Assembly: GCF_900156415.1 (NCBI RefSeq) | Contig: NZ_FTNM01000002.1 | Location: forward strand, 434,001-498,000 | DNA from: Pontibacter lucknowensis | GTDB taxonomy: Bacteria > Bacteroidota > Bacteroidia > Cytophagales > Hymenobacteraceae | Length of the DNA stretch: 64,000 nt | Direction: 5' to 3' | Part shown: piece by piece, positions 1 to 64,000 of the stretch | Layout of the letters: each line of letters starts with the position of its first letter | Position numbering within the stretch: position 1 is the stretch's first letter | The notes under the pieces: model-generated | Told to the model about the DNA's origin: nothing | The model's database searches: none | The model's input: the letters and a program-made list of their open reading frames with translations, nothing else | Made by a program: the position numbers and the translations under genes

Positions 1-2
1 TG

Positions 3-140
3 CTGATCGTTGGTGAGAAAGAGCAGGAAAACGGAGCAGTCTCTGTTCGCAGGCACGGAGAAGGTGATCTTGGCACAATGACAGTGGAGGAGTTCATATC
101 TAGCTTTCAGTCAAAAGTTGCTGAGATGCTGAACAATTAA
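3..140 (+). CDS. thrS: Threonyl-tRNA synthetase, C-terminal end (partial)
   Basis: The window opens inside this gene; the last 45 codons are readable and end with TAA. The translation contains [19 protein letters not shown], typical of the end of the anticodon-binding domain of class II threonyl-tRNA synthetase, which charges tRNA-Thr in the cytoplasm. It directly precedes infC-rpmI-rplT, an order common in bacteria. The catalytic part lies outside the window, so the name rests on this short tail and on the neighbourhood. Confidence 0.85.
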
Positions 141-169
141 AGAAAGATATTTTTTTCTTGATATAAAAA

Positions 170-184
170 GTGCGATATTCGCAC
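170..184 (+). promoter_or_regulatory. Hairpin in the thrS-infC gap
   Basis: A perfect 6-bp stem (GTGCGA / TCGCAC) with a 3-nt loop sits between the thrS stop and the infC Shine-Dalgarno sequence. No T-run follows, so it is not a typical terminator. It could be a processing site or part of an infC leader; the function is unknown. Confidence 0.35.
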
Positions 185-220
185 CCTGATTGTAGAAACT
201 AAATTTAAGGAGGTAAAACT

Positions 221-784
221 ATAGCTACGCCAAACAAGCGCTACATCCCACGCGGAAAAGTGGAAGAGCCATACAAAGTCAATGATAAAATAACTGCCAG
301 AGAGGTCCGGTTAGTTGGTGACAATGTAGAGCAGGGGGTATTCTCGACCAGAGATGCTCAGAAAATAGCGAATGAGCAGAATCTTGACCTGGTTGAGATT
401 TCGCCAACTGCTAATCCACCGGTATGCCGAATCATCGACTACTCGAAATTCAAGTACGAGCAGAAGAAGAAAACCCGTGAGATGAAAGCGAAGGCTCAGA
501 AAGTTGTCATCAAGGAGATCCGTTTCGGTCCCAACACAGATGACCACGACTTTGAGTTCAAGCTGAAGCACGCCAAGTCCTTCCTTGAAAGCGGTTTCAA
601 GATCAAGTCTTATGTACACTTCGTCGGTCGTACGATTGTGTTTAAGGAAAGAGGCGAGATCCTGTTGCTGAAGTTCGCACAGGCGCTTGAGGACATTGCC
701 AAGGTGGAGCAGCTGCCTAAACTGGAAGGAAAGAGAATGTTTTTGATTCTTTCTCCGAAAGTGGCACCTCCTGCTAAAAAGTAA
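221..784 (+). CDS. infC: Translation initiation factor IF-3, ATA start codon
   Basis: IF-3 binds the 30S subunit, checks the start codon and prevents premature 50S joining. The protein has an IF3_N domain (about residues 20-88, with REVRLVGDN) and an IF3_C domain (about 95-180, with KEIRFGPNT and [10 protein letters not shown]). An AAGGAGGT Shine-Dalgarno sequence at 207-214 lies 6 nt before an ATA codon at 221. In frame, a TAA at 206-208 closes the frame upstream, and there is no ATG before the GTG at 260, which has no Shine-Dalgarno sequence. From ATA the protein is 187 residues and starts with [12 protein letters not shown], a basic leader usual for the family. A rare start codon on infC is known from E. 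coli (AUU), where IF-3 represses its own synthesis; the same logic is inferred here. Confidence 0.9.
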
Positions 785-807
785 TTTGTTACATTAATTA
801 TATACAC

Positions 808-1002
808 ATGCCAAAAGTTAAAACAAAATCTGGTGCAAAGAAGCGTTTTTCTTTGACAGGTACTGGCAAGATTAAGCGTAAGCACGCTTATAAAAGCCAC
901 ATCCTGACCAAGAAGACGACTAAGCAGAAGCGTAACTTGACACACACTGGCCTTGTAAGCTCAGCTGACATGGACAGAGTGAAGCTGATGCTTCAAATCT
1001 AA
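808..1002 (+). CDS. rpmI: 50S ribosomal protein L35
   Basis: A 64-residue basic protein beginning [20 protein letters not shown], the standard L35 N-terminus, with a [11 protein letters not shown] core. It is a structural protein of the large ribosomal subunit. It lies 23 nt after infC and 97 nt before rplT, giving the conserved infC-rpmI-rplT operon. Confidence 0.97.
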
Positions 1003-1041
1003 TTCCCCGGAGTTAGAACGGTTAATTATTTAGTACGAACC

Positions 1042-1083
1042 CGGTATCTGGTCTTTTGAAGATTAAAATTTAATCACCAGCCG
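1042..1083 (+). promoter_or_regulatory. Structured RNA element between rpmI and rplT
   Basis: Nested complementary segments are visible: CGG (1042-1044) with CCG (1081-1083), CTGGT (1048-1052) with ACCAG (1076-1080), and GATTAA (1061-1066) with TTAATC (1070-1075). Together they make an extended stem ending 16 nt before the rplT start. In E. coli, L20 represses its operon by binding structured mRNA in this region; an equivalent role here is inference only. Confidence 0.4.
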
Positions 1084-1099
1084 CCAAAACTTTTTAGAA

Positions 1100-1444
1100 A
1101 TGCCTAGATCGGTAAACGTTGTCGCAGCGCGACACAGAAGAAAAAAAATGATGAAAATGGCCAAAGGTTACTTTGGCCGTCGCAAGAATGTCTGGACAGT
1201 TGCGAAAAACGCAATTGAAAAAGGTTTGCTTTATGCTTACCGCGACAGAAAAGCGAAAAAGAGAGATTTCCGCGCCCTTTGGATCCAGCGTATCAACGCA
1301 GGTGCACGTGAGCATGGCATGTCTTACTCTCAGCTAATGGGCGCTTTGAAAAAGGCGAACATCGACCTGAACCGCAAAGTACTTGCTGACCTGGCGATGA
1401 ACCATCCGGAAGCTTTCAAGAGCATCGTTGACAAAGTAAAGTAA
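1100..1444 (+). CDS. rplT: 50S ribosomal protein L20
   Basis: 114 residues starting [20 protein letters not shown], with [19 protein letters not shown] and [15 protein letters not shown], all characteristic of L20. It binds 23S rRNA early in large-subunit assembly and in several bacteria is the repressor of its own operon. It is the last gene of the operon, followed at once by a terminator. Confidence 0.98.
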
Positions 1445-1465
1445 TTTACTTTAGATATATTACAA

Positions 1466-1495
1466 AAGAGGGCCTGGCGCAAGTCAGGCCCTCTT
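1466..1495 (+). terminator. Terminator of infC-rpmI-rplT
   Basis: An 11-bp GC-rich stem (AAGAGGGCCTG / CAGGCCCTCTT) with an 8-nt loop, 21 nt after the rplT stop. The downstream T-run is short, as is common in this organism. Confidence 0.85.
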
Positions 1496-1674
1496 TGCGT
1501 TTATACCTGTCTGCAAACTAACCAAAGTCATCTTTGTGTATGACTGCTGTCATCGCGCATGGGTAGGAAGTTGCGCTACTTCGCATTGTTGCGGTCAAAC
1601 ACAAATGATCAGGTAATTTATAATAGCCTGGCGTACGTTGGCCCGTTTACACCACCTTCCAAAACGATGCGGAC

Positions 1675-2949
1675 ATGGAAAAAAGTTTTACCCGAAAACT
1701 GCTGCTGTTAGCGGCTTTTATATGGCTGCCCCTGGAAACAGCCTGGGCCCAGCTATACCTGACACCACAGGTGAGGCCAAGAGCTGAGTGGCGCAATGGC
1801 TACCAAAGCTTGCCTGATGGTCAGAATGGTGCCTTTTTTGTAAACCAGCGCTCCCGGCTCACACTTGATTACAAGCAAGACAAGGTGCAGATGAAATTTA
1901 GTTTACAGGACGTCAGGGTATGGGGCGATGAGCTACACCTGAAAGACGTGCCTTCCATGGCCATGCACGAGGCCTGGGGAGAATTTGCATTGTCAGATAA
2001 GTTCGCAGTCAGGCTAGGCCGGCAGGAATTCGTTTACAACAACGATCGCCTGCTTGGCAATGTGGATTGGGTACAGCAGGCTCGAAGTCATGATGGGGTG
2101 CTGCTCAAAGCAAGGTGGCAGGGGATAAGCCTTGATGCAGGCGGTGTTTTTAACCAGGAGAGAGAAGCGCTATTTGATACCCATTACAGTATGAACAACT
2201 ACAAAGTACTCGGCTTCCTGTGGGCACAGAAACAGCTGAATGACCAACTATCGGTATCAGTCATGCATATTAGCGACGGCTTTCAGCGACCTGATACTGT
2301 AGGCGGTGTTTACTTCCGGCATACCTACGGCCTGGACCTGAACTACCAGCAGGAACGTGCGCAGTTCAACGGTGCCCTGTACAGACAGTCAGGCGAGCAT
2401 AGCAGTGGCAAGCGGATCTCAGCCTACCTGGCGGTGGCAGAAGCATCCTATTCCTTCCAGCCTTTGCGCTTCACAATTGGCACAACTTATCTGTCCGGTA
2501 TGACAGGGCATGACAGCAAAGTGCGTTCCTTCAACACGCTGTATGCTACCAACCATAAGTTCTATGGCTTCATGGATTACTTTATCAATGTTCCGGCAGA
2601 CACACGACAGGGCGGATTGCATAACAGCTACTTTAAAACCAGCTATACACCAAAGGGTAAGTACAGCCTTTCATTGGACTACCACTATTTTGCACTGGCC
2701 AAAAACCTTGGTGCTACAGAAACACTTCCCGGCACCAGCGATCGTTATTTAGGTTCAGAGCTGGATGCTGTGGTCCATTACAAGCACTCTGATCAAATTC
2801 AGTTTTTTATTGGGTATAGTACATTGTTTCCGGGCAGCTCCATGGAAGCGATAAAGCCAGGCAGTGCTGCTGCCTATGCCGATTGGGGGTGGGTGATGGT
2901 CAATATCCAGCCGCGTATCCTGCTGAAGTCGTTTGAGAAAGATAGATAA
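1675..2949 (+). CDS. Alginate-export-like outer membrane beta-barrel protein
   Basis: 424 residues. A signal peptide (KLLLLAAFIWLPLETAWAQ) is followed directly by YLTPQVRPRAEWRNGY and a long run of alternating aromatic and polar strands (FFVNQRSRLTLDYKQDKVQMKF), ending close to the C-terminus. This matches the alginate-export (Alginate_exp) family of outer membrane channels. No alginate genes are nearby, so the solute is unknown and a general porin role is as likely. It is a single-gene unit with terminators on both sides. The 180-nt gap before it shows no clear promoter; the start was chosen because the signal peptide begins there. Confidence 0.75.
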   Translation: MEKSFTRKLLLLAAFIWLPLETAWAQLYLTPQVRPRAEWRNGYQSLPDGQNGAFFVNQRSRLTLDYKQDKVQMKFSLQDVRVWGDELHLKDVPSMAMHEAWGEFALSDKFAVRLGRQEFVYNNDRLLGNVDWVQQARSHDGVLLKARWQGISLDAGGVFNQEREALFDTHYSMNNYKVLGFLWAQKQLNDQLSVSVMHISDGFQRPDTVGGVYFRHTYGLDLNYQQERAQFNGALYRQSGEHSSGKRISAYLAVAEASYSFQPLRFTIGTTYLSGMTGHDSKVRSFNTLYATNHKFYGFMDYFINVPADTRQGGLHNSYFKTSYTPKGKYSLSLDYHYFALAKNLGATETLPGTSDRYLGSELDAVVHYKHSDQIQFFIGYSTLFPGSSMEAIKPGSAAAYADWGWVMVNIQPRILLKSFEKDR

Positions 2950-2956
2950 GTTATAA

Positions 2957-2990
2957 AAAAGGCCCTTGCCAAAATCTGGTAAGGGCCTTT
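2957..2990. terminator. Bidirectional terminator
   Basis: The stem AAGGCCCTT / AAGGGCCTT, flanked by A-run and T-rich sequence, lies between convergent genes (porin plus, DUF4168 minus) and should stop transcription from both sides. Confidence 0.85.
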
Positions 2991-3008
2991 CGTTTGCTGG
3001 TGTCAGCT

Positions 3009-3494
3009 CTATTTCGCCATTAGTTCGTGCACTTTTGCCTTCACGGCTTCGTCCTGCTGGTAGGCTGTCACGATCTCTCTGTATTTGTCTTCTGTAATGC
3101 CTTCTTCTTCAAGAGCCTTTTTTACATTTTCTTTTACAGTAGGCTGAATCTCAATTATCTGTTTTGCGGCTTTGTCAAAAGCAGCCAGTTGCTCCGGGCT
3201 TGCACCTGTCTCTGCCAGCTTCTGCTCACGCTGTGCCTGCGCAAATTTGTTAAACTGCTCTACATCCATGCCCGCTTCTTCTATAATGTTGAGCATGTTC
3301 TGCTGCCCTTCCTTCTGGATAGCCGTCACCTTTGCGTTTGCCTGTAAAAACTTTTTGAGTTCCTCTTCAGAGAATCTGTCCTGCTGAAGCTGTTCCTGCT
3401 GGGTTACTTCATCTGCCTGCTGTGCTGATGCGGATTGAGCGTACCCAAGGGCGAAGAGAACGAGAACACCTGACAAAATCTTTTTCATTTTCAT
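3009..3494 (-). CDS. DUF4168 family secreted protein
   Basis: 161 residues: a signal peptide (KKILSGVLVLFALGYAQSASAQ), then a charged helical domain, EELKKFLQANAKVTAIQ and later GMDVEQFNKFAQAQREQK, that fits DUF4168. The domain is found in periplasmic or secreted proteins of no known biochemical activity. A second possible start, MKKI, lies two codons inside. The gene stands alone, reads away from the tRNA and shares a terminator with the porin. Confidence in the family is good; the function is unknown. Confidence 0.75.
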   Translation of the reverse strand: MKMKKILSGVLVLFALGYAQSASAQQADEVTQQEQLQQDRFSEEELKKFLQANAKVTAIQKEGQQNMLNIIEEAGMDVEQFNKFAQAQREQKLAETGASPEQLAAFDKAAKQIIEIQPTVKENVKKALEEEGITEDKYREIVTAYQQDEAVKAKVHELMAK

Positions 3495-3692
3495 GATCGG
3501 TTGTTTTAAGGGATTAGGTTAAAAAAGAGTCACAAAAGGCTTCTGGCAGGTCGACTGCAGGAGCCCATAAATTTTAAGATAGTAAAAACAGGAGCTAGTG
3601 CCAAAAGAAAAAGAAATCTCTTCTGAGAGGTCAACACAATTGCCAGATTATGCAAAATGCAGGAGGGATGAGGTGTGCAGGCAAGAAGGCAT
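3495..3692. other. Non-coding gap between DUF4168 gene and tRNA terminator
   Basis: Upstream region of the minus-strand DUF4168 gene. I see no coding sequence and no clear TAnnTTTG promoter here. Confidence 0.5.
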
Positions 3693-3724
3693 AAAAAAAG
3701 CCCCAGACATAGTCTGGAGCTTTG
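3693..3724 (-). terminator. Terminator of tRNA-Met
   Basis: On the minus strand a near-perfect 9-bp stem (GCTCCAGAC / GTCTGGGGC, one mismatch) followed by seven T lies directly after the tRNA 3' end. Confidence 0.85.
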
Positions 3725-3798
3725 TAGCGGGGAGCAGAATCGAACTGCCGACCTCAGGGTTATGAATCCTGCGCTCTAACCATCTGAGCTACCCCGCC
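3725..3798 (-). tRNA. tRNA-Met (anticodon CAT)
   Basis: On the minus strand the 74-nt sequence starts GGCGGGGTAGCTCAG and folds as a cloverleaf: acceptor GGCGGGG/CCCCGCT, D arm GCTC/GAGC, anticodon loop TTCATAA, T arm GGCAG/CTGCT with loop TTCGATT. The anticodon is CAT. The 3' CCA is not encoded. It lacks the initiator feature of three GC pairs at the end of the anticodon stem, so elongator Met is preferred; Ile2 with a lysidine-modified CAT cannot be excluded by eye. Confidence 0.92.
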
Positions 3799-3933
3799 GA
3801 ATTGTGGTGCAAATATAAGAGGTAAGTTTTTAAAAAAGCAACAATTGATGCACAAAAAAATATTTTATTTTCTGTATATTTAGCAAATCAGAAATTAATA
3901 CTATACTTACTCAGTCACTTACAATACCAGACA

Positions 3934-4335
3934 ATGAAAGCTACAAAGACGAAATTTGTGCATGAGTACCCAATAAATGCATCTGCCCGCTTGCTATACC
4001 CGTACCTGAGCACTCCAAGTGGCCTGGCCCAGTGGTTTTCTGACGATGTTTCGGTAAACGAAGACAAGGTGTTTAACTTTTTCTGGGATGGTCGCAATCA
4101 CTATGCTGAGATGACAAACCATCGTACGAATCGCTCTGTGCGCTTCTTGTTTCTCAACGACGACAAATCACACGCTTCGGATCCATCTTATATCGACTTT
4201 TCAATCGAAACAAGTGAACTGACGCAGGAGCAGTATCTGAAGGTAGTGGACTACTCGGAGGAAAATGATGAAGAAGAGCTGGAAGAGCTATGGGAGCACT
4301 TGCTGCAGAAACTTCGTGAAATAGTGGGAGGGTAG
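3934..4335 (+). CDS. START-like (SRPBCC-fold) small protein
   Basis: 133 residues beginning MKATKTKFVHEYPINASARLLYPYLSTPSGLAQWFSDDV. The pattern of an N-terminal strand, a helix with LYPYLSTPSGLAQWF, then antiparallel strands (VFNFFWDGRNHYAEM) and a long C-terminal helix matches the START-like/AHSA1 fold common in Bacteroidota. Such proteins form a hydrophobic cavity, but no ligand can be named. There is no signal peptide, so it is cytoplasmic. An imperfect promoter-like TATATTTA lies about 60 nt upstream. It precedes an LptF/G permease 100 nt downstream that has its own promoter. Confidence 0.75.
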   Translation: MKATKTKFVHEYPINASARLLYPYLSTPSGLAQWFSDDVSVNEDKVFNFFWDGRNHYAEMTNHRTNRSVRFLFLNDDKSHASDPSYIDFSIETSELTQEQYLKVVDYSEENDEEELEELWEHLLQKLREIVGG

Positions 4336-4356
4336 CACATCTTAGCTTCAAAGGCT

Positions 4357-4364
4357 TATCTTTG
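4357..4364 (+). promoter_or_regulatory. Promoter -7 element for the LptF/G gene
   Basis: TATCTTTG matches the Bacteroidota TAnnTTTG consensus and lies 72 nt before the start of the permease gene. No clear -33 TTTG is present. Confidence 0.55.
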
Positions 4365-4435
4365 CACGATTTTTGAAAGTCCGGTGTTAAAGAAAAAAAC
4401 CGGGATTTTTGATGCCCGCATGCCAATTGGCCCAC

Positions 4436-5863
4436 ATGAAGAAACTAGATAAGCTAATACTTAAATCATTTGCCGGACCATTCTTGCTCACGTTTGCCAT
4501 CGTGGAGTTTATCCTGCTTACGCAGTATATGCTCAAATACCTCGATGAGTTAGTGGGCAAAGACCTTGGTTACGACGTTTTTGCAGAGCTGCTGTTTTAC
4601 TTCAGCATCAACATGGCGCCTGTTGCACTGCCATTGGCGGTGCTGCTTTCGGCACTGATGACATTTGGTACGCTAGGAGAGCACCACGAGCTCACAGCTA
4701 TTAAAACGTCAGGTATAGCGCTGCCACGTATTCTGCGTCCGGTTGCCTTTTTTGTGATTTCGCTGTCCATTGGAGCCTTCTTCTTTAACAACTATGTGGT
4801 TCCGAAGGCCAACCTGAAGGCCTACAGTCTTTTGTGGGACATCAGGCAGAAAAAGCCTGCCATGAACTTTAAGGAGGGTGCCTTTTACAATGGACTGCCC
4901 GGCTACAGCATTAAGATTAACGAGAAGTTAAATGATGGCCGCTCATTGCGTGACATCATGATCTATGATCACTCGAAGGGTGGCAACAATACCACGGTTA
5001 TACTGGCTGACTCGGGGCAGATGTATACCGAGCACGATGAAAATTACCTGATTCTGGAGCTTTTCAGGGGGAATACCTATGTGGACCAGAACAACGGTGG
5101 ATTCCGAAATTCGTCTGAGCAGTTCGTGCGGGAGAAGTTTGATGCCACTAAAATCATCTTTAGCCTTGCTTCTTTTGAGTTGGGGCGTACCCGTGAAGAA
5201 CTCTTCTCTGACAACAAGATGATGAAGAACATTGGGCAACTGACAGCGGTAACGGACTCCCTGCGACGGTCGGGGGTGCGGGAGCGGCAGATGTACGCTC
5301 CAAATGTGGACCCGTTCTACATGTACTTCAAGGCAGATACAGGACAGGTGAAAAACGGACTGCCGGTGACCAAGGTGCTGCCTGACTCGGTACACGAGCG
5401 GAAGGATCTGTCACCGATTACGGCTGATGTGATGTTGGCAGCAGCAAATAAAGCCCGTAACGTGAAAAGCTTTACAGGTAGCTACAAAGAGCGGGTGACA
5501 ACACTCAGTCGTGATGCCAACAACTACGAGATTGAGATTTGGCGCAAGTATACCCAGTCATTTGCCATCCTGATCATGTTCCTGATCGGAGCCCCATTGG
5601 GTGCTATCATTAAGAAAGGTGGTCTGGGAGTACCCGTGATCATCTCGATCATGTTTTTTATTGTGATGTATGTGCTGGGCATACTTGGGGAGAAATGGGC
5701 CAGAGAAGGGCTTGTCTCTGTAGAGGCGGGGATGTGGGGAGCAAACGCTATCCTGCTGCCAATCGGCATGTTTTTCCTGTACCAGGCTCAGAATGACTCC
5801 AGCCTGCTGGAAATAGACTTCTGGCGCAAACTCATGACCCGGCTAAAACGCAGCAAAATATAG
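4436..5863 (+). CDS. LptF/LptG-family lipopolysaccharide export permease
   Basis: 475 residues from ATG at 4436 (MKKLDKLILKSFAGPFLLTF). An in-frame ATG 27 nt upstream would add an unlikely MPACQLAH leader. Three transmembrane segments occur in the first 130 residues (FLLTFAIVEFILLTQYML, MAPVALPLAVLLSALMTFG, PVAFFVISLSIGAFFF), then a periplasmic beta-jellyroll-like region, then three more near the end (AILIMFLIGAPLGAIIKKGG, VIISIMFFIVMYVLGILG, AILLPIGMFFLYQA). This is the YjgP/YjgQ layout of the inner-membrane part of the LptB2FG transporter, which extracts LPS. Whether it is LptF or LptG cannot be decided, since only one copy is in the window. Confidence 0.88.
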   Translation: MKKLDKLILKSFAGPFLLTFAIVEFILLTQYMLKYLDELVGKDLGYDVFAELLFYFSINMAPVALPLAVLLSALMTFGTLGEHHELTAIKTSGIALPRILRPVAFFVISLSIGAFFFNNYVVPKANLKAYSLLWDIRQKKPAMNFKEGAFYNGLPGYSIKINEKLNDGRSLRDIMIYDHSKGGNNTTVILADSGQMYTEHDENYLILELFRGNTYVDQNNGGFRNSSEQFVREKFDATKIIFSLASFELGRTREELFSDNKMMKNIGQLTAVTDSLRRSGVRERQMYAPNVDPFYMYFKADTGQVKNGLPVTKVLPDSVHERKDLSPITADVMLAAANKARNVKSFTGSYKERVTTLSRDANNYEIEIWRKYTQSFAILIMFLIGAPLGAIIKKGGLGVPVIISIMFFIVMYVLGILGEKWAREGLVSVEAGMWGANAILLPIGMFFLYQAQNDSSLLEIDFWRKLMTRLKRSKI

Positions 5864-5916
5864 CCCTCTGTTAAAATAACTCGCCGCAAATAGTTTTTTA
5901 ATATAGATATTTTATT

Positions 5917-5924
5917 TAACTTTG
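5917..5924 (+). promoter_or_regulatory. Promoter -7 element for rpsO
   Basis: TAACTTTG fits the TAnnTTTG consensus, 56 nt before the rpsO ATG. A T-rich stretch (GTTTTTTA, 5893-5900) occupies the -33 position. Confidence 0.6.
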
Positions 5925-5980
5925 CGGCTTATACGGGAAACTATCCACTGAATATAACAGATTGATATTTTTTATACGCA

Positions 5981-6256
5981 ATGAAATTAACTACTGAAGC
6001 GAAACAAGAAATTTTTGAGAAGTACAGCCTGACCAAGTCTAAGACTGACACTGGTTCTGCAGAAGGCCAGATCGCGCTGTTCACCACGCGCATTGCTGAT
6101 CTGACAGAGCACCTGAAAGTTCATAGAAAAGACTTCGGCACTCGCCTTGGACTTCTTAAGCTGGTAGGTAAGAGAAGAAGACTTCTGAACTACCTGCAGA
6201 AAAATGACATTGAAAGATACAGAGCGATCATCGCCGAGCTTGGTATCCGTAAATAA
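5981..6256 (+). CDS. rpsO: 30S ribosomal protein S15
   Basis: 91 residues, close to the usual length of 89, with [37 protein letters not shown] and LNYLQ, the S15 signature. It binds 16S rRNA helix h22 in the central domain. It is followed by a terminator and then pnp, an rpsO-pnp order conserved across bacteria. Confidence 0.98.
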
Positions 6257-6264
6257 GCTTATAG

Positions 6265-6303
6265 AAAATTAGGGAATTTCTTACAGGGATTCCCTAATTT
6301 TTT
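6265..6303 (+). terminator. Terminator of rpsO
   Basis: A 13-bp stem (AAAATTAGGGAAT / ATTCCCTAATTTT) with a long T-run begins 8 nt after the stop codon. Read-through could still feed pnp. Confidence 0.9.
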
Positions 6304-6403
6304 CTGCCCCCTTTTGTATTTCCCCCTTCCTCTTTGCCAGTACCCTAGCAGCGGCTGCAAACGGTAGCCCTGTTCTATTTGATGCTAAAAACAATAATTG
6401 AAG

Positions 6404-8542
6404 ATGTCACAAAACGCGATCACTAAAACAATCATTCTTCCGGATGGCCGGGAGATCATAATCGAAACTGGTAAATTAGCCAAGCAGGCTGACGGATCTG
6501 TAGTAGTAAAAATGGGTAACACCATGCTATTGGCAGCCGTTGTTTCTAACAAAGAAGCCCGCGAGGGAGTTGATTTCTTGCCCCTTTCAGTAGACTATCA
6601 GGAGAAGTTTGCTTCTTCCGGTAAGATCCCTGGAGGTTTCCTGAAAAGAGAGGCTCGTCTCTCTGACTACGAAATCCTTATTTCGCGCCTGGTAGACCGT
6701 ATCCTGCGCCCTATGTTCCCGGGTGACTACCATGCCGAAACCCAAATGACTATACACATGATCTCTGCAGACACGGAGATCCTGCCTGACGCACTGGCTG
6801 CATTAGCTGCCTCTGCCGCACTGGCAGTTTCTGATATCCCTTTCAACGGTCCTATATCTGAAGTTCGTGTTGCCCGTATCGACGGTCAGCTGGTGATCAA
6901 CCCGCTGGCTTCTGACCTGCAGCGCGCCGACATCGACATGATCGTTGGTGCTTCTATGGACAGCGTAGCCATGGTGGAAGGTGAAATGAACGAAGTGTCT
7001 GAAGAAGAGATGCTCGAAGCAATTGCCTTTGCACACGAAGCGATTAAAGTGCAGTGCCAGGCACAGCTGGAGCTGGCCGAAATGGTAGGCAAGCTGCAGA
7101 AGCGTGAGTACTCACACGAAACGCACAACGATGAGTTGCGCCAGAAGGTATACGATGCCACTTACGAGAAAGCTTACGAAGTTGCAAAGCGTGGCCGTGC
7201 AAACAAATCTGAGCGTAAAGATGGATTTGCTTCTGTATTGAATGAATTTATCGAATCGCTGGGTGAGGAGCACGAGTTTGACCTTGGTCTGATCAAGACT
7301 TACTACCACGATGTAGAGAAAGAAGCGGTTCGCAACATGATCCTGAACGACCGCGTGCGTCTGGATGGTCGTCAGCTCAACGAGATTCGTCCAATCTGGT
7401 CAGAAGTAAATTACCTGCCAGCTACCCACGGTTCTGCTGTATTTACCCGTGGTGAAACACAGTCGCTGACAACAGTGACACTTGGTACCAAACTGGACGA
7501 GCAGATGATCGACAGTGCGATGGTGTCTGGTTCAAACAAATTCCTGCTGCATTATAACTTCCCTGCCTTCTCTACTGGCGAGGTGAAGCCAAACAGAGGT
7601 CCTGGACGTCGTGAGATTGGTCACGGTAACCTGGCACTGCGTGCACTTAAGAAAGTACTTCCAGCTGACGCTGAGAACCCATATACAATCCGTATCGTTT
7701 CCGATATTCTGGAGTCGAACGGTTCTTCTTCTATGGCTACCGTATGTGCCGGCTCACTGGCACTCATGGATGCAGGTGTTCCTGTAAAGGATGCCGTGTC
7801 AGGTATTGCGATGGGTCTGATCACAGATGAGAAGACAGGCAACTTTGCCGTTCTTTCTGATATCCTGGGTGATGAAGACCACCTGGGTGACATGGACTTT
7901 AAAGTAGCTGGTACCAGCAAAGGTATCACGGCTTGCCAGATGGACATTAAAGTACAGGGCTTGTCACACGAAGTGTTGAGCCAGGCTTTGGCCCAGGCAA
8001 AAGACGGTCGTCTGCACATTCTCGGTGAGATGAACAAGACAATCTCAGCCCCGGCTGCAGACTACAAGCCACATACGCCACGTTCATTCAACATGGTGAT
8101 CGACAAGGAGTTCATTGGTGCTGTAATCGGACCAGGTGGTAAAGTGATCCAGCAAATCCAGAAAGACACTGGTGCTACGATCATCATCGAGGAGAAGAAC
8201 GAGAAAGGTCATGTGAACATTTTCGCCAGCAACCAGGATTCTATGAACAGTGCCGTGAGCAAGGTCAAAGCGATCGTGGCGCAGCCTGAGATAGGAGAGG
8301 TATACATTGGTAAAGTGAAATCGATTCAGCCTTACGGTGCTTTCGTAGAGTTCATGGCAGGCAAAGATGGTTTGCTGCACATTTCAGAGATCAAGCACGA
8401 ACGCCTCGAAACGATGGATGGTGTGTTGGAGATCGGCGAAGAAGTGAAAGTGAAACTCATCGACGTTGATAAGAAAACAGGTAAATTTAAGCTTTCCCGT
8501 AAGGCTATTTTACCAAAGCCGGGCGCTGAAGCGCAACAATAA
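6404..8542 (+). CDS. pnp: Polyribonucleotide nucleotidyltransferase (PNPase)
   Basis: 712 residues from the ATG at 6404; a TTG two codons upstream is in frame but is a weaker choice. PNPase degrades RNA phosphorolytically from the 3' end as a trimer. Domains in order: RNase PH 1 (about 10-145, with [20 protein letters not shown]), an alpha-helical linker, RNase PH 2 (about 320-540, with [14 protein letters not shown] [20 protein letters not shown] and the metal-site region [19 protein letters not shown]), KH (about 560-620, [12 protein letters not shown]) and S1 (about 628-700, [18 protein letters not shown]). Only two AGGTATA motifs fall in this 2.1-kb gene, consistent with its codon-optimised style. 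Confidence 0.98.
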
Positions 8543-8553
8543 TCAAACTTTTT

Positions 8554-8603
8554 AATACTCCTGATGCCCGTTCCGTATAAGGCGGAGTGGTGTCAGGAGT
8601 ATT
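8554..8603 (+). terminator. Terminator of pnp
   Basis: A perfect 11-bp stem (AATACTCCTGA / TCAGGAGTATT) with a 28-nt loop, followed by ATGTTTT, 11 nt after the stop codon. Confidence 0.75.
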
Positions 8604-8734
8604 ATGTTTTGCTGTCGCGTACTAGCTTCTTGATTTTATTCTTAAAATGTAAGAACTTTGCGCGATTTTCTGATGTTACCACTCCGAGCCCGGAATTAAG
8701 ATTTTCACATTTTTTGTAATAACAACATACTCTG

Positions 8735-9598
8735 ATGAGACAACTCAAGATAAGCAAACAGATCACCAACCGCGAAAGCCAGTCGCTGGACAAGTACCTT
8801 CAGGAGATTGGTAAAGTTGATTTGCTTACACCAGATGAGGAGGTATCGCTTGCTCAGAGGATCAAAGAGGGAGATCAGTTTGCACTTGAGAAATTAACGA
8901 AAGCCAACCTGCGTTTCGTTGTGTCGGTTGCCAAGCAGTATCAGAATCAGGGCCTTTCACTGGGCGACCTTATCAACGAAGGTAACCTTGGTCTGATCAA
9001 AGCTGCCAAGCGCTTCGACGAAACAAGAGGTTTCAAATTCATCTCATATGCAGTTTGGTGGATCCGTCAGTCTATTCTGCAGGCTTTGGCCGAGCAGTCT
9101 CGTATTGTGCGTCTGCCGCTGAACCGTGTTGGTTCTCTTAACAAGATCTCTAAGTCATTCTCTGAACTGGAGCAGAAATTTGAGCGTGAGCCTTCTCCGG
9201 AAGAGATCGCGGAGGTACTGGAGTTGACAACCGCTGAGGTTGTAGATACGCTTAAGATCTCTGGACGCCACGTCTCTGTAGATGCTCCGTTCGTGCAGGG
9301 CGAGGAAAACCGCCTGCTGGACGTGCTGGAGAATGAAGACGAAGAATCACCTGACACTGGTTTGATGAACGATTCGCTTCGCAAAGAAGTGCAGCGCGCA
9401 CTCTCGACCCTTACCAAGCGTGAGGCCGACGTGATTACGCTTTACTTCGGCCTGAACGGTGAGCATTCACTGACACTCGAGGAGATCGGGGAGAAGTTCA
9501 ACCTGACCCGTGAGCGGGTACGCCAGATCAAGGAGAAAGCCATCCGCAGACTGCGTCATACATCCAGAAGCAAGGCACTGAAGCCTTACCTGGGTTAA
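8735..9598 (+). CDS. rpoD: Primary RNA polymerase sigma factor, short Bacteroidota form
   Basis: 287 residues, far shorter than the proteobacterial RpoD because region 1.1 is missing. Region 1.2 has [20 protein letters not shown]. Region 2 has [20 protein letters not shown], then [17 protein letters not shown] and [20 protein letters not shown]. Region 3 lies at about 130-200. Region 4 has a helix-turn-helix, [20 protein letters not shown]. This class reads the TTTG/TAnnTTTG promoters found throughout the window. It is a single-gene unit closed by a terminator. A fair promoter candidate, GAACTTTG, lies near 8650. Confidence 0.96.
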
Positions 9599-9614
9599 GC
9601 AATAGTAACATGAC

Positions 9615-9645
9615 AAAGAGCCCTGTCCGTAAGGTCAGGGCTCTT
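9615..9645 (+). terminator. Terminator of rpoD
   Basis: An 11-bp stem (AAAGAGCCCTG / CAGGGCTCTTT), 16 nt after the stop codon. Confidence 0.9.
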
Positions 9646-9731
9646 TGCATTTGAGGCTATGCCGGCACGCTGTCTGCCGTGTTCAGGCTAATTAACATAG
9701 GAAGTATGCAGGCAGAGCATGAGAATTTTTG

Positions 9732-9739
9732 TATACTTG
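9732..9739 (+). promoter_or_regulatory. Promoter -7 element for trxB
   Basis: TATACTTG is one base from TAnnTTTG and lies 24 nt before the trxB ATG. It places the transcript start downstream of the first in-frame ATG (9719), which is why a later start was chosen for trxB. Confidence 0.5.
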
Positions 9740-9763
9740 CAACCAATTTCGATAAAGCACTAC

Positions 9764-10708
9764 ATGAACATGGAAATAGAAAAAGTAAAATGCCTGATCA
9801 TCGGTTCAGGTCCCGCTGGGTATACAGCAGCTATATATGCTTCCCGTGCCGGATTGAACCCTGTTTTGTATCAGGGATTGCAGCCTGGTGGTCAGCTTAC
9901 CATTACCAATGATGTAGAAAACTACCCTGGCTACCCAGATGGCATTAACGGTCCTCAGATGATGGAGGACTTTAAGCGTCAGGCGGAGCGTTTCGGTACA
10001 GATGTAAGGTATGGCATTGCAACTGCCGTAGATTTTTCGTCTCAGCCGCACAAAGTGACCATTGACGATCAGAAAGTAATTGAGGCACATACCGTGATCA
10101 TCTCAACTGGTGCATCTGCCAAGTGGTTGGGCATGGAGTCAGAAGCCCGCCTGAACGGTAATGGCGTGAGTGCCTGTGCCGTTTGCGATGGATTCTTTTA
10201 CCGTGGACAGGACGTGGCCATTGTAGGCGCCGGCGACACGGCGGCTGAGGAGGCAACCTACCTTTCCAACATCTGCAACAAGGTATACATGATCGTGCGA
10301 CGTGACGAAATGCGTGCGTCCACCATCATGCAGGAGCGTGTTAAGAAAACCAAGAACATTGAAATTCTCTGGAACTCTGTGACTGATGAGATCTTGGGCG
10401 AAGAGGTAGTAGATGCAGTCCGTGTACGAAATGTACTCACCGACGAGCTGCGCGAAATTCCTGTTAAGGGCTTTTTCGTGGCGATCGGGCACAAGCCTAA
10501 CTCCGATATCTTTGCAGATTACCTGAACCTGGACGAGAACGGTTATATCCGTACCATTCCGGGAACAAGCAAAACCAATATTGACGGGGTGTTTGCCTGC
10601 GGTGATGTGCAGGACTTTACCTACCGCCAGGCTGTGACAGCTGCCGGTTCAGGTTGTATGGCTGCGCTGGACGCCGAACGGTATCTGGCTGCTCAGGATT
10701 TGCACTAA
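9764..10708 (+). CDS. trxB: Thioredoxin-disulfide reductase
   Basis: 314 residues from 9764 (or 312 from the ATG at 9770). It transfers electrons from NADPH through FAD to thioredoxin. Seen in order: the FAD-binding GSGPAGYTAAIYASRAG (about 12-28), a GGQLTITNDVENYPGY stretch, the redox pair in CAVCDG (about 140), the NADPH-binding VGAGDTAAEEA (about 158), and the C-terminal FAD motif GVFACGDVQDFTYRQAVTAA. The length matches the low-molecular-weight bacterial type. It is monocistronic. Confidence 0.95.
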   Translation: MNMEIEKVKCLIIGSGPAGYTAAIYASRAGLNPVLYQGLQPGGQLTITNDVENYPGYPDGINGPQMMEDFKRQAERFGTDVRYGIATAVDFSSQPHKVTIDDQKVIEAHTVIISTGASAKWLGMESEARLNGNGVSACAVCDGFFYRGQDVAIVGAGDTAAEEATYLSNICNKVYMIVRRDEMRASTIMQERVKKTKNIEILWNSVTDEILGEEVVDAVRVRNVLTDELREIPVKGFFVAIGHKPNSDIFADYLNLDENGYIRTIPGTSKTNIDGVFACGDVQDFTYRQAVTAAGSGCMAALDAERYLAAQDLH

Positions 10709-10791
10709 AAATCACCTACATATCAAGCCTGCCAAGCATATTCTTTCTAGTTTGGTAAGGACTGACCACAATAAAATGGCGTTGCTGCAGT

Positions 10792-10799
10792 TAGTTTTG
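10792..10799 (+). promoter_or_regulatory. Promoter -7 element for the M23 peptidase-bshB1 unit
   Basis: TAGTTTTG fits TAnnTTTG, 44 nt before the peptidase start. No clear -33 box. Confidence 0.5.
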
Positions 10800-10843
10800 C
10801 GAGTTTGAGCTTATGAACGCGGCCCCGCCAAATATCCAATATA

Positions 10844-11893
10844 ATGCTAAAGTATAAAGCACCCCTTACGATTGCACTCTTTTTGCTCTGTCTTATAGCC
10901 GGGACGGACAGTGCCTTTGCTCAGGGTAAGGTCAAGGATCTATTTAAGGTAAAATCGCCTAAGATAGATTATGTTCGGCCTGACACCACTATTCTGATTA
11001 AGTACGAGGAGTTTCCGGAAGATGAATCGGATGCAGGCAAATCGATCTTCTTTAACCCGAAGCGAGAGCTTTCGATTGTTAGTGAAGATACTTCAGAGCT
11101 TGACTTAGGGGAGCAGCATATCGTGGAAGTATCGGAGGAGGTGCTGATCGACTCTGCCTGGATCAAGATAGCAGGTTACTATGCCATCTGGGATACCCGT
11201 AACATCAACCCGTACCGGATGGATGGGCGTCAGCTCAAAGATACAGTGGATATCACCTTATACGACCCGAGATCCAACCGTGATTATAAAATGCCTTTGG
11301 AAAAGACACCTGTCACAAGCCGTTTCGGACATAGGGGGTATCGCTGGCATTACGGTACTGATATTGACCTGAACACCGGCGACTCCATTTATGCCGCCTT
11401 TGACGGGGTGGTACGCATCAACAAGTGGGATGGCGGAGGTTATGGTAACTACATTGTGCTGCGCCATTACAACGGCCTGGAGACCCTCTACGGGCACATG
11501 AGTAAAACCATCGCAGAGACGGGACAGTTTGTAAAAGCCGGTGAAGTGATTGGTTTAGGTGGTAGCACCGGTCGAAGCTCCGGTCCCCACCTGCACTATG
11601 AAGTGCGCTACCAGGGCAATCCACTTGATCCGGAGCTGATGTATGACTTCCCTGACTATCTCCTCAAAGGACAGAGCTTCGTTATCACCTCTGCCTTGTT
11701 CAACTATTATAACAGGGCAAAGGGCAGTAGCAGCAGCGGCTCCCGCAAAGCTTCTTATCACAAAGTGCGAAGCGGCGATACCCTGTCAGGTATAGCAAAG
11801 CGCTACGGTGTGTCTGTGAGCCAGATAACCAAACTGAACGGCATCAGTACGCGTACCACCCTGAAGGTCGGGCGTTCGCTTCGAATCAAATAA
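10844..11893 (+). CDS. Secreted M23 metallopeptidase with C-terminal LysM domain
   Basis: 349 residues: a signal peptide (LTIALFLLCLIAGTDSAFAQ), an uncharacterised acidic region to about residue 150, then an M23/LytM peptidase (about 165-275). The zinc-site motifs are present: H..D in HYGTDIDLNTGD and HLH in SGPHLHYEVRYQGNPLDP. A LysM peptidoglycan-binding domain follows (about 305-349, YHKVRSGDTLSGIAKRYGVS). Such enzymes cut peptide cross-links in the cell wall during growth or division, or act as activators when degenerate; here the metal ligands look intact. It shares a transcript with bshB1, 13 nt downstream. Confidence 0.9.
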   Translation: MLKYKAPLTIALFLLCLIAGTDSAFAQGKVKDLFKVKSPKIDYVRPDTTILIKYEEFPEDESDAGKSIFFNPKRELSIVSEDTSELDLGEQHIVEVSEEVLIDSAWIKIAGYYAIWDTRNINPYRMDGRQLKDTVDITLYDPRSNRDYKMPLEKTPVTSRFGHRGYRWHYGTDIDLNTGDSIYAAFDGVVRINKWDGGGYGNYIVLRHYNGLETLYGHMSKTIAETGQFVKAGEVIGLGGSTGRSSGPHLHYEVRYQGNPLDPELMYDFPDYLLKGQSFVITSALFNYYNRAKGSSSSGSRKASYHKVRSGDTLSGIAKRYGVSVSQITKLNGISTRTTLKVGRSLRIK

Positions 11894-11906
11894 GAAAAAA
11901 TTGAAA

Positions 11907-12626
11907 ATGAAATTAGATATACTTGCCTTTGCCTCACACCCGGATGATGTAGAGCTTGGGTGTGCGGGTACACTGATAGCCCATATCGCCGCTGGCAAAA
12001 AGGCTGGGGTGGTGGACCTGACACGTGGTGAACTCGGTACGAGGGGCACACCTGCTGAGCGGGTGGCCGAAGCAGAGGAAGCCGCCAGGATCATGGGCCT
12101 CTCTGTTCGTGACAACCTTGGCTTTGCAGATGGATTTTTCGCCAACGACAAGGAGCACCAGTTGCAGATTGTGCGCAAGGTGCGCCAGTACCAACCTGAT
12201 ATCGTACTGATGAATGCGCTGCACGACAGGCACCCGGACCATGGTCGCGGAGCGGCCGTAGTAGCTGAAGCTTGCTTCCTGGCTGGTCTGAAGATGATCA
12301 AGACTTTAGGTGATGATGGTTTAGAGCAGCAGGCCTGGAGACCGAAGGCAATGTACAACTTCATTCAGGACCGCTACATCAAGCCTGACTTTGTGATGGA
12401 TGTGACGCCTCATTGGGAAAAGAAAATTGAAACCATCCGAGCCTTCAGAACGCAGTTCTATAATCCTGATGATAACTCTCCGAATACCTACATCTCGTCA
12501 CCGGAGTTCCTGGATTTTATCGAAGCCAGGGCTCGTGAGTATGGGCATGCAATTGGGGTAACCTTTGGTGAGGGCTTTACATCTGCCAAGCAGGTAGGGG
12601 TGCGCAACCTGTTTGATCTGATTTAA
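11907..12626 (+). CDS. bshB1: Bacillithiol biosynthesis deacetylase BshB1
   Basis: 239 residues from ATG at 11907; a TTG two codons earlier is in frame. The LmbE/PIG-L fold is clear from the zinc motif FASHPDDVELGCAGT and from HDRHPDHGRGAAVVAEA. The N-terminus, DLTRGELGTRGTPAERVAEA and the C-terminal GHAIGVTFGEGFTSAKQVGV are typical of BshB1, which removes the acetyl group from GlcNAc-malate on the way to the thiol bacillithiol. Bacillithiol is known in Cytophagales. The other bsh genes are not in the window. Confidence 0.9.
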   Translation: MKLDILAFASHPDDVELGCAGTLIAHIAAGKKAGVVDLTRGELGTRGTPAERVAEAEEAARIMGLSVRDNLGFADGFFANDKEHQLQIVRKVRQYQPDIVLMNALHDRHPDHGRGAAVVAEACFLAGLKMIKTLGDDGLEQQAWRPKAMYNFIQDRYIKPDFVMDVTPHWEKKIETIRAFRTQFYNPDDNSPNTYISSPEFLDFIEARAREYGHAIGVTFGEGFTSAKQVGVRNLFDLI

Positions 12627-12648
12627 TTCCCATAATAAGTATACAAGC

Positions 12649-12680
12649 AGAAGGGGCCGGTCATATGACCGGCCCCTTCT
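12649..12680. terminator. Bidirectional terminator, perfect 32-nt palindrome
   Basis: AGAAGGGGCCGGTCAT followed by its exact reverse complement lies between convergent bshB1 (plus) and accC (minus), with T-rich sequence on the plus side. Confidence 0.92.
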
Positions 12681-12703
12681 GTTATTTTAGAATAAGCTAT
12701 ACC

Positions 12704-14206
12704 TTATTTTACTCTGTTTTTGCGCCAGTTAGAAACCGTGCCATTTTGGGTGCCGGTGCTCGACGCACTTGCTTTAGGCTTGTTGTTTCCTAGCAGCATA
12801 GCGGCCAGTACTGCAGCTATTTCATCTGCGTCTTCGGTTGGTTTTGGCTCCAGTACGCTTGGGCTAAAGTAGCGCTCAATGAATTTGGTGTCGAAATTGC
12901 CTGAAACAAAGGCTTCGTGCTGCAGCACAAATGTGCCAAAAGGAAGGGTCGTCTCTATACCTGTGATCTTGTATTCATCAATGGCGCGCAGCATTTTCTC
13001 AATGGCTTCCTGGCGGTCTTTTCCGAAGGTAACCAGTTTTGCGATCATCGGGTCATAGTAGATCGGAATGTCCATGCCTTGCTCGAAGCCATCGTCTACG
13101 CGCACACCAAGCCCTTGTGGACGAACGTAAGTTTCCAAACGGCCGATATCTGGCAGGAAGTTGTTGGCAGGATCTTCGGCATATACCCGTAGTTCCAGTG
13201 CATGGCCGTTTATGGTCAGGTCTTCCTGGCGAAAGCTGAGCGGATTGCCCTCTGCAATTAATATCTGCTCTTTAACCAGGTCCAGACCCGTGATCTGCTC
13301 TGTTACCGGATGCTCTACCTGCAGACGGGTGTTCATTTCCAGGAAGTAGAAGTTCAGGTTCTCATCTACCAGGAACTCTACTGTACCGGCACCCACGTAG
13401 TCGCAGGCTTTGGCCACATCCACGGCGCATCGGCCCATTTCATCGCGAAGTTCGGGCGTGAGGACAGCAGAAGGAGCTTCTTCGATCACTTTCTGGTGAC
13501 GACGTTGAATAGAACACTCTCTCTCAAAAAGATGGACGATGTTGCCGTGCGTATCGCCTAGTACCTGTATTTCGATGTGACGGGGAGAGCCAATGTATTT
13601 TTCGATGAAGACAGAGCCGTCGCCAAAAGCAGATGTTGCTTCGCTCACAGCTAGTTTCATTTGCTCTTCAAAAACATCCACGCTTTCCACTACACGCATA
13701 CCTTTACCGCCACCACCGGCACTGGCCTTGATCAGGATCGGGAAACCTACATTTGAAGCAATTTCCTTGGCTTCTTCCACATCCGAAATAGCCTCTTCAG
13801 TGCCCGGTACCATCGGGATTTTGTATTTGGCAACAGCGGCTTTGGCGGCCAGCTTACTTCCCATCAGCTCAATGGCTTCAGGTGAGGGACCGATAAAGAT
13901 CAGACCTGCCTCCTGCACTTTACGTGCAAAATTTGCGTTCTCAGAAAGAAAGCCATAGCCTGGATGGATCGCATCAACCTGCAGGCGCTTGCATACATCA
14001 ATGATGACATCACCCCGCAGGTATGATTCATTTGACTTGGGTCCACCTACGCAAACAGCTTCGTCAGCGTAGCGTACATGCAGGGCGTTGCGGTCGGCCT
14101 CGCTGTAGATGGCTACTGTGCTGATACCCATTTCTTTGGCGGAACGCATCACACGCAGCGCTATTTCACCACGGTTTGCTACCAGTATCTTCTTGATTTT
14201 TCTCAT
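12704..14206 (-). CDS. accC: Acetyl-CoA carboxylase, biotin carboxylase subunit
   Basis: 500 residues from the ATG at 14206; the frame stays open 21 codons further, but MRKIKKILVANRGEIALRV is the standard N-terminus. It carboxylates biotin with ATP and bicarbonate. The ATP-grasp core is visible: ASAGGGGKGMRVV (glycine-rich loop), EKYIGSPRHIEIQVLGD, and EMNTRLQVEHPVTE with the catalytic Glu/Arg. It is about 50 residues longer than the typical 450, because of a low-complexity C-terminal tail (NNKPKASASSTGTQNG). accB is not adjacent. The tail suggests a pyruvate- or propionyl-type carboxylase subunit as an alternative. Confidence 0.88.
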   Translation of the reverse strand: MRKIKKILVANRGEIALRVMRSAKEMGISTVAIYSEADRNALHVRYADEAVCVGGPKSNESYLRGDVIIDVCKRLQVDAIHPGYGFLSENANFARKVQEAGLIFIGPSPEAIELMGSKLAAKAAVAKYKIPMVPGTEEAISDVEEAKEIASNVGFPILIKASAGGGGKGMRVVESVDVFEEQMKLAVSEATSAFGDGSVFIEKYIGSPRHIEIQVLGDTHGNIVHLFERECSIQRRHQKVIEEAPSAVLTPELRDEMGRCAVDVAKACDYVGAGTVEFLVDENLNFYFLEMNTRLQVEHPVTEQITGLDLVKEQILIAEGNPLSFRQEDLTINGHALELRVYAEDPANNFLPDIGRLETYVRPQGLGVRVDDGFEQGMDIPIYYDPMIAKLVTFGKDRQEAIEKMLRAIDEYKITGIETTLPFGTFVLQHEAFVSGNFDTKFIERYFSPSVLEPKPTEDADEIAAVLAAMLLGNNKPKASASSTGTQNGTVSNWRKNRVK

Positions 14207-14250
14207 GCAGGAGCTAAGCTTTATTTTCTTCAAAGAAACAGTATAACAGG

Positions 14251-14258
14251 CAAACTTA
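14251..14258 (-). promoter_or_regulatory. Promoter -7 element for accC
   Basis: The minus strand reads TAAGTTTG, fitting TAnnTTTG, 44 nt before the accC ATG. This supports the shorter accC start. Confidence 0.5.
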
Positions 14259-14322
14259 AAAATGAGCACCCGAAAAAGGAGCGGTAGGAGTATTAGAAAT
14301 TGTTTATGAATCTATAAAATCA

Positions 14323-14330
14323 TAAATTTG
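14323..14330 (+). promoter_or_regulatory. Promoter -7 element for the alpha-oxoamine synthase gene
   Basis: TAAATTTG fits TAnnTTTG, 84 nt before the GTG start; ATTG lies at the -33 position. Confidence 0.5.
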
Positions 14331-14414
14331 CAGGCATTATACTTAGAACTGAATATATAGTATAACTAGCTATATAAGAACCTTAAATTATCCCGAAACT
14401 TAATTAAACACAAG

Positions 14415-15653
14415 GTGGATTTATTTGAAAAGTTGTTGACCAACAGAGGTCCGTTAGGCAGCCACTCACATTATGCGCATGGCTATTTCACGTTTCCAAA
14501 GCTTGAGGGGGAGATCGCTCCGCGCATGAAGTTCAGGGGCAAGGAGGTACTTACCTGGAGCCTTAACAACTACCTGGGTCTGGCTAATCACCCGGAAGTG
14601 CGTAAAGCTGACGCTGAAGCCGCTGCTGAGTGGGGTATGGCCTACCCGATGGGTGCCCGTATTATGTCCGGTAACTCAAACATGCACGAAAAGCTGGAGT
14701 CTGACCTGGCTGAATTTGTGCAGAAGCCTGACGCCCTGTTGTTGAACTTCGGTTACCAAGGTGTTGTGTCGATCATTGATGCGCTGGTGGATCGCCATGA
14801 TGTGATCGTTTACGACGCAGAATCGCACGCTTGTATCATTGACGGTGTACGTCTGCACCAAGGCAAGCGCTTTGTTTACGCTCACAACGACATGGCAAGC
14901 CTTGAAAAGCAATTGGAGCGTGCTACACGCTGGGCTGAAAATACAGGCGGGGCCATTCTAGTGATCACTGAAGGCGTATTTGGTATGTCTGGTAACCTGG
15001 GCAAACTGAAAGAAGTGGTTGACCTGAAGAAAAAATTCCAGTTTAGACTACTGGTTGACGACGCACATGGTTTTGGTACCATGGGTAAGACCGGTGCCGG
15101 TACAGGTGAGCATCTGGGTGTGCAGGACGGTATCGACGTATACTTCTCTACTTTTGCCAAGTCTATGGCCAGCATCGGTGCCTTCGTGGCTGCTGATGAG
15201 CAGGTGGTAGAGTACCTGCGCTACAACATGCGCTCCCAGATCTTTGCCAAGTCGCTTCCTATGCCGTTGACAGTTGGTGCTATCAAGCGTTTGGAATTGC
15301 TGCGCACGCAGCCAGAGCTGAAGGACAAATTGTGGGAGGTGGTAAATGCACTGCAGACTGGTCTTCGCGGAAAAGGCTTCAATATCGGTACAACTGAGTC
15401 GCCAGTAACGCCAGTATTCCTGAACGGTCAGATTCCTGATGCTACCCAGCTGACACTGGATCTTCGTGAGAACTACAACATCTTCTGTTCTATCGTGGTG
15501 TATCCGGTAGTGCCGAAGGATGTGATCATGCTGCGTCTTATCCCAACTGCCGTGCACACGCTCGATGATGTGAAGGAGACGATCGATGCATTTGAAAAGA
15601 TTGCACAAAAACTAGATAAAGGTCTATACTCAAAGGCCTCTGTGTCCGCTTAA
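14415..15653 (+). CDS. Alpha-oxoamine synthase family PLP enzyme (serine palmitoyltransferase or cysteate acyltransferase type)
   Basis: 412 residues from a GTG start. A PLP-dependent fold I enzyme that condenses an amino acid with an acyl thioester. Seen: SLNNYLGLANHPEVR, GARIMSGNSNMHEKLE, LLNFGYQGVVS, the PLP-contacting DDAHGFGTMG, and the Schiff-base lysine in FSTFAKSMASIGAF. It is closer to long-chain base synthases than to BioF or Kbl because of the N-terminal GPLGSHSHYAHGYFTFPKLEGE and the absence of threonine-pathway neighbours. Likely product: a sphinganine-type ketone (from serine) or a capnine precursor (from cysteate) for membrane lipids; the substrate cannot be told from sequence by eye. 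Confidence 0.75.
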   Translation: MDLFEKLLTNRGPLGSHSHYAHGYFTFPKLEGEIAPRMKFRGKEVLTWSLNNYLGLANHPEVRKADAEAAAEWGMAYPMGARIMSGNSNMHEKLESDLAEFVQKPDALLLNFGYQGVVSIIDALVDRHDVIVYDAESHACIIDGVRLHQGKRFVYAHNDMASLEKQLERATRWAENTGGAILVITEGVFGMSGNLGKLKEVVDLKKKFQFRLLVDDAHGFGTMGKTGAGTGEHLGVQDGIDVYFSTFAKSMASIGAFVAADEQVVEYLRYNMRSQIFAKSLPMPLTVGAIKRLELLRTQPELKDKLWEVVNALQTGLRGKGFNIGTTESPVTPVFLNGQIPDATQLTLDLRENYNIFCSIVVYPVVPKDVIMLRLIPTAVHTLDDVKETIDAFEKIAQKLDKGLYSKASVSA

Positions 15654-15759
15654 GTTGATTTAAAGGCATATATTAAAGTTTGCTAATCTTTGCATGTTAT
15701 CATTTAATGTGTATATTGGAGCAGTAAAAACAAATGTTTCACTATAATAAACACCTCAA

Positions 15760-15951
15760 ATGAACAACAACTTTGGCAAACTCAAGGACCTTGTAATGTC
15801 GTTGGAAGCTGACTTCGAAAAATTCTACGACAAGAACAATGCAGCTGCCGGTACTCGCGTACGTAAAGGCATGCAGGACCTGAAAAACATGGCTCAGGAC
15901 ATCCGTAAGGAAGTTCAGGACATGAAAAACAGCACTACTGAGAAGAAATAA
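15760..15951 (+). CDS. Histone H1-like protein (Hc1 family)
   Basis: 63 residues, MNNNFGKLKDLVMSLEADFEKF, then NAAAGTRVRKGMQDLKNMAQ and a lysine-rich helix. This is the short histone H1-like (Hc1) family widespread in Bacteroidota, expected to bind DNA in the nucleoid. Unlike chlamydial Hc1 it has no long lysine/alanine tail. It has its own short transcript, ended by a strong terminator; an imperfect promoter-like TAATCTTTG lies near 15687. Confidence 0.85.
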   Translation: MNNNFGKLKDLVMSLEADFEKFYDKNNAAAGTRVRKGMQDLKNMAQDIRKEVQDMKNSTTEKK

Positions 15952-15974
15952 GTAACTGTTTAAGCAATAGCAAC

Positions 15975-16006
15975 AAAAAAGGTGATCTGAAAAGATCACC
16001 TTTTTT
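15975..16006. terminator. Bidirectional terminator
   Basis: AAAAAAGGTGATCT, a 4-nt loop, then AGATCACCTTTTTT, between the convergent histone-like gene and tyrS. Confidence 0.95.
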
Positions 16007-16029
16007 GTTTATAAGTAACTGTTAATTAG

Positions 16030-17334
16030 TTAGTTAACTGACACTAGGAAATAGTTTTTCTTTCCTTTCTGAATGACCAGGTATTTCTCCTGTAGCAGCT
16101 CGTAGTTTACTGGCTCTTCCGTGCCCTGAATTTTCTGACGGTTGATACTGACGCCTCCATTCTTGATCATGCGCTTGGCTTCGCCCTTCGATTCGAAAAT
16201 CTGGCCTCCCGTCACGTCAGAAAGTAAATCGCTTACCGTAGCTGCTCCTTCGTAGTTTCCACGGCTTACTTCTATTTGCGGTACGCCTTCGAAAACAGAT
16301 AGCAAAACATCCTCTTTTAGGCCTTTTAGCGTCTCTAAATCGCCTTTTCCAAATAAAATTTCAGATGCATCTACTGCTGAATTGTAGTCTTCTTCGGAAT
16401 GAACGCGAATTGTAACATCTTTAGCCAGGGCTTTTTGCAGTACACGCAGGTGAGGAGCCTGTTTGTGCTCTTCCGTCAGGCGTTCAATTTCGTCCTGTGG
16501 CAGTAGCGTATATACCTTGATCAGCTTCTCAGCCTCTTCATCCGACAGGTTGAGCCAGAACTGGTAAAACTTGTAAGGTGAGGTATAAGCCGGGTCGAGC
16601 CATACGTTACCACCCTCGGACTTGCCAAATTTAGTACCATCCGATTTGGTCACCAATTTACCTACCAGTGCGAAAGCTTTGCCATCGTCGATACGGCGGA
16701 TCAACTCAGTACCTGTGGTGATATTTCCCCACTGGTCAGAGGCGCCCATTTGCAGACGCACGTTCTTGTTCTTGTACAGATGGTAAAAATCGTAGCCTTG
16801 TATAAGCTGGTAAGAGAATTCAGTAAAGGAAAGACCTTCAGCACGGTTGCCTTCTTCGTCTGCGCTGATACGCTTCTTCACCGAGTCCTTGGCCATCATG
16901 TAGTTCACGGTAAGGTGCTTGCCTACTTCACGCAGGAAGCCCAGGAAGCTGAACTCTTTAAACCAATCGTAGTTGTTCACGATCTCGGCAGCGTTGTCGC
17001 CGCAATTGAAGTCCAGGAATTTCTCAAGCTGCTTGCGTATACCTGCCTGGTTGGCCTGCAAGGTCGCTTCGTCCAACAGATTGCGCTCCGCTGATTTGCC
17101 CGATGGGTCGCCAATCATGCCGGTGGCACCGCCTACCAGCGCGATTGGCTTGTGGCCCGCACGCTGCAGATGCACCAGCAGCATAATGGTGGCCAGGTTG
17201 CCGATGTGCAGGGAGGACGCCGTCGGGTCAAAACCGATGTAGCCCGTTGTCATGCCAGAAGCAAGCTGTTCTTCTGTACCAGGCATGAAATCGTGGAGCA
17301 TGCCTCTCCATCTTAATTCTTCTATCAGATTCAT
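16030..17334 (-). CDS. tyrS: Tyrosyl-tRNA synthetase
   Basis: 434 residues, class I. It shows the HIGH-type motif in [14 protein letters not shown] (about 40-53), the tyrosine pocket around [20 protein letters not shown] and [18 protein letters not shown], and a KMSKS-type loop written KFGKS in [20 protein letters not shown]-terminal S4 RNA-binding domain (about 365-430, [14 protein letters not shown]) completes the usual bacterial TyrRS-1 layout. It charges tRNA-Tyr. It is monocistronic with its own promoter. Confidence 0.96.
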
Positions 17335-17362
17335 GTAAGCCTAAAAAATCGTCTGTTCAGGG

Positions 17363-17370
17363 CAAATATA
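17363..17370 (-). promoter_or_regulatory. Promoter -7 element for tyrS
   Basis: The minus strand reads TATATTTG, an exact TAnnTTTG match, 28 nt before the ATG. Confidence 0.6.
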
Positions 17371-17405
17371 GGAAAGAGTTGGCAGAATAGCGGTCTCTCA
17401 TCCGC

Positions 17406-19982
17406 TTAACGGCTAAGCCAAACCGAGGCTACCTCGAAGGTATAAGGCTGTTCAAATGCTTCAGGCGCTATACCTACCCCAATGGAAACCTCTATTTTCT
17501 CGACCTGGCTAAGATCAAATTTTCCAGCAGAGGCGGATTTAAAGCGGAAAGGATGGAAACCAGGGTATGGCCTTGGCAGCAGGATAAAACTATCCGGCTG
17601 GAGTGATTCCAGTGGTATCTCAATATTCTGCTGTTGCTGATTGAGCTTTACTGTGGTGGAATAGGCCGCTGCGTCTTTGGTGATCAAGGTAACTTTCATT
17701 TGCAAGGGTGCACTTTTTTCTGTCCGTGCCTTCACTACGATACGCTTGAAACCCCCTAGCTCAGCTTGCCTGTTCTGCAACTTATCGCCGACGAAGTGCT
17801 GCCAGGCAATAAGAGGTTCACCTTCTTTTAAGTTCGGTCGACTCAGTCTGATCGCCATTTGACCCGGTGTTTCAGTTGTAATGAGTTGTCGCTCCTCCGG
17901 GCGCCATAGATTCGGATATACCATTAAGTTACGGTCCTGAGCAGCATTGAACAGTTCCAGCGCACTGTTTTCGGCGGCTACCCGTATCTGCCAGTAGTCC
18001 TGCTGGTAAAAGTCCCAGGCATGGGGATTGCCTTTGTGCCCGCCGGGGAAGGTGGTGTAGTCATCCTGTCCTTTCTGCACCGAAATACGGTACTGCACCA
18101 ACCCAGGCGTCAGGATATCGGCTGGCACCTCAGCTTGCCAGGTATACGCATTCTTCTCCTGCATCTCAATTGTTTTCCAAACGCCGGAAAAGTTGTTCAT
18201 CAGCAGTGTCACCTTGTCACCGGACGCTATACCTGCTAATACAGCGTTGATAGATAGTGACTTGTTAGCTGTTACTTCCTGCTTTGGTTGATGGAATACG
18301 GTAGGGGCATCAGACCTTGGCTGTGGAGCAACAAACTCCCCAAGCTGCAAGTTGTGAAGGCTGCTTTGGCTTTGTTTATACCTTTTGCCGCTTCTGGTTA
18401 GCAGGTAGGTACCCGGCTGTATGGTGAAATTTCCCCGGGAAGCTTTCGTGCTATACCTGTTGCCTTCATTTAATGCATCAACGGTAAAGGTCTCTCCCAG
18501 ATCACGGAGACGCACCTGCATGGTATGAGCTCGCCACTGTATGCGGACTACCTCTTTCTGCGGCGAAGCCTTCGCGAAGGGATCGCTGACAGGTATAGCA
18601 TCGGACATCACTTCGAGCCGCCATACCCCGTTCTCCAGCTTGTCCAGGAAGTAGGCGCCGCGGCCACCATAGTGCACAACAGGGGAATTGCCTACACCTG
18701 CCAATCGTAGCAGCTTGTTAGGACTTACAGGGGTAGTGCTTGTCGGGCCGGCGTGATAAAACTCCTGTGGTGTATTCATCTCACTCAGCTGTTGCTTGTG
18801 GCTCACCCGGAAGGCATCGAAAACGCTGTCAGCAGGGTAGGAGCCGTAGTTTTTCAATCGTGGCAGTTTCTGGAAAGCTTTCGAGGCAATCAACAGACTG
18901 ATGGCTTTTTCGGGGGTATAGGCCAGATTGACGTAGTGTGTCTGGTACTCGGTGTTGGCATAAGCTGTTGCCATGGGGTCGTAGGCGAACTGCGTGGCCC
19001 ACTGAAATCCCGCATCCCTAAAGCTGCGGGCCATCGCCGGGTACATGGTTGGAGAGGTGATATCTCCTGCGTCGAACTCGTAGACCATGCGGGCTTTGCC
19101 AGTAAAGGCAGGTATGGTGTCGAATGGGATGCTATACCTGTCCACATGGGGCAGGTAATTGCCCTGCAAGGTGCGGTTCGCCACCAACCCAGTCGGGTAC
19201 CACTGAAAGCTTACCCCGTCGATGTTGGCTTTGGCTACCGCATCGGCGTAACGCGGTGATTCGCTGATGTTGTAGAAGATCGGTTTGGTCCAGCCTGTGC
19301 CACGAATGGCTTTCACCATACGGTTGACGTATTCCGTAGCCCGCTCTTTCGGACCGGTGTGGTGCGGTTCGTTGTTCACCTCCGCTGCGATCACATCGGG
19401 GTCGTCCTGGTAAGAGGTCTTGGTATAAGGGTTAACATGCTGAAAAAACTGCTTCAGGTAGCGTTCCTGCGCTTTGAAAGCGGCCTCTTCCGTTACGGCC
19501 TGCTGCTTGTTGTAAATACTCGAGAAGCCGCCTGTTTTGTAATCCGGCTCGGGGTAACCAGGGCCCCAGAAAGCAATAGGCGTGATCAGGACTTTTATGT
19601 TCCGCTCCTTCAGCTTGTAGATCAGGTAGTCAAACAGGCGCAAGTGTTCGTTCTCCAGCAAATTACCCAGCGAGTCGCTGATTTCGGTATCCCAGACGTG
19701 TACCCGAAAGGCATTGAACCCAAGCCGCGCCATGTGGTAGACATCCTGGTCAATAGCTTTTTCAGGGTCTATACCTAAAGCTTTGTGTGAACGATAGCCA
19801 TAGGCGAAGGGAACCGTGTAATTGACACCGAAAAAATTAGCCTCGGCATTGCCTTTCTGCCAGCGCAGCACACCTTGTTTGTCAACATACACGGGGTTAG
19901 TGGCTTGCCCATGGGCTGTCAGACTGGTACCCAACCAGATCAGTAGAAGCAGGGCTATACCTGACCGAAGACTGAATTGCAT
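17406..19982 (-). CDS. Secreted glycoside hydrolase, GH5-like (clan GH-A)
   Basis: 858 residues with a signal peptide (SGIALLLLIWLGTSLTAHGQ). The TIM-barrel part (about 45-400) shows GFNAFRVHVWDTEIS, the acid/base Glu in AAEVNNEPHH and the presumed nucleophile Glu in RMVYEFDAGD, the clan GH-A pattern of GH5 cellulases and mannanases. The rest holds beta-rich segments: an Ig-like piece (about 590-670) and a C-terminal domain (about 715-858) that resembles a carbohydrate-binding jelly roll ending FEVASVWL. No T9SS tail is visible. The substrate is unknown. The gene is unusually dense in the AGGTATA motif (about ten copies). It reads away from tyrS, with only 27 nt to the DUF294 gene upstream, so the two may be co-transcribed. 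Confidence 0.75.
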   Translation of the reverse strand: MQFSLRSGIALLLLIWLGTSLTAHGQATNPVYVDKQGVLRWQKGNAEANFFGVNYTVPFAYGYRSHKALGIDPEKAIDQDVYHMARLGFNAFRVHVWDTEISDSLGNLLENEHLRLFDYLIYKLKERNIKVLITPIAFWGPGYPEPDYKTGGFSSIYNKQQAVTEEAAFKAQERYLKQFFQHVNPYTKTSYQDDPDVIAAEVNNEPHHTGPKERATEYVNRMVKAIRGTGWTKPIFYNISESPRYADAVAKANIDGVSFQWYPTGLVANRTLQGNYLPHVDRYSIPFDTIPAFTGKARMVYEFDAGDITSPTMYPAMARSFRDAGFQWATQFAYDPMATAYANTEYQTHYVNLAYTPEKAISLLIASKAFQKLPRLKNYGSYPADSVFDAFRVSHKQQLSEMNTPQEFYHAGPTSTTPVSPNKLLRLAGVGNSPVVHYGGRGAYFLDKLENGVWRLEVMSDAIPVSDPFAKASPQKEVVRIQWRAHTMQVRLRDLGETFTVDALNEGNRYSTKASRGNFTIQPGTYLLTRSGKRYKQSQSSLHNLQLGEFVAPQPRSDAPTVFHQPKQEVTANKSLSINAVLAGIASGDKVTLLMNNFSGVWKTIEMQEKNAYTWQAEVPADILTPGLVQYRISVQKGQDDYTTFPGGHKGNPHAWDFYQQDYWQIRVAAENSALELFNAAQDRNLMVYPNLWRPEERQLITTETPGQMAIRLSRPNLKEGEPLIAWQHFVGDKLQNRQAELGGFKRIVVKARTEKSAPLQMKVTLITKDAAAYSTTVKLNQQQQNIEIPLESLQPDSFILLPRPYPGFHPFRFKSASAGKFDLSQVEKIEVSIGVGIAPEAFEQPYTFEVASVWLSR

Positions 19983-20009
19983 AGTTTTCTTTCCTGTTGA
20001 TGTGTGTTT

Positions 20010-21914
20010 CTAGTGGAGCGATTCCATAAAGCCCACCTTTATTTTAGTTTGAAAACCACTAATAACCTTGAAGATCTCTTTCAGCGTGACCTGCTCAATT
20101 TTAGTGAGCGATTTAGGGTCGAGCAGGTTGTCGGGTTCTTTCCGGTCGTCGATGATCTGGATGGCCTGCTTCCGGAGGCGCATACCCATCAGGTAATAAT
20201 AGGCCTGCAGCAGCTCCTGTCGCTCTTTCTCGGTGAAAACTCCCTTTTGGGCCAGTGCCTCCAGCCGTTCACCGGTATTTGTCAGGAATATTCGGTTGCG
20301 TAATGCATAAGCCCTTACCAGGTCTACGATCGGAGTCATGGTCTTTTTCAGATTGAACACCTGCTGACTGCCTTTGCTGAATGTTCTGATATTATTGAAG
20401 AACGTAAGCGGCGGCTCGTACTGCAGGGCGTTCTGTGCCATGTGGTGCAGGAATGTATGCTTGGGTCTCTCCAGTTCCTGATTTAGAAACGCTTTCAGTT
20501 CATCCATTATACCTTGTTCACCATACAGGAAGCGGCAATCAAAGAAGGTGGCTACTTTCAGAACCGCCTCCGGATCAGACTCTTGCAGCCAACTGCTGTA
20601 GTTGCGCTTCCAGTGGGAGAGGGAGTGGGTCCATTTTGAGTTCTTAGCCATAAAACCCCCTTCACAGAAACTGAAGCCAATGTGGTCGAGTCGCTCCGAA
20701 ACGGTGGAGGCGAAGGCCAGAAAGTATTCACGCACTAGCTCGCGCTGCTCGTTGGCCTTGTCTTCATAAATGATGGCATTGTCCTGGTCGGTGCGCAGGG
20801 TCTGCTCTTTCCGGCCCTCGCTGCCCAACACCATGAACACAAATTTGGCAGGTGGTGGCCCCATTTCTGCGATCACACCTTCGATGACGTTGATGGCAAT
20901 TGTGTCGGCTACGGTGGTGATCACCTGGTTCACGATCTCAGATTTCACGCCCCGGTTGAGCAGTTGGTATACCTGTTCGGGTACTTTCTGCCAGCGCTGC
21001 TTCAGTTCAGGTATACTCCTTGCCAGTTTGACCGACTGTATGAACATGAAAGGTGACTGCGCCAGGCTGCTCAGCAGTTTGTTCCGACTGATAAAGCCAA
21101 TATAGCCAGTTTTGTCTGCTATCAGTAAATAACGGGCGCGGGTCTGAAACATCAGCAGGACGGCTTCATAGATATAGGCTTGCGATCCGATCGAAACAAT
21201 GGGCTGGTCCATCACATCGCGTACCGGCTGGGTATAGGGGATCTGCCGTGCTACCACATTGTTGCGCAGGGTCAGGTCTGTCATGAAGCCGATGATCTGG
21301 TCCTGTTCGTTCTTCACAAAAAGGCAGCTTACTTTCTGGTTTACCATTATTTGCGCGGCCTCAGCAACAGGCGTGCTGACGGTGCATGCTACAATGTCCC
21401 GATACTCGATGGTTTCTACTTTGCGGGAGTAGAGTTGATCGGCGGCGATGTTGTTTTCGGGCTGTATGCGCGAAGACCTTATAAAGTGGGCATATTCCTC
21501 GTTGAGCATACGGCGGCCGTACTCCGCAGTGAAATAATGAAGGAATGCCTCATAAGTCCGGCACAGTGCCAGAAATTCTTTTCGGTGCAAGGTATAGACG
21601 AGCGTGCCTTTCCGGCAGATGACGGTGCGGAAAGAGCGACGGCGATTAAGCAATATAGAGGTTCCACCGTAGCAGTAGCCACCACCGTAAGTTGCTGCCA
21701 GCCGCTTATTCTGTTCACTGTCGTAGAAGAACACTTCATACTCCCCCTGTACAATCAGATCGACGCCACGCAATTTTGATTCATTCTGCAGGTATAGGAT
21801 TTGCTCTTTTGGGTAGTGCACTTCCTCCAGCAGCTCAGCAATGCCCTGTAAAACCTCGTCCGGCAAGAGGTTAAAAGGTTTTACAGTTTTCAGGAATTCG
21901 TATTTTGGGTTCAT
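20010..21914 (-). CDS. CNB-CBS-CBS-DUF294 putative nucleotidyltransferase
   Basis: 634 residues. Domains in order: a cyclic-nucleotide-binding-like domain (about 10-140, with GVDLIVQGEYEVFF and GYCYGGTSILLNRRRSFRT), two CBS repeats (about 165-285, with AAQIMVNQKVSCLFV and ARYLLIADKTGYIGFIS), a DUF294 nucleotidyltransferase domain with VLGSEGRKEQTLRTDQDNAI (about 365-385), and DUF294_C to the end. The GSxGR...TDQD signature suggests an active nucleotidyl transfer centre, as in GlnD-type enzymes, under CNB/CBS ligand control. Its target is unknown. It overlaps the exonuclease gene by 4 nt (ATGA), so the two are translationally coupled. Confidence 0.85.
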   Translation of the reverse strand: MNPKYEFLKTVKPFNLLPDEVLQGIAELLEEVHYPKEQILYLQNESKLRGVDLIVQGEYEVFFYDSEQNKRLAATYGGGYCYGGTSILLNRRRSFRTVICRKGTLVYTLHRKEFLALCRTYEAFLHYFTAEYGRRMLNEEYAHFIRSSRIQPENNIAADQLYSRKVETIEYRDIVACTVSTPVAEAAQIMVNQKVSCLFVKNEQDQIIGFMTDLTLRNNVVARQIPYTQPVRDVMDQPIVSIGSQAYIYEAVLLMFQTRARYLLIADKTGYIGFISRNKLLSSLAQSPFMFIQSVKLARSIPELKQRWQKVPEQVYQLLNRGVKSEIVNQVITTVADTIAINVIEGVIAEMGPPPAKFVFMVLGSEGRKEQTLRTDQDNAIIYEDKANEQRELVREYFLAFASTVSERLDHIGFSFCEGGFMAKNSKWTHSLSHWKRNYSSWLQESDPEAVLKVATFFDCRFLYGEQGIMDELKAFLNQELERPKHTFLHHMAQNALQYEPPLTFFNNIRTFSKGSQQVFNLKKTMTPIVDLVRAYALRNRIFLTNTGERLEALAQKGVFTEKERQELLQAYYYLMGMRLRKQAIQIIDDRKEPDNLLDPKSLTKIEQVTLKEIFKVISGFQTKIKVGFMESLH

Positions 21915-22630
21915 GTCAGTAACAAAGCGATCAGGTATAGGATGAAAACAAGGAGCAGGAATACGACAAAATGCAACAATCTTCGACGATGACTGCGCGG
22001 CCTGCGGCGGAGTGGCTGTGGCGGAGGAGGTTCCTGCTGAAGTTGCACAGTTTGTTCGTCAATATCACCTCTGCGCCATAGTTCAAAGAAACTGCTTGCC
22101 GTAGCATGCGCGTCGCTCCGTGCATCATGTTCATTTTGAAGGGGTTCGCCGAACAGGCGCATGTGCAGCTCTCCCAATCGCATATGGCGATGCCTTGCCT
22201 CACGGACAAAATGGTTGGTGGCAAGCATTGTGCAGAAAGTAGGCAGATGCTCCAGCGGGTTGTCTAAGCCTGCTCTGTAAAAGCCCAGGCCCAGCATTTT
22301 GTAGTCGAGCTGCATAAAATGCCCCACGACCAATGGCTGATAGTGAATCAGGTCCTGCTGCAGCAAATGTAAGGCTTCATAGCGCCCTGTTCCATTTATT
22401 TCCAGAAACTCAAGGCTGATGCCATGTATGCGTTCAGAAACGGCATTCATTTCGTAGTCTGAGGGCTTGATATAGAAGTTTTCAGACTTAACGAACTCTC
22501 CTTGCCGGGTATAGACTTCCCAGGCGACCTGTACGATATGTGGCCAGTTGTCGCGTGCTGAATAGGGCATGCTCCAGTCCTTGGGCAAACCCGAGGTTTC
22601 GGTGTCGACAAAGAGCAGATAGGTGTTCAC
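21911..22630 (-). CDS. DEDDh 3'-5' exonuclease with C-terminal membrane anchor
   Basis: 239 residues. The exonuclease core has FVDTETSG (first acidic pair), VGHFMQLDYKML, and a final HDARSDAHATASSFFELW (DEDDh His and Asp), as in DnaQ/Pol III epsilon relatives. After about residue 190 comes a proline/arginine-rich linker (PPPPQPLRRRPRSHRRR) and one strongly hydrophobic segment (LLHFVVFLLLVFILYLIALLLT) running to the end, so the protein is probably a tail-anchored inner-membrane protein. It is too short and divergent for the replicative epsilon subunit. It is coupled to the DUF294 gene. Confidence 0.82.
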   Translation of the reverse strand: MNTYLLFVDTETSGLPKDWSMPYSARDNWPHIVQVAWEVYTRQGEFVKSENFYIKPSDYEMNAVSERIHGISLEFLEINGTGRYEALHLLQQDLIHYQPLVVGHFMQLDYKMLGLGFYRAGLDNPLEHLPTFCTMLATNHFVREARHRHMRLGELHMRLFGEPLQNEHDARSDAHATASSFFELWRRGDIDEQTVQLQQEPPPPQPLRRRPRSHRRRLLHFVVFLLLVFILYLIALLLT

Positions 22631-22725
22631 TGTATAAAATTAGACAATATTCAGGACAGTCAGAATATATTGGATTTTATTCTTTTTTTGGCACTTCAGC
22701 CTTTCATTTGCAGCGCAGATACCAG

Positions 22726-22733
22726 TATATTTG
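22726..22733 (+). promoter_or_regulatory. Promoter -7 element for holA
   Basis: TATATTTG, an exact TAnnTTTG match, 46 nt before the holA ATG; TTTC at 22702-22705 is at the right distance for a weak -33 box. Confidence 0.5.
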
Positions 22734-22779
22734 ATGTCTGTATACCTGAACAATCACCAATCTATACCTTTCAAACAGC

Positions 22780-23829
22780 ATGTCGCACACCCCAGAGGGC
22801 ATTATGGAGCAATTAAAGAAGAGGCAGTTTGCCCCTGTGTATTTTTTGCAGGGAGAGGAGCCTTTCTATATTGACCAGATTGCCGATTTTATAGAGGCAC
22901 ACGCCCTGCAGGAGCACGAAAAGGGCTTCAACCAAGTGGTAATATACGGCAAGGATGTAGATGTGGCTACGGTATTGCTGCAAGCCAAGCGTTTCCCGAT
23001 GATGGCGGAGCGCCAGGTGGTGATCGTGAAGGAGGCGCAGAGCATTGTGGACCTGGAGCGGGAGGAAGGCATGAAACAGCTGGAGGCATACCTGCAGAAC
23101 CCACTGCCTTCTACCATACTGGTATTTTGCCATAAGCATAAAACCCTGGATGGGCGCAAGGCTTTAGGCAAAGCTGTACAGAAACACGCCGTGCTGCTCA
23201 CGACCAAGAAGCTTTACGATAACCAGATACCCGCCTGGATCACAGGGTATGTGAAAAGCAAAGGCCTTCAGATAAGCCCTAAAGCGGTGATGCTGCTTAG
23301 TGAGTTTATTGGGGCAGACCTTTCGCGGCAGGCCAACGAGATTGATAAGCTGCTGATCAACCTGAAACCAGGGCAGGCGATAGACGAGCGGGTGGTGCAG
23401 GAGAACGTTGGCATCAGCAAGGAATACAACATCTTCGAACTCCAGTCGGCGCTCATTGCCCAGGATGCGCTCAAGGCCAACCGGATCATCCAGTATTTTG
23501 AGGCTAATCCCAAAAATAATCCGCTTATACCTAACCTGAGCCTGCTCTTTACGTTTTTCACCAAGCTTTTGACCCTGCACCAGTCTGCCGACAAGTCAGA
23601 ATCCGGCGTGAGGAAGAGTCTGGGTAACCGTGGTTTCCTGGTAAAAGAGTATATGCAGGCGCTTCGGGTGTTCCCGCTGTTGCGTGTCGTGGATATCATT
23701 CATCATATCCGGGTGGCCGATCTGCAGGTGAAGGGCATAAGCGGTGGCGATATGAGTGAATCTGAAATTTTAAAAGAGCTGGTGTTCAAGATATTGCACC
23801 CGGTGCCGCGAACTTTAGCCTATCATTGA
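22780..23829 (+). CDS. holA: DNA polymerase III delta subunit
   Basis: 349 residues with APVYFLQGEEPFYIDQIADFI at the N-terminus, PMMAERQVVIVKEAQ, a clamp-loader AAA+-like middle (FIGADLSRQANEIDKLLINL, GISKEYNIFELQSALIAQD) and a C-terminal collar domain. Delta opens the beta clamp during loading. The length is normal. It is single in its orientation with 230 nt before the TPR gene. Confidence 0.93.
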   Translation: MSHTPEGIMEQLKKRQFAPVYFLQGEEPFYIDQIADFIEAHALQEHEKGFNQVVIYGKDVDVATVLLQAKRFPMMAERQVVIVKEAQSIVDLEREEGMKQLEAYLQNPLPSTILVFCHKHKTLDGRKALGKAVQKHAVLLTTKKLYDNQIPAWITGYVKSKGLQISPKAVMLLSEFIGADLSRQANEIDKLLINLKPGQAIDERVVQENVGISKEYNIFELQSALIAQDALKANRIIQYFEANPKNNPLIPNLSLLFTFFTKLLTLHQSADKSESGVRKSLGNRGFLVKEYMQALRVFPLLRVVDIIHHIRVADLQVKGISGGDMSESEILKELVFKILHPVPRTLAYH

Positions 23830-23957
23830 GTACAATTTCACACGATCAGCACAATATTTGCTATTGCTGCTGCATTGTATAAAGGTGTGAGGTGTGCGTC
23901 AGCCCTTTTCGGCAGGATGTTTATCGCCTATGGTTCGTGCGGTTATCGAATTTTAAC

Positions 23958-23965
23958 TAACTTTG
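23958..23965 (+). promoter_or_regulatory. Promoter -7 element for the TPR-TonB gene run
   Basis: TAACTTTG fits TAnnTTTG, about 95 nt before the TPR gene start. It could drive the whole run to trmB, since the following genes are nearly contiguous. Confidence 0.5.
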
Positions 23966-24059
23966 AGTTTGCCTGCAAGGCATAGCGCCGTCTGGTGCAT
24001 ATACCTGTTTTCTAAGATTAAGTCATAAGAATAGCTCAAAAGCGAGCAGTAAGATACAT

Positions 24060-27000
24060 ATGAAGATAGCCTATAAAGTAGCGCTGGCATCGGTTTTGGC
24101 TGGAGGAAGCCACATAGCGGTGGCCCAGCACACACAGGTGTTCACCGCAAAAGACAAGCACTACCATGAAGGCGTGGAGTTGTTTGACCGAGCCAAATAC
24201 GGAGCGGCCCAGGAGGCCTTCCGCAAGTACATCAACCTGATCGGTGACGATGCCAAGACGGCCGACGCGCAGTACTACTATGCACTGAGCGGGCTATACC
24301 TGTTACACCCGGACGCTGAACAGTTGATCCTCAATTTTACGCGCAAATTCCCGACTCACCCGAAGACGGCCCTGGCTAATTACGAGCTGGGTCTGTACTA
24401 CTTTGAGAACAAGGATTATAAGAAGGCGGTGGAGAAGCTGGAGAATGCGCCTGTACATCTTCTGAGTATCAAGCAGAACAAAGAGCTGGAGTTTAAACTC
24501 GGCTATTCTTATTTCGCCAACAAGGATTTCAAAAACGCCAAGATCTGGTTCGACAAGAATAAGACAACTGGCTTTAGAGAAGATGAACACCGTTTTGCCT
24601 ATGCTTCAAACTATTACGCGGGCTATATAGCTTACCGAGAAGGTGATTATGACGCTGCGAAAGCGGACCTATTGATCGCCGAAAAGAATGAAGCCTATGC
24701 GCAGATAGTGCCTTACATGATCACCGAGATTCTGTATAAGGAGCATGATATTTTCGAAGTGATCCGATACGGAGAGGCAGCCCTGGCTAAAACCCCTCAG
24801 GTACAACAGGCTGATGAAATTGCCCTGTTGGTGGGCGATGCCTATTATCAGCGTGCTGAGTACAAAAAAGCTGAACAGTACTTCAGCCAGTATGCGCAGG
24901 GTAAGCGCAAGCTGGATCCGGTGATCCAGTACAAGATCGCCTATACTGACTACAAGAACGGTAACTTTAAAAATGCGATTGCCAATTTCAAAGAAGTAGC
25001 GAGCAAGAAAGACGCCCTCGGTCAGAATGCTGCTTATTACTTAGGTATGAGCTATCTGCGTGAAGACAACAAGCAGTATGCCCTGACCGCTTTTGACCAG
25101 GCCCGCAAAAATGACCAGGACAAAACCATCACCGAAGCGTCCACCGTTAAGTTTGCGCAGGTAAGCTACGAACTGGGTAACTTCCGTGACGTGTTCAACT
25201 CCCTGCAGAATTTCAACGAGCAATTTCCTAAGTCAGAACACGCCACCGATGTCGACAACCTGCTGACAGAGGCGTATTTTAACTCGAACAACTACTCGGA
25301 GGCTATTCGTCACATCGAGAGCATGCCGAACAAGAGCTATAAGATACTGGAAACTTACCAGCGTATGACACACCTGTACGGCGTAAACCTCTTCAACGAA
25401 GGCAAATTCCCGACGGCTGTTTCCATGCTGGACAAGTCGCTGCAGTATCCTTATGACAAAGAGATTACAGCAGCCAGCCACTTTGTGAAAGGCGAGGCTT
25501 ACTCCATGGGACAGCGGTACGTGGATGCCATCAACAGTTACGCGGCTGTGTTCCGCAACAGTGAGGCACGTAAGTCGGAGTACTACATGAAGTCCCGCTA
25601 CGGTATAGGCTACGCCTACTACAACAACAAGGAGTACGACAAAGCCATGCCGCACTTCAAGGCTTACGTGGACGGCACCAGCACTAGCGACCCAAACCAC
25701 TTCGATGCGATGATGCGACTGGCGGACCTGCATTATGTGAACAAGCAGTATGCGCCTGCCCTGGCGCTTTACGACAAAGTACTGGCTTCCAATTCCAATG
25801 ACAAGGACTATGTATACTTCCAGAAAGGTATCGTGCTGAGCCTGATGGGCAACAAGGAAGCGGCTAAGCAGAATCTGCAGACCGTGTACAGCCAGTACCA
25901 GAAGTCTCGCTACGTAGAGCCTGCCATTTATCAACGTGCTATCATTGAGTTCGAATCAGGTAATTATGAGTCGGCTGTATCAGGTTTTACGGCGCTTATT
26001 CAGAGCAGGCCGCAAAGCCGTTTGGTGCCGAATGCGCTTGAGAAACGAGGTATAGCCTATGCTAACCTGGGCAAGAATGCAGAAGCTGCTGCAGACTATA
26101 AGCGAGTACTCGACGAATTCCCGAACTCACGTTCTGCCAGCGGTTCACTTTACAGTCTGCAGGAGGTACTGGCTACTCAGAACCGCAGCAGTGAATTTGA
26201 CACCTACGCAGAGAAATTCAGAACAGCGAATCCGGAAAGTAATGCTTTAGAAAGCATTGAATTCGAAGCTTCTAAAACGCTTTATTTCAACGAGAAATAC
26301 GACCAGGCGCTGACTAAACTGGAGACTTATCTGAAAACTTATCCGAACAGTCCTTTTGTAAGCGATGCCCGTTACTTCCTGGCTGATTCTTATCTGCGCA
26401 CTAATCAAACGGAGCAGGGCTTGCAGCGCATGAAAGCTGTAGTAGAAGAGAACAAGAGCGAGTATGTGAACCGTGCGATTCAGAAAGTGGCTGATGCGGA
26501 GTTTGAGAATAAGAACTACGCGGAAGCGATCAAGTACTACAGCCGCCTGCGCGACACGGCCATTAACCGCCGTGAGCAGCAAACCGCACTGACAGGCCTG
26601 ATGAAGAGCCACTTCCTGTCAAACGACTATGCGGCATCAAAGCGAATTGCCAACGAGCTGATCAGCCAGGGTAATTCAGCGCTTTACGTTTACAACACAG
26701 CGCAGCTGTACAAAGGCAAAGCGACCTATGCCGAAGGCAACCTGGATCAGGCCCTGAAAGAGCTTCGTGAAACAGCTGCGTCAGCGACTGACGAAAATGG
26801 AGCAGAGGCACAGTACCTGGTAGCCGAGATTCTGTATAAGCAGAAGAAATATGCTGAGTCAATCGATGTAGCCTTTGACTTCAACACGAAGTTCTCCAGC
26901 TACGACTTCTGGCTGGGCAAGTCCTTCCTGATCATCGCCGATAACTATGTGGCGCAGAACGAAACTTTCCAGGCAACTTCAACACTTAACTCTATCATTG

Positions 27001-27110
27001 AGCACTCACCAGTGCCCGAAATTGTGGCAGAGGCAAAGCAGAAGCTGGCTAAATTGGGTGGTGCACCGAGTACGGCCCCGGCTGACACCGTGAAGGGAAG
27101 AAAAAGATAA
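24060..27110 (+). CDS. Large secreted tetratricopeptide-repeat protein
   Basis: 1016 residues with a signal peptide ending about GGSHIAVAQ, then TPR units almost end to end (for example GAAQEAFRKYINL, DYKKAVEKLENA, NFKNAIANFKEVASKKD, KNAEAAADYKRVLDEFPNS, YDQALTKLETYLKTYPNSP). TPR arrays are protein-binding scaffolds; after export this one should act in the periplasm. The C-terminus is low complexity (GGAPSTAPADTVKGRKR). Only 24 nt separate it from the beta-barrel gene, and it is followed by a TonB system, so a role in assembling or stabilising an envelope complex is inferred. Confidence 0.85.
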   Translation: MKIAYKVALASVLAGGSHIAVAQHTQVFTAKDKHYHEGVELFDRAKYGAAQEAFRKYINLIGDDAKTADAQYYYALSGLYLLHPDAEQLILNFTRKFPTHPKTALANYELGLYYFENKDYKKAVEKLENAPVHLLSIKQNKELEFKLGYSYFANKDFKNAKIWFDKNKTTGFREDEHRFAYASNYYAGYIAYREGDYDAAKADLLIAEKNEAYAQIVPYMITEILYKEHDIFEVIRYGEAALAKTPQVQQADEIALLVGDAYYQRAEYKKAEQYFSQYAQGKRKLDPVIQYKIAYTDYKNGNFKNAIANFKEVASKKDALGQNAAYYLGMSYLREDNKQYALTAFDQARKNDQDKTITEASTVKFAQVSYELGNFRDVFNSLQNFNEQFPKSEHATDVDNLLTEAYFNSNNYSEAIRHIESMPNKSYKILETYQRMTHLYGVNLFNEGKFPTAVSMLDKSLQYPYDKEITAASHFVKGEAYSMGQRYVDAINSYAAVFRNSEARKSEYYMKSRYGIGYAYYNNKEYDKAMPHFKAYVDGTSTSDPNHFDAMMRLADLHYVNKQYAPALALYDKVLASNSNDKDYVYFQKGIVLSLMGNKEAAKQNLQTVYSQYQKSRYVEPAIYQRAIIEFESGNYESAVSGFTALIQSRPQSRLVPNALEKRGIAYANLGKNAEAAADYKRVLDEFPNSRSASGSLYSLQEVLATQNRSSEFDTYAEKFRTANPESNALESIEFEASKTLYFNEKYDQALTKLETYLKTYPNSPFVSDARYFLADSYLRTNQTEQGLQRMKAVVEENKSEYVNRAIQKVADAEFENKNYAEAIKYYSRLRDTAINRREQQTALTGLMKSHFLSNDYAASKRIANELISQGNSALYVYNTAQLYKGKATYAEGNLDQALKELRETAASATDENGAEAQYLVAEILYKQKKYAESIDVAFDFNTKFSSYDFWLGKSFLIIADNYVAQNETFQATSTLNSIIEHSPVPEIVAEAKQKLAKLGGAPSTAPADTVKGRKR

Positions 27111-27134
27111 TGCATCTTGAAGAGAAACATCAAC

Positions 27135-28826
27135 ATGAAGAATAGATTGAAAAAGACTTCCCTGGCAGTGATTGTGCTGTGTGCTGGATACAGCTTTGTG
27201 AACAACGCCCAGGCACAGACAACAGGCTGGGGCGAAGGTGCTAAACTGCAGGATGCAGAAGTAGTGGTAGAAAAGGATCGCAAGATCGAACTACCGAGAG
27301 CTTCGCGCAACTACCAGAAATTTGCAGTGGTGCAGCCAGAGCCGGGCGAACGCAATGTGCGCTACCGTTTCAATGATTACCGCCTCGAGGACCAGGATGT
27401 GAACCTGCAGGTGCGCGTGCTCACCATCAAGCAGGACGAACTGACCAAACTGTACGGCAATTATGTCAAAGCAGGTATAGGCAACTACGGTACGTTATAC
27501 CTCAAAGGCTATTTCCACAACAAGCGCAGTAATGTGGCTTCCTATGGAGCTGATGTCAGTCATATCACTTCCGCCAGAGGACCGGTTGACGGCCGTAATT
27601 CAGCTGTGACTAATTCGGCAATCAATCTGAACGGTGAGAGCTACCTGCAAGGCCTCACATTGGGTGGTAAACTTGGCTACGGACGCGACAAGTATCACTT
27701 CTACGGATACAGCCCGGTACAGGAAACGACCGTAGACCGCGATACCATCAGCCAGGTATTCAACCGCGTAAATGCCGAAGGGTATATGCATAACCACGGA
27801 GCAGGTATGCCGCTTCTGTTCAGAGCCGGATTGAACGTGAACTATCTGAACGACCGCTACGACATGCGGGAGACAAACATCGCAGCTAAGTTGAATACCG
27901 AGTATGGCCTAGATGATGTGTCCGCTTTCAAAGTTGATGCTGACCTGTCAGTGGTGTCGCATAAAGACTCTGCTTCTGTAGGCCGTACCATGTTTAAACT
28001 TCATCCGCAGTACGAGCGTCATTTGAATGCGATCCGTCTATCGATTGGAGCCAATGTCGCTTACACAGGCGACACTGTGAATGACGCACGCAAGTTCAAT
28101 GTATACCCGACAGTACGTGTAGGAGTAGAGCCTATCAAGGATAACCTATTGATCTACGCAGGTATAGGGGGAGATCTGCAAAGAGTTACTTTATATCAGC
28201 TGACACAGGAAAACCCATTCCTGGCGCCGAATGTAAGAGTGGCTGATCAGAACAAAGGACTGGAGGTATACGGTGGTATGCAGGCCAATATTGCCAACTT
28301 TGTGCACCTGACAGGTCGTGTGGCCTACCAGAACTTCCGCAACATGTACTTCTACAACAACTCTGCACTTGACTCAACCAAGTTTGACCTGGTGTATGAT
28401 GACGGCGTGACAAATGTTTTGAATATTTATGGTGAAGCCACCTTTAATTATTCAGACGAACTGCGCATAGGATTAAAGGCTGATTATAACAAATATAGCA
28501 CAGCTACCTTAGAGCAGCCGTTTCACCGTCCGGAGTTGATGGCAAGTGTTTTTGCCACCTACAACTTCTATGATAAGATTCTCTTTAATTCAGAACTTTA
28601 CTATATTGGGAGTTCTTTCGGGCGCATTACCCGTCCTGGCGGCACATTTGTGCTGCGGGAGACAGATACGATCGTGGACCTGAATCTGAAGGCGGATTAT
28701 AAATTCTCCAACAGATTCACGACTTTCCTGATGGTAAATAATTTGTTTGCGCAGAAGTACGAAAGGTTTGTAAATTACCCGAACAAAAGTATAAACCTGA
28801 TAGGAGGCGTCTCTTATTCATTCTAA
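27135..28826 (+). CDS. Outer membrane beta-barrel protein (TonB-receptor-like C-terminal barrel)
   Basis: 563 residues from the ATG at 27135 (MKNRLKKTSLAVIVLCAGYS); a TTG six codons earlier is in frame. A signal peptide ends at AQAQ. The rest is strand-rich with many Tyr/Asn turns (NYVKAGIGNYGTLYLKGYFH) and ends LKADYKFSNRFTTFLMVNNLFAQKYERF...VSYSF, like the last strands of a TonB-dependent receptor. There is no plug domain. Within this run it sits between the TPR protein and an HU/SPOR protein, with exbB-exbD-tonB downstream. The substrate is unknown. Confidence 0.8.
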   Translation: MKNRLKKTSLAVIVLCAGYSFVNNAQAQTTGWGEGAKLQDAEVVVEKDRKIELPRASRNYQKFAVVQPEPGERNVRYRFNDYRLEDQDVNLQVRVLTIKQDELTKLYGNYVKAGIGNYGTLYLKGYFHNKRSNVASYGADVSHITSARGPVDGRNSAVTNSAINLNGESYLQGLTLGGKLGYGRDKYHFYGYSPVQETTVDRDTISQVFNRVNAEGYMHNHGAGMPLLFRAGLNVNYLNDRYDMRETNIAAKLNTEYGLDDVSAFKVDADLSVVSHKDSASVGRTMFKLHPQYERHLNAIRLSIGANVAYTGDTVNDARKFNVYPTVRVGVEPIKDNLLIYAGIGGDLQRVTLYQLTQENPFLAPNVRVADQNKGLEVYGGMQANIANFVHLTGRVAYQNFRNMYFYNNSALDSTKFDLVYDDGVTNVLNIYGEATFNYSDELRIGLKADYNKYSTATLEQPFHRPELMASVFATYNFYDKILFNSELYYIGSSFGRITRPGGTFVLRETDTIVDLNLKADYKFSNRFTTFLMVNNLFAQKYERFVNYPNKSINLIGGVSYSF

Positions 28827-28832
28827 GTGCCT

Positions 28833-29954
28833 ATGGTAGAAAAGCACATCAAGCACCTGCTCTACAATCACGACTGCGTGATCATACCTGATTTTGGCGG
28901 GTTGATCACGCGCTATGTGCCTGCCCGGATCAATCCGGTGAAGCATACGCTGGTGCCACCGTCCAAAAAAATTGCTTTCAATGAAAAGCTGGTTCTGAAC
29001 GATGGTCTGCTCATCAGCACCATCGCCTATACCAACAACATTACTAAAGAAGAGGCCAGGCAACTGGTTATGTCTTTTGTGCATGAAGTTCGTAACCGGT
29101 TGGATAGTGAGCAACGGTTTGAGCTGACCGATATCGGCGTGTTCAAATACAACCATGAACGAAAGTTGGTGTTTGACTACACAGAAGGCGACAACCTGTT
29201 GGAAGCAAGCTTCGGTCTGCCTGAGATTGTTGCCAGACCAATTCGTCATGAAGAACCGGCCGTGCTGCGCACCCTGATCAAGGAGCGACAGGCAGCAGAG
29301 GCAGCACCTGCCAGGAAGCCATTCAAAGCCCGTCTGAAGCGCGCCTACCACGTAGCAGCAGGGCTGGCCTTAACTGGTTTGGTTGGAGCAACACTTTACA
29401 TGCTTTCCCTGCAAACGGACTATAATCTGAGCAGTCTGAATCCGATTTCGCTGATCAATGGCGACAAGCAGGCGGCGGCTGAGCAGACAGCAATTACAGT
29501 ACCTGTTCAGAACGAAGCCACCTTAAAACAAGATGCTGGAATCGGTGCATTTGATGCAGCGGAGGCAGGTATAGAAAATGAAGCTGAAGCCTGGGGTGAT
29601 GCCTCAAGCAGTACTTCTGACTTCGAAACCCAATATGCTGCAGATGAAATCGTTAATGATAAAGACGAGCCTGTTGCGGAAGTAGCTGCTCCATCAGTGG
29701 CCAGCACCACTGTGAGTGGCAAGGATGGTCGCTTTTATATTATCACAGGCGGTTACGCCCGTATGCTGAACGCAGAGTTCAGCCGTCAGGAAATTGCGGA
29801 GTTCGGCCACGAGGCCAAAGTTTTGGAGCCTGGCAAAGGCAGCAGGCTCTTTAAAGTATCTGTCGCTGACTTTGCATCTGCAGAGGAGGCGCAGGCTGCC
29901 ATGAACACATACAGACAAACATTCGGAGACAATATTTGGGTTTTTAATAATTAA
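28833..29954 (+). CDS. HU-CCDC81-like and SPOR domain membrane protein
   Basis: 373 residues from ATG at 28833. The N-terminus (MVEKHIKHLLYNHDCVIIPD, then FGGLITRYVPARI) and the following KKIAFNEKLVLNDGLLISTIA and RFELTDIGVFKYNHERKLVF match the prokaryotic CCDC81-like pair of HU domains. A single transmembrane segment follows (about 175-193, GLALTGLVGATLYMLSL), then an acidic linker and a C-terminal SPOR domain (about 295-373, GRFYIITGGYARMLNAE). SPOR domains bind denuded glycan at the division site. Topology: HU part in the cytoplasm, SPOR part in the periplasm. It may link DNA or the cytoplasm to the wall. Confidence 0.85.
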   Translation: MVEKHIKHLLYNHDCVIIPDFGGLITRYVPARINPVKHTLVPPSKKIAFNEKLVLNDGLLISTIAYTNNITKEEARQLVMSFVHEVRNRLDSEQRFELTDIGVFKYNHERKLVFDYTEGDNLLEASFGLPEIVARPIRHEEPAVLRTLIKERQAAEAAPARKPFKARLKRAYHVAAGLALTGLVGATLYMLSLQTDYNLSSLNPISLINGDKQAAAEQTAITVPVQNEATLKQDAGIGAFDAAEAGIENEAEAWGDASSSTSDFETQYAADEIVNDKDEPVAEVAAPSVASTTVSGKDGRFYIITGGYARMLNAEFSRQEIAEFGHEAKVLEPGKGSRLFKVSVADFASAEEAQAAMNTYRQTFGDNIWVFNN

Positions 29955-29955
29955 C

Positions 29956-30660
29956 ATGACATCTCTCTTCTTACAAATTACGACAACTCCTGCTGACACG
30001 ACTTCTATGTTGGCTGATGGAGCAGAAACAGCGGAAAGCTCGGTATCCTTACTGGACCTGGCGATGGCGGGTGGTTGGGCCATGATCCCACTGCTGCTTT
30101 TGTCTCTGGCTGCCGTTTACATCTTTTTTGAGCGTTACCTGACGCTTAAGAAGGCTGCCAAAAACCCGGATGGTTTCAGTGATCGCATCAAGAGCATGGT
30201 ATTGGCCGGCGACATCAACGGTGCCCGTATGCTGTGCGCGCAGACCAACACACCAGTATCCCGCATGTTGGGCAAAGGGGTGAGCCGCATCGGTAACCCA
30301 CTCAAGAACATTGAGACCTCTATTGAGAACGTGGGCAAGATCGAGATCAGCCGACTGGAGCGTAATTTGGCTGCCCTGGCCACTATTGCAGGTGCTGCCC
30401 CGATGCTTGGCTTCTTAGGTACGGTAACAGGTATGATCCAGGCCTTCATCGCCATTGCACAGGCTGAAGGTTCCGTTAGCCCGCAGTTGCTGTCAGCTGG
30501 TATCTACCAGGCGATGGTAACAACAGCTACTGGTCTGATGATCGGTCTGCCAGCTTACGTAGGGTACAACTACCTGGTGTCAAAGATCGATAACATCGTA
30601 CACGCCATGGAATACTCTTCTATTGAATTCATTGATCTGTTACAAGAACCACAACTTTAA
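29956..30660 (+). CDS. exbB: MotA/TolQ/ExbB proton channel protein
   Basis: 234 residues with three transmembrane segments (AMIPLLLLSLAAVYIFFERY, LAALATIAGAAPMLGFLGTV, ATGLMIGLPAYVGYNYLV) and the family core TVTGMIQAFIAIA. The N-terminal part has the long periplasmic lead usual in Bacteroidota. With ExbD and a TonB-type protein directly downstream it should form a proton-driven motor that energises outer-membrane transport or Tol-type constriction. It begins 2 nt after the SPOR gene. Confidence 0.92.
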   Translation: MTSLFLQITTTPADTTSMLADGAETAESSVSLLDLAMAGGWAMIPLLLLSLAAVYIFFERYLTLKKAAKNPDGFSDRIKSMVLAGDINGARMLCAQTNTPVSRMLGKGVSRIGNPLKNIETSIENVGKIEISRLERNLAALATIAGAAPMLGFLGTVTGMIQAFIAIAQAEGSVSPQLLSAGIYQAMVTTATGLMIGLPAYVGYNYLVSKIDNIVHAMEYSSIEFIDLLQEPQL

Positions 30661-30662
30661 GC

Positions 30663-31058
30663 ATGAATTTACGCTCCAAAAACAGGATCAACCCCGATTT
30701 CAACATGTCCTCTATGACGGACATTATCTTCCTGTTGCTTATTTTCTTCATGCTTACCTCAAACTTTGTGACGCCAACCGGCCTGCCGGTTAGCTTGCCT
30801 TCCAGCAAGGTGTCTAACATCGTGATGGAGAAGGTAAACATCACGATTACAAAAGACATACAGTATTTTCTGAACGGTAAGCAAATAGACGAGTCGCAGC
30901 TAGAGTCACAGTTGGCAGCACTTTTGCAGGGAACAGAAGAAGGCGTGGTGGTGTTGAACGTAGACAAGACCGTGCCGGTGGAGTATCTGGCCAAGGTGGC
31001 AGGTATAGCTGCCAGCCTGAAAGCGAAAGTAACTTTGGCCACTGAGCCTACAAAGTAG
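30663..31058 (+). CDS. exbD: ExbD/TolR family protein
   Basis: 131 residues: a short cytoplasmic N-terminus, one transmembrane helix carrying the proton-relaying Asp in MSSMTDIIFLLLIFFMLTSN, and a periplasmic domain ending KAKVTLATEPTK. It pairs with ExbB, 2 nt upstream. Confidence 0.92.
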   Translation: MNLRSKNRINPDFNMSSMTDIIFLLLIFFMLTSNFVTPTGLPVSLPSSKVSNIVMEKVNITITKDIQYFLNGKQIDESQLESQLAALLQGTEEGVVVLNVDKTVPVEYLAKVAGIAASLKAKVTLATEPTK

Positions 31059-31071
31059 TATTGAATTACAC

Positions 31072-31992
31072 ATGGAGATAGCATTATCACAGGAAGAGGA
31101 AAAGAATAAGAAGATTGCTGCAGGGATTAGTATTACCCTGCACATCATCATTCTATTGCTGCTCTTTTTCCTGCTGGCCTGGAATGGTGCCCCTGGCAAC
31201 CCGGACGAGGAGATCGGTATTGAGATAAACTATGGCACAGACGCCATGGGCAGCGGTGACGTGCAGTCGAAGGCTACTCCGAACGAGTCGAAGAACGTGC
31301 AGGATAGCAAACCTGCTCCAACACAGCCAGATCCGCTTCCTGAGCCTAAGCCAGTAGCTGCGGCTACTCCTACACCGCCCACTCCTGTAGAAACCCCGAA
31401 GGTGGTAACTGCCCCTGTGGAATCGCCTGTGTCGGTGAAAGAGGAAGTAAAGCCTCAGCCGAAGCCTACGCATAAGGTGGAAGAAGTAAAGAAGCCGGTA
31501 GAACAGCCGAAGGAAGAGGTTAAGAAGCCAGAGCCGGAGAAGCCACGTACGCTATACCCTGGCAAGCCTACCGAAAGCACGGGTACAGGTAAAGCCGGCA
31601 CATCAAACGAGGCTACTGGCAACAACAATGGCGACGATGCCAACAAAGTAGGCGATAAAGGTGACCCACGCGGTCAGATGACTGCCAAAAATTACGAAGG
31701 TACGCCTGGCGGTGGAGGCGGAGGTGACGGTCTTGATATGGCCGGCTGGCGCTATGACATCTCGCCTAAGCGTGACCCTTACGAGAATGAAACTGGTTTT
31801 GTGAAGTTCCGCATCCGTATCGACGCTGACGGCAACCTGATCGGCATTGACCGACTGGAAAGCACAGTTTCACCGCACGTAGAGAAGTGGTACCGCGAGC
31901 AGCTTCAGAAAACAACCTTTAGCCGCACGGGTGGAGGCAGAAGCACAACAGGCGCCACCGGTACTGTTACCTTTGTGATCAGATCACGCTAA
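31072..31992 (+). CDS. TonB-like energy transducer
   Basis: 306 residues: an N-terminal anchor (SITLHIIILLLLFFLLAWNG), a long Pro/Lys/Glu-rich periplasmic spacer (about 75-165), a glycine-rich stretch (GGGGGGDGLDMAG) and a C-terminal domain with GFVKFRIRIDADGNLIGIDR and ATGTVTFVIRSR, as in TonB/TolA C-domains. It should carry energy from ExbBD across the periplasm. TonB or TolA cannot be separated by eye. Confidence 0.85.
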   Translation: MEIALSQEEEKNKKIAAGISITLHIIILLLLFFLLAWNGAPGNPDEEIGIEINYGTDAMGSGDVQSKATPNESKNVQDSKPAPTQPDPLPEPKPVAAATPTPPTPVETPKVVTAPVESPVSVKEEVKPQPKPTHKVEEVKKPVEQPKEEVKKPEPEKPRTLYPGKPTESTGTGKAGTSNEATGNNNGDDANKVGDKGDPRGQMTAKNYEGTPGGGGGGDGLDMAGWRYDISPKRDPYENETGFVKFRIRIDADGNLIGIDRLESTVSPHVEKWYREQLQKTTFSRTGGGRSTTGATGTVTFVIRSR

Positions 31993-32006
31993 TTTCTATT
32001 GATTTC

Positions 32007-33299
32007 ATGACTTATCAAGAGTGTCTTGATTACCTATACCAGCAATTGCCGATGTTTCAACGCATCGGCAATGCTGCTTTTAAGAAGAGCCTCGACAACA
32101 TTATAGCCCTCTGTGACGCACTGGGGCAGCCGCAGCACAAGTTTAAGACAGTGCACGTGGCGGGTACCAACGGCAAAGGTAGCAGCTCCCATATGCTGGC
32201 TGCCGTGCTGCAGAGCGCCGGCTACAAAACAGGCCTCTATACCTCTCCGCACCTCAAGTCATTCACTGAAAGGGTGCGTGTGAACGGTGCCGAACTGCCA
32301 CAGGACTACCTGATCTCTTTCGTAGAGCAGCACAAGGACCTGTTCGAGCAGGTTAAGCCTTCCTTCTTTGAAATGACGGTGGCGCTGGCCTTCCAGTATT
32401 TTGCTGACGAGCAGGTGGATGTTGCAGTGATCGAGGTAGGACTGGGCGGAAGACTCGATTCTACAAATATCATCACCCCGGAACTTTCGCTGATCACCAA
32501 TATTGGCTTTGACCACCAGGCACTGCTAGGAGACACTTTGGCAGAGATAGCAGGAGAGAAGGCCGGCATCATCAAGCCCCATATACCTGCTGTGGTCAGC
32601 ACTAAGCAGTCAGAAATCGCGCACGTGTTTGAGCAAAAGGCCGCTGCTGAACAGGCACCGCTATATTTTGCCACCGACAGTATACGTGTACAGGTGCTGG
32701 AGCAGCATCTGGAGGGGCAGGTATATGATGTATACCTGGATGGCAATCGCTGGCTACAGTCCCTGCAGTCTGACCTGGCTGGGGTATATCAGAAATTTAA
32801 CCTGCCCGGAGTACTCAAGTCATTGTTGCTATTGCGTGAGCAAGGTTTCACAATTTCAGATGATGCCATACGTCAGGGTATAGGTCGGACCAAAACGATT
32901 ACGGGTCTAAAAGGACGTTGGCAAGTGTTGGGGAATCAACCTTTAATAATTTGTGATACAGGCCACAATGTGGATGGTGTTAAACAAATACTTGCTCAGT
33001 TAGCAGCCTTAGCGCCTAAGCAGGTGCACTTTGTTTTTGGTGCCGTGAACGACAAGGACGTGACGACCACCCTGCAGCTTCTGCCGAAGGCGTATAACTA
33101 TTATTTCTGTCAGGCGCAGATACCACGTGCGTTGCCTGTGTTGGAGCTCCAGGAAAAAGCGAAAATGGTCGGGCTGAGAGGTGAAGCCTATGCAACTGTA
33201 AGCGAAGCCATCGCTGCTGCCAAGGGAAATGCGGAGCCCGATGAGGTAATTTTTATTGGAGGTAGTACCTTTGTGGTCGCAGAGATTGACGAACTATAA
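32007..33299 (+). CDS. folC: Folylpolyglutamate synthase / dihydrofolate synthase
   Basis: 430 residues of the Mur ligase superfamily. P-loop VHVAGTNGKGSSSHMLAAVL (about 48-67), YTSPHLKSFTERVRVNG, EVGLGGRLDSTNI, and the second-domain GRWQVLGNQPLIICDTGHN. The enzyme adds glutamate to folates, and in bacteria often also to dihydropteroate. It starts 14 nt after the TonB gene and ends 2 nt before trmB. Confidence 0.94.
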   Translation: MTYQECLDYLYQQLPMFQRIGNAAFKKSLDNIIALCDALGQPQHKFKTVHVAGTNGKGSSSHMLAAVLQSAGYKTGLYTSPHLKSFTERVRVNGAELPQDYLISFVEQHKDLFEQVKPSFFEMTVALAFQYFADEQVDVAVIEVGLGGRLDSTNIITPELSLITNIGFDHQALLGDTLAEIAGEKAGIIKPHIPAVVSTKQSEIAHVFEQKAAAEQAPLYFATDSIRVQVLEQHLEGQVYDVYLDGNRWLQSLQSDLAGVYQKFNLPGVLKSLLLLREQGFTISDDAIRQGIGRTKTITGLKGRWQVLGNQPLIICDTGHNVDGVKQILAQLAALAPKQVHFVFGAVNDKDVTTTLQLLPKAYNYYFCQAQIPRALPVLELQEKAKMVGLRGEAYATVSEAIAAAKGNAEPDEVIFIGGSTFVVAEIDEL

Positions 33300-33301
33300 T
33301 A

Positions 33302-33955
33302 ATGGGAAGAAGTAAATTAGCAAAGTTTGCCGCCATAGCGGAGCGTGAGAATGTAATAGAACCAGAAGGAGAACTCTATGGTCAATTGAAAGGCAAGTGG
33401 CGGGATGAGTTTTTCGAGAATGATAAGCCTCTGATCCTGGAGATCGGTTGTGGCCGCGGTGAATATACTGTAGGTATGGCACGGCTGTTTCCGGATAAAA
33501 ACTTTTTGGGGCTCGATATCAAAGGTGCACGTATCTGGAAAGGCAGCTCTCTGGCGGAAGAGGAAGACCTGCACAATGTCGCTTTCCTGCGCACCTTTAT
33601 CGAGAACCTGGAAGACAACTTTGCCGAAGGAGAGGTAGACGAAATATGGGTTACCTTCCCTGATCCACGACCGAAAGACCGCGACATCAAGCGTCGTCTC
33701 ACATCGCCGCGTTTCCTGGACCTGTATGCTAAAATTCTAAAGCCAGGCGGAATTCTGCACCTGAAGACTGACAACCAGATGCTATTTGACTATACTCTGG
33801 AAGTGCTCCAGGAGCGTAATCCGAAAGAGTTGCTCTATACGCATGATCTATACAATTCTGATTTGCAAGAGCATACCATGGGCATCTACACCACCTACGA
33901 GAAGCGGTACCTGGCTGAGGGAATTACAATTAAATACCTGCAGTACAAAGTCTAA
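33302..33955 (+). CDS. trmB: tRNA (guanine-N7-)-methyltransferase
   Basis: 217 residues, SAM-dependent. SAM-binding LILEIGCGRGEYTVGMA (about 44-60), NFLGLDIKGARIWKG, the TrmB signature VTFPDPRPKDRDIKRRL, and LHLKTDNQMLFDYTLEVL. It makes m7G46 in the variable loop of tRNAs. It is the last gene of the run and has a terminator-like hairpin behind it. Confidence 0.95.
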   Translation: MGRSKLAKFAAIAERENVIEPEGELYGQLKGKWRDEFFENDKPLILEIGCGRGEYTVGMARLFPDKNFLGLDIKGARIWKGSSLAEEEDLHNVAFLRTFIENLEDNFAEGEVDEIWVTFPDPRPKDRDIKRRLTSPRFLDLYAKILKPGGILHLKTDNQMLFDYTLEVLQERNPKELLYTHDLYNSDLQEHTMGIYTTYEKRYLAEGITIKYLQYKV

Positions 33956-33987
33956 GCATCTATCGCTAATTACCTTTATTTTAAAAC

Positions 33988-34027
33988 AAGACGGCCCGCC
34001 ATACTCAGGTATAAGCGGACCGTTCTT
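33988..34027 (+). terminator. Probable terminator of the TonB-folC-trmB run
   Basis: An imperfect GC-rich stem (AAGACGGCCCGC / GCGGACCGTTCTT) followed by TATTTTATT, 32 nt after the trmB stop. The loop contains one AGGTATA motif. Confidence 0.65.
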
Positions 34028-34204
34028 ATTTTATTCTAGAAATCACTCAGTTTCGGTTATAGGCATGGCGAGTATGATCCGGGAAAGATAAAGGTCAGTT
34101 CGGCATGATCTAAGCTACAAACTACCCCAGCCCGAATGGCGTTACGATGAAATGCTAATACATTTTAACTCCCCAATTCTTAAATTTCTAAACTCTCTAG
34201 CTCC

Positions 34205-34828
34205 TTAGTTTTCCTCTATTTCTTCGAAGATCTCCTGCAATTCGTCAAAATCTTTCAGGCCAGGTTTGATCTCGTGACCGCCGCGTAGGCCAATGCCTGC
34301 AGGTTTGATGTCCTTTAGCACCGCATTGATGTTATGACGATGCACGCCGAAGCCCAGGTATATCTGAAAGCGCTTTGCCAGATTCTTGAGGAACTTGGTA
34401 TTGGTATCGTCTATGTTTTCGAAATCTGAGGAGTAGATCAGGAAGCTGTCAACAGATGGACCGTACAGCTCCATCATCTCCAGCAGCTCGCTCTCTACAG
34501 TGTCTTTATTGATAAAAACCTTCTGAATTACCGGTCGGTTAATCTCTTCGATCTCATCGATCAGGTAGGGCGTATCCAGTTGAATGTAATCCAGACCGAA
34601 GTCATCAGCATACTGGTTGATAATATCGGGCTTGGCACGCTCGAATTCGCCGGCCAGCTTAACGCCAGATACCCAGCCTACGATTTCCTTCAGCGTATCA
34701 GAAGACATACGCTCCTTATCGTCCAGTTTCAGGTTGAAGCTGATAATATCTACGCCCATGCCGGCGCAGTAACGCGCATCACTCAAATTGTTAATACCAT
34801 TTACTATTACAGAGGTACGTAAGCCCAT
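34205..34828 (-). CDS. TrpF-like TIM-barrel protein lacking catalytic residues
   Basis: 207 residues. The layout follows phosphoribosylanthranilate isomerase: an opening strand with INNLSDARYCAGMGVDIISF, a middle strand FGLDYIQLDTPYL, then YLGFGVHRHNI and a C-terminal GGHEIKPGLKDFDELQEIFE, which parallels SGFEVEPGLKDVEKVKELIS of the true TrpF at 55.8 kb. However, the catalytic Cys of the KVCGM motif is replaced (SVIVNGINN) and the catalytic Asp of IDVNSG is absent (IGLRGG). It is therefore unlikely to catalyse the Amadori reaction. A new function or a binding role is inferred. It stands alone, divergent from mnmA. Confidence 0.7.
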   Translation of the reverse strand: MGLRTSVIVNGINNLSDARYCAGMGVDIISFNLKLDDKERMSSDTLKEIVGWVSGVKLAGEFERAKPDIINQYADDFGLDYIQLDTPYLIDEIEEINRPVIQKVFINKDTVESELLEMMELYGPSVDSFLIYSSDFENIDDTNTKFLKNLAKRFQIYLGFGVHRHNINAVLKDIKPAGIGLRGGHEIKPGLKDFDELQEIFEEIEEN

Positions 34829-35005
34829 AGCAATCTATTTTTTAAAACCGGGTCGGTTGAGTTAGTCCTATTTAATTCCAAAGTAAGTTCCTTATCGGGT
34901 ACGATGCCATATTTTTTAATGTTTTTTTTAATGCAACAGGGTCTTTTAAACAGTTGTTGCTACAATATTTGCCAGGCTGAATCTTTATTAGTGCCCCGAT
35001 GTTAC

Positions 35006-35013
35006 TATCTTTG
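35006..35013 (+). promoter_or_regulatory. Promoter -7 element for mnmA and lipoprotein
   Basis: TATCTTTG fits TAnnTTTG, 41 nt before mnmA; TTTA at 34984-34987 approximates the -33 box. Confidence 0.6.
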
Positions 35014-35054
35014 TAGAAAAATTATAGCATTTCGAATTACAATTCTGAAGATAA

Positions 35055-36182
35055 ATGAGTAAGTTAGGAAGGGTATTGGTAGCCATGAGCGGCGGCATAG
35101 ACAGCTCCGTGGCGGCTGTGATGTTGCACGAGCAAGGCTATGAAGTGGTGGGTATGACCATGAAAACTTGGGACTATGCATCGAGCGGCGCCAGCAAGAA
35201 GGAGACTGGTTGTTGCAGCCTCGACTCCATCAACGACGCCCGAAACATAGCGGTACAGCTCGGCTTCCCGCACTATATTATAGACATACGCGAAGAGTTT
35301 GGTGACTATGTGATCAACCACTTCACAGACGAATACATTGCAGGCCGTACGCCAAACCCATGCGTGTTGTGTAACACACATATCAAGTGGGATGCATTGT
35401 TACGTCGTGCCGATCAATTAGGCTGTGACTTTATCGCGACCGGGCACTATGCTAACATCCGGGAAGAAAATGGCCGCTATGTGATATCAAAAGGTCTGGA
35501 CGAAAACAAAGATCAGTCGTATGCGCTGTGGGGTATTTCGCAGGAGAGCCTGAGTCGTACGATGTTCCCACTTGGAAAACTGCGTAAAACGGAGATTCGA
35601 CAGATGGCCATGGACCGTGGCTTCACGGAACTGGTGAATAAGCCGGAGTCTTATGAGATATGCTTTATACCTGACAACGACTACAGGGGCTTCCTGAAGC
35701 GCCGTGTTGAGGGACTGGAAGAGCAGGTAGCCGGCGGTGAGTTTGTATTGGAGGACGGTACTGTAGTAGGCAAGCATGAAGGTTATCCGTTTTATACCAT
35801 CGGGCAACGCAAAGGCCTGGGTATAGCACTTGGTTTTCCGGCTTATGTGACCCGCATTGAGAAAGAGACTAACCGCGTAATACTGGGTAACTATGAGGAC
35901 CTGGCCAAAAATGCGATGACCGTAGGTAAGCTTAACATGGTGAAGTATGAGAACCTGATTGGTCAGCCTATACCTACCATTACGAAAGTTAGGTATAACG
36001 ACCCGGGTACAGAGGCCATTATCGAGCAAGAAGGAGATAAGATGAAAGTACACTTTCTGAGTGGTGTGCATGCGATTGCTCCTGGTCAGGCAGCCGTATT
36101 CTACGAAGGCAACGACGTAGTGGGTGGCGGCTGGATCGAGTCAAACTATAACTCAGACTATAACCTGAACGTGTTGCAATAA
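35055..36182 (+). CDS. mnmA: tRNA-specific 2-thiouridylase MnmA
   Basis: 375 residues. The PP-loop ATPase motif VAMSGGIDSSVAAVML (about 9-24), catalytic Cys in NPCVLCNTHIKW, the second Cys in ESYEICFIPDNDYRGFL, and KVRYNDPGTEAII toward the C-terminal beta domain. The enzyme thiolates U34 of tRNAs for Lys, Glu and Gln. Its stop codon overlaps the start of the next gene by 1 nt (TAATG). Confidence 0.96.
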   Translation: MSKLGRVLVAMSGGIDSSVAAVMLHEQGYEVVGMTMKTWDYASSGASKKETGCCSLDSINDARNIAVQLGFPHYIIDIREEFGDYVINHFTDEYIAGRTPNPCVLCNTHIKWDALLRRADQLGCDFIATGHYANIREENGRYVISKGLDENKDQSYALWGISQESLSRTMFPLGKLRKTEIRQMAMDRGFTELVNKPESYEICFIPDNDYRGFLKRRVEGLEEQVAGGEFVLEDGTVVGKHEGYPFYTIGQRKGLGIALGFPAYVTRIEKETNRVILGNYEDLAKNAMTVGKLNMVKYENLIGQPIPTITKVRYNDPGTEAIIEQEGDKMKVHFLSGVHAIAPGQAAVFYEGNDVVGGGWIESNYNSDYNLNVLQ

Positions 36183-36907
36183 TGAGAAGAGCCCTCTTGC
36201 TCCTGGTTGTGCTGGCTGCCTTTGTAGCTGGCTGCGAAAATAAATACAAGGACCCTGATCCTGTGGCGATGGGCTACGACTATTATCCGCTGGAAGTAGG
36301 ACTGTATCGGGTGTATGATGTGAAGGAAACGCTCTACTTCGGTGAAACACCTTCCGAGCTTAACTATCAGTTGAGGGAACGGGTAGATACTAGCTTTATT
36401 GACCAGACGGGGCAGCTTGTTTATAAGATTATTCGTTCTAAACGACCGTCAGCAACTGCTGAATGGTTAGATGATTCGGTAATGACAGCGGCTAAAAGCC
36501 CAACAATGGTCATGCTTACCAAAGACAATACGAAATACGTGAAGCTTGTATTTCCTGTTAAGAACGGATTAGAGTTTGTTGGCGATTTGTACAATACGTG
36601 GCAAGTGACTGAAGGTAAATTGCGAGATAATAAGGAAGTTTATGTATATGAAAATGTAGGGTTGAGCTATGAAGTAGCCGGAGAAACCTATCCGTCTACA
36701 GCCACTGTAATTCAGAAGTTCTTAACAAACAGTACTAAACTCGATGACCGTTATGAAGTTTATGCAGAAGGTATAGGCCTGGTGCATCGTGTTTCCGACC
36801 GACTCAACTACGAGAACTGTTCAAGTGGTGTAGGTTGTGTGGATGGGTTTAAAATTGCAAGCGGCCATGAACGGGAAGAAATCTTAATCGAGCACGGTAA
36901 ACTTTAA
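36182..36907 (+). CDS. Predicted lipoprotein of unknown function
   Basis: 241 residues with a lipoprotein signal (LLLLVVLAAFVAGC, lipobox Cys about residue 18). The mature part is mainly beta (YYPLEVGLYRVYDVKETLYF, KYVKLVFPVKNGLEFVGDLY). I do not recognise the family; similar short lipoproteins beside mnmA or subtilases occur in Cytophagales, though this is from memory only. It is translationally coupled to mnmA, and the subtilase follows after 5 nt, so the three form one unit. Confidence 0.75.
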   Translation: MRRALLLLVVLAAFVAGCENKYKDPDPVAMGYDYYPLEVGLYRVYDVKETLYFGETPSELNYQLRERVDTSFIDQTGQLVYKIIRSKRPSATAEWLDDSVMTAAKSPTMVMLTKDNTKYVKLVFPVKNGLEFVGDLYNTWQVTEGKLRDNKEVYVYENVGLSYEVAGETYPSTATVIQKFLTNSTKLDDRYEVYAEGIGLVHRVSDRLNYENCSSGVGCVDGFKIASGHEREEILIEHGKL

Positions 36908-36912
36908 AGCTT

Positions 36913-38547
36913 ATGCGGCATCTGTTTCTGCTTGTTTTACTTCTGACGATGGCCCTTTATACAAGGGCGCAGGGAGGCGACGGCGCACAACAGAAGCATT
37001 TGATCTTCTTCACTGACAAAGACAATTCTCCTTATTCAATAGCAGAACCAGCGCTATACCTTTCAGCTAAGGCGATCGAACGCCGCAGCAAGCAGGGTAT
37101 AGCGCTTTCTTTTCGTGACCTTCCGGTGAATCCGGCTTATGTAAGCGACATCAAGGCAGCTGGCGCTATAGTGCTCTATACCTCTCGCTGGTTCAATGCG
37201 GCGGTCGTGCAATGTTCTCCTCAAAAGCTGGCCGAGTTACAAACACTTGCCTTTGTGAAGGGTACGCAGCAACTCAACCGCCTGCCTGCCTCAAATAAAA
37301 AAGCCACGCAATCAAACGATAGCCTGGCGCTTGCTAAGGTTTCGTTTGACCCTTCTTATTTTGGTCCATCCTTTCACCAGTCCAACATGCTGGGTATACC
37401 TGAACTACACGCGGCTGGGTATCAAGGCGAAGGCATGACCATTGCCGTATTCGACGCAGGTTTTCCGGGGGTGAACAGCATCGGTGCTTTCTCACACCTT
37501 TTCCAGAACGGTCAGCTCAAAGGCACTTACGACTTTGTTGGGAACAAGACGAATGTCTACGGCCACAGCCAGCACGGTACCTCGGTGCTTTCCACGATGG
37601 CCGCATATGATCCCGGACGCATTGTGGGCACAGCCCCCAAAGCAGACTATTACCTGTTCCGCACGGAAGATGCCGCTACTGAGCATAACATTGAAGAGGT
37701 GAACTGGCTTCTAGCCGCTGAGTTTGCCGATAGTGCCGGGGTAGACGTGATCAATTCTTCGCTCGGCTATACCTTGTTCGATGCACCTTCTTACAGCTAT
37801 ACCTATGGCGAACTCAATGGTAATACGACGATCGTTACCCGTGCCGCCGACCTGGCCGCTGCAACGGGTATGCTGGTCGTGACAAGTGCCGGTAACGAGG
37901 GAAACAAGACCTGGCGCTATATCTCGGCGCCCGCCGATGCCGACTCAGTGCTTACAGTGGGCGCTGTGGACTCGTTGGCAGTTCACGCCTTGTTCAGCTC
38001 AGTTGGCCCCACAGCCGATCAGAGAACCAAACCAGATGTGGTAGCCATGGGGCAGCAAGTATATGTGTTGTCCTCTTCCGGTGCTCTTGGCCGCTCCAGT
38101 GGTACCTCGTTTTCAGGTCCGATCATGGCTGGTATGGTAGCCTGCATCTGGCAGGCTCGTCCGAAGCTTACCAACATGCAGTTGCTCGAGCTGATGCGTC
38201 AACTGGGAAGTAATTACAACAACCCGAATAATTCCATCGGTTACGGTATCCCGACATATAGCCGACTCGTCACAGGCTTGGCAGACGAACTGGCAGCAGG
38301 TATCAACATCACCAACCCGGTAGCGGAGGATCCTATTGTACTGCGGATGGACGAGAACTGGCAGAAGGAGCTTGCGCTGGCACAACTCTATGATGCCACT
38401 GGTAAGCTGGTGTATACCCAACTGCTTCCCGCACAGCAGGCCACACACACGCTGAGCATCAGACCGTCTCGGTTAAAAAAAGGCATATACCTTTGTCAGA
38501 TAAGCTCCAACAGCAAAAACGTTACCCTGCGCTTTGTCAAACTCTAG
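36913..38547 (+). CDS. Secreted subtilisin-like S8 peptidase with T9SS sorting domain
   Basis: 544 residues: signal peptide (MRHLFLLVLLLTMALYTRAQ), a propeptide-like region to about 150, and a subtilase domain with Asp in GMTIAVFDAGFPG (about 181), His in YGHSQHGTSVLSTM (about 221) and Ser in RSSGTSFSGPIMAG (about 396). The last 70 residues (YDATGKLVYTQLL ... KKGIYLCQISSNSKNVTLRF) form a type A T9SS C-terminal sorting domain, so the enzyme is exported by the gliding/type IX system and attached to the surface or released. Confidence 0.9.
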   Translation: MRHLFLLVLLLTMALYTRAQGGDGAQQKHLIFFTDKDNSPYSIAEPALYLSAKAIERRSKQGIALSFRDLPVNPAYVSDIKAAGAIVLYTSRWFNAAVVQCSPQKLAELQTLAFVKGTQQLNRLPASNKKATQSNDSLALAKVSFDPSYFGPSFHQSNMLGIPELHAAGYQGEGMTIAVFDAGFPGVNSIGAFSHLFQNGQLKGTYDFVGNKTNVYGHSQHGTSVLSTMAAYDPGRIVGTAPKADYYLFRTEDAATEHNIEEVNWLLAAEFADSAGVDVINSSLGYTLFDAPSYSYTYGELNGNTTIVTRAADLAAATGMLVVTSAGNEGNKTWRYISAPADADSVLTVGAVDSLAVHALFSSVGPTADQRTKPDVVAMGQQVYVLSSSGALGRSSGTSFSGPIMAGMVACIWQARPKLTNMQLLELMRQLGSNYNNPNNSIGYGIPTYSRLVTGLADELAAGINITNPVAEDPIVLRMDENWQKELALAQLYDATGKLVYTQLLPAQQATHTLSIRPSRLKKGIYLCQISSNSKNVTLRFVKL

Positions 38548-38586
38548 TGCCGAAGTTTTTCACACAACAGATTCTATCTTAATTTC

Positions 38587-38594
38587 TATATTTG
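38587..38594 (+). promoter_or_regulatory. Promoter -7 element for rpe, nearly leaderless
   Basis: TATATTTG fits TAnnTTTG exactly and ends only 4 nt before the rpe ATG (38599), so transcription should begin at or within a few bases of the start codon. Confidence 0.6.
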
Positions 38595-38598
38595 CTTC

Positions 38599-39252
38599 AT
38601 GAAACCAATTATCGCCCCCTCTGTACTTGCTTCAGATTTTGCTAACCTGCAGTCTGAAGTAGAAATGCTGAACGAAAGCCAGGCTGACTGGCTGCATATC
38701 GACATCATGGACGGCCGCTTTGTGCCGAACATTTCTTTCGGATTTCCTGTGCTGCAGGCCATTCAGCGGCATGCCAAAAAGCCGTTAGATGTACACCTAA
38801 TGATCGTGGAGCCGGAGCTTTACATCGAGCAGTTCAGAGAGGCAGGAGCGGAGATCATATCTGTGCATCTGGAAGCCTGCAACCATCTGCACCGTACCAT
38901 TCAGCAAATTAAAGCAACAGGAGCCAAGGCTGGTGTAGCCCTTAACCCGCATACTTCCGTACAACTGCTCGACGATGTGATTGCTGATGTGGATTTGGTT
39001 TGCGTGATGTCGGTTAACCCGGGTTTTGGCGGACAGAAATTCATCGAAAACACCTACCGTAAGATTGAAGCGCTGAAAAACCTGATCATTGCCCGTAACT
39101 CAAATGCACTTATTGAGATTGACGGTGGTGTAAACCAGCAGAATGCACCTTTGCTGCTTGAAAAAGGCGCTGATGCGCTGGTGGCCGGTAGCTTTGTGTT
39201 CAACTCTGCTGATCCTATTCAGACCATTGCCAATCTGAAAAACCAGGCTTAA
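38599..39252 (+). CDS. rpe: Ribulose-phosphate 3-epimerase
   Basis: 217 residues, TIM barrel: IIAPSVLASDFANLQSEVEM, the metal-site WLHIDIMDGRFVPNISFG, VHLMIVEPELYI, and CVMSVNPGFGGQKFIENTYR, then EIDGGVNQQNAPLL. It interconverts ribulose-5-phosphate and xylulose-5-phosphate in the pentose phosphate pathway. Metal-binding His/Asp positions are intact. A TonB-dependent receptor follows after 21 nt. Confidence 0.97.
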   Translation: MKPIIAPSVLASDFANLQSEVEMLNESQADWLHIDIMDGRFVPNISFGFPVLQAIQRHAKKPLDVHLMIVEPELYIEQFREAGAEIISVHLEACNHLHRTIQQIKATGAKAGVALNPHTSVQLLDDVIADVDLVCVMSVNPGFGGQKFIENTYRKIEALKNLIIARNSNALIEIDGGVNQQNAPLLLEKGADALVAGSFVFNSADPIQTIANLKNQA

Positions 39253-39273
39253 TTTATAATCAAAGCACCCTCT

Positions 39274-41703
39274 ATGCACCGATATCTTGCGGTATGGCTC
39301 TTGATGCTGCTGCCAGCAGGTGTCTTTGCACAGCAGGGAACAGTGAAGGGTACGGTTCTGGACTCCAGTCGCCAGCCACTTGAAATGGCGACGGTCGGGG
39401 TGCAGGGCCGTACCCTTGGCGTTCAGACTGATGCTCAGGGCAGGTATAGCCTGAAAGTACCTGCCACAGAAGATCTGGTATTAGTCGTACGTTACCTGGG
39501 CTACAAGCAGCAGGAGCGAAGCGTGCAGGTCGAAGCAGGTCAGGAACTGGTACTCGACTTTGTGTTAGAAGCCGATCCGCAGCAGTTGCGGCAGGTTGAC
39601 GTGCGGGGCAAACGTGAAGATGATACCCGGGAGCAGGTCAGCGTGACCCGCCTCGACCCGACGCTCACCAAAACCCTTCCCTCTGCCTTCGGTGATTTCA
39701 ACATGATACTGGCTACACTGCCCGGTGTGACCAGCAACAACGAACTTTCCTCTACCTACTCCGTGCGCGGCGGAAATTATGACGAAAACCTGGTGTATGT
39801 CAACGGTATTGAAATCTACCGCCCTTTTCTGATCTCAGCGGCGCAGCAGGAGGGATTGAGCTTTGTCAACCCGGATCTGGTGGCCAATGTTGAGTTTTCT
39901 TCTGGAGGGTGGCAGCCCAAGTATGGCGACAAACTCTCATCAGTTCTTAATATCCAGTACAAGCGGCCAACCTCGTTTGCCGGTTCTGTTACCGGCAGTT
40001 TGACCGGTGGCGCGATTCATCTGGAGGAAGCCTCGAAGAACAAACGTGTATCCTATCTGATGGGCCTGCGCCACAAGAACAGTCAGTACATGTTGCAGGG
40101 GCTTCAGGTCGACGGACAGTACAGGCCTGTGTTTACGGACGGGCAGGTATACCTGAGTTTCGACCTGGGCAGGCAGCCCGAGCGCACTACCCTGGGCCTG
40201 TTAGGCAGCTATGCCCGCAACAATTTCCGTGTAGAGCCTGAAACTCGAACCACCACCTTCGGAACCCGCCAGGCACCGCTTCGGCTTTTGGTAGCCTACG
40301 ATGGGCAGGAGAACATGGAGTATGATACCTATCAGGTGGGGGCTAACCTGAGCCATCAGGTATCCGATAATCTGCTGACTGAGTTTATCGTGTCAGGCGT
40401 ACACTCACTGGAGCGTGAGTTTCGTGATATAGAGGCCGCCTACCGCCTCTGCGACGTCAACACCTTAGGGCGTAACGACATGGGCGAGTGCCTGCGTGAC
40501 CGGGGCATAGGCAGTCAGTTTGATCATGCCCGCAACGCTTTGAAAGCCATGGTACTGGCAGCAGAGAGCCGTAATACCTGGCGCCTGAGCTCGCGCAGCA
40601 CCGTCCTTGCCGGTGCAAAAGCCAGCCTGGAGCGCATCAACGATCGTTTGTCTGAATACGGCTTTGTTGATTCTTCAGACTTTGTAACGATGGCTTACAC
40701 CCTTAATTCGGAGCTTGACCTACATACCCAGCGTTACAATGGCTATGTGCAGCATACCTATGAACTGGATTCCCTCAAAACGTTCACCTATGGCATCCGG
40801 GCCAGTTACTGGAGCTATAACAATGAATTGACCATCACGCCGCGGGTGCAGTACTCGTTTATTACCCGCCGAAACCCTGACCTCTCCTTCAAAGCTGCCG
40901 TGGGGCTCTATTATCAGCCTCCTTTCTATAGGGAGCTACGCAACTTTCAGGGAGAGCTCAACCCGGATCTGAAGGCGCAGCGCTCCCTTCATGCTGTCAT
41001 CGGCAGTGATTACCTTTTCAAAGCCTGGGACCGTGATTTCAAACTGACCACGGAGGCCTATTATAAGCACATGACCAATGTGGTGCCGTATGATCTGGAC
41101 AACGTACGGCTGCGCTACTATGGGCAAAATAATGCGAAAGCCTATGCAGCCGGTTTGGATGTGCGGGTGAATGGGGAGTTTATAAAAGGAGCGGAGTCCT
41201 GGCTGAGTTTAGGGCTGATGCAGACAAGGGAAAATGTGCAGGGGGACTCCAGCCTGGTGTACAACAGCTCCGGCGAAATAATCGGAAGTCGGAACCGTGG
41301 CTACATGCGCCGTCCAACAGACCAGTTGGTGAACATCGGTGTCTTCTTCCAGGACCACCTGCCTGACAACCCCACTATCCGGATGTACCTGAACGCCGTG
41401 TATGGCAGTGGGCTGCCTTTTGGCCCGCCTAATCGTCCGGATTTCCGCAATGCCTTCTCCGGCAAATCTTATAAAAGAGTAGATATTGGTTTTTCGAAGC
41501 TGATCGCCTTAGGAGACGACCTGACGGATCGCAAGAAAGTGTCGCTGGAAAGCCTCTGGATCGGTCTGGAAGTGCTCAATATCATCGATGCCCAGAATCG
41601 CATTTCCTACAGCTATGTAACCGATGTAAATAACCTGACCTATGCTATTCCGAACTTTCTGACAGGCCGACGAGTTAACTTACGTTTTATCGCCCGCTTT
41701 TAG
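39274..41703 (+). CDS. TonB-dependent receptor with CarboxypepD_reg-like domain
   Basis: 809 residues. Signal peptide (LLMLLPAGVFAQ), a carboxypeptidase-regulatory-like domain (about 22-105, VKGTVLDSSRQPLEMATVGV), a plug domain (about 120-220, LPGVTSNNELSSTYSVRGG and YDENLVYVNGIEIYRPF), then a 22-strand-type barrel to the C-terminal LTGRRVNLRFIARF. There is no SusD partner next to it, so it is a non-PUL receptor; siderophore, vitamin or peptide ligands are all possible. Confidence 0.9.
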   Translation: MHRYLAVWLLMLLPAGVFAQQGTVKGTVLDSSRQPLEMATVGVQGRTLGVQTDAQGRYSLKVPATEDLVLVVRYLGYKQQERSVQVEAGQELVLDFVLEADPQQLRQVDVRGKREDDTREQVSVTRLDPTLTKTLPSAFGDFNMILATLPGVTSNNELSSTYSVRGGNYDENLVYVNGIEIYRPFLISAAQQEGLSFVNPDLVANVEFSSGGWQPKYGDKLSSVLNIQYKRPTSFAGSVTGSLTGGAIHLEEASKNKRVSYLMGLRHKNSQYMLQGLQVDGQYRPVFTDGQVYLSFDLGRQPERTTLGLLGSYARNNFRVEPETRTTTFGTRQAPLRLLVAYDGQENMEYDTYQVGANLSHQVSDNLLTEFIVSGVHSLEREFRDIEAAYRLCDVNTLGRNDMGECLRDRGIGSQFDHARNALKAMVLAAESRNTWRLSSRSTVLAGAKASLERINDRLSEYGFVDSSDFVTMAYTLNSELDLHTQRYNGYVQHTYELDSLKTFTYGIRASYWSYNNELTITPRVQYSFITRRNPDLSFKAAVGLYYQPPFYRELRNFQGELNPDLKAQRSLHAVIGSDYLFKAWDRDFKLTTEAYYKHMTNVVPYDLDNVRLRYYGQNNAKAYAAGLDVRVNGEFIKGAESWLSLGLMQTRENVQGDSSLVYNSSGEIIGSRNRGYMRRPTDQLVNIGVFFQDHLPDNPTIRMYLNAVYGSGLPFGPPNRPDFRNAFSGKSYKRVDIGFSKLIALGDDLTDRKKVSLESLWIGLEVLNIIDAQNRISYSYVTDVNNLTYAIPNFLTGRRVNLRFIARF

Positions 41704-41714
41704 GTATAAAAAGG

Positions 41715-41748
41715 AGCGGGGCTTCAGTTATACAACTGAAGCCCCGCT
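41715..41748. terminator. Bidirectional terminator
   Basis: A 15-bp perfect stem (AGCGGGGCTTCAGTT and its complement, loop ATAC) between the convergent receptor and DUF2911 genes. Confidence 0.92.
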
Positions 41749-41767
41749 TGTGAATTGTGATTTTTTA

Positions 41768-42634
41768 CTACCTCCGTTTCTTCCACTCATTATAAGCCGA
41801 TTCAATTTCACGGGCATAGGTCTGGTACGATTCCGGTTCCTTTGGTCCCAGCTGCATCGCCTTTGCACTCAAATTAGCTGCTACCTGGTATTCTCTATTG
41901 AGTGCATAGAGCCTGGCCTTCACCCAGTTATTATAGAAATTCTCTTTAATGCCAATGGATTTGTTGATGTATTCCAACGCTTTCTCGTGCTGATCTCTGC
42001 GTGCCAGCAGGTAATTGGCTGCCTGCGCCCAGGTATACCAGTCGTCCGGAGCAGCTTCTTTCAAGGCTTTATTGATATTAGCAAGCGCCTTCTTCTCAAT
42101 TTCTGTTTCGATGCGGATTGACACCTGTGAGTTTTCCCAAGTCAGGTTTAGCGTTCCAGTATTTGTGCTGATGTCACTGAATGCAAACTGCAGCGTTTCC
42201 TGGAAAGGAATCTTTTTAGGTGTTACCCGCAGGTAAGCCACGTCATTTAGCTCACTGTAGCCTTCCAAACCCCAGAGTGTCGTGTCTTTGTTCAGCACGA
42301 TGTTCCACTCCGTTTCATTTTCTGGCAGGATAAAGAAGGAGTAAGTACCAGCAGGAACTCGCTCGTGATTCAGAAAGAGATCGTCCTCGAACGTAATCAG
42401 AGTAGCCTCGTTGGCACCCGCTCTCCAGAGTTTGCCATACGGCACAAGCGATCCGAAAATCTGGCGACCCTTCACGCCAGGCGCATGGTAGCGCACCGTT
42501 ATCTCTGTCAGTCCGATGGTTTGTTTCACCATAGCAGCAGGGCTGGCCTGCGGTAATTTAATTTGAGCAGCCGCTTGCTGACTAAGCGCGAAGCAAAAAA
42601 CAAGAGCCAATAAACTGAGCAGATACTTCTTCAT
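41768..42634 (-). CDS. DUF2911 and TPR protein, secreted
   Basis: 288 residues: a signal peptide (KYLLSLLALVFCFALSQQAAAQ), a DUF2911 domain (about 25-170, with ITVRYHAPGVKGRQIFGSLV, PYGKLWRAGANEATLITFED and VPAGTYSFFILP), then TPR-like helices (AWAQAANYLLARRDQHEKAL, YINKSIGIKE). DUF2911 is common in Bacteroidota exported proteins with no known activity. Monocistronic. Confidence 0.85.
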   Translation of the reverse strand: MKKYLLSLLALVFCFALSQQAAAQIKLPQASPAAMVKQTIGLTEITVRYHAPGVKGRQIFGSLVPYGKLWRAGANEATLITFEDDLFLNHERVPAGTYSFFILPENETEWNIVLNKDTTLWGLEGYSELNDVAYLRVTPKKIPFQETLQFAFSDISTNTGTLNLTWENSQVSIRIETEIEKKALANINKALKEAAPDDWYTWAQAANYLLARRDQHEKALEYINKSIGIKENFYNNWVKARLYALNREYQVAANLSAKAMQLGPKEPESYQTYAREIESAYNEWKKRR

Positions 42635-43132
42635 GGTAATTATACGTACGTCGGGTCTTGGGTAGTATAGGCATATACTGAAAAAACTATGCCAGAACTA
42701 AATAAAATATATATCAAGAATCTGATACAAAGTTAAATAAAAATAGCACTGATTTCGAAAGTTGTTTTTACAATAACATGGCCTATACATGCAGTTTGAA
42801 TAATTAATTGCATAGAAGCGCTCCTAACAGAGGCTGTAACATATATAAACTTTTGTATTCGATAAAAATAACCTAAAAAAATATTTGAAGAGTATAACCT
42901 TTATGACGTATTTTTGTATAAAGCTATTAATTATTTTAAATTATATAAGCTTGGGTGTGATTTCCAAAGAACATGTCTTCTGTAGTGTTGCTATGCATCA
43001 ATCAGGAAAGCTATGTTCTTTTTTTATGCCCATACCTGAATATACACTATTGATCTACTACCACTTGCACCTTAAGTCTGGAAGGTGAGATGATTGAAAA
43101 GCTTATAACCCTAAACCCTTTATTAAAAATTT
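42635..43132. other. AT-rich intergenic region upstream of the adhesin gene
   Basis: About 500 nt, clearly more AT-rich than the surroundings. A short frame at 42885-43088 could be read but has no recognisable features. I see no exact TAnnTTTG box in a convincing position and no hairpin terminator. It probably holds the promoters of both divergent genes. Confidence 0.4.
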
Positions 43133-46105
43133 ATGAATGGTAAAACTTTACTAAATCACATGGCGAAGTGGAAGCTACTGTATGTGGTCACGCTCATTGC
43201 TTCGCTTTCCTTTGCGGGTGTTAATGCCTTTGATAGTTATAATCCTACGGTTGTTTCTGATAAGGATGATTATGCTCCGGGAGAAGTAGCTATTATATCA
43301 GGTTTTGGCTGGACACAGGATAGCTTGGTAGACATACATCTAGAGGAAGATCCTGCGCATGACCATCACCATGGCTATCACGATACAAAAGTCAGCCCAG
43401 ATGGTACTTGGCAAATTGAATACCCAATTGAAGACCGCCACTTAGGAGTGAAATTCACAGTTAAAGTGGAAGGCCAACAAAGCGGTACTATAGCATACAC
43501 ATATTTTACAGACGCCAATGTGACCTTTGCAGCTACTGGTTTACCTACGCAAACATCTTTAAAAGTTACCTATCAAATAAATGGTGGAGAATCTAAGTCT
43601 ACACCGGATTTCACACCTCCGGCTACGCCAAATTCGGTAGTTGTTCCGAAAGATGATAATATTAGCTATACTTTTCCTGATATAATAGTTGGAGGGGTTT
43701 TATATAGAAGTACAACTATTACAACTGGTTCAAATACTCAAACGGGTCCAACAAACACATACAAATTACCAAATAACGGTGCTAATACAATAACAGGAAA
43801 TTATGTAGCTACTTGTATTACTCCTACAATAACTACTCAACCAGCAAATCAATCAACTATTTATGGTGCCGCTGTGAGTCCTATCTTTTCTGTAGATGTG
43901 GCTGGTACTAACCCAACATATCAGTGGGAGTATAGAACAAGTAGTTCTAGCCTAACTTGGATTCCGATAACGGGCGCAAACGCTGCGACTTACGCTGTTG
44001 TGGATCCTACTGTGTCGATGAATGGATACCAGTATAGGGTTGCTCTAATAGGATGTAATACCACTGTTTACAGTAATCCTGCTAATTTAACTGTAAGTCC
44101 AAAGACCCTGGTAATCGGCATCACAGCTGAGAGCAAGGACTACGACGGTAACAGAGACGCGGCAGTAGCTGCCTCTATCACCAGCGGCCTGGTAGCAGGT
44201 GACGTGGTGACAGTGGCCGCCTCTAACGGTCAGTTCGACGACAAGAACGTTGGCACTGGCAAGGAAGTAACTGCCTCTGTGAGCAAGTCCGGCGCTGACG
44301 CCGGCAACTACACGGCCAACACTACCGCTACTGCTAGCGCTGACATCAGAGCCATCGCCCTGGTAATCGGCATCACAGCTGAGAGCAAGGACTACGACGG
44401 TAACAGAGACGCGGCAGTAGCTGCCTCTATCACCAGCGGCCTGGTAGCAGGTGACGTGGTGACAGTGGCCGCCTCTAACGGTCAGTTCGACGACAAGAAC
44501 GTTGGCACTGGCAAGGAAGTAACTGCCTCTGTGAGCAAGTCCGGCGCTGACGCCGGCAACTACACGGCCAACACTACCGCTACTGCTAGCGCTGACATCA
44601 GAACAAGAGCAATTACGGTGGCTGCTGTTACGAAAAGCAAAGTATATGGAGATAGCGACCCTAATCTTACTTATAATGTAGCAGTTGGTGAACTTGTAGC
44701 AGGTGAGAACTTCAGCGGTAATTTAAAGAGAGTAGCAGGTGAAGATGTAGGAGTTTATGCAATTGAGCAGAATACCCTAACAGCAGGTACTAACTATACC
44801 CTTACCTATATTTCAGCAAATCTTACTATTACTCAGAAGGCCATTACTGTTACAGCAGATGCCAAAGAGAAAATGTTTGACAAAACTGATCCAGCGCTAA
44901 CGTATACCTTCAGCCCAGCATTAGTTGGTAATGATAGTTTCACTGGGAAATTAATTAGAGAACCTGGCGAAGCTGTAGGTACATACGCAATCGAGCAAGG
45001 CACTTTAACTGCTGGAAGCAATTACAATCTGACTTATGTTGGAGCAAACTTAACTATCCATGCCATCCCTACAGTGGTGATAGTTAACCCAGCGCCTGTG
45101 CAGTACAGCACAAAAGTTGAAGTAGTTGCAAACTACACTGGTATTGTGAATAACCCGGTGTGGGTGTGGGGTTTTATTGATAATACTGACGGTGTGAAAA
45201 CTGCAACTAGCATCACTGGCTCTGCAATTGTTCCAAGTGTTCCTGGTGTTCACAAACTCGTACTTCAGTATCATAATGCTGTTGGCGAATTGTTGACAAC
45301 AGAACCTGTATTCATCTCAGTATACGACCCAGAAGGTGGCTTCATTACTGGCGGCGGCTGGATCAATTCTCCTACTGGAGCTTTAGCTGGTTCTGATGCA
45401 GTCGGCAAAGCTAACTTCGGATTTGTTGCCAAATATAAAAAAGGCAAGAACGAAGTAGAAGGTAATACCGAATTCCAGTTCCAGGCAGGTGGTATCAACT
45501 TCAAGAGCTCAGCTCATGATGCAGGTTCACTTGTAATTTCTGGTGCTAAAGCAACTTACAAAGGTACTGGTACGATTGCTGGTCATGCTGGAACTTATAA
45601 CTTCATGGTGGTTGCTACTGACGGCCAAGTGAGTGGTGGTGGAGGTAATGATAAGTTCAGAATTAAAATCTGGAATGGCAGCAATGTGGTTTATGACAAT
45701 GCTAGAGATACAGATGAAAATGCTGATCTTAGTGACTTAACTATCCTCGGTGGCGGTTCCATCGTAATCCACGAGAACAAAGCAGTTGCGGCTAGCCCAG
45801 GCGGCAAAAAACTCGAAGCTGCCGACCAACTGGAAGGTTTGTCTTCAGCCCGCTTCGACAACTATCCGAATGCTTTCTCTGATCGCACGACGATTCGTTT
45901 CGTTTTCGATACGGAAGAGCAGTTTGCGCTGGAAGTGTACGATGTGAGAGGTTCCTTGATCAAGAAAGTGGCTACGGGTAAGGCGGAGGCTGGACAGGTA
46001 TACGAGTATGAACTGGATGCCCGTAACCTGGCAGAAGGCGTGTACTTGGCTCGTCTGATCACTGGCTCTAAGGCACAAACCATTAAGATGATCCTCAAGA
46101 AGTAA
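43133..46105 (+). CDS. Adhesin-like T9SS protein with YDG and MBG repeats
   Basis: 990 residues. Signal peptide (KLLYVVTLIASLSFAGVNA), an N-terminal region with SDKDDYAPGEVAIISGFGW and a His-rich DHHHGYH patch, an Ig-like segment, two identical YDG-type units (about 325-490, SKDYDGNRDAAVAASITSG), two MBG-type units (about 493-645, KSKVYGDSDPNLTYNVAV and KEKMFDKTDPALTYTFS), a further domain with GGFITGGGWINSPTGAL (about 740-890), and a T9SS sorting tail (DNYPNAFSDRTTIRF ... EGVYLARLITGSKAQTI). A surface adhesin is inferred. Most of the gene is AT-rich with relaxed codon use, but the YDG repeat block is GC-rich. Confidence 0.85.
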   Translation: MNGKTLLNHMAKWKLLYVVTLIASLSFAGVNAFDSYNPTVVSDKDDYAPGEVAIISGFGWTQDSLVDIHLEEDPAHDHHHGYHDTKVSPDGTWQIEYPIEDRHLGVKFTVKVEGQQSGTIAYTYFTDANVTFAATGLPTQTSLKVTYQINGGESKSTPDFTPPATPNSVVVPKDDNISYTFPDIIVGGVLYRSTTITTGSNTQTGPTNTYKLPNNGANTITGNYVATCITPTITTQPANQSTIYGAAVSPIFSVDVAGTNPTYQWEYRTSSSSLTWIPITGANAATYAVVDPTVSMNGYQYRVALIGCNTTVYSNPANLTVSPKTLVIGITAESKDYDGNRDAAVAASITSGLVAGDVVTVAASNGQFDDKNVGTGKEVTASVSKSGADAGNYTANTTATASADIRAIALVIGITAESKDYDGNRDAAVAASITSGLVAGDVVTVAASNGQFDDKNVGTGKEVTASVSKSGADAGNYTANTTATASADIRTRAITVAAVTKSKVYGDSDPNLTYNVAVGELVAGENFSGNLKRVAGEDVGVYAIEQNTLTAGTNYTLTYISANLTITQKAITVTADAKEKMFDKTDPALTYTFSPALVGNDSFTGKLIREPGEAVGTYAIEQGTLTAGSNYNLTYVGANLTIHAIPTVVIVNPAPVQYSTKVEVVANYTGIVNNPVWVWGFIDNTDGVKTATSITGSAIVPSVPGVHKLVLQYHNAVGELLTTEPVFISVYDPEGGFITGGGWINSPTGALAGSDAVGKANFGFVAKYKKGKNEVEGNTEFQFQAGGINFKSSAHDAGSLVISGAKATYKGTGTIAGHAGTYNFMVVATDGQVSGGGGNDKFRIKIWNGSNVVYDNARDTDENADLSDLTILGGGSIVIHENKAVAASPGGKKLEAADQLEGLSSARFDNYPNAFSDRTTIRFVFDTEEQFALEVYDVRGSLIKKVATGKAEAGQVYEYELDARNLAEGVYLARLITGSKAQTIKMILKK
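44106..44350 (+). repeat. Perfect 245-bp direct repeat, copy 1
   Basis: Identical base for base to 44358-44602, period 252 nt (84 codons). It encodes one YDG module. Codon use is that of highly expressed genes (GCC, GGC, CTG, GTG rich), unlike the AT-rich sequence around it. Confidence 0.95.
44358..44602 (+). repeat. Perfect 245-bp direct repeat, copy 2
   Basis: Second copy, separated from the first by 7 nt. No difference was found when reading both through. Confidence 0.95.
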
Positions 46106-46127
46106 GCTGACGCTTGCAGGGTCTTAT

Positions 46128-46185
46128 GGCCCTTAAATAAAAAGGCACTTGTCGTAACTGACGGGTGCCTTTTTATTTAAGGGCC
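46128..46185. terminator. Long-stem terminator after the adhesin gene
   Basis: A 21-bp perfect stem, from GGCCCTTAAATAAAAAGGCA to its complement, with a 16-nt loop. The stem contains an A-run and a T-run, so it can act in either direction. Confidence 0.9.
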
Positions 46186-46220
46186 AAACTATGCGATAGG
46201 AAAAACAATTTTGGCACTAA

Positions 46221-46251
46221 TTTGTATAAACCAAAATCAACTGTACCTTTG
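46221..46251 (+). promoter_or_regulatory. Promoter of the hisGDCB operon
   Basis: TTTG (46221-46224), a 19-nt spacer and TACCTTTG (46244-46251) match the Bacteroidota -33/-7 consensus exactly. The 14 bases TACCTTTGCAGCAG are shared with the trp promoter. The leader ATG is 9 nt downstream. Confidence 0.85.
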
Positions 46252-46260
46252 CAGCAGCAG

Positions 46261-46362
46261 ATGAGCAAAACCACGCTACATATCATTATTTCCTCTATCA
46301 CGGCAGCGCCTGTTGCCTGTGGTTCTGCTGCGCATCATCATCATTTCCATCATTCCTCGTAA
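46261..46362 (+). CDS. hisL: His leader peptide for hisGDCB
   Basis: A 33-codon frame ending HHHHFHHSS: six His codons among the last nine, upstream of hisG. It starts with ATG 9 nt after the promoter -7 box. Such a frame measures charged tRNA-His by ribosome stalling. Its stop codon overlaps a perfect 7-bp hairpin with a GTAA loop (46352-46369). Confidence 0.8.
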   Translation: MSKTTLHIIISSITAAPVACGSAAHHHHFHHSS

Positions 46363-46408
46363 GAGGAATAATAGCACCATATAGCCCCCTGTAGGGTCTT
46401 TGCACCCT
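46352..46408 (+). promoter_or_regulatory. Leader RNA structures upstream of hisG
   Basis: The stem ATTCCTC (46352-46358) / GAGGAAT (46363-46369) lies at the His codons. Downstream, AGGGT (46393-46397) can pair with ACCCT (46404-46408) before a TTTCTGT tail, or CCC (46387-46389) can pair with GGG (46394-46396). AGGAATAA (46364-46371) could also pair with TTATTCTT (46433-46440). No strong T-tailed terminator is evident, so the mechanism is less clear than at trpE and hisH. Confidence 0.5.
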
Positions 46409-46470
46409 TTCTGTACTTTGCCACAAGCAAGGTTATTCTTATTTGTACCTATTTAATCCATTCAATATAT

Positions 46471-47322
46471 ATGCTACGTTTAGCAATCCAGAAATCCGGT
46501 AGGCTGAGTGAAGACTCGCTTAAACTGATCCGTGAGTGCGGTATCTCTTTCATAACCAGCTCTCTAAAACTCAAAACTGAATCCACCAATTTCCCGCTCG
46601 AGATCCTATACCTGCGCGATGATGATATACCTGGCTATGTTGCCGACGGTGTTGCCGATATCGGAATCGTAGGAGAGAATGTGCTGGTAGAGGAAGGGAT
46701 GCAGCACCTGGCGGTAGAGCAGCTTGGTTTCTCGAAGTGCCGTTTGTCGCTGGCTGTGCCGAAGGGTGATCCATACGAAGACATCAGCGACCTGCAGGGT
46801 AAGAACATTGCGACATCCTATCCCAACTTGCTGCAGTCATACCTCGACGAAAAAGGGGTGCAGGCCCACATCCATACCATCAGCGGCTCTGTTGAAATTG
46901 CTCCCAGCATCGGGCTGGCTGATGCTATCTGCGATATTGTGAGTTCGGGCAGTACTTTGATCAGCAATGGTTTGCGTGAAGTGGAGCGCGTGTTCAAATC
47001 GCAGGCGGTGCTGATTGCGAACGGGGGACTCAATGCTGAGAAGCAGGAGATCCTGAATAAACTGCTGTTCCGCATCCACGCCGTTCAGCGTGCTCAGAAA
47101 GCCAAGTATATCTTGCTGAATGCCCCGAACGACAAAATTGCCGAGATCAGCGAGTTGCTGCCTGGCGCTAAATCACCTTCTATTCTGCCGCTGGCCGAAG
47201 AGGGTTGGAGTTCACTGCACTCTGTTGTGAACGAGGATGATTTCTGGGAGATCATTGAGAAGCTGAAAGATGCCGGAGCACAAGGTATATTGGTGGTACC
47301 TATTGAAAAGATGATCGTATGA
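46471..47322 (+). CDS. hisG: ATP phosphoribosyltransferase, long form
   Basis: 283 residues. It catalyses the first step of histidine synthesis, ATP + PRPP. Seen: LRLAIQKSGRLSEDSLKLI, the PRPP-loop region DAICDIVSSGSTLISNGL (about 151-168), and a C-terminal regulatory domain (about 210-283, LPLAEEGWSSLHSVVNEDDF) of the hexameric HisG-long form, which is feedback inhibited by His. It overlaps hisD by 4 nt. Confidence 0.95.
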   Translation: MLRLAIQKSGRLSEDSLKLIRECGISFITSSLKLKTESTNFPLEILYLRDDDIPGYVADGVADIGIVGENVLVEEGMQHLAVEQLGFSKCRLSLAVPKGDPYEDISDLQGKNIATSYPNLLQSYLDEKGVQAHIHTISGSVEIAPSIGLADAICDIVSSGSTLISNGLREVERVFKSQAVLIANGGLNAEKQEILNKLLFRIHAVQRAQKAKYILLNAPNDKIAEISELLPGAKSPSILPLAEEGWSSLHSVVNEDDFWEIIEKLKDAGAQGILVVPIEKMIV

Positions 47323-48611
47323 TGCGCAAAATAGAATATCCTGCTCAAGCCGATTGGCAGGAGCTGGTAAAGCGGCCGACGCAGAATTTTGAGGATCTGG
47401 AAGCAGGTATAGCCCAGACTTTCAGGCTGGTACAGAAGCAAGGCGATGCCGCTTTGCTGGAACTGACACAGAAGTATGACGGCGTAAAACTGGATAGCCT
47501 TTTTGCTTCTCAGGAGGAAATCGCGGCGGCAGAAAGTGAATTATCACCTGAGCTGAAAGAGGCTATTTTGCAGGCCTACAGTAATATTCAGCTTTTTCAC
47601 GCGCAGCAGGCAGAGCAGCCGAAGCATGTAGAGACGATGCCCGGTGTGACTTGCTGGCGAAAAAGTGTGGCCATTGACCGGGTTGGCTTGTACATACCTG
47701 GAGGTACGGCGCCTTTATTCTCAACTTTGCTGATGCTGGGTGTGCCCGCCCGATTGGCAGGTTGCAAGGAAATTATACTCTGTACGCCTCCCTCAAAAAG
47801 TGGAAGCATTCACCCGGCAATACGCTACACGGCTTCGCTGCTAGGTATAGACAAGATCGCTAAAGTAGGTGGAGCACAGGCTGTTGCGGCCATGGCATTT
47901 GGCACGGAGTCTATACCTGCCGTGAACAAGATCTTTGGTCCAGGAAACCAGTATGTGACGGTGGCGAAGCAGATGCTCAGCAAAACGGGCGTGGCCATCG
48001 ACTTGCCGGCCGGACCATCGGAGGTGCTGGTGATGGCGGATGACTCAGCTAATCCGGCTTTTGTGGCAGCTGATCTGCTGTCACAGGCAGAGCACGGTGC
48101 TGATTCGCAGGTAGTGCTGCTGACGACATCTGCCGAAATGCTAAAAAGGGTAGAGCAGGAGCTACAGGTACAGTTGAGCAACTTGCCGCGCAAAGAATTT
48201 GCAGCCAAAGCATTGGAGAACAGCTTAGGTATTCTGCTCAGCAATGTAGAAGAAATGCTGCGCTTTTCGAACCTTTATGCACCAGAGCACCTGATCCTTT
48301 CTATCCAAAATTTTGAAGAAGTGCTGGATAAGATCACCAATGCCGGTTCGGTGTTTCTGGGCAACTACAGTCCGGAGTCGGCCGGTGACTATGCCTCCGG
48401 CACAAACCACACCTTACCTACCAATGGCTATGCCCGCGCCTACAGTGGGGTGTCGCTCGATAGTTTTGTCAAGAAAATCACTTTCCAGCACATCACACCG
48501 GCAGGATTGCAGAACATCGGAAAAGCCATTGAAGTGATGGCCGCCGCTGAGGGACTCGAGGCGCACAAAAACGCGGTAAGTATCAGATTAAAGGAGGTGC
48601 AGAATGTTTAA
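47319..48611 (+). CDS. hisD: Histidinol dehydrogenase
   Basis: 430 residues, zinc enzyme for the last two oxidations. Seen: YIPGGTAPLFSTLLMLGVPA, KVGGAQAVAAMAFGTESIP, KIFGPGNQYVTVAKQML, DLPAGPSEVLVMADDSANP, SQAEHGADSQVVLLT and TNHTLPTNGYARAYSGVSLD. Full length. It overlaps hisC by 8 nt. Confidence 0.96.
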   Translation: MMRKIEYPAQADWQELVKRPTQNFEDLEAGIAQTFRLVQKQGDAALLELTQKYDGVKLDSLFASQEEIAAAESELSPELKEAILQAYSNIQLFHAQQAEQPKHVETMPGVTCWRKSVAIDRVGLYIPGGTAPLFSTLLMLGVPARLAGCKEIILCTPPSKSGSIHPAIRYTASLLGIDKIAKVGGAQAVAAMAFGTESIPAVNKIFGPGNQYVTVAKQMLSKTGVAIDLPAGPSEVLVMADDSANPAFVAADLLSQAEHGADSQVVLLTTSAEMLKRVEQELQVQLSNLPRKEFAAKALENSLGILLSNVEEMLRFSNLYAPEHLILSIQNFEEVLDKITNAGSVFLGNYSPESAGDYASGTNHTLPTNGYARAYSGVSLDSFVKKITFQHITPAGLQNIGKAIEVMAAAEGLEAHKNAVSIRLKEVQNV

Positions 48612-49650
48612 CCTGGAGAATATTGTACGCCCGAACGTACTCAAAATGAAAGCTTACTCCTCGGCCCGCGATGAGTTTAAAGGCGCAGCCAGTGTCTTTA
48701 TCGACGCAAATGAGAACAACCTGGGCAGTCTGGCAGGGGAAGGGTATAATCGTTACCCCGATCCGCATCAGAAAAAGCTGAAAGAGAAGATAGCTGACAT
48801 TAAAGGCTTGTCACCTAAGCAGATTTTCCTGGGCAACGGCTCTGATGAAGCGATTGACCTGTTGTTCCGCATGGTGTGTCGACCGGGGCAGGACAGTATG
48901 CTGCATCTGCGGCCTACTTACGGTATGTATGAAGTATCTGCCAACCTGAACGAGGTGCAGCTGGATGCGGTGCAGCTGACGCCTGATTTTCAGATCCCGG
49001 TATTGGAAGTGCTGCGTCAGGTAAAAGATACGACAAAGCTGATCTTTATCTGCTCGCCTAACAACCCGACCGGTAACCTGATCGAGCCAGAGAGCATCGA
49101 AACCTTGCTGGATAATTTTGACGGTCTAGTGGTGGTGGATGAAGCCTACATCGATTTCGCGGATGTTCCAAGTTGGTCTACCCGACTAGCTGAGTACCCT
49201 AACCTGGTTATTCTGCAGACTTTCTCCAAAGCCTGGGGTATGGCAGGATTGCGATTAGGTATGGCATTTGCTTCAGAGGAGATCATTGCGCTGCTCGATA
49301 AGATCAAGCCGCCTTATAATATAAATGAAGCCACCCAGGAGCTGGCACTAAAAGCGCTGGAGCAGACCGAGCAACTGGCTTATATGATCGAGGAGATCGT
49401 GCAGGAAAGGGAAATGCTGGTGCAGGCACTCCCATCGCTGGATGCGGTTGAAAAGGTATACCCATCAGATGCCAACTTCCTGCTGGTGAAAGTAAGGAAT
49501 GCTAACCGGCTGTATAGCTATTTGCTGGAGCAGGGCATTGTGGTGCGCAACCGCTCCAGTCTGCCCGGTTGTGAAGGATGCCTGCGCATATCAGTAGGCA
49601 CTGTGGACGAGAACCAGCTGCTGTTCCAGGCCATTTCTAATTTTAAATAA
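48604..49650 (+). CDS. hisC: Histidinol-phosphate aminotransferase
   Basis: 348 residues, PLP enzyme fold I. DANENNLGSLAGEGYNRYPD, LGNGSDEAIDLLFR, ICSPNNPTGNLIEPESIE, VVDEAYIDFAD and the PLP lysine in LQTFSKAWGMAGLRLG (about 215). It transaminates imidazole-acetol phosphate to histidinol phosphate. hisB follows after 73 nt. Confidence 0.95.
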   Translation: MFNLENIVRPNVLKMKAYSSARDEFKGAASVFIDANENNLGSLAGEGYNRYPDPHQKKLKEKIADIKGLSPKQIFLGNGSDEAIDLLFRMVCRPGQDSMLHLRPTYGMYEVSANLNEVQLDAVQLTPDFQIPVLEVLRQVKDTTKLIFICSPNNPTGNLIEPESIETLLDNFDGLVVVDEAYIDFADVPSWSTRLAEYPNLVILQTFSKAWGMAGLRLGMAFASEEIIALLDKIKPPYNINEATQELALKALEQTEQLAYMIEEIVQEREMLVQALPSLDAVEKVYPSDANFLLVKVRNANRLYSYLLEQGIVVRNRSSLPGCEGCLRISVGTVDENQLLFQAISNFK

Positions 49651-49723
49651 AAAGCGACTGACCAGGTTGAAAGGACAGCTTCAACACCTTAACTGATACA
49701 CGCTACGAGATACGTTATTGAAA

Positions 49724-50818
49724 ATGAAAAAAGCATTGTTTATAGACCGAGACGGCACTATTTTGATTGAGCCGAAAACAGATTTTCAGGTAGATTCTTT
49801 CGAGAAGTTTGAGTTTCTACCAAAGGTGATTCGCAATCTCTACAAAATCTATTCTGAGTTGGATTACGAACTGGTAATGGTTACCAATCAGGACGGACTT
49901 GGCACTGACTCCTATCCGGAGGATACTTTCTGGCCGTACCAGAATAAAATGCTGGATATTCTGAAAGGAGAAGGTATAGAGTTCGCAGATATCCTGATTG
50001 ATCGCAGCTTTGAACATGAAGGCCTGGAGACCCGGAAACCAGGTATAGGCATGATGAAAAAATACCTGTCCGGTGAGTATGATCTTGCAAATTCGTATGT
50101 AATAGGTGATAGGGTGACGGACGTGCAACTTGCTAAGAACTTGGGCGCTAAGGCCATCTTTATCGGAGAGAACCAGATAGAAGACGCAGCCCTGAGCACG
50201 AATGACTGGGATGAGATCTATACCTTCCTGAAACTGCCAGCCAGACGCGCTACAATCAGACGCCAGACCAACGAGACCGACATTGCCATTGATCTCAACC
50301 TGGATGGTACGGGGCAGATGAATATCCATACCGGACTCGGCTTTTTTGACCATATGCTGGAGCAGCTTGCCAAGCACGGTAAACTGGACCTGAACATACA
50401 AGTAAAAGGCGACCTGCACATTGACGAGCACCACACGATTGAAGATACCGGATTGGCGTTGGGAGAAGCTTTTCTGGCAGCACTGGGTGACAAGAAAGGC
50501 ATTAGCCGTTATGGCTTTTTGCTACCGATGGATGATGTGCTGGCACAGGTTGCCATAGATTTTAGCGGCAGACCTTGGACGGTTTGGGAAGCTGAATTTA
50601 AACGCGAAAAAGTAGGGGATATGCCGACTGAAATGTTCTTCCATTTCTTCAAGTCATTTAGCGACACATCTAAATGCAATCTCAATGTAAAAGCAGAGGG
50701 TCAGAACGAACACCATAAGATCGAAGCGATCTTTAAGGCGTTCGCAAAAGCGATTCAGATGGCAGTGAAACGCAATCCGCAGGATAACTCTATACCTAGC
50801 ACAAAGGGAACGCTATAG
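49724..50818 (+). CDS. hisB: Bifunctional histidinol-phosphatase / imidazoleglycerol-phosphate dehydratase
   Basis: 364 residues from ATG at 49724 (a TTG two codons earlier is in frame). An N-terminal HAD phosphatase domain (about 1-165: [46 protein letters not shown]) is fused to an IGPD domain (about 175-364: [63 protein letters not shown]). It carries out two separate steps of His synthesis. It is the last gene before a terminator; hisH resumes about 12.3 kb later. Confidence 0.96.
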
Positions 50819-50840
50819 GAAAGAGCACTTGCTTTAACAA

Positions 50841-50876
50841 AAAGGGCTGACTGTAATAAAACAGTCAGCCTTTTTA
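50841..50876. terminator. Terminator of hisGDCB (bidirectional)
   Basis: A 10-bp stem GGCTGACTGT / ACAGTCAGCC with an A-run before and a T-run after, between the convergent hisB and the 135-residue gene. Confidence 0.92.
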
Positions 50877-50904
50877 TCTGGTTGATCTAGCGGTTGGTTG
50901 TTGT

Positions 50905-51312
50905 TCAGCAGGCGCGCAACCAGTCGCTGGCTGCCTCTATATCATCAAATGTCTTTATAAAGCTCAGGTCTTGTGTATGCTGCAAAGATTTGTCAGCCGA
51001 AAGTCTGCTAAAGGCGCTAGGGGAATATACCCAGGCAAAGCATTCCAGCCCGGCAGCCTGCATCCTTGGAAGCCAATCCTGGCCCACCCATTTGGATGCG
51101 CCTGACCAAATTCCTTCCACGTTTGTGTTGTCATTCAGCACCTTGGTACAGTTGGTTTCCAACAGAAACTCAAGAATTTTCTCACAACCTTCTACCACTG
51201 TGTCATAGTTCTGGTACCCACGCCAATTCACATAGAGCCAACCTTCTGCGTGGTTGAATTCTATCAGAATATTGCTTTGCCTATGTAAAATTTCGTTTCG
51301 AACCAGTTTCAT
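50905..51312 (-). CDS. Conserved-looking hypothetical protein, STAS/SpoIIAA-like fold
   Basis: 135 residues: strands WLYVNWRGYQNYDTVVEGCE, a helix, then CTKVLNDNTNVEG, LECFAWVYSPSAFSRL and a final helix DIEAASDWLRAC. The alternation and length resemble the SpoIIAA/STAS-like proteins frequent in Cytophagales. No signal peptide and no catalytic motif. It lies between the his and trp operons on the opposite strand; no pathway link can be inferred. Confidence 0.6.
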   Translation of the reverse strand: MKLVRNEILHRQSNILIEFNHAEGWLYVNWRGYQNYDTVVEGCEKILEFLLETNCTKVLNDNTNVEGIWSGASKWVGQDWLPRMQAAGLECFAWVYSPSAFSRLSADKSLQHTQDLSFIKTFDDIEAASDWLRAC

Positions 51313-51642
51313 ACAGCTATTTCAAGTACATTCAGCTTTACCGGTCTTGTTCACACTGATTAAGTCGCGAACCAGTGGGACCAGGTAAATAAATGCTGGC
51401 GAGTTAAAGACTTCTCAAAAATCAGACCTAATCGCTGCTGGTTTTGTAAGTTGTCTTAAATGCTTGGTAAACAACAGGTAAGTAAAAGAGAACATTCCTG
51501 TGAATCCCGATCAAATTCCCAATTATGGAAACATTTATCCCAGAGTCAGTTGCTTTGATTTTATACTGGCAACACACAGCTTTTGTTATGAAAAAGAAGT
51601 TATGAATCCCTGGTCATTTATTTAAAATATATTACAAAAGAA
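51313..51642. other. Non-coding region before the trp promoter
   Basis: About 330 nt with no coding frame I can support and no strong hairpin. It should hold the promoter of the minus-strand hypothetical gene and possible upstream regulatory sites for trp. Confidence 0.4.
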
Positions 51643-51673
51643 TTTGCATTCCTCAGTTTAGCCTTTACCTTTG
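51643..51673 (+). promoter_or_regulatory. Promoter of the trp operon
   Basis: TTTG (51643-51646), a 19-nt spacer and TACCTTTG (51666-51673): an exact Bacteroidota promoter, with the same 14-base -7 region (TACCTTTGCAGCAG) as hisG. Confidence 0.88.
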
Positions 51674-51714
51674 CAGCAGAGGGTTGAGCTGTTTTTACCC
51701 CTTTTTAAGAGAAC

Positions 51715-51804
51715 ATGATCCAAAATCTTCTTCATTCTGCATGGTGGTGGCACGTTACGCAAGGTATCGTGAACAGACCCGCTATGTTGTATGTAAGAAG
51801 CTAA
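51715..51804 (+). CDS. trpL: Trp leader peptide with three tandem Trp codons
   Basis: A 29-codon frame from ATG, with SAWWWHVT in the first half and TAA at 51802-51804. Three consecutive TGG codons (51742-51750) directly precede an RNA hairpin. Random occurrence of WWW ahead of trpE is improbable. It is the sensor of a Trp attenuator. Confidence 0.9.
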   Translation: MIQNLLHSAWWWHVTQGIVNRPAMLYVRS

Positions 51805-51866
51805 TACAATCTATAGCCAAAGGTATAAAAGCCTGCTGTTCACCTGAACAGCAGGCTTTTTTTTTG
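51751..51866 (+). promoter_or_regulatory. trp attenuator: alternative 1:2, 2:3 and 3:4 hairpins
   Basis: 1:2 hairpin: CACGTTAC (51751-51758) with GTATCGTG (51764-51771), 7 of 8 pairs, right after the Trp codons. 2:3 antiterminator: GTGAACAG (51769-51776) with CTGTTCAC (51836-51843), 8 perfect pairs. 3:4 terminator: AAAAGCCTGCTGTTC (51827-51841) with its complement (51846-51860), then nine T. A ribosome stalled at Trp codons covers strand 1, frees strand 2 and prevents the terminator; normal translation to 51804 covers strand 2 and lets it form. Confidence 0.92.
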
Positions 51867-51886
51867 TTTTTAACCCTACCCGAAAG

Positions 51887-53296
51887 ATGACAAAGTATAA
51901 GATTACGACAACGCACAAGCGCCTACTGGCCGACACACTTACGCCGGTGAGTGTATACCTGAAGCTGCGCGACCGCTTTCCGAACAGTATCTTACTCGAG
52001 AGCTCTGACTACCATGGAGCGGAGAACAGCTTCTCCTATATCTGTTGCAGCCCGATGGCGAGTATCAAGGCGGAGAATGAAGTGTTGACTGAAATTTTTC
52101 CGGATGGTCGCACGCTGCAGACTACCATCACCAGAGACTTAAATATACCTGCCCGACTATCGGAGTTTGCCAGCAGGTTTGAGCCGGAGCAAAATAGCTT
52201 CAACTTTATCAGCAATGGTTTGTTTGGCTACATGAACTATGATGCCGTGCGCTATTTCGAGGACATTGACTTGGAGTTGCGCAGCGACCGCCAACAGATG
52301 CCGGATCTTTATTATGCCGTGTACCGCTACATTATTGCGATCAACCACTTCACCAACGAAGCTTATATTTTCTCGCATTCTTACGGAGAGAAAGACAAGA
52401 GCGGTATAGCGCAACTCGAAGCCTTGCTCAATAGCCGCAACATTCCGAGCTATACCTTTAAGTCTATAGGCGAGGAGGCTTGCAACATTGGCCGGGAGGC
52501 ATTTTTGCATAACATCAAGCGGGCGAAGGAGCACTGTTTCCGAGGCGATGTTTTCCAACTGGTGCTTTCCCGCCGTTTTGAGCAGGCTTTTCAGGGCGAT
52601 GACTTTAACGTGTACCGAGCACTGCGTTCTGTTAACCCATCGCCATACTTGTTCTACTTCGATTACGGCAACTTCAAGATCTTTGGCTCCTCGCCCGAGG
52701 CGCAGTTGGTGATCAAAGACGGCAAAGCCAGCATTTTCCCGATTGCGGGCACGTTCCGCCGAACCGGCGATGATGCCGCCGATGCCGCTCTGGCTGAAAA
52801 GCTTCTGGCCGATCCGAAGGAGAACGCCGAGCACGTGATGTTAGTGGATCTGGCCCGCAACGACCTGAGCCGCAACGGCCACAGCGTGGAGGTCGAAACG
52901 TTCCGTGAAATTCAGTTTTACTCGCACGTGATTCACCTAGTGTCTAAAGTATCAGGGCAACTACACGATCAAAAAGACTCGCTGCAGATGGTAGCCAGCA
53001 CCTTCCCGGCCGGTACGCTTTCAGGTGCTCCCAAATACAAGGCTATGCAGCTGATCGATCAGTACGAAACCACCAACCGCGCTTTCTACGGAGGCTGCAT
53101 CGGCTTCATGGACTTCAACGGCAATTTCAACAGCGCCATCATGATCCGCTCCTTCCTGAGTAAAGACTACAAACTCTTCTACCAGGCCGGTGCCGGCATT
53201 GTGGCGGCCTCTGACGACAATAGCGAATTGCAGGAAGTGGACAATAAACTAATGGCTTTGCGCAAAGCCCTCACCTTAGCACAGGAGATCAATTAA
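51887..53296 (+). CDS. trpE: Anthranilate synthase component I
   Basis: 469 residues. The chorismate-binding fold has SPSPYLFYFDYGNFKIFGSS, PIAGTFRRTGDDAADAALAE, DLARNDLSRNGHSVEVETFR, TFPAGTLSGAPKYKAMQLID and the final QAGAGIVAASDDNSELQEVD. The N-terminal LLESSDYHGAENSFSYI is the region where Trp feedback binds in the family (LLES motif present). It works with TrpG, 1 nt downstream. Confidence 0.96.
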   Translation: MTKYKITTTHKRLLADTLTPVSVYLKLRDRFPNSILLESSDYHGAENSFSYICCSPMASIKAENEVLTEIFPDGRTLQTTITRDLNIPARLSEFASRFEPEQNSFNFISNGLFGYMNYDAVRYFEDIDLELRSDRQQMPDLYYAVYRYIIAINHFTNEAYIFSHSYGEKDKSGIAQLEALLNSRNIPSYTFKSIGEEACNIGREAFLHNIKRAKEHCFRGDVFQLVLSRRFEQAFQGDDFNVYRALRSVNPSPYLFYFDYGNFKIFGSSPEAQLVIKDGKASIFPIAGTFRRTGDDAADAALAEKLLADPKENAEHVMLVDLARNDLSRNGHSVEVETFREIQFYSHVIHLVSKVSGQLHDQKDSLQMVASTFPAGTLSGAPKYKAMQLIDQYETTNRAFYGGCIGFMDFNGNFNSAIMIRSFLSKDYKLFYQAGAGIVAASDDNSELQEVDNKLMALRKALTLAQEIN

Positions 53297-53297
53297 C

Positions 53298-53861
53298 ATG
53301 AAAGTTCTGGTAATCGACAATTACGATTCGTTCACCTACAACCTAGTGCACTTGTTGCAGGAACTGGGTGCTGAAGTGACCGTGCGACGAAACGATAAGA
53401 CAAGCTTAGAAGAAGTGTCACAATTTGACAAGATCATGCTGTCGCCGGGACCAGGTATACCGGACGAGGCAGGTATGCTGAAGGAAATCATCCGGGAGTT
53501 TGGCCCTTCGAAAAGCCTGTTTGGGGTATGCCTTGGGCATCAGGCAATAGGTGAGGTATACGGTGGTAAACTGTTTAACAGCAACGAGGTATGGCACGGC
53601 ATTGCTACCCCTGTTGAAGTGAAATGCGAAGAAGAAGTCCTCTTCCGAAACCTTCCTCAGCAGTTCAACACGGGGCGCTACCACTCTTGGCTGGTAGAGC
53701 AAAATTTGCCGGACTGTCTGGTGCCAACGGCGGTGGATGCATCCGGAAACATTATGGCGCTGCGCCACCGCCACTATGATGTGCGCGGCGTGCAGTTCCA
53801 CCCGGAGTCGGTGCTGACGGAGCACGGTCGGGATATGATCAGGAACTGGTTAACGCATTAA
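53298..53861 (+). CDS. trpG: Anthranilate synthase component II (glutamine amidotransferase)
   Basis: 187 residues, class I GATase. VIDNYDSFTYNLVHLLQELG, LSPGPGIPDEAGM, the nucleophile Cys in FGVCLGHQAIGEVYGGKL (about 78) and catalytic His/Glu in VQFHPESVLTEHG. It delivers ammonia from glutamine to TrpE. Alternatively it could also serve para-aminobenzoate synthesis, as in other bacteria. Stand-alone, not fused to trpD. Confidence 0.95.
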   Translation: MKVLVIDNYDSFTYNLVHLLQELGAEVTVRRNDKTSLEEVSQFDKIMLSPGPGIPDEAGMLKEIIREFGPSKSLFGVCLGHQAIGEVYGGKLFNSNEVWHGIATPVEVKCEEEVLFRNLPQQFNTGRYHSWLVEQNLPDCLVPTAVDASGNIMALRHRHYDVRGVQFHPESVLTEHGRDMIRNWLTH

Positions 53862-53862
53862 A

Positions 53863-53931
53863 TGTCATCTCGACGATAGGAGAGATCTGAATTAGAAAGG
53901 CAGCATATTTCTCGCTGTGTTCGAAAAGACA
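53863..53931. repeat. REP-like imperfect inverted repeat
   Basis: TGTCATCTCGACGATAGGAG at the left and TTTCTCGCTGTGTTCGAAAA followed by GACA at the right are imperfect reverse complements of each other (TGTC...GACA ends). It closely resembles the short REP-like repeats scattered in intergenic regions of many Bacteroidota. It occupies most of the trpG-trpD gap. Confidence 0.6.
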
Positions 53932-53943
53932 AAAACATCAATC

Positions 53944-54954
53944 ATGAAAGAAATACTGAACCACTTATTTGAACATAAAACGCTTAGCCGGGAGCAGGCA
54001 CAGGAGGTGCTGAAGAACATTGCTGCGGGCAGGTATAACCAAAGCCAGATTTCCAGCTTTCTGACGGTTTACATGATGCGCAGCATTACCGTGGAGGAAC
54101 TGGAGGGTTTCCGCAATGCCCTGCTGGAGCTTTGCCACCGTGTAGAGTTGGACGCTTACGACCCGATAGACCTCTGCGGCACAGGCGGTGACGGTAAGGA
54201 TACCTTTAATATCTCCACGCTATCTTCTTTTGTAGTAGCGGCTAATGGAATCGCAGTAGCCAAACACGGCAACTACGGTGTGTCTTCTTCCTGCGGTTCT
54301 TCCAACGTGTTGGAGGCATTAGGTATTCAGTTCACCACCGACAAAGATAAACTGGAGCGCAGCATTGCTGAGTATAACATTTGTTTCCTCCACGCACCAC
54401 TATTCCATCCGGCCATGAAGAGCGTCGGGCCGATCCGGAAAGACCTTGGTGTGAAGACCTTTTTCAACATGCTCGGCCCGATGGTGAATCCGGCTTTCCC
54501 GAAGAAACAGCTGGTGGGAGTTTTCAGTCTGGAACTGGCCCGCATGTATGGCTACCTCTACCAGCAGCAGCCCGACATCAGGTATAGTATCCTTCATACA
54601 TTGGACGGCTACGATGAGATTTCCCTGACAAGCCCTTTCAAAGTGATCGCCGACAGCAAAGAGCAACTTCTCGACGCCGGCGATTTAGGACTTGGCCGAT
54701 TGGAGCACAGCCAGATCAAAGGAGGGGAAGGTATAGCCGAGTCGGCTGAGATTTTTCTGAAGGTGATCAAAGGCGAAGGTACGGCTGCCCAGACGGATGT
54801 GGTCGCCGCCAATGCCGGCATGGCCATCCACTGCGCCCGCCCCGAAACCGCTATACCTGATGCCGTTGCTTTGGCTAAAGAGACACTCCAATCAGGAAGA
54901 GCTTATGCCTTATTTAACAAACTGATAAATGACAACAAGCTGGTAACAGCCTAA
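53944..54954 (+). CDS. trpD: Anthranilate phosphoribosyltransferase
   Basis: 336 residues from ATG at 53944; an in-frame GTG at 53917 lies in the REP-like element and was rejected. DLCGTGGDGKDTFNISTLSS (PRPP loop), VAKHGNYGVSSSCGSSNVLE, FLHAPLFHPAMKSVGPIRKD and FFNMLGPMVNPAFPKKQLVG. It transfers phosphoribose to anthranilate. Confidence 0.95.
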   Translation: MKEILNHLFEHKTLSREQAQEVLKNIAAGRYNQSQISSFLTVYMMRSITVEELEGFRNALLELCHRVELDAYDPIDLCGTGGDGKDTFNISTLSSFVVAANGIAVAKHGNYGVSSSCGSSNVLEALGIQFTTDKDKLERSIAEYNICFLHAPLFHPAMKSVGPIRKDLGVKTFFNMLGPMVNPAFPKKQLVGVFSLELARMYGYLYQQQPDIRYSILHTLDGYDEISLTSPFKVIADSKEQLLDAGDLGLGRLEHSQIKGGEGIAESAEIFLKVIKGEGTAAQTDVVAANAGMAIHCARPETAIPDAVALAKETLQSGRAYALFNKLINDNKLVTA

Positions 54955-54998
54955 TCATTTTGCAATCCTTAAATTTCCAAACTCTAAATCTGAAAATC

Positions 54999-55823
54999 AT
55001 GAATATTCTCGACGAGATCATCGCCCATAAATACAAGGAAGTAGAAGAGCGAAAGGCGCTATACCCGGTGAAGTTACTGGAGAAGAGCCTGTATTTTGAG
55101 ACGCCGTGTCTGTCGCTGGAGCGCTACCTGCTGCGACCGGATAAAAGCGGCATTATTGCCGAGATCAAGCGCAAGTCTCCTTCTAAGGGGGACATCAACC
55201 CCTATGTATCGGTGGAGCGCACCTCCATTGGCTACATGCAGGCGGGAGCTTCGGCTCTATCTATCCTGACGGACTCGAACTACTTCGGAGGCAAAAACGA
55301 AGACCTGATGATCGCCCGCAAGTATAACTACTGCCCGATCCTGCGCAAAGACTTTACCGTGGACGAGTACCAGATCGTGGAAGCGAAGTCGATCGGTGCT
55401 GATGCCATTCTGCTGATTGCCGCTGCACTGGAGCCGGAGAGACTAAAGCAACTGGCAGCTTTTGCCCGCTCTTTTGGGCTGGAAGTATTGCTGGAAGTGC
55501 ATTCTCAGCAAGAACTGGAAGCTTCGTTAAGTGAAGACGTGACGATCGTGGGAGTGAACAACCGCAATCTTCAGACTTTCCAGACCGATGTTGCCCTTTC
55601 TTTGGAGTTGGCTCAGCACATCCCGTCAGGTATGACCAAGGTGTCGGAAAGTGGTTTGAAATCACCGAAAACGTTGATAGAGCTGCAGGCGGCAGGGTAT
55701 AATGGCTTCCTGATCGGGGAGACCTTCATGACTGATGGTCGTCCGGAACGTGCAGCAGCCGAGTTTATCCGGGAGCTGCGCCAGCTGCAGCAAAATTTAT
55801 CACTGGCTTCCGCGCAGGCTTAA
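54999..55823 (+). CDS. trpC: Indole-3-glycerol phosphate synthase
   Basis: 274 residues from ATG at 54999 (MNILDEIIAHKYKEVEERKA); a longer frame from 54960 has no support. IIAEIKRKSPSKGDINP (catalytic Lys), ALSILTDSNYFGGKNEDL, PILRKDFTVDEYQIVEA, VGVNNRNLQTFQTDVALS and VSESGLKSPKTL. It closes the indole ring. Not fused to trpF here. Confidence 0.95.
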   Translation: MNILDEIIAHKYKEVEERKALYPVKLLEKSLYFETPCLSLERYLLRPDKSGIIAEIKRKSPSKGDINPYVSVERTSIGYMQAGASALSILTDSNYFGGKNEDLMIARKYNYCPILRKDFTVDEYQIVEAKSIGADAILLIAAALEPERLKQLAAFARSFGLEVLLEVHSQQELEASLSEDVTIVGVNNRNLQTFQTDVALSLELAQHIPSGMTKVSESGLKSPKTLIELQAAGYNGFLIGETFMTDGRPERAAAEFIRELRQLQQNLSLASAQA

Positions 55824-55847
55824 TGGCAGATTGCAAGCTCTCAATTT

Positions 55848-56504
55848 ATGCATAAGGAAGAGATGAAAGACCTGAAACTAAAAGTATGCGGCATGCGCGA
55901 CCCGGAAAACATCCGGCAGGTGGCCTCGCTGCAACCCGACTACATGGGCTTCATTTTTTATGAAGGCTCCAAGCGCTACTGTGAGGGCTACATCACCCCT
56001 GAACTTTTGGCGGAACTACCGGCAGGTATACAGAAAGTAGGTGTTTTCGTGAATGAAGCTACAGATGTTGTAGAGGCTACAGTTAAGAAATATGGCTTGG
56101 ATCTGGTGCAGTTGCATGGTCGTGAAACGCCGGGCCAGTGCCGGGAATTGCGAGAGGCAGGCATAAAACTGATTAAAGCTTTTTCAGTAGACGACCGCTT
56201 TTCCTTTGAGAACACCTTGCTCTACGAGCGCTACTGCGAGTACTTCCTCTTCGACACCCGCGGCAACAACTACGGCGGCAACGGCACTGTCTTCGACTGG
56301 GAAATGCTGAAAGGCTACTTCTCGCCTATACCTTATTTCCTGAGCGGAGGCCTGAATCTGGAAAACCTGCAGAGCAGGGAATTTGAAGAAGTTCGGCCAA
56401 AGCCTTTTGCCATTGACGTGAACAGCGGCTTTGAGGTGGAACCGGGGCTGAAGGATGTGGAGAAGGTGAAGGAGTTGATTAGCAGGCTTAGGGATAGAGG
56501 CTAG
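55848..56504 (+). CDS. trpF: Phosphoribosylanthranilate isomerase
   Basis: 218 residues, or 213 if it starts at the ATG at 55863. The catalytic Cys is present in LKVCGMRDPENIRQV and the catalytic Asp in FAIDVNSGFEVEPGLKD, with DLVQLHGRETPGQCREL and FFLSGG-type YFLSGGLNLENL. It performs the Amadori rearrangement. This is the true enzyme, in contrast to the degenerate TrpF-like protein at 34.2 kb. Confidence 0.94.
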   Translation: MHKEEMKDLKLKVCGMRDPENIRQVASLQPDYMGFIFYEGSKRYCEGYITPELLAELPAGIQKVGVFVNEATDVVEATVKKYGLDLVQLHGRETPGQCRELREAGIKLIKAFSVDDRFSFENTLLYERYCEYFLFDTRGNNYGGNGTVFDWEMLKGYFSPIPYFLSGGLNLENLQSREFEEVRPKPFAIDVNSGFEVEPGLKDVEKVKELISRLRDRG

Positions 56505-56515
56505 AAGGTTTTTAT

Positions 56516-56638
56516 AGCGCGAGCGTCCTCGCTCGTGCTTATTATGGAGGGGCCTCTGGCCCATTTGTGATTTTTCTCAGCTTAACACTAGGGGCCAGAG
56601 GCCCCACTATAGCTAGTCACGAGCGAGGATGCTCGCGC
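56516..56638. repeat. Nested palindromic element between trpF and trpB
   Basis: Outer arms: GCGCGAGCGTCCTCGCTCGT (from 56517, 21 nt with the last G) and its reverse complement at 56618-56638, 20 of 21 matching. Inner arms: GGGGCCTCTGGCCC (56549-56562) and GGGGCCAGAGGCCCC (56591-56605), 14 of 15. A 28-nt AT-rich centre separates them. It is not a T-tailed terminator; it looks like a small mobile (MITE or REP-like) sequence. Confidence 0.8.
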
Positions 56639-56666
56639 CATGCAGAACCAAAAGATAAAAAAACAC

Positions 56667-57857
56667 ATGAAATACTCAGTAGACGAAAACGGATTCTACG
56701 GCAAGTTCGGCGGGGCTTATGTTCCCGAAATGCTATTCCCCAACGTGGAGGAACTGCGTGAGAACTATTTGAAGATCATGGCTGAGCCGGATTTTCAGGA
56801 GGAAATGCAGAGCTTGCTCCGCGATTATGTAGGTCGCCCGACGCCGCTATACTTTGCCAAGCGCCTATCCGAGAAGTATAACACCAACATCTACCTCAAA
56901 CGAGAAGACCTGAACCATACCGGAGCGCATAAGATCAACAACACCATCGGGCAGATTTTGCTGGCCAAGCGACTGGGCAAGACCCGCATCATTGCCGAGA
57001 CGGGAGCTGGTCAGCATGGTGTGGCCACGGCAACGGTTTGTGCACTGATGAACCTTGAGTGTATCGTGTACATGGGTGAAGTAGACATTGAACGGCAGGC
57101 TCCTAATGTAGCTAGAATGAATATGTTAGGAGCCACAGTAGTGCCTGCTGCCAGCGGCAGTAAAACGCTGAAAGATGCCACGAACGAAGCTATTCGCGAC
57201 TGGATCAATAACCCGGAAGACACTTACTACATCATCGGTTCGGTGGTGGGTCCGCACCCGTACCCGGACATGGTGGCCCGCTTTCAGGCGGTGATCTCGG
57301 AGGAGATGAAAGCGCAGTTGCTGGAGAAAACCGGCAGCGAGAACCCGGATTATGTGGTCGCCTGTGTAGGCGGCGGCAGCAATGCGGCGGGTGCTTTTTA
57401 CCATTACCTCGACACACCAGAGGTGAAGCTCGTGGCAGTTGAGGCTGCCGGCCTAGGTATAGACTCCGGTGAGTCCGCCGCTACCTCGGTGCTGGGCAAA
57501 GAAGGAATCATCCACGGCAGTCGCACTTTGCTGATGCAGACCGAAGATGGACAGGTAACTGAGCCTTATTCTATTTCTGCCGGTCTCGACTATCCGGGCG
57601 TTGGTCCGCTGCATGCGCATCTGCACCAGTCGGGCCGGGCTATTTTTGAGAGCATCACCGACGAGGAGGCACTGCAGGCGGTGTTGGAACTGACTAGACT
57701 CGAAGGCATTATACCTGCGCTGGAAACAGCCCACGCCTTGGCCGCAATCGGCAGACTGGGCGCGAAGCCGGAGGAAGTAGTAGTGATCAACTTATCAGGG
57801 CGCGGTGACAAAGACTTGGCAACTTACTTAGACAGATTCAATTTCGATGGAAAATAG
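56667..57857 (+). CDS. trpB: Tryptophan synthase beta chain
   Basis: 396 residues from ATG at 56667 ([20 protein letters not shown]). The frame extends to an ATG at 56640, but this one overlaps the palindromic element. PLP lysine in [36 protein letters not shown] phosphate site [15 protein letters not shown], and [14 protein letters not shown]. Joins indole with serine. It overlaps trpA by 11 nt. Confidence 0.97.
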
Positions 57858-58635
57858 AATTCAGCAACTATTCGCCCAAAAGCCAAAGGGCTTGCTATCG
57901 GTTTACTTCACGGCAGGCTTCCCGAGTTTAGAAGACACGGTGCCAATCATATTGGAACTGGAGAAGAACGGCGTGGACCTGATTGAAATCGGCATGCCTT
58001 TTTCAGACCCGCTGGCTGACGGTCCGACTATTCAGCAAAGTTCTGAAGTGGCGATCCGCAATGGCATGACTATACCTAAGCTGTTTGCCCAATTGCAGGA
58101 CATCCGGCAGCATACCCAGATTCCGCTGGTGCTGATGGGCTACCTAAACCCGGTGATGCAGTACGGCGTGGAGCGCTTTATGCAAAAAGCAAGCGAACTA
58201 GGTATAGACGGTTTGATTTTACCGGACCTGCCATTGTCAGATTATGTGCGGGAGTATAAGGAATTGTTCGAGCAAAACGGGCTCAGCAATATTTTCCTGA
58301 TCACGCCGCAGACACCGGAGCAACGCATCCGCGAAATCGATGCGCATACCAATGGCTTTATTTATATGGTTTCGTCGGCCTCGGTAACAGGAAGCACCAC
58401 GGGTCAGTCTGTAGTCAACACGGGCTATTTTGAACGGGTAAACGGAATGGGTCTGCGCAATCCGGGCATCATCGGCTTTGGTATCCACAACCACGAGACC
58501 TTCACGCAGGCCTGCAACCACGCCAGCGGCGCGATCATCGGCAGTGCTTTTATTAAGGCTCTGGCCAAAGAGGGCAGCCTGACCGAGAACATTAGCACAT
58601 TTATTCAAAGCATCAGACAGAACGAAATCGCATGA
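57847..58635 (+). CDS. trpA: Tryptophan synthase alpha chain
   Basis: 262 residues. [20 protein letters not shown], the catalytic Glu in [38 protein letters not shown], Asp in [11 protein letters not shown] and the phosphate-binding FGIHNHETF. Releases indole from indole-glycerol phosphate and channels it to TrpB. It overlaps the DAHP synthase gene by 4 nt. Confidence 0.96.
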
Positions 58636-59642
58636 TCATACAATTGCAACAAGGTATACCTGATCAACTACTGGAAGTTATACTGCAGGAAGTAAAAGGT
58701 ATAGGCTTTAAAGCCAATGAAGTAAAAACGCAGGAAGCACACTACATTGTCGGCATCGGCAAGAAAGACTTTGATATCCGTACACTGGGTCAGTTGCCGG
58801 GCGTTGCGGACATCCACCGCGTGTCAGACGAGTACAAGCTGATCTCCCGCAAGTGGCGCGTGAATCCGACGCTGATCGACTTGGGCAATGGTGTGGTGAT
58901 CGGAGAGGGCAACTTCAGCATTATGGCAGGTCCGTGCTCTATTGAAAGTGAGCGGCAGATCGAGCTGGTAGTGGAACACCTGAAAGCCAACAACGTGAAG
59001 ATCATGCGGGGCGGTGTGTTCAAGCCACGCAGTTCGCCTTATGCTTTTAGAGGGATGGGGCTGGAAGGGCTGCGCATGTTCCACCAGCTTTGCAGCCAGA
59101 ACGGCATCAAGATCATTACGGAAGTAATGCAGGTATCGCAGATAGAAGACATGATAGACTACGTAGATGTGTTTCAGGTAGGAGCCCGTAACAGCCAGAA
59201 CTTCAATTTGCTTGATTCACTGGGTGAGGCACAAAAGCCCGTTTTGCTGAAGCGTGGCATCTCCGGCACGTTGGAAGAGTTGCTGCAAGCGGCGGAATAC
59301 ATTTTCTCGAACGGCAATGAAAAGATCATGCTTTGCGAGCGCGGCATCCGCTCCTACGAAAACGCCTACCGTAACGTACTCGACCTGAACGCGGTGCCGG
59401 TGCTCAAGGCCAAAACCCACCTGCCAGTGATTGTCGATCCATCGCACGGCATCGGTCTGCGCGACCATGTAGAGCCCATGTCACTGGCCGCTGTGATGGC
59501 AGGTGCCGACGGCGTGATCTACGAAACGCACCAAAAGCCGGAAGAAGCCTTCTCGGACGGGCAACAGACAGTTAACTTCCAGGAATCTGAACGTCTGATC
59601 AAGCGCATGCGACAGGCCTTTGCGTTAAGGGAGAGCTTTTAA
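58632..59642 (+). CDS. aroF: 3-deoxy-7-phosphoheptulonate (DAHP) synthase, Thermotoga type
   Basis: 336 residues. The N-terminal part (about 1-70, QGIPDQLLEVILQEVKGIGF) is a ferredoxin-like regulatory domain; the catalytic barrel has FSIMAGPCSIESERQIELV, MRGGVFKPRSSPYAFRGMG, QVGARNSQNFNLL, KPVLLKRGISGTLEELLQAA, LCERGIRSYENA, and PVIVDPSHGIGLRDHVEPM. This is the type I-beta class with an allosteric N-domain that in family members senses Phe/Tyr. As the first enzyme of the shikimate pathway and the last trp operon gene, its synthesis is tied to the Trp attenuator. Confidence 0.93.
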   Translation: MIIQLQQGIPDQLLEVILQEVKGIGFKANEVKTQEAHYIVGIGKKDFDIRTLGQLPGVADIHRVSDEYKLISRKWRVNPTLIDLGNGVVIGEGNFSIMAGPCSIESERQIELVVEHLKANNVKIMRGGVFKPRSSPYAFRGMGLEGLRMFHQLCSQNGIKIITEVMQVSQIEDMIDYVDVFQVGARNSQNFNLLDSLGEAQKPVLLKRGISGTLEELLQAAEYIFSNGNEKIMLCERGIRSYENAYRNVLDLNAVPVLKAKTHLPVIVDPSHGIGLRDHVEPMSLAAVMAGADGVIYETHQKPEEAFSDGQQTVNFQESERLIKRMRQAFALRESF

Positions 59643-59699
59643 GGTATAGCTGTCTGAATCTTCATACAGGGCCCCTTCTCCAAAGATTATTAAAGCTAC

Positions 59700-59730
59700 A
59701 AAAGCCTGATGCGGAAGTGTCAGGCTTTTG
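59700..59730 (+). terminator. Terminator of the trp operon
   Basis: A 10-bp stem AAAAGCCTGA / TCAGGCTTTT with a 10-nt loop, 57 nt after the aroF stop. Confidence 0.88.
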
Positions 59731-59787
59731 CACTCTAAGTTATAACCAACCTTGCTTTTTGCGTACTAAATCATATAACATTTGCCT

Positions 59788-60534
59788 ATGCAGAAACTAT
59801 ACTTACTAATAGAGATTAAACTAATACTTCCGGTGCTTTTAGCTACAATGCTTTTCACCAGTTGCACGTCACTTCAGGAATCTTCTAAGTATTCGTTTTC
59901 TGAAGGAATCTATAAGGCAAAAATTTCAAGAGAACCGGCAGCCAAAGTATACGTGGACATGGGGGAAGAATCACTCAGACTATATCCCGCGCAAGATTAC
60001 ACAAGAGGACAAGCTGTTCAGCTCGATACGACGTCCAAAATTACACTCGCTATACCTGAGGAATTAGATGCGGCGCCAGGCCATACCTATACCTTCTCAA
60101 AGCCGTCCTTTGATCTGGATGTGCTCACCATCCCGTTTAAATACCGACCAGGCACGGCAGGTATACCGAATCAACTCAACACGACTTTTCAGGGAGCTCT
60201 GTTTATAGGTGCTCGCCGGGATGTTTTCCGGATCAATTACAAAGCGACTCCTGTGGGCAATCACCGGCGTTTTTTGAACCATTTCGGGTATAGTTTCGGC
60301 TTGTTTTCAGGTATAGGCGCTACGACTGTGAATGAGGCCGTGACAGGTGGACAGGTAGGGTATGAATATGAAGGTGTTGTGTTGTTGAATGGGGTGGCGG
60401 GTATTGTTGGCATCAACAATTTCACCTTCGGTTTGGCGCTGGGCTTTGATCATCTCCTCGATAAGTACCGCCACGATTGGGTATACCAGCGCAAGCCCTG
60501 GTTAGGTTTGGCTTTTGGCTTGAACCTGAACTAG
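59788..60534 (+). CDS. Predicted lipoprotein of unknown function
   Basis: 248 residues from ATG at 59788 (a TTG two codons earlier is in frame). Lipobox in LILPVLLATMLFTSC; the mature part is beta-rich with YSFSEGIYKAKI, then VYVDMGEESLRLYP and a Gly-rich C-terminal stretch (GYSFGLFSGIGATTVNEAVT, FGLALGFDHLL) that looks like a small membrane-associated barrel or sheet. I do not recognise the family. It stands alone. Confidence 0.7.
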   Translation: MQKLYLLIEIKLILPVLLATMLFTSCTSLQESSKYSFSEGIYKAKISREPAAKVYVDMGEESLRLYPAQDYTRGQAVQLDTTSKITLAIPEELDAAPGHTYTFSKPSFDLDVLTIPFKYRPGTAGIPNQLNTTFQGALFIGARRDVFRINYKATPVGNHRRFLNHFGYSFGLFSGIGATTVNEAVTGGQVGYEYEGVVLLNGVAGIVGINNFTFGLALGFDHLLDKYRHDWVYQRKPWLGLAFGLNLN

Positions 60535-60753
60535 TGGGCTGCGGCCTATTAGAAATCATGAATTCAAAATTAGAAATGCTGTAAAGCTTAATCTTCTTGA
60601 TTTGCCAGTCAGGAGCTCTTCCCTAAAATTAGATTTATGGAATACCTTCTTCATGCCTTTAAAAGAACTGAAGGCAAGGAACAACTGAATGAAATGACAA
60701 ACTTCTTAATTAACATAAGACTTTTGTTTTTAGGCTAAACCAATATGCATAAA
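60535..60753. other. Gap downstream of the lipoprotein gene
   Basis: AT-rich, with a 33-codon frame at 60637-60738 that reads MEYLLHAFKRTEGKEQLNEM and so on; no ribosome-binding site or homology that I recognise. It may be non-coding or a gene remnant. Confidence 0.35.
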
Positions 60754-60783
60754 AAAGCCCGGTACAATTCAGTACCGGGCTTT
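60754..60783. terminator. Bidirectional terminator
   Basis: A 12-bp stem (AAAGCCCGGTAC / GTACCGGGCTTT) directly behind the S9 peptidase stop codon, which reads in from the minus strand. Confidence 0.92.
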
Positions 60784-60788
60784 CTGTT

Positions 60789-62837
60789 TTAATTTGCTTT
60801 TTTATCTAGCGTTTCATCTAACCACTTGAAGAATTCACGCTGCCATACCATGGCGTTTTGCGGCTGCAGCACCCAGTGGTTTTCATCCGGCAGATATAGC
60901 AAGCGGCTCTTGATGCCTTTCAGCTGTGCCAGCTGGAAAGCTTGTAAGCCTTGCTCTATACCTACCCGGAAGTCCTGTCCGCCCTGCACGATCAGGATCG
61001 GCGTGTCCCACTTATTAGAAAGTTCGATCGGGTTGTATTCCTTGTAGCTCTGAGGAGACTTCGTATCCCAATAAGGCCCCTTCAATTCGTTGTTGGCAAA
61101 GAACATTTCTTCGGTGGTGCCATACCAGCTGCGCATGTCAAACAGGCCATCATGCGCTATGAAAGTCTTGAAACGACCTTCATGCAGACCAGCCAGCATA
61201 AACACGGAGTAGCCACCGTAGCTCGCGCCGATCGCTCCCAGTCGGTCTTTGTCTACATAAGACTCCTTGGCCACATCGTCGATGGCAGACAGGTAGTCGC
61301 GGATAGGCTGACCGCCCCAGTCGCCGCTGATCTGACGGTTCCATTCTTCACCATGGCCCGGCATGCCTCTACGGTTAGGAGCCACTACGATGTAGCCCTG
61401 AGCCGCTATCAGCTGCAGGTTCCAGCGGTAAGAGTAGAACTGGGTAAGAGCCGATTGCGGGCCGCCCTGGCAGTAAAGTAGTGTCGGGTATTTCTTATTC
61501 GGGTCGAAGTCCGGCGGGTATACCACCCACGAGAACAGGTCTTTGCCGTCGCTGGCTTTGGTCACACGTGGCTCTACTTTGCTCTTCGCCAGCTTGCTGT
61601 ATACCTCGTCGTTCACCGTGGTTAATTGCGTCAGCTTGCCAGACTTGGTATCCAGGCGGTACAGTTCCGGTGCGCGGTTCATGTCGTTGCGTGACACGAT
61701 CAGGTTGTTGCCTGCCTGCCCCACGATACCGTTTACATCGAACTGCCCTTTGGTAACCTGGCGAATGCCTTTGGCCGTGAACTTGTCGAGGTTTTTCGGA
61801 AGCGTGATCTCGTATACCTGAATCGTGCCTTTGGTTGGGGCCACAAACCAGATTTTGCTGCCGTCGTTGCTCCACTCAAATCCATTGATTGTTTCGTCCC
61901 AGTCCATGGTCAGGTTGTGCTTCTTGCCAGACTTAGTGTCCAGCACGATCAATTCGTTCTGGTCAGCCTCGTTGCCATCTTCGTCCATTGCCAGCCAAGC
62001 CAGTTTAGAGCCATCAGCGCTATAGGTTGGGTGGGTGTCGTAGCCTAGGTTGCCTTCGGTGAGGTTGGTCGTTTTTCTGCTGGCGATGTCATAGCGGTAA
62101 ATATCGGTGTTGGTACTCACGGCGTAGTCCTTGCCGAACTTCTTCTTGCTCACGTAAAGGATCGCCTTGCTGTCCGGGCTCCAGATGACGTCTTCTTTGC
62201 CACCGAAAGGCTTTTGAGGCGCATCGAATGGCTCGCCTTTCATCAGGTCAACCGGTGTGCCCAACTGCCCATTATTGTAGCTGGCGTAGAAGATGTGCTG
62301 AAACTTACCGTCTTCCCATGTATCCCAGTGGCGGTAGTTCAGGTCGTCGTACACGTAAGCATTGGACTTTTTTAGCTCCGGGTATATGTCGGAGCTGTGC
62401 ATCTTTCTCACTTCCACTTCGCGGGAAAATAGTAGGTTTTTTCCGTCCGGAGAGAAGCGCACGTTGCTCAGTCCGCCTTCCACGCTGGTTAGTTGTTTGG
62501 GTTCACCTTTGCCGCCGGCTAACTGCCACAGCTGACCTTTGTGCAGGTATACGATGTTGCCTGTCGCCTTGTCGATGTGCACCACGCTTTCGCCGCCTTT
62601 GCTAGAAGTGAGCTGCGTTGGCTGTCCGCCTGAAACAGGTATAGCATAGAGGTTACGCTCACTGTTGTTTTCCTGTACATTGGGGTAGCTTACGCCGTAG
62701 ATCACCGATTTACCGTCAGGAGTAACGGTTTCGGCAGAAACACGGCCCAGTTGCCAGAGTATTTCCGGTGTCATACGCTGTTGTGCCTGCACCATCGTTG
62801 CGGCAAACACGCCAGCTAGTATCATTATCTTTTTCAT
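60789..62837 (-). CDS. Secreted S9-family serine peptidase (prolyl oligopeptidase type)
   Basis: 682 residues: a signal peptide (KKIMILAGVFAATMVQAQ), a beta-propeller part with WD40-like/TolB repeats (about 35-390, for example VRFSPDGKNLLFS, DVIWSPDSKAILYVSKK, THPTYSADGSKLAWLAM) and a C-terminal alpha/beta hydrolase (about 430-682). The catalytic triad is Ser in GAIGASYGGYSVFMLAG, Asp in VQGGQDFRVGIEQGL and His in LPDENHWVLQPQN. Closest to DPP/acylaminoacyl-peptidase relatives of Bacteroidota, which clear short peptides in the periplasm. Confidence 0.92.
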   Translation of the reverse strand: MKKIMILAGVFAATMVQAQQRMTPEILWQLGRVSAETVTPDGKSVIYGVSYPNVQENNSERNLYAIPVSGGQPTQLTSSKGGESVVHIDKATGNIVYLHKGQLWQLAGGKGEPKQLTSVEGGLSNVRFSPDGKNLLFSREVEVRKMHSSDIYPELKKSNAYVYDDLNYRHWDTWEDGKFQHIFYASYNNGQLGTPVDLMKGEPFDAPQKPFGGKEDVIWSPDSKAILYVSKKKFGKDYAVSTNTDIYRYDIASRKTTNLTEGNLGYDTHPTYSADGSKLAWLAMDEDGNEADQNELIVLDTKSGKKHNLTMDWDETINGFEWSNDGSKIWFVAPTKGTIQVYEITLPKNLDKFTAKGIRQVTKGQFDVNGIVGQAGNNLIVSRNDMNRAPELYRLDTKSGKLTQLTTVNDEVYSKLAKSKVEPRVTKASDGKDLFSWVVYPPDFDPNKKYPTLLYCQGGPQSALTQFYSYRWNLQLIAAQGYIVVAPNRRGMPGHGEEWNRQISGDWGGQPIRDYLSAIDDVAKESYVDKDRLGAIGASYGGYSVFMLAGLHEGRFKTFIAHDGLFDMRSWYGTTEEMFFANNELKGPYWDTKSPQSYKEYNPIELSNKWDTPILIVQGGQDFRVGIEQGLQAFQLAQLKGIKSRLLYLPDENHWVLQPQNAMVWQREFFKWLDETLDKKAN

Positions 62838-62841
62838 GCTC

Positions 62842-62849
62842 CAAAAATA
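62842..62849 (-). promoter_or_regulatory. Promoter -7 element for the S9 peptidase, nearly leaderless
   Basis: The minus strand reads TATTTTTG (TAnnTTTG) ending 4 nt before the ATG at 62837. Confidence 0.5.
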
Positions 62850-62935
62850 ACCGAAAACCCGACATCTTGAAACGACAATCGTATACCTTGTGAAAAAGAA
62901 TCAGGTATAGGCATGGTATTACGCCAGCCGCAACC

Positions 62936-62943
62936 TATATTTG
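62936..62943 (+). promoter_or_regulatory. Promoter -7 element for the second his operon
   Basis: TATATTTG fits TAnnTTTG and is followed by CAGCA and the leader ATG only 5 nt downstream; the stretch TTTGCAGCA is the same as at the hisG and trpE promoters. No good -33 box is seen. Confidence 0.65.
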
Positions 62944-62948
62944 CAGCA

Positions 62949-63026
62949 ATGAAAGGCACAATGGCACATCTGCACCATCATCATGCACGAAGCAATCGTT
63001 TCGGAGCCGTCTGCCTATGGATTTGA
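62949..63026 (+). CDS. His leader peptide for hisHA
   Basis: A 25-codon frame from ATG with MAHLHHHHARSN near the start (five His in six residues) and a TGA stop. It lies 135 nt before hisH. Like the leader of hisG it should sense charged tRNA-His. Confidence 0.85.
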   Translation: MKGTMAHLHHHHARSNRFGAVCLWI

Positions 63027-63086
63027 TTTAGTTTACTAAAATATTCTTTCCAAAAGCCTGACTCCGAACAGAGTCAGGCTTTTTTT
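62988..63086 (+). promoter_or_regulatory. his attenuator: alternative 1:2, 2:3 and 3:4 hairpins
   Basis: 1:2 hairpin: CGAAGC (62988-62993) with GTTTCG (62998-63003), right behind the His codons. 2:3 antiterminator: TTCGGAG (63000-63006) with CTCCGAA (63062-63068), 7 perfect pairs. 3:4 terminator: AAAAGCCTGACTC (63052-63064) with GAGTCAGGCTTTT (63071-63083), seven T in all at 63080-63086. The order of elements is the same as in the trp attenuator. Confidence 0.88.
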
Positions 63087-63160
63087 GTTGTCTGAATCAG
63101 GATTTACAGGATTCAAGGATTTACTAATCATTCGTCACTATTGATTACACATTCAATATA

Positions 63161-63742
63161 ATGGATTTAGTTATAGTTGATTACAAAGCGGGTAATGTGC
63201 AGTCGGTGCAGTTTGCGCTGGAGCGACTCGGTGTACAGGCCACACTGAGCTGCGATTTTGAGACGATCAAGGCGGCGGACAAGGTCATATTTCCGGGCGT
63301 GGGGGAGGCCTCGTCGGCCATGGCACAGTTGCGGGCCCGCAATCTGGATAAGCTGCTACCGACACTTGAGCAGCCTTTTTTTGGAGTTTGTCTGGGTATG
63401 CAGTTACTCTGCGAACATTCTGAAGAAGGTGATACTGATTTGCTCGGCATTATCCCTTTGCCGGTAAAGCGTTTTGAGACAGACCTGAAGGTGCCACACA
63501 TGGGCTGGAACCAGTTAGAGAAGCTGCAATCTCCTTTGTTTGAAGGTATAACCGAAAGGGAATACGCCTATTACGTGCACAGCTATTACGTGCCCTTGAG
63601 CGAATATACTATCGCCCAGACTTCTTATCCGGAGCCATTCTCGGCCGCTTTGCAATACAAAAACTTTTATGCTGCGCAGTTTCACCCCGAAAAAAGTGGT
63701 CCTGCCGGTTCACAGATCCTTAAAAACTTCCTTGCCTTATGA
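63161..63742 (+). CDS. hisH: Imidazole glycerol phosphate synthase, glutaminase subunit
   Basis: 193 residues, class I glutamine amidotransferase. [33 protein letters not shown], nucleophile Cys in [15 protein letters not shown] (about 76), and the His/Glu pair in [17 protein letters not shown]. It supplies ammonia to HisF, which is expected beyond the window. It overlaps hisA by 1 to 4 nt. Confidence 0.95.
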
Positions 63743-64000
63743 TGGAGATTATCCCTGCCATTGACCTGATCGGCGGCCAGTGCGTGCGCCTGACTGAGGG
63801 CGACTTCGCTCAGCAAACCACCTACGACAGCAATCCACTCGAAGTAGCCAAACGTTTTGAAGCGAACGGCATCAAACGGTTACACCTGGTAGACCTTGAC
63901 GGTGCCCGCGCCCGAAAGCCAGTGAACTTAAATGTGCTCGAAAACATTGCCGCCAACACCAGGCTCACCATCGATTTTGGCGGTGGATTGCAGTCAGACG
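63742..64000 (+). CDS. hisA: Phosphoribosylformimino-5-aminoimidazole carboxamide ribotide isomerase (partial)
   Basis: The window ends inside this gene; 86 codons are readable. [20 protein letters not shown], then [17 protein letters not shown] and [11 protein letters not shown] are typical of HisA, including the catalytic Asp in PAIDL. A second start, one codon earlier (63739), overlaps the hisH stop as ATGA. Confidence 0.93.

What the first reader, a model, noticed from the sequence alone, without database searches (positions are those of the whole stretch)
1502..63550. A seven-base motif, AGGTATA/TATACCT, is present about 105 times in 64 kb
Reading both strands I count roughly 53 AGGTATA and 52 TATACCT. 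A random 7-mer on both strands at balanced composition would occur about 8 times, so this is about 13-fold enriched. It is used in every reading frame: GGT-ATA (Gly-Ile, 4711, 27473), GTA-TAC (Val-Tyr, 40145), AGG-TAT (Arg-Tyr, 39442), ATA-CCT (Ile-Pro, 47911), TAC-CTG (Tyr-Leu, 24294), TAT-ACC (Tyr-Thr, 37178). It also occurs in intergenic DNA (34007, 41702, 51821, 62902). The preceding base is C in about 30 of 53 AGGTATA copies and the next is G or C in about 42, giving CAGGTATA(G/C). Because peptides differ, selection acts on DNA, not protein. Copies are dense at 17.4-22.8 kb and in the his/trp region and nearly absent from ribosomal protein genes, pnp, rpoD and the YDG repeats. Candidate roles: a Chi-like recombination site, a DNA uptake signal, a nucleoid or segregation motif, a methylation target, or an iterated sequence like cyanobacterial HIP1.
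Basis: partly seen in the sequence, partly recalled or inferred. Interest (0 to 1): 0.8.

Follow-up and report, generated by a model that had tools for sequence, protein, structure and literature searches.

The report
Genome-wide DNA tag with species dialects
A Pontibacter bacterium, and most of the genomes held for its genus, carry thousands of copies of a seven-letter DNA word that is spelled differently in different branches, which looks like a self-identification tag of the kind some unrelated bacteria use when taking up DNA, though the protein that reads it is unknown.

Summary
Confirmed, and larger than reported. The window has 53 AGGTATA and 53 TATACCT; the genome has 7101 copies against 300 of the word read backwards. 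Synonymous-codon shuffling explains 54 of 553 coding copies; sense 276, antisense 277.

The word has dialects. Of 50 genomes held for the genus (Pontibacter), 12 use AGGTATA, 20 AAGTATA, 7 AACTATA or a mixture (0.8-3.1 copies per kb); 9 have no strong dialect, 2 other weak words. AGGTATA, and AACTATA with the mixtures, each form one group on a ComEC tree. Copies stay in place within a dialect: 50-82% kept against 9-38% for matched words. Between dialects some are respelled in place, unevenly.

Best reading: the target of an unidentified sequence-specific DNA-reading protein, most likely a self tag for DNA uptake. It is not a proven DNA uptake sequence: type IV prepilin signature in 0 of 50 genomes. 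HIP1 does not fit: not palindromic, no tested methyltransferase family tracks it. Chi and KOPS are disfavoured by near-absent strand bias.

The parts
1502..63550 (.). 106 copies of AGGTATA (53 on +, 53 on -), about one per 600 bp; core of the AGGTATA dialect, preferred context CAGGTATAG(C) (G rare before it, T rare after it)
17406..19982 (-). gene with a Cellulase (GH5) domain match and the highest count in the window: 10 copies, 3.88 per kb
40145..40154 (.). AGGTATACCT: two copies overlapping as a perfect palindrome (40145 + and 40148 -)
58652..58661 (.). AGGTATACCT: second overlapping palindromic pair (58652 + and 58655 -)
51821..51827 (+). intergenic copy upstream of trpE
62882..62909 (.). 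pair of intergenic copies, 62882 - and 62903 +
41000..63550 (.). region with his/trp genes used for the orthologous comparison: 47 copies; in the six same-dialect named loci 33/44, 30/39, 31/38, 25/39, 19/38 and 21/33 of the alignable ones are identical

Best explanation
The word is a genus-specific, DNA-level self tag, read by an unidentified sequence-specific protein. SHOWN: it is massively over-represented, strand-symmetric in the own genome, outside codon logic, and densest between genes. Copies are kept in place within a dialect. The spelling follows the tree of the genus, some genomes carry two spellings at once, and some copies are respelled in place. The TAT(A) part is common to the spellings, while positions 2 and 3 change between the three main ones. 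INFERRED: one vertically inherited DNA-reading protein sets the spelling, and thousands of weakly favoured sites follow when its specificity drifts. Enrichment near 22-fold would need a scaled advantage of about 3 per site (formula), which predicts loss about six-fold slower; the observed slowing is about 2.5- to 6-fold for window copies (hand calculation). MOST LIKELY MECHANISM (inferred): a DNA-uptake or recombination preference. Cells acquire or recombine kin DNA that carries the tag more readily, so tagged alleles spread, as proposed for DUS/USS. The receptor would have to differ from the type IV pilin ComP.
For: Counts, controls and codon null. Dialects: unbiased k-mers in 40-123 kb samples; 15 named Pontibacter/Botryobacter loci one by one; 50 genomes; 39 with a dialect, 9 without a strong one, 2 other. 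Two spellings side by side: G033 (AACTATA 8118, AAGTATA 7552), G058 (6094, 9116), G018 (11674, 5110). Tree: 48 ComEC rows; AGGTATA is one side of a branch (98/99), AACTATA plus mixed genomes likewise (100/100). Conservation: (six same-dialect loci keep 34/45, 30/39, 31/38, 25/39, 19/38 and 21/32, against 0.09-0.38 for phase- and AT-matched words; nine other loci keep 0.03-0.14, against 0.09-0.14 expected). Respelling: AACTATA at window AGGTATA sites in 5/36, 7/37 and 5/34, against 0.17% background. At AGGTATA sites in AAGTATA genomes, AAGTATA is 114 of 226 one-mismatch cells in the trpE region and 130 of 783 in the comEC region, against 6 of 265 in genomes without a dialect in the comEC region. 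Graded tolerance: one-letter neighbours of AGGTATA and AAGTATA are enriched mostly at positions 1, 2 and 7 and not at 4-5. Precedent: Neisseriaceae DUS dialects follow the core phylogeny, share a fixed core, and one genome carries two dialects (PMC3630211, passages). Riemerella columbina, a Bacteroidota member, prefers its own DNA in transformation (PMC7965970, section 16). ComEC in 50 of 50.
Against: No transformation datum for Pontibacter was seen. Type IV prepilin signature PF07963: 0 of 50 genomes. ComEC also occurs in the genomes without the word, so it does not track it. The ComEC frame holds a stop in G046, which has the highest AGGTATA count. Spacing in the own genome fits random placement, with no even spacing. 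In G085 sense copies in genes exceed antisense 477 to 284. Respelling varies by region: at AGGTATA sites in AACTATA genomes, 73 of 426 site-pairs in the trpE region but 4 of 471 in the comEC region; pooled pair counts are not independent. In the trpE region the two loci without a dialect also show AAGTATA in 19 of 56 one-mismatch cells. In the AACTATA dialect two neighbours changed at positions 4-5 are also raised (AACTGTA 2.5x, AACGATA 2.1x). No gene was found that tracks the dialect.
Confidence: 0.42

Rival explanations
1. Chromosome-organising or nucleoid protein: the word is the binding site of an abundant DNA-binding protein that needs many sites, and its specificity drifted between clades.
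For: Graded tolerance like a binding profile; no spacing rule and no strand bias in the own genome; densest between genes.
Against: Nine genomes of the genus live without a strong word of this kind. A structural protein would be expected to resist respelling thousands of sites (argument, not a result). Density in G085 varies from 1.5 to 4.1 per kb with no regional plan visible in 20 sampled places.
Confidence: 0.17
2. Chi-like site: the word protects DNA from a RecBCD/AddAB-type nuclease and promotes repair.
For: Asymmetric 7-9 base word, over-represented, differing between lineages. A slight excess on the G-rich strand in G085 (667 to 588; Spearman 0.63, P=0.003, 20 places).
Against: In the own genome 325 to 323 and 53 to 53 in the window. 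Density up to 3 per kb and enrichment above 20-fold are far beyond Chi (Chi figures recalled). RecBCD/AddAB presence was not tested.
Confidence: 0.12
3. HIP-like epiphenomenon: a DNA methyltransferase recognises the word and methyl-directed repair ratchets it up, as Elhai proposed for cyanobacterial HIP1 and alternate HIPs.
For: Density of the order of HIP1; alternate words in relatives track methyltransferases in cyanobacteria (PMC4390886, abstract and part of section 3.4). PF01555 is found in 10 of 12 AGGTATA and 14 of 20 AAGTATA genomes.
Against: The words are not palindromes. PF01555 is in only 2 of 7 AACTATA/mixed genomes and in 4 of 9 without a dialect. PF02086 hits 13 and PF00145 23 of 50 genomes; strong PF07669 hits are scattered by eye. 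G089 has a hit only to PF02384, while G079 has none better than 4e-10 in any of the five families; both carry thousands of AAGTATA. Other methyltransferase families were not tested.
Confidence: 0.1
4. Defence self-marker: a nuclease, defence or maintenance system spares DNA that carries the word, so tagged sequence is retained and untagged incoming DNA is removed.
For: Genomes with a dialect are smaller and less fragmented than those without: median 4.6 against 5.8 Mb, P=1.4e-5, not corrected for kinship.
Against: I recall no known system of this kind that uses thousands of short contiguous words. No gene was found to track the word.
Confidence: 0.1
5. Mutational or repair bias towards one word, with no function.
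For: Copies accumulate most between genes.
Against: Excess copies outnumber what any single one-letter neighbour could supply, and no neighbour is strongly depleted (lowest 0.5-fold). Changes at two positions are found in place. The spelling is clade-specific.
Confidence: 0.07
6. Codon, codon-pair or dinucleotide artefact.
For: High-order Markov models reduce the excess to 2.3-fold and 1.3-fold in the window.
Against: About ten-fold over synonymous shuffling in three sets of genomes of three dialects; both orientations; denser outside genes; backwards word at background.
Confidence: 0.01

Closest known systems
DNA uptake sequences (DUS) and their dialects in Neisseriaceae
   Same: Short asymmetric word, thousands of copies, spellings that follow the tree, a fixed inner core, a genome with two spellings, relatives without any (PMC3630211, passages).
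   Different: Shorter and different word; no type IV prepilin signature found; different phylum; no uptake shown; 7-mer density up to 3.1 per kb.
Uptake signal sequences (USS) of Pasteurellaceae
   Same: Abundant asymmetric short word. In the uptake-sequence genomes studied one orientation is commoner in reading frames (PMC2346458, abstract), as in G085 (477:284) but not in the own genome (276:277).
   Different: USS copies are biased to gene ends (same abstract); here deciles along genes show no clear trend.
HIP1 and alternate HIPs of cyanobacteria
   Same: Very high density; alternate words in relatives.
   Different: HIPs are palindromes with matching methyltransferases (PMC4390886, abstract); here the words are asymmetric and no tested family tracks them.
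Chi sites
   Same: Asymmetric, over-represented, lineage-specific (recalled).
   Different: Near-absent strand bias, far higher density and enrichment (Chi figures recalled).
KOPS/FtsK and other architecture-imparting words
   Same: Genome-wide short asymmetric words.
   Different: Those are strand-biased (recalled); these hardly are.

Membership tests
DUS/USS | over-represented short word far above composition and codon expectation | tested here: met
DUS/USS | dialects congruent with phylogeny and a shared invariant core | tested here: met
   the tree is of one protein, ComEC
DUS/USS | type IV pilus machinery with a pilin receptor (ComP-like) | tested here: not met
   PF07963 in 0 of 50 genomes; the same search rang in 8 of 14 control genomes. 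Pilins lacking this signature, and other pilus parts, were not searched
DUS/USS | ComEC channel present | tested here: met
   50 of 50 by PF03772, two with a stop inside the frame; also present in genomes without the word
DUS/USS | the word raises DNA uptake or transformation | not testable with these tools
   needs an experiment
HIP1/HIP | palindromic word | tested here: not met
   AGGTATAG, AAGTATAA and AACTATAG are asymmetric; the palindrome AACTATAGTT occurs 129 times in 460 kb of G085
HIP1/HIP | cognate methyltransferase tracks the word | tested here: not met
   five Pfam families scanned over 50 genomes; other families not tested
Chi | bias to the leading strand | tested here: not met
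   by sign of GC skew: G000 325:323; G085 667:588, a weak excess
Chi | attenuates RecBCD/AddAB | not testable with these tools
   needs biochemistry
KOPS/FtsK | strong replichore polarity | tested here: not met
restriction-modification target | word is methylated | not testable with these tools
   no base-modification data held

The most novel reading that the evidence does not exclude
Pontibacter has an undescribed kind of sequence-based DNA self-recognition. A non-pilin, non-methyltransferase reader protein imposes a 7-9 base word on the whole chromosome at up to 3 copies per kb. Lineages that lose it end with larger genomes.
Probability: 0.35. Interest if true: 0.93.

Novelty: new variant of a known kind. 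Interest (0 to 1): 0.8.

Why it matters
Highly iterated words with dialects are documented in Neisseriaceae and cyanobacteria, and the cause of HIP1 is still debated (recalled, and PMC4390886). Here one genus offers three main spellings, mixed genomes, repeated losses and a tree, so the question 'what makes a genome fill with one short word' becomes testable by comparison: the responsible gene should change with the spelling and be lost or altered where the word is lost. If it is a self tag for DNA exchange, it would be the first in the Bacteroidota that I know of (from recall and the searches), in a phylum where the DNA receptor for natural transformation is, as far as I recall, unknown.

Tried and rejected
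Type IV pilin reader: PF07963 in 0 of 50.

Methyltransferase reader: five families, none tracking the dialect (judged by presence tables and by eye, not by a statistical test; the match list was capped).

Replication-polarity roles: disfavoured on strand counts.

Codon-usage artefact: rejected.

Even-spacing function: in the own genome gap counts match random placement within 5-kb blocks; in G085 close pairs are in excess (149 against 86 for 7-25 bp), with many copies in clusters.

Single-mismatch repair (VSP-like) origin: no one-letter neighbour is depleted enough; the Vsr family itself was not searched.

Literature: searches listed no paper on such a word in Pontibacter or Bacteroidota. All but (4 of 4 listed) showed only the top of a longer list. 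The library holds only CC0/CC BY/CC BY-SA papers, and the papers shown matched only its two general words. Papers seen: PMC4390886 (outline, abstract, part 1 of 2 of section 18), PMC7965970 (passages and section 16), PMC3630211 (12 passages), PMC2346458 (abstract and outline); all others as search listings only.

Full report
WHAT IS THERE. The window holds 53 AGGTATA and 53 TATACCT. Its TrpE is 95% identical to that of Pontibacter sp. FD36, and the next best matches are also Pontibacter. The whole genome has 3600 forward and 3501 reverse copies; the backwards word has 148 and 152. In 464 kb of this genome AGGTATA is the most over-represented 7-mer against dinucleotides: 754 observed, 33.5 expected from dinucleotides, 84 from trinucleotides, 322 from an order-4 model. 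The base before is C in 50% and G in 7%, the base after is G in 53% and T in 5%; beyond two or three bases almost nothing is seen.

NOT A CODING EFFECT. Shuffling synonymous codons over 333 roughly called genes, with proteins and codon usage fixed, gives 54 copies against 553 observed. All six frame/orientation classes are enriched, 4.7- to 27-fold; sense 276, antisense 277. The same test gives 9.7-fold (G085, AACTATA) and 10.8-fold (G107 with G123, AAGTATA). In G085 sense copies in genes exceed antisense, 477 to 284, a departure from the symmetry of the own genome. Between genes the word is denser than within: own genome 3.1-4.6 per kb against 1.44; G085 5.3-9.0 against 2.18; G107 with G123 6.5-14.9 against 1.73, the last on 1.4-7.3 kb per class. 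Convergent gaps are the densest each time, so promoters are not the reason.

DIALECTS. Counting all words without prejudice in 40-123 kb samples, and locus by locus, showed that other Pontibacter carry other words: AACTATA (sp. Tf4, P. burrus, uncultured 903), AAGTATA (P. arcticus, P. mangrovi, P. flavimaris, uncultured 905), AGGTATA (sp. FD36, BT731, HSC-14F20, P. indicus, P. roseus, P. aquaedesilientis); P. pamirensis and Botryobacter ruber showed none. Whole-genome counts over the 50 held genomes of the genus, split at 700 copies per Mb for the best word (the gap runs from 593 to 823), give 39 genomes with a dialect, 9 without a strong one (two of them, G131 and G075, with all three words mildly raised) and 2 with other weak words (G115 GGTATA, G002 TATATAA). 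The 39 divide into 12 AGGTATA, 20 AAGTATA and 7 AACTATA or mixed. The peak is 13,168 copies in 4.3 Mb (G085), one per 330 bases.

OUTSIDE THE GENUS. In 40-kb samples of nine genomes from five other genera of the family, none of the three words is among the top words listed. In 62 loci of other Bacteroidota none is among the five top words (three loci under 10 kb were left out). In 285 sampled genomes of the order outside the genus the ratio of ARSTATAV to its backwards control reaches at most 2.5 (G185, 1.2 Mb) and next 1.9 (G317); the six sampled genomes of the genus give 6.6 (G000), 15 (G018), 6.8 (G023), 6.0 (G008), 2.2 (G013) and 1.3 (G002) (ratios by hand).

TREE. With 48 ComEC proteins (two interrupted frames left out), AGGTATA genomes form one group (98/99), AACTATA plus mixed genomes another (100/100). 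AAGTATA needs four changes of label, and so do the genomes without a dialect. The root was placed at the midpoint only. The simplest history is AAGTATA first, then AGGTATA once, AACTATA once through genomes that accept both G and C at position 3, and several losses (inference). ComEC stands in for the species tree; a core-genome tree was not built.

SITES STAY IN PLACE. In the compared region, same-dialect loci keep 34/45, 30/39, 31/38, 25/39, 19/38 and 21/32 window copies unchanged, against 38, 22, 26, 18, 9 and 14% for 7-mers of the same codon phase and A+T. In nine other loci the kept fraction is 0.03-0.14 against 0.09-0.14 expected. Pairwise tests over ten loci agree. Where dialects differ, some orthologous copies carry the other spelling: AACTATA at 5/36, 7/37 and 5/34 window sites against 0.17% background; AAGTATA at 7/40, 4/35, 4/35 and 4/38 against about 0.1%. 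That background is all aligned positions, so for AAGTATA, one letter away, part of the excess is plain homology. Pooled over genome pairs, which are not independent, AACTATA sites aligned to AAGTATA genomes show AAGTATA in 69 of 96 one-mismatch cells (trpE region) and 21 of 82 (comEC region). AGGTATA sites aligned to AAGTATA genomes show AAGTATA in 114 of 226 and 130 of 783; aligned to genomes without a dialect, 19 of 56 and 6 of 265. AGGTATA sites aligned to AACTATA genomes show the two-letter change in 73 of 426 and 4 of 471 site-pairs. The effect is present but uneven.

SHAPE OF THE PREFERENCE. One-letter neighbours of AGGTATA are enriched mainly at positions 1, 2 and 7 (GGGTATA 4.9x, CGGTATA 3.6x, AGGTATG 3.6x, AAGTATA 3.5x), hardly at 4-5 (0.5-1.2x), about two-fold at 6; AAGTATA behaves alike, but in the AACTATA dialect AACTGTA (2.5x) and AACGATA (2.1x) are raised too. 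Decay by mutation alone would enrich all transitions. Spellings changed at positions 2 and 3. This looks like a protein's recognition profile (inference). A site advantage of about 3 in scaled units gives 20-fold enrichment and about six-fold slower loss (simple formula); the slowing read for window copies is 2.5- to 6-fold. Selection and biased transmission cannot be told apart here.

WHAT IT IS NOT. Strand: 325 to 323 by GC-skew sign in the own genome and 667 to 588 in G085, where a weak but nominally significant trend remains. That is unlike KOPS or strongly skewed Chi sites (recalled). Methyltransferases: matches at E up to 0.001 in 31 (PF01555), 13 (PF02086), 23 (PF00145), 47 (PF07669, many weak) and 50 (PF02384, many weak) of 50 genomes. 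PF01555 is in 10 of 12 AGGTATA, 14 of 20 AAGTATA, 2 of 7 AACTATA/mixed and 4 of 9 genomes without a dialect. G089 has a hit only to PF02384, and G079 none better than 4e-10 in any of the five, yet they carry 5476 and 9120 AAGTATA copies. So the HIP model, which needs a cognate enzyme, is not supported by these families. Type IV prepilin signature: 0 of 50.

WHAT IT MOST LIKELY IS. The pattern most resembles DUS dialects of Neisseriaceae (PMC3630211): tree-congruent spellings, fixed core, a double-dialect genome, relatives without. Riemerella columbina, in the same phylum, takes up its own DNA preferentially (PMC7965970), but no comparable word was shown there; its listed k-mers are A/T-rich. 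I therefore favour a self tag for DNA acquisition or recombination read by an unknown protein, at 0.42, and hold the broader claim, a reader protein with drifting specificity acting on DNA, as much better supported. Genomes with a dialect are smaller (median 4.6 against 5.8 Mb) and less fragmented (20 against 90 contigs) than the nine without, the two others left out. This fits a role in shutting out or replacing foreign DNA, but kinship was not corrected for and contig number depends on sequencing.

On re-reading the calls I corrected the description of samples outside the genus, the neighbour profile of the AACTATA dialect, the spread of PF01555, the comEC-region respelling counts and the size of the loss slowing.

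Noticed in passing
L129, L130 (G004, another genus of the family): A different dispersed word, ACCTAGGG, occurs 26 times in 40 kb (30-fold over dinucleotide expectation) with flanks that look unrelated: possibly a second, independent iterated-word system in the same family.
   Followed up: partly
50 genomes of the genus: The nine genomes without a strong dialect are larger and more fragmented than the 39 with one.
   Followed up: partly
L225 (G046), L230 (G089): The ComEC frame holds a stop in these two genomes. G089 has the second-lowest word density of the 39, but G046 has the highest AGGTATA count.
   Followed up: no
L141:12543-13290 and other G085 stretches: Dense clusters of AACTATA (15 copies in about 750 bp) in what looks by eye like a non-coding stretch after a gene end and a terminator-like hairpin.
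   Followed up: partly
L161 (G085:C1:534001-554000): A/T-rich stretch (39% GC) with about half the usual word density, perhaps acquired DNA; its genes were not annotated.
   Followed up: no
L119-L120 (G002), L110-L112 (G115): Weaker or looser words (TATATAA-like; GGTATA with open first position) in two genomes that are neighbours on the ComEC tree: perhaps further or decaying dialects.
   Followed up: partly
L010 (Pontibacter pamirensis): No dialect shows in this locus, yet AAGTATA stands at 3 of 30 sites orthologous to window AGGTATA, as if a former dialect is decaying.
   Followed up: no
window 43133-46105: Large protein with YDG and MBG_2 repeats and a Por secretion C-terminal sorting domain.
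   Followed up: no
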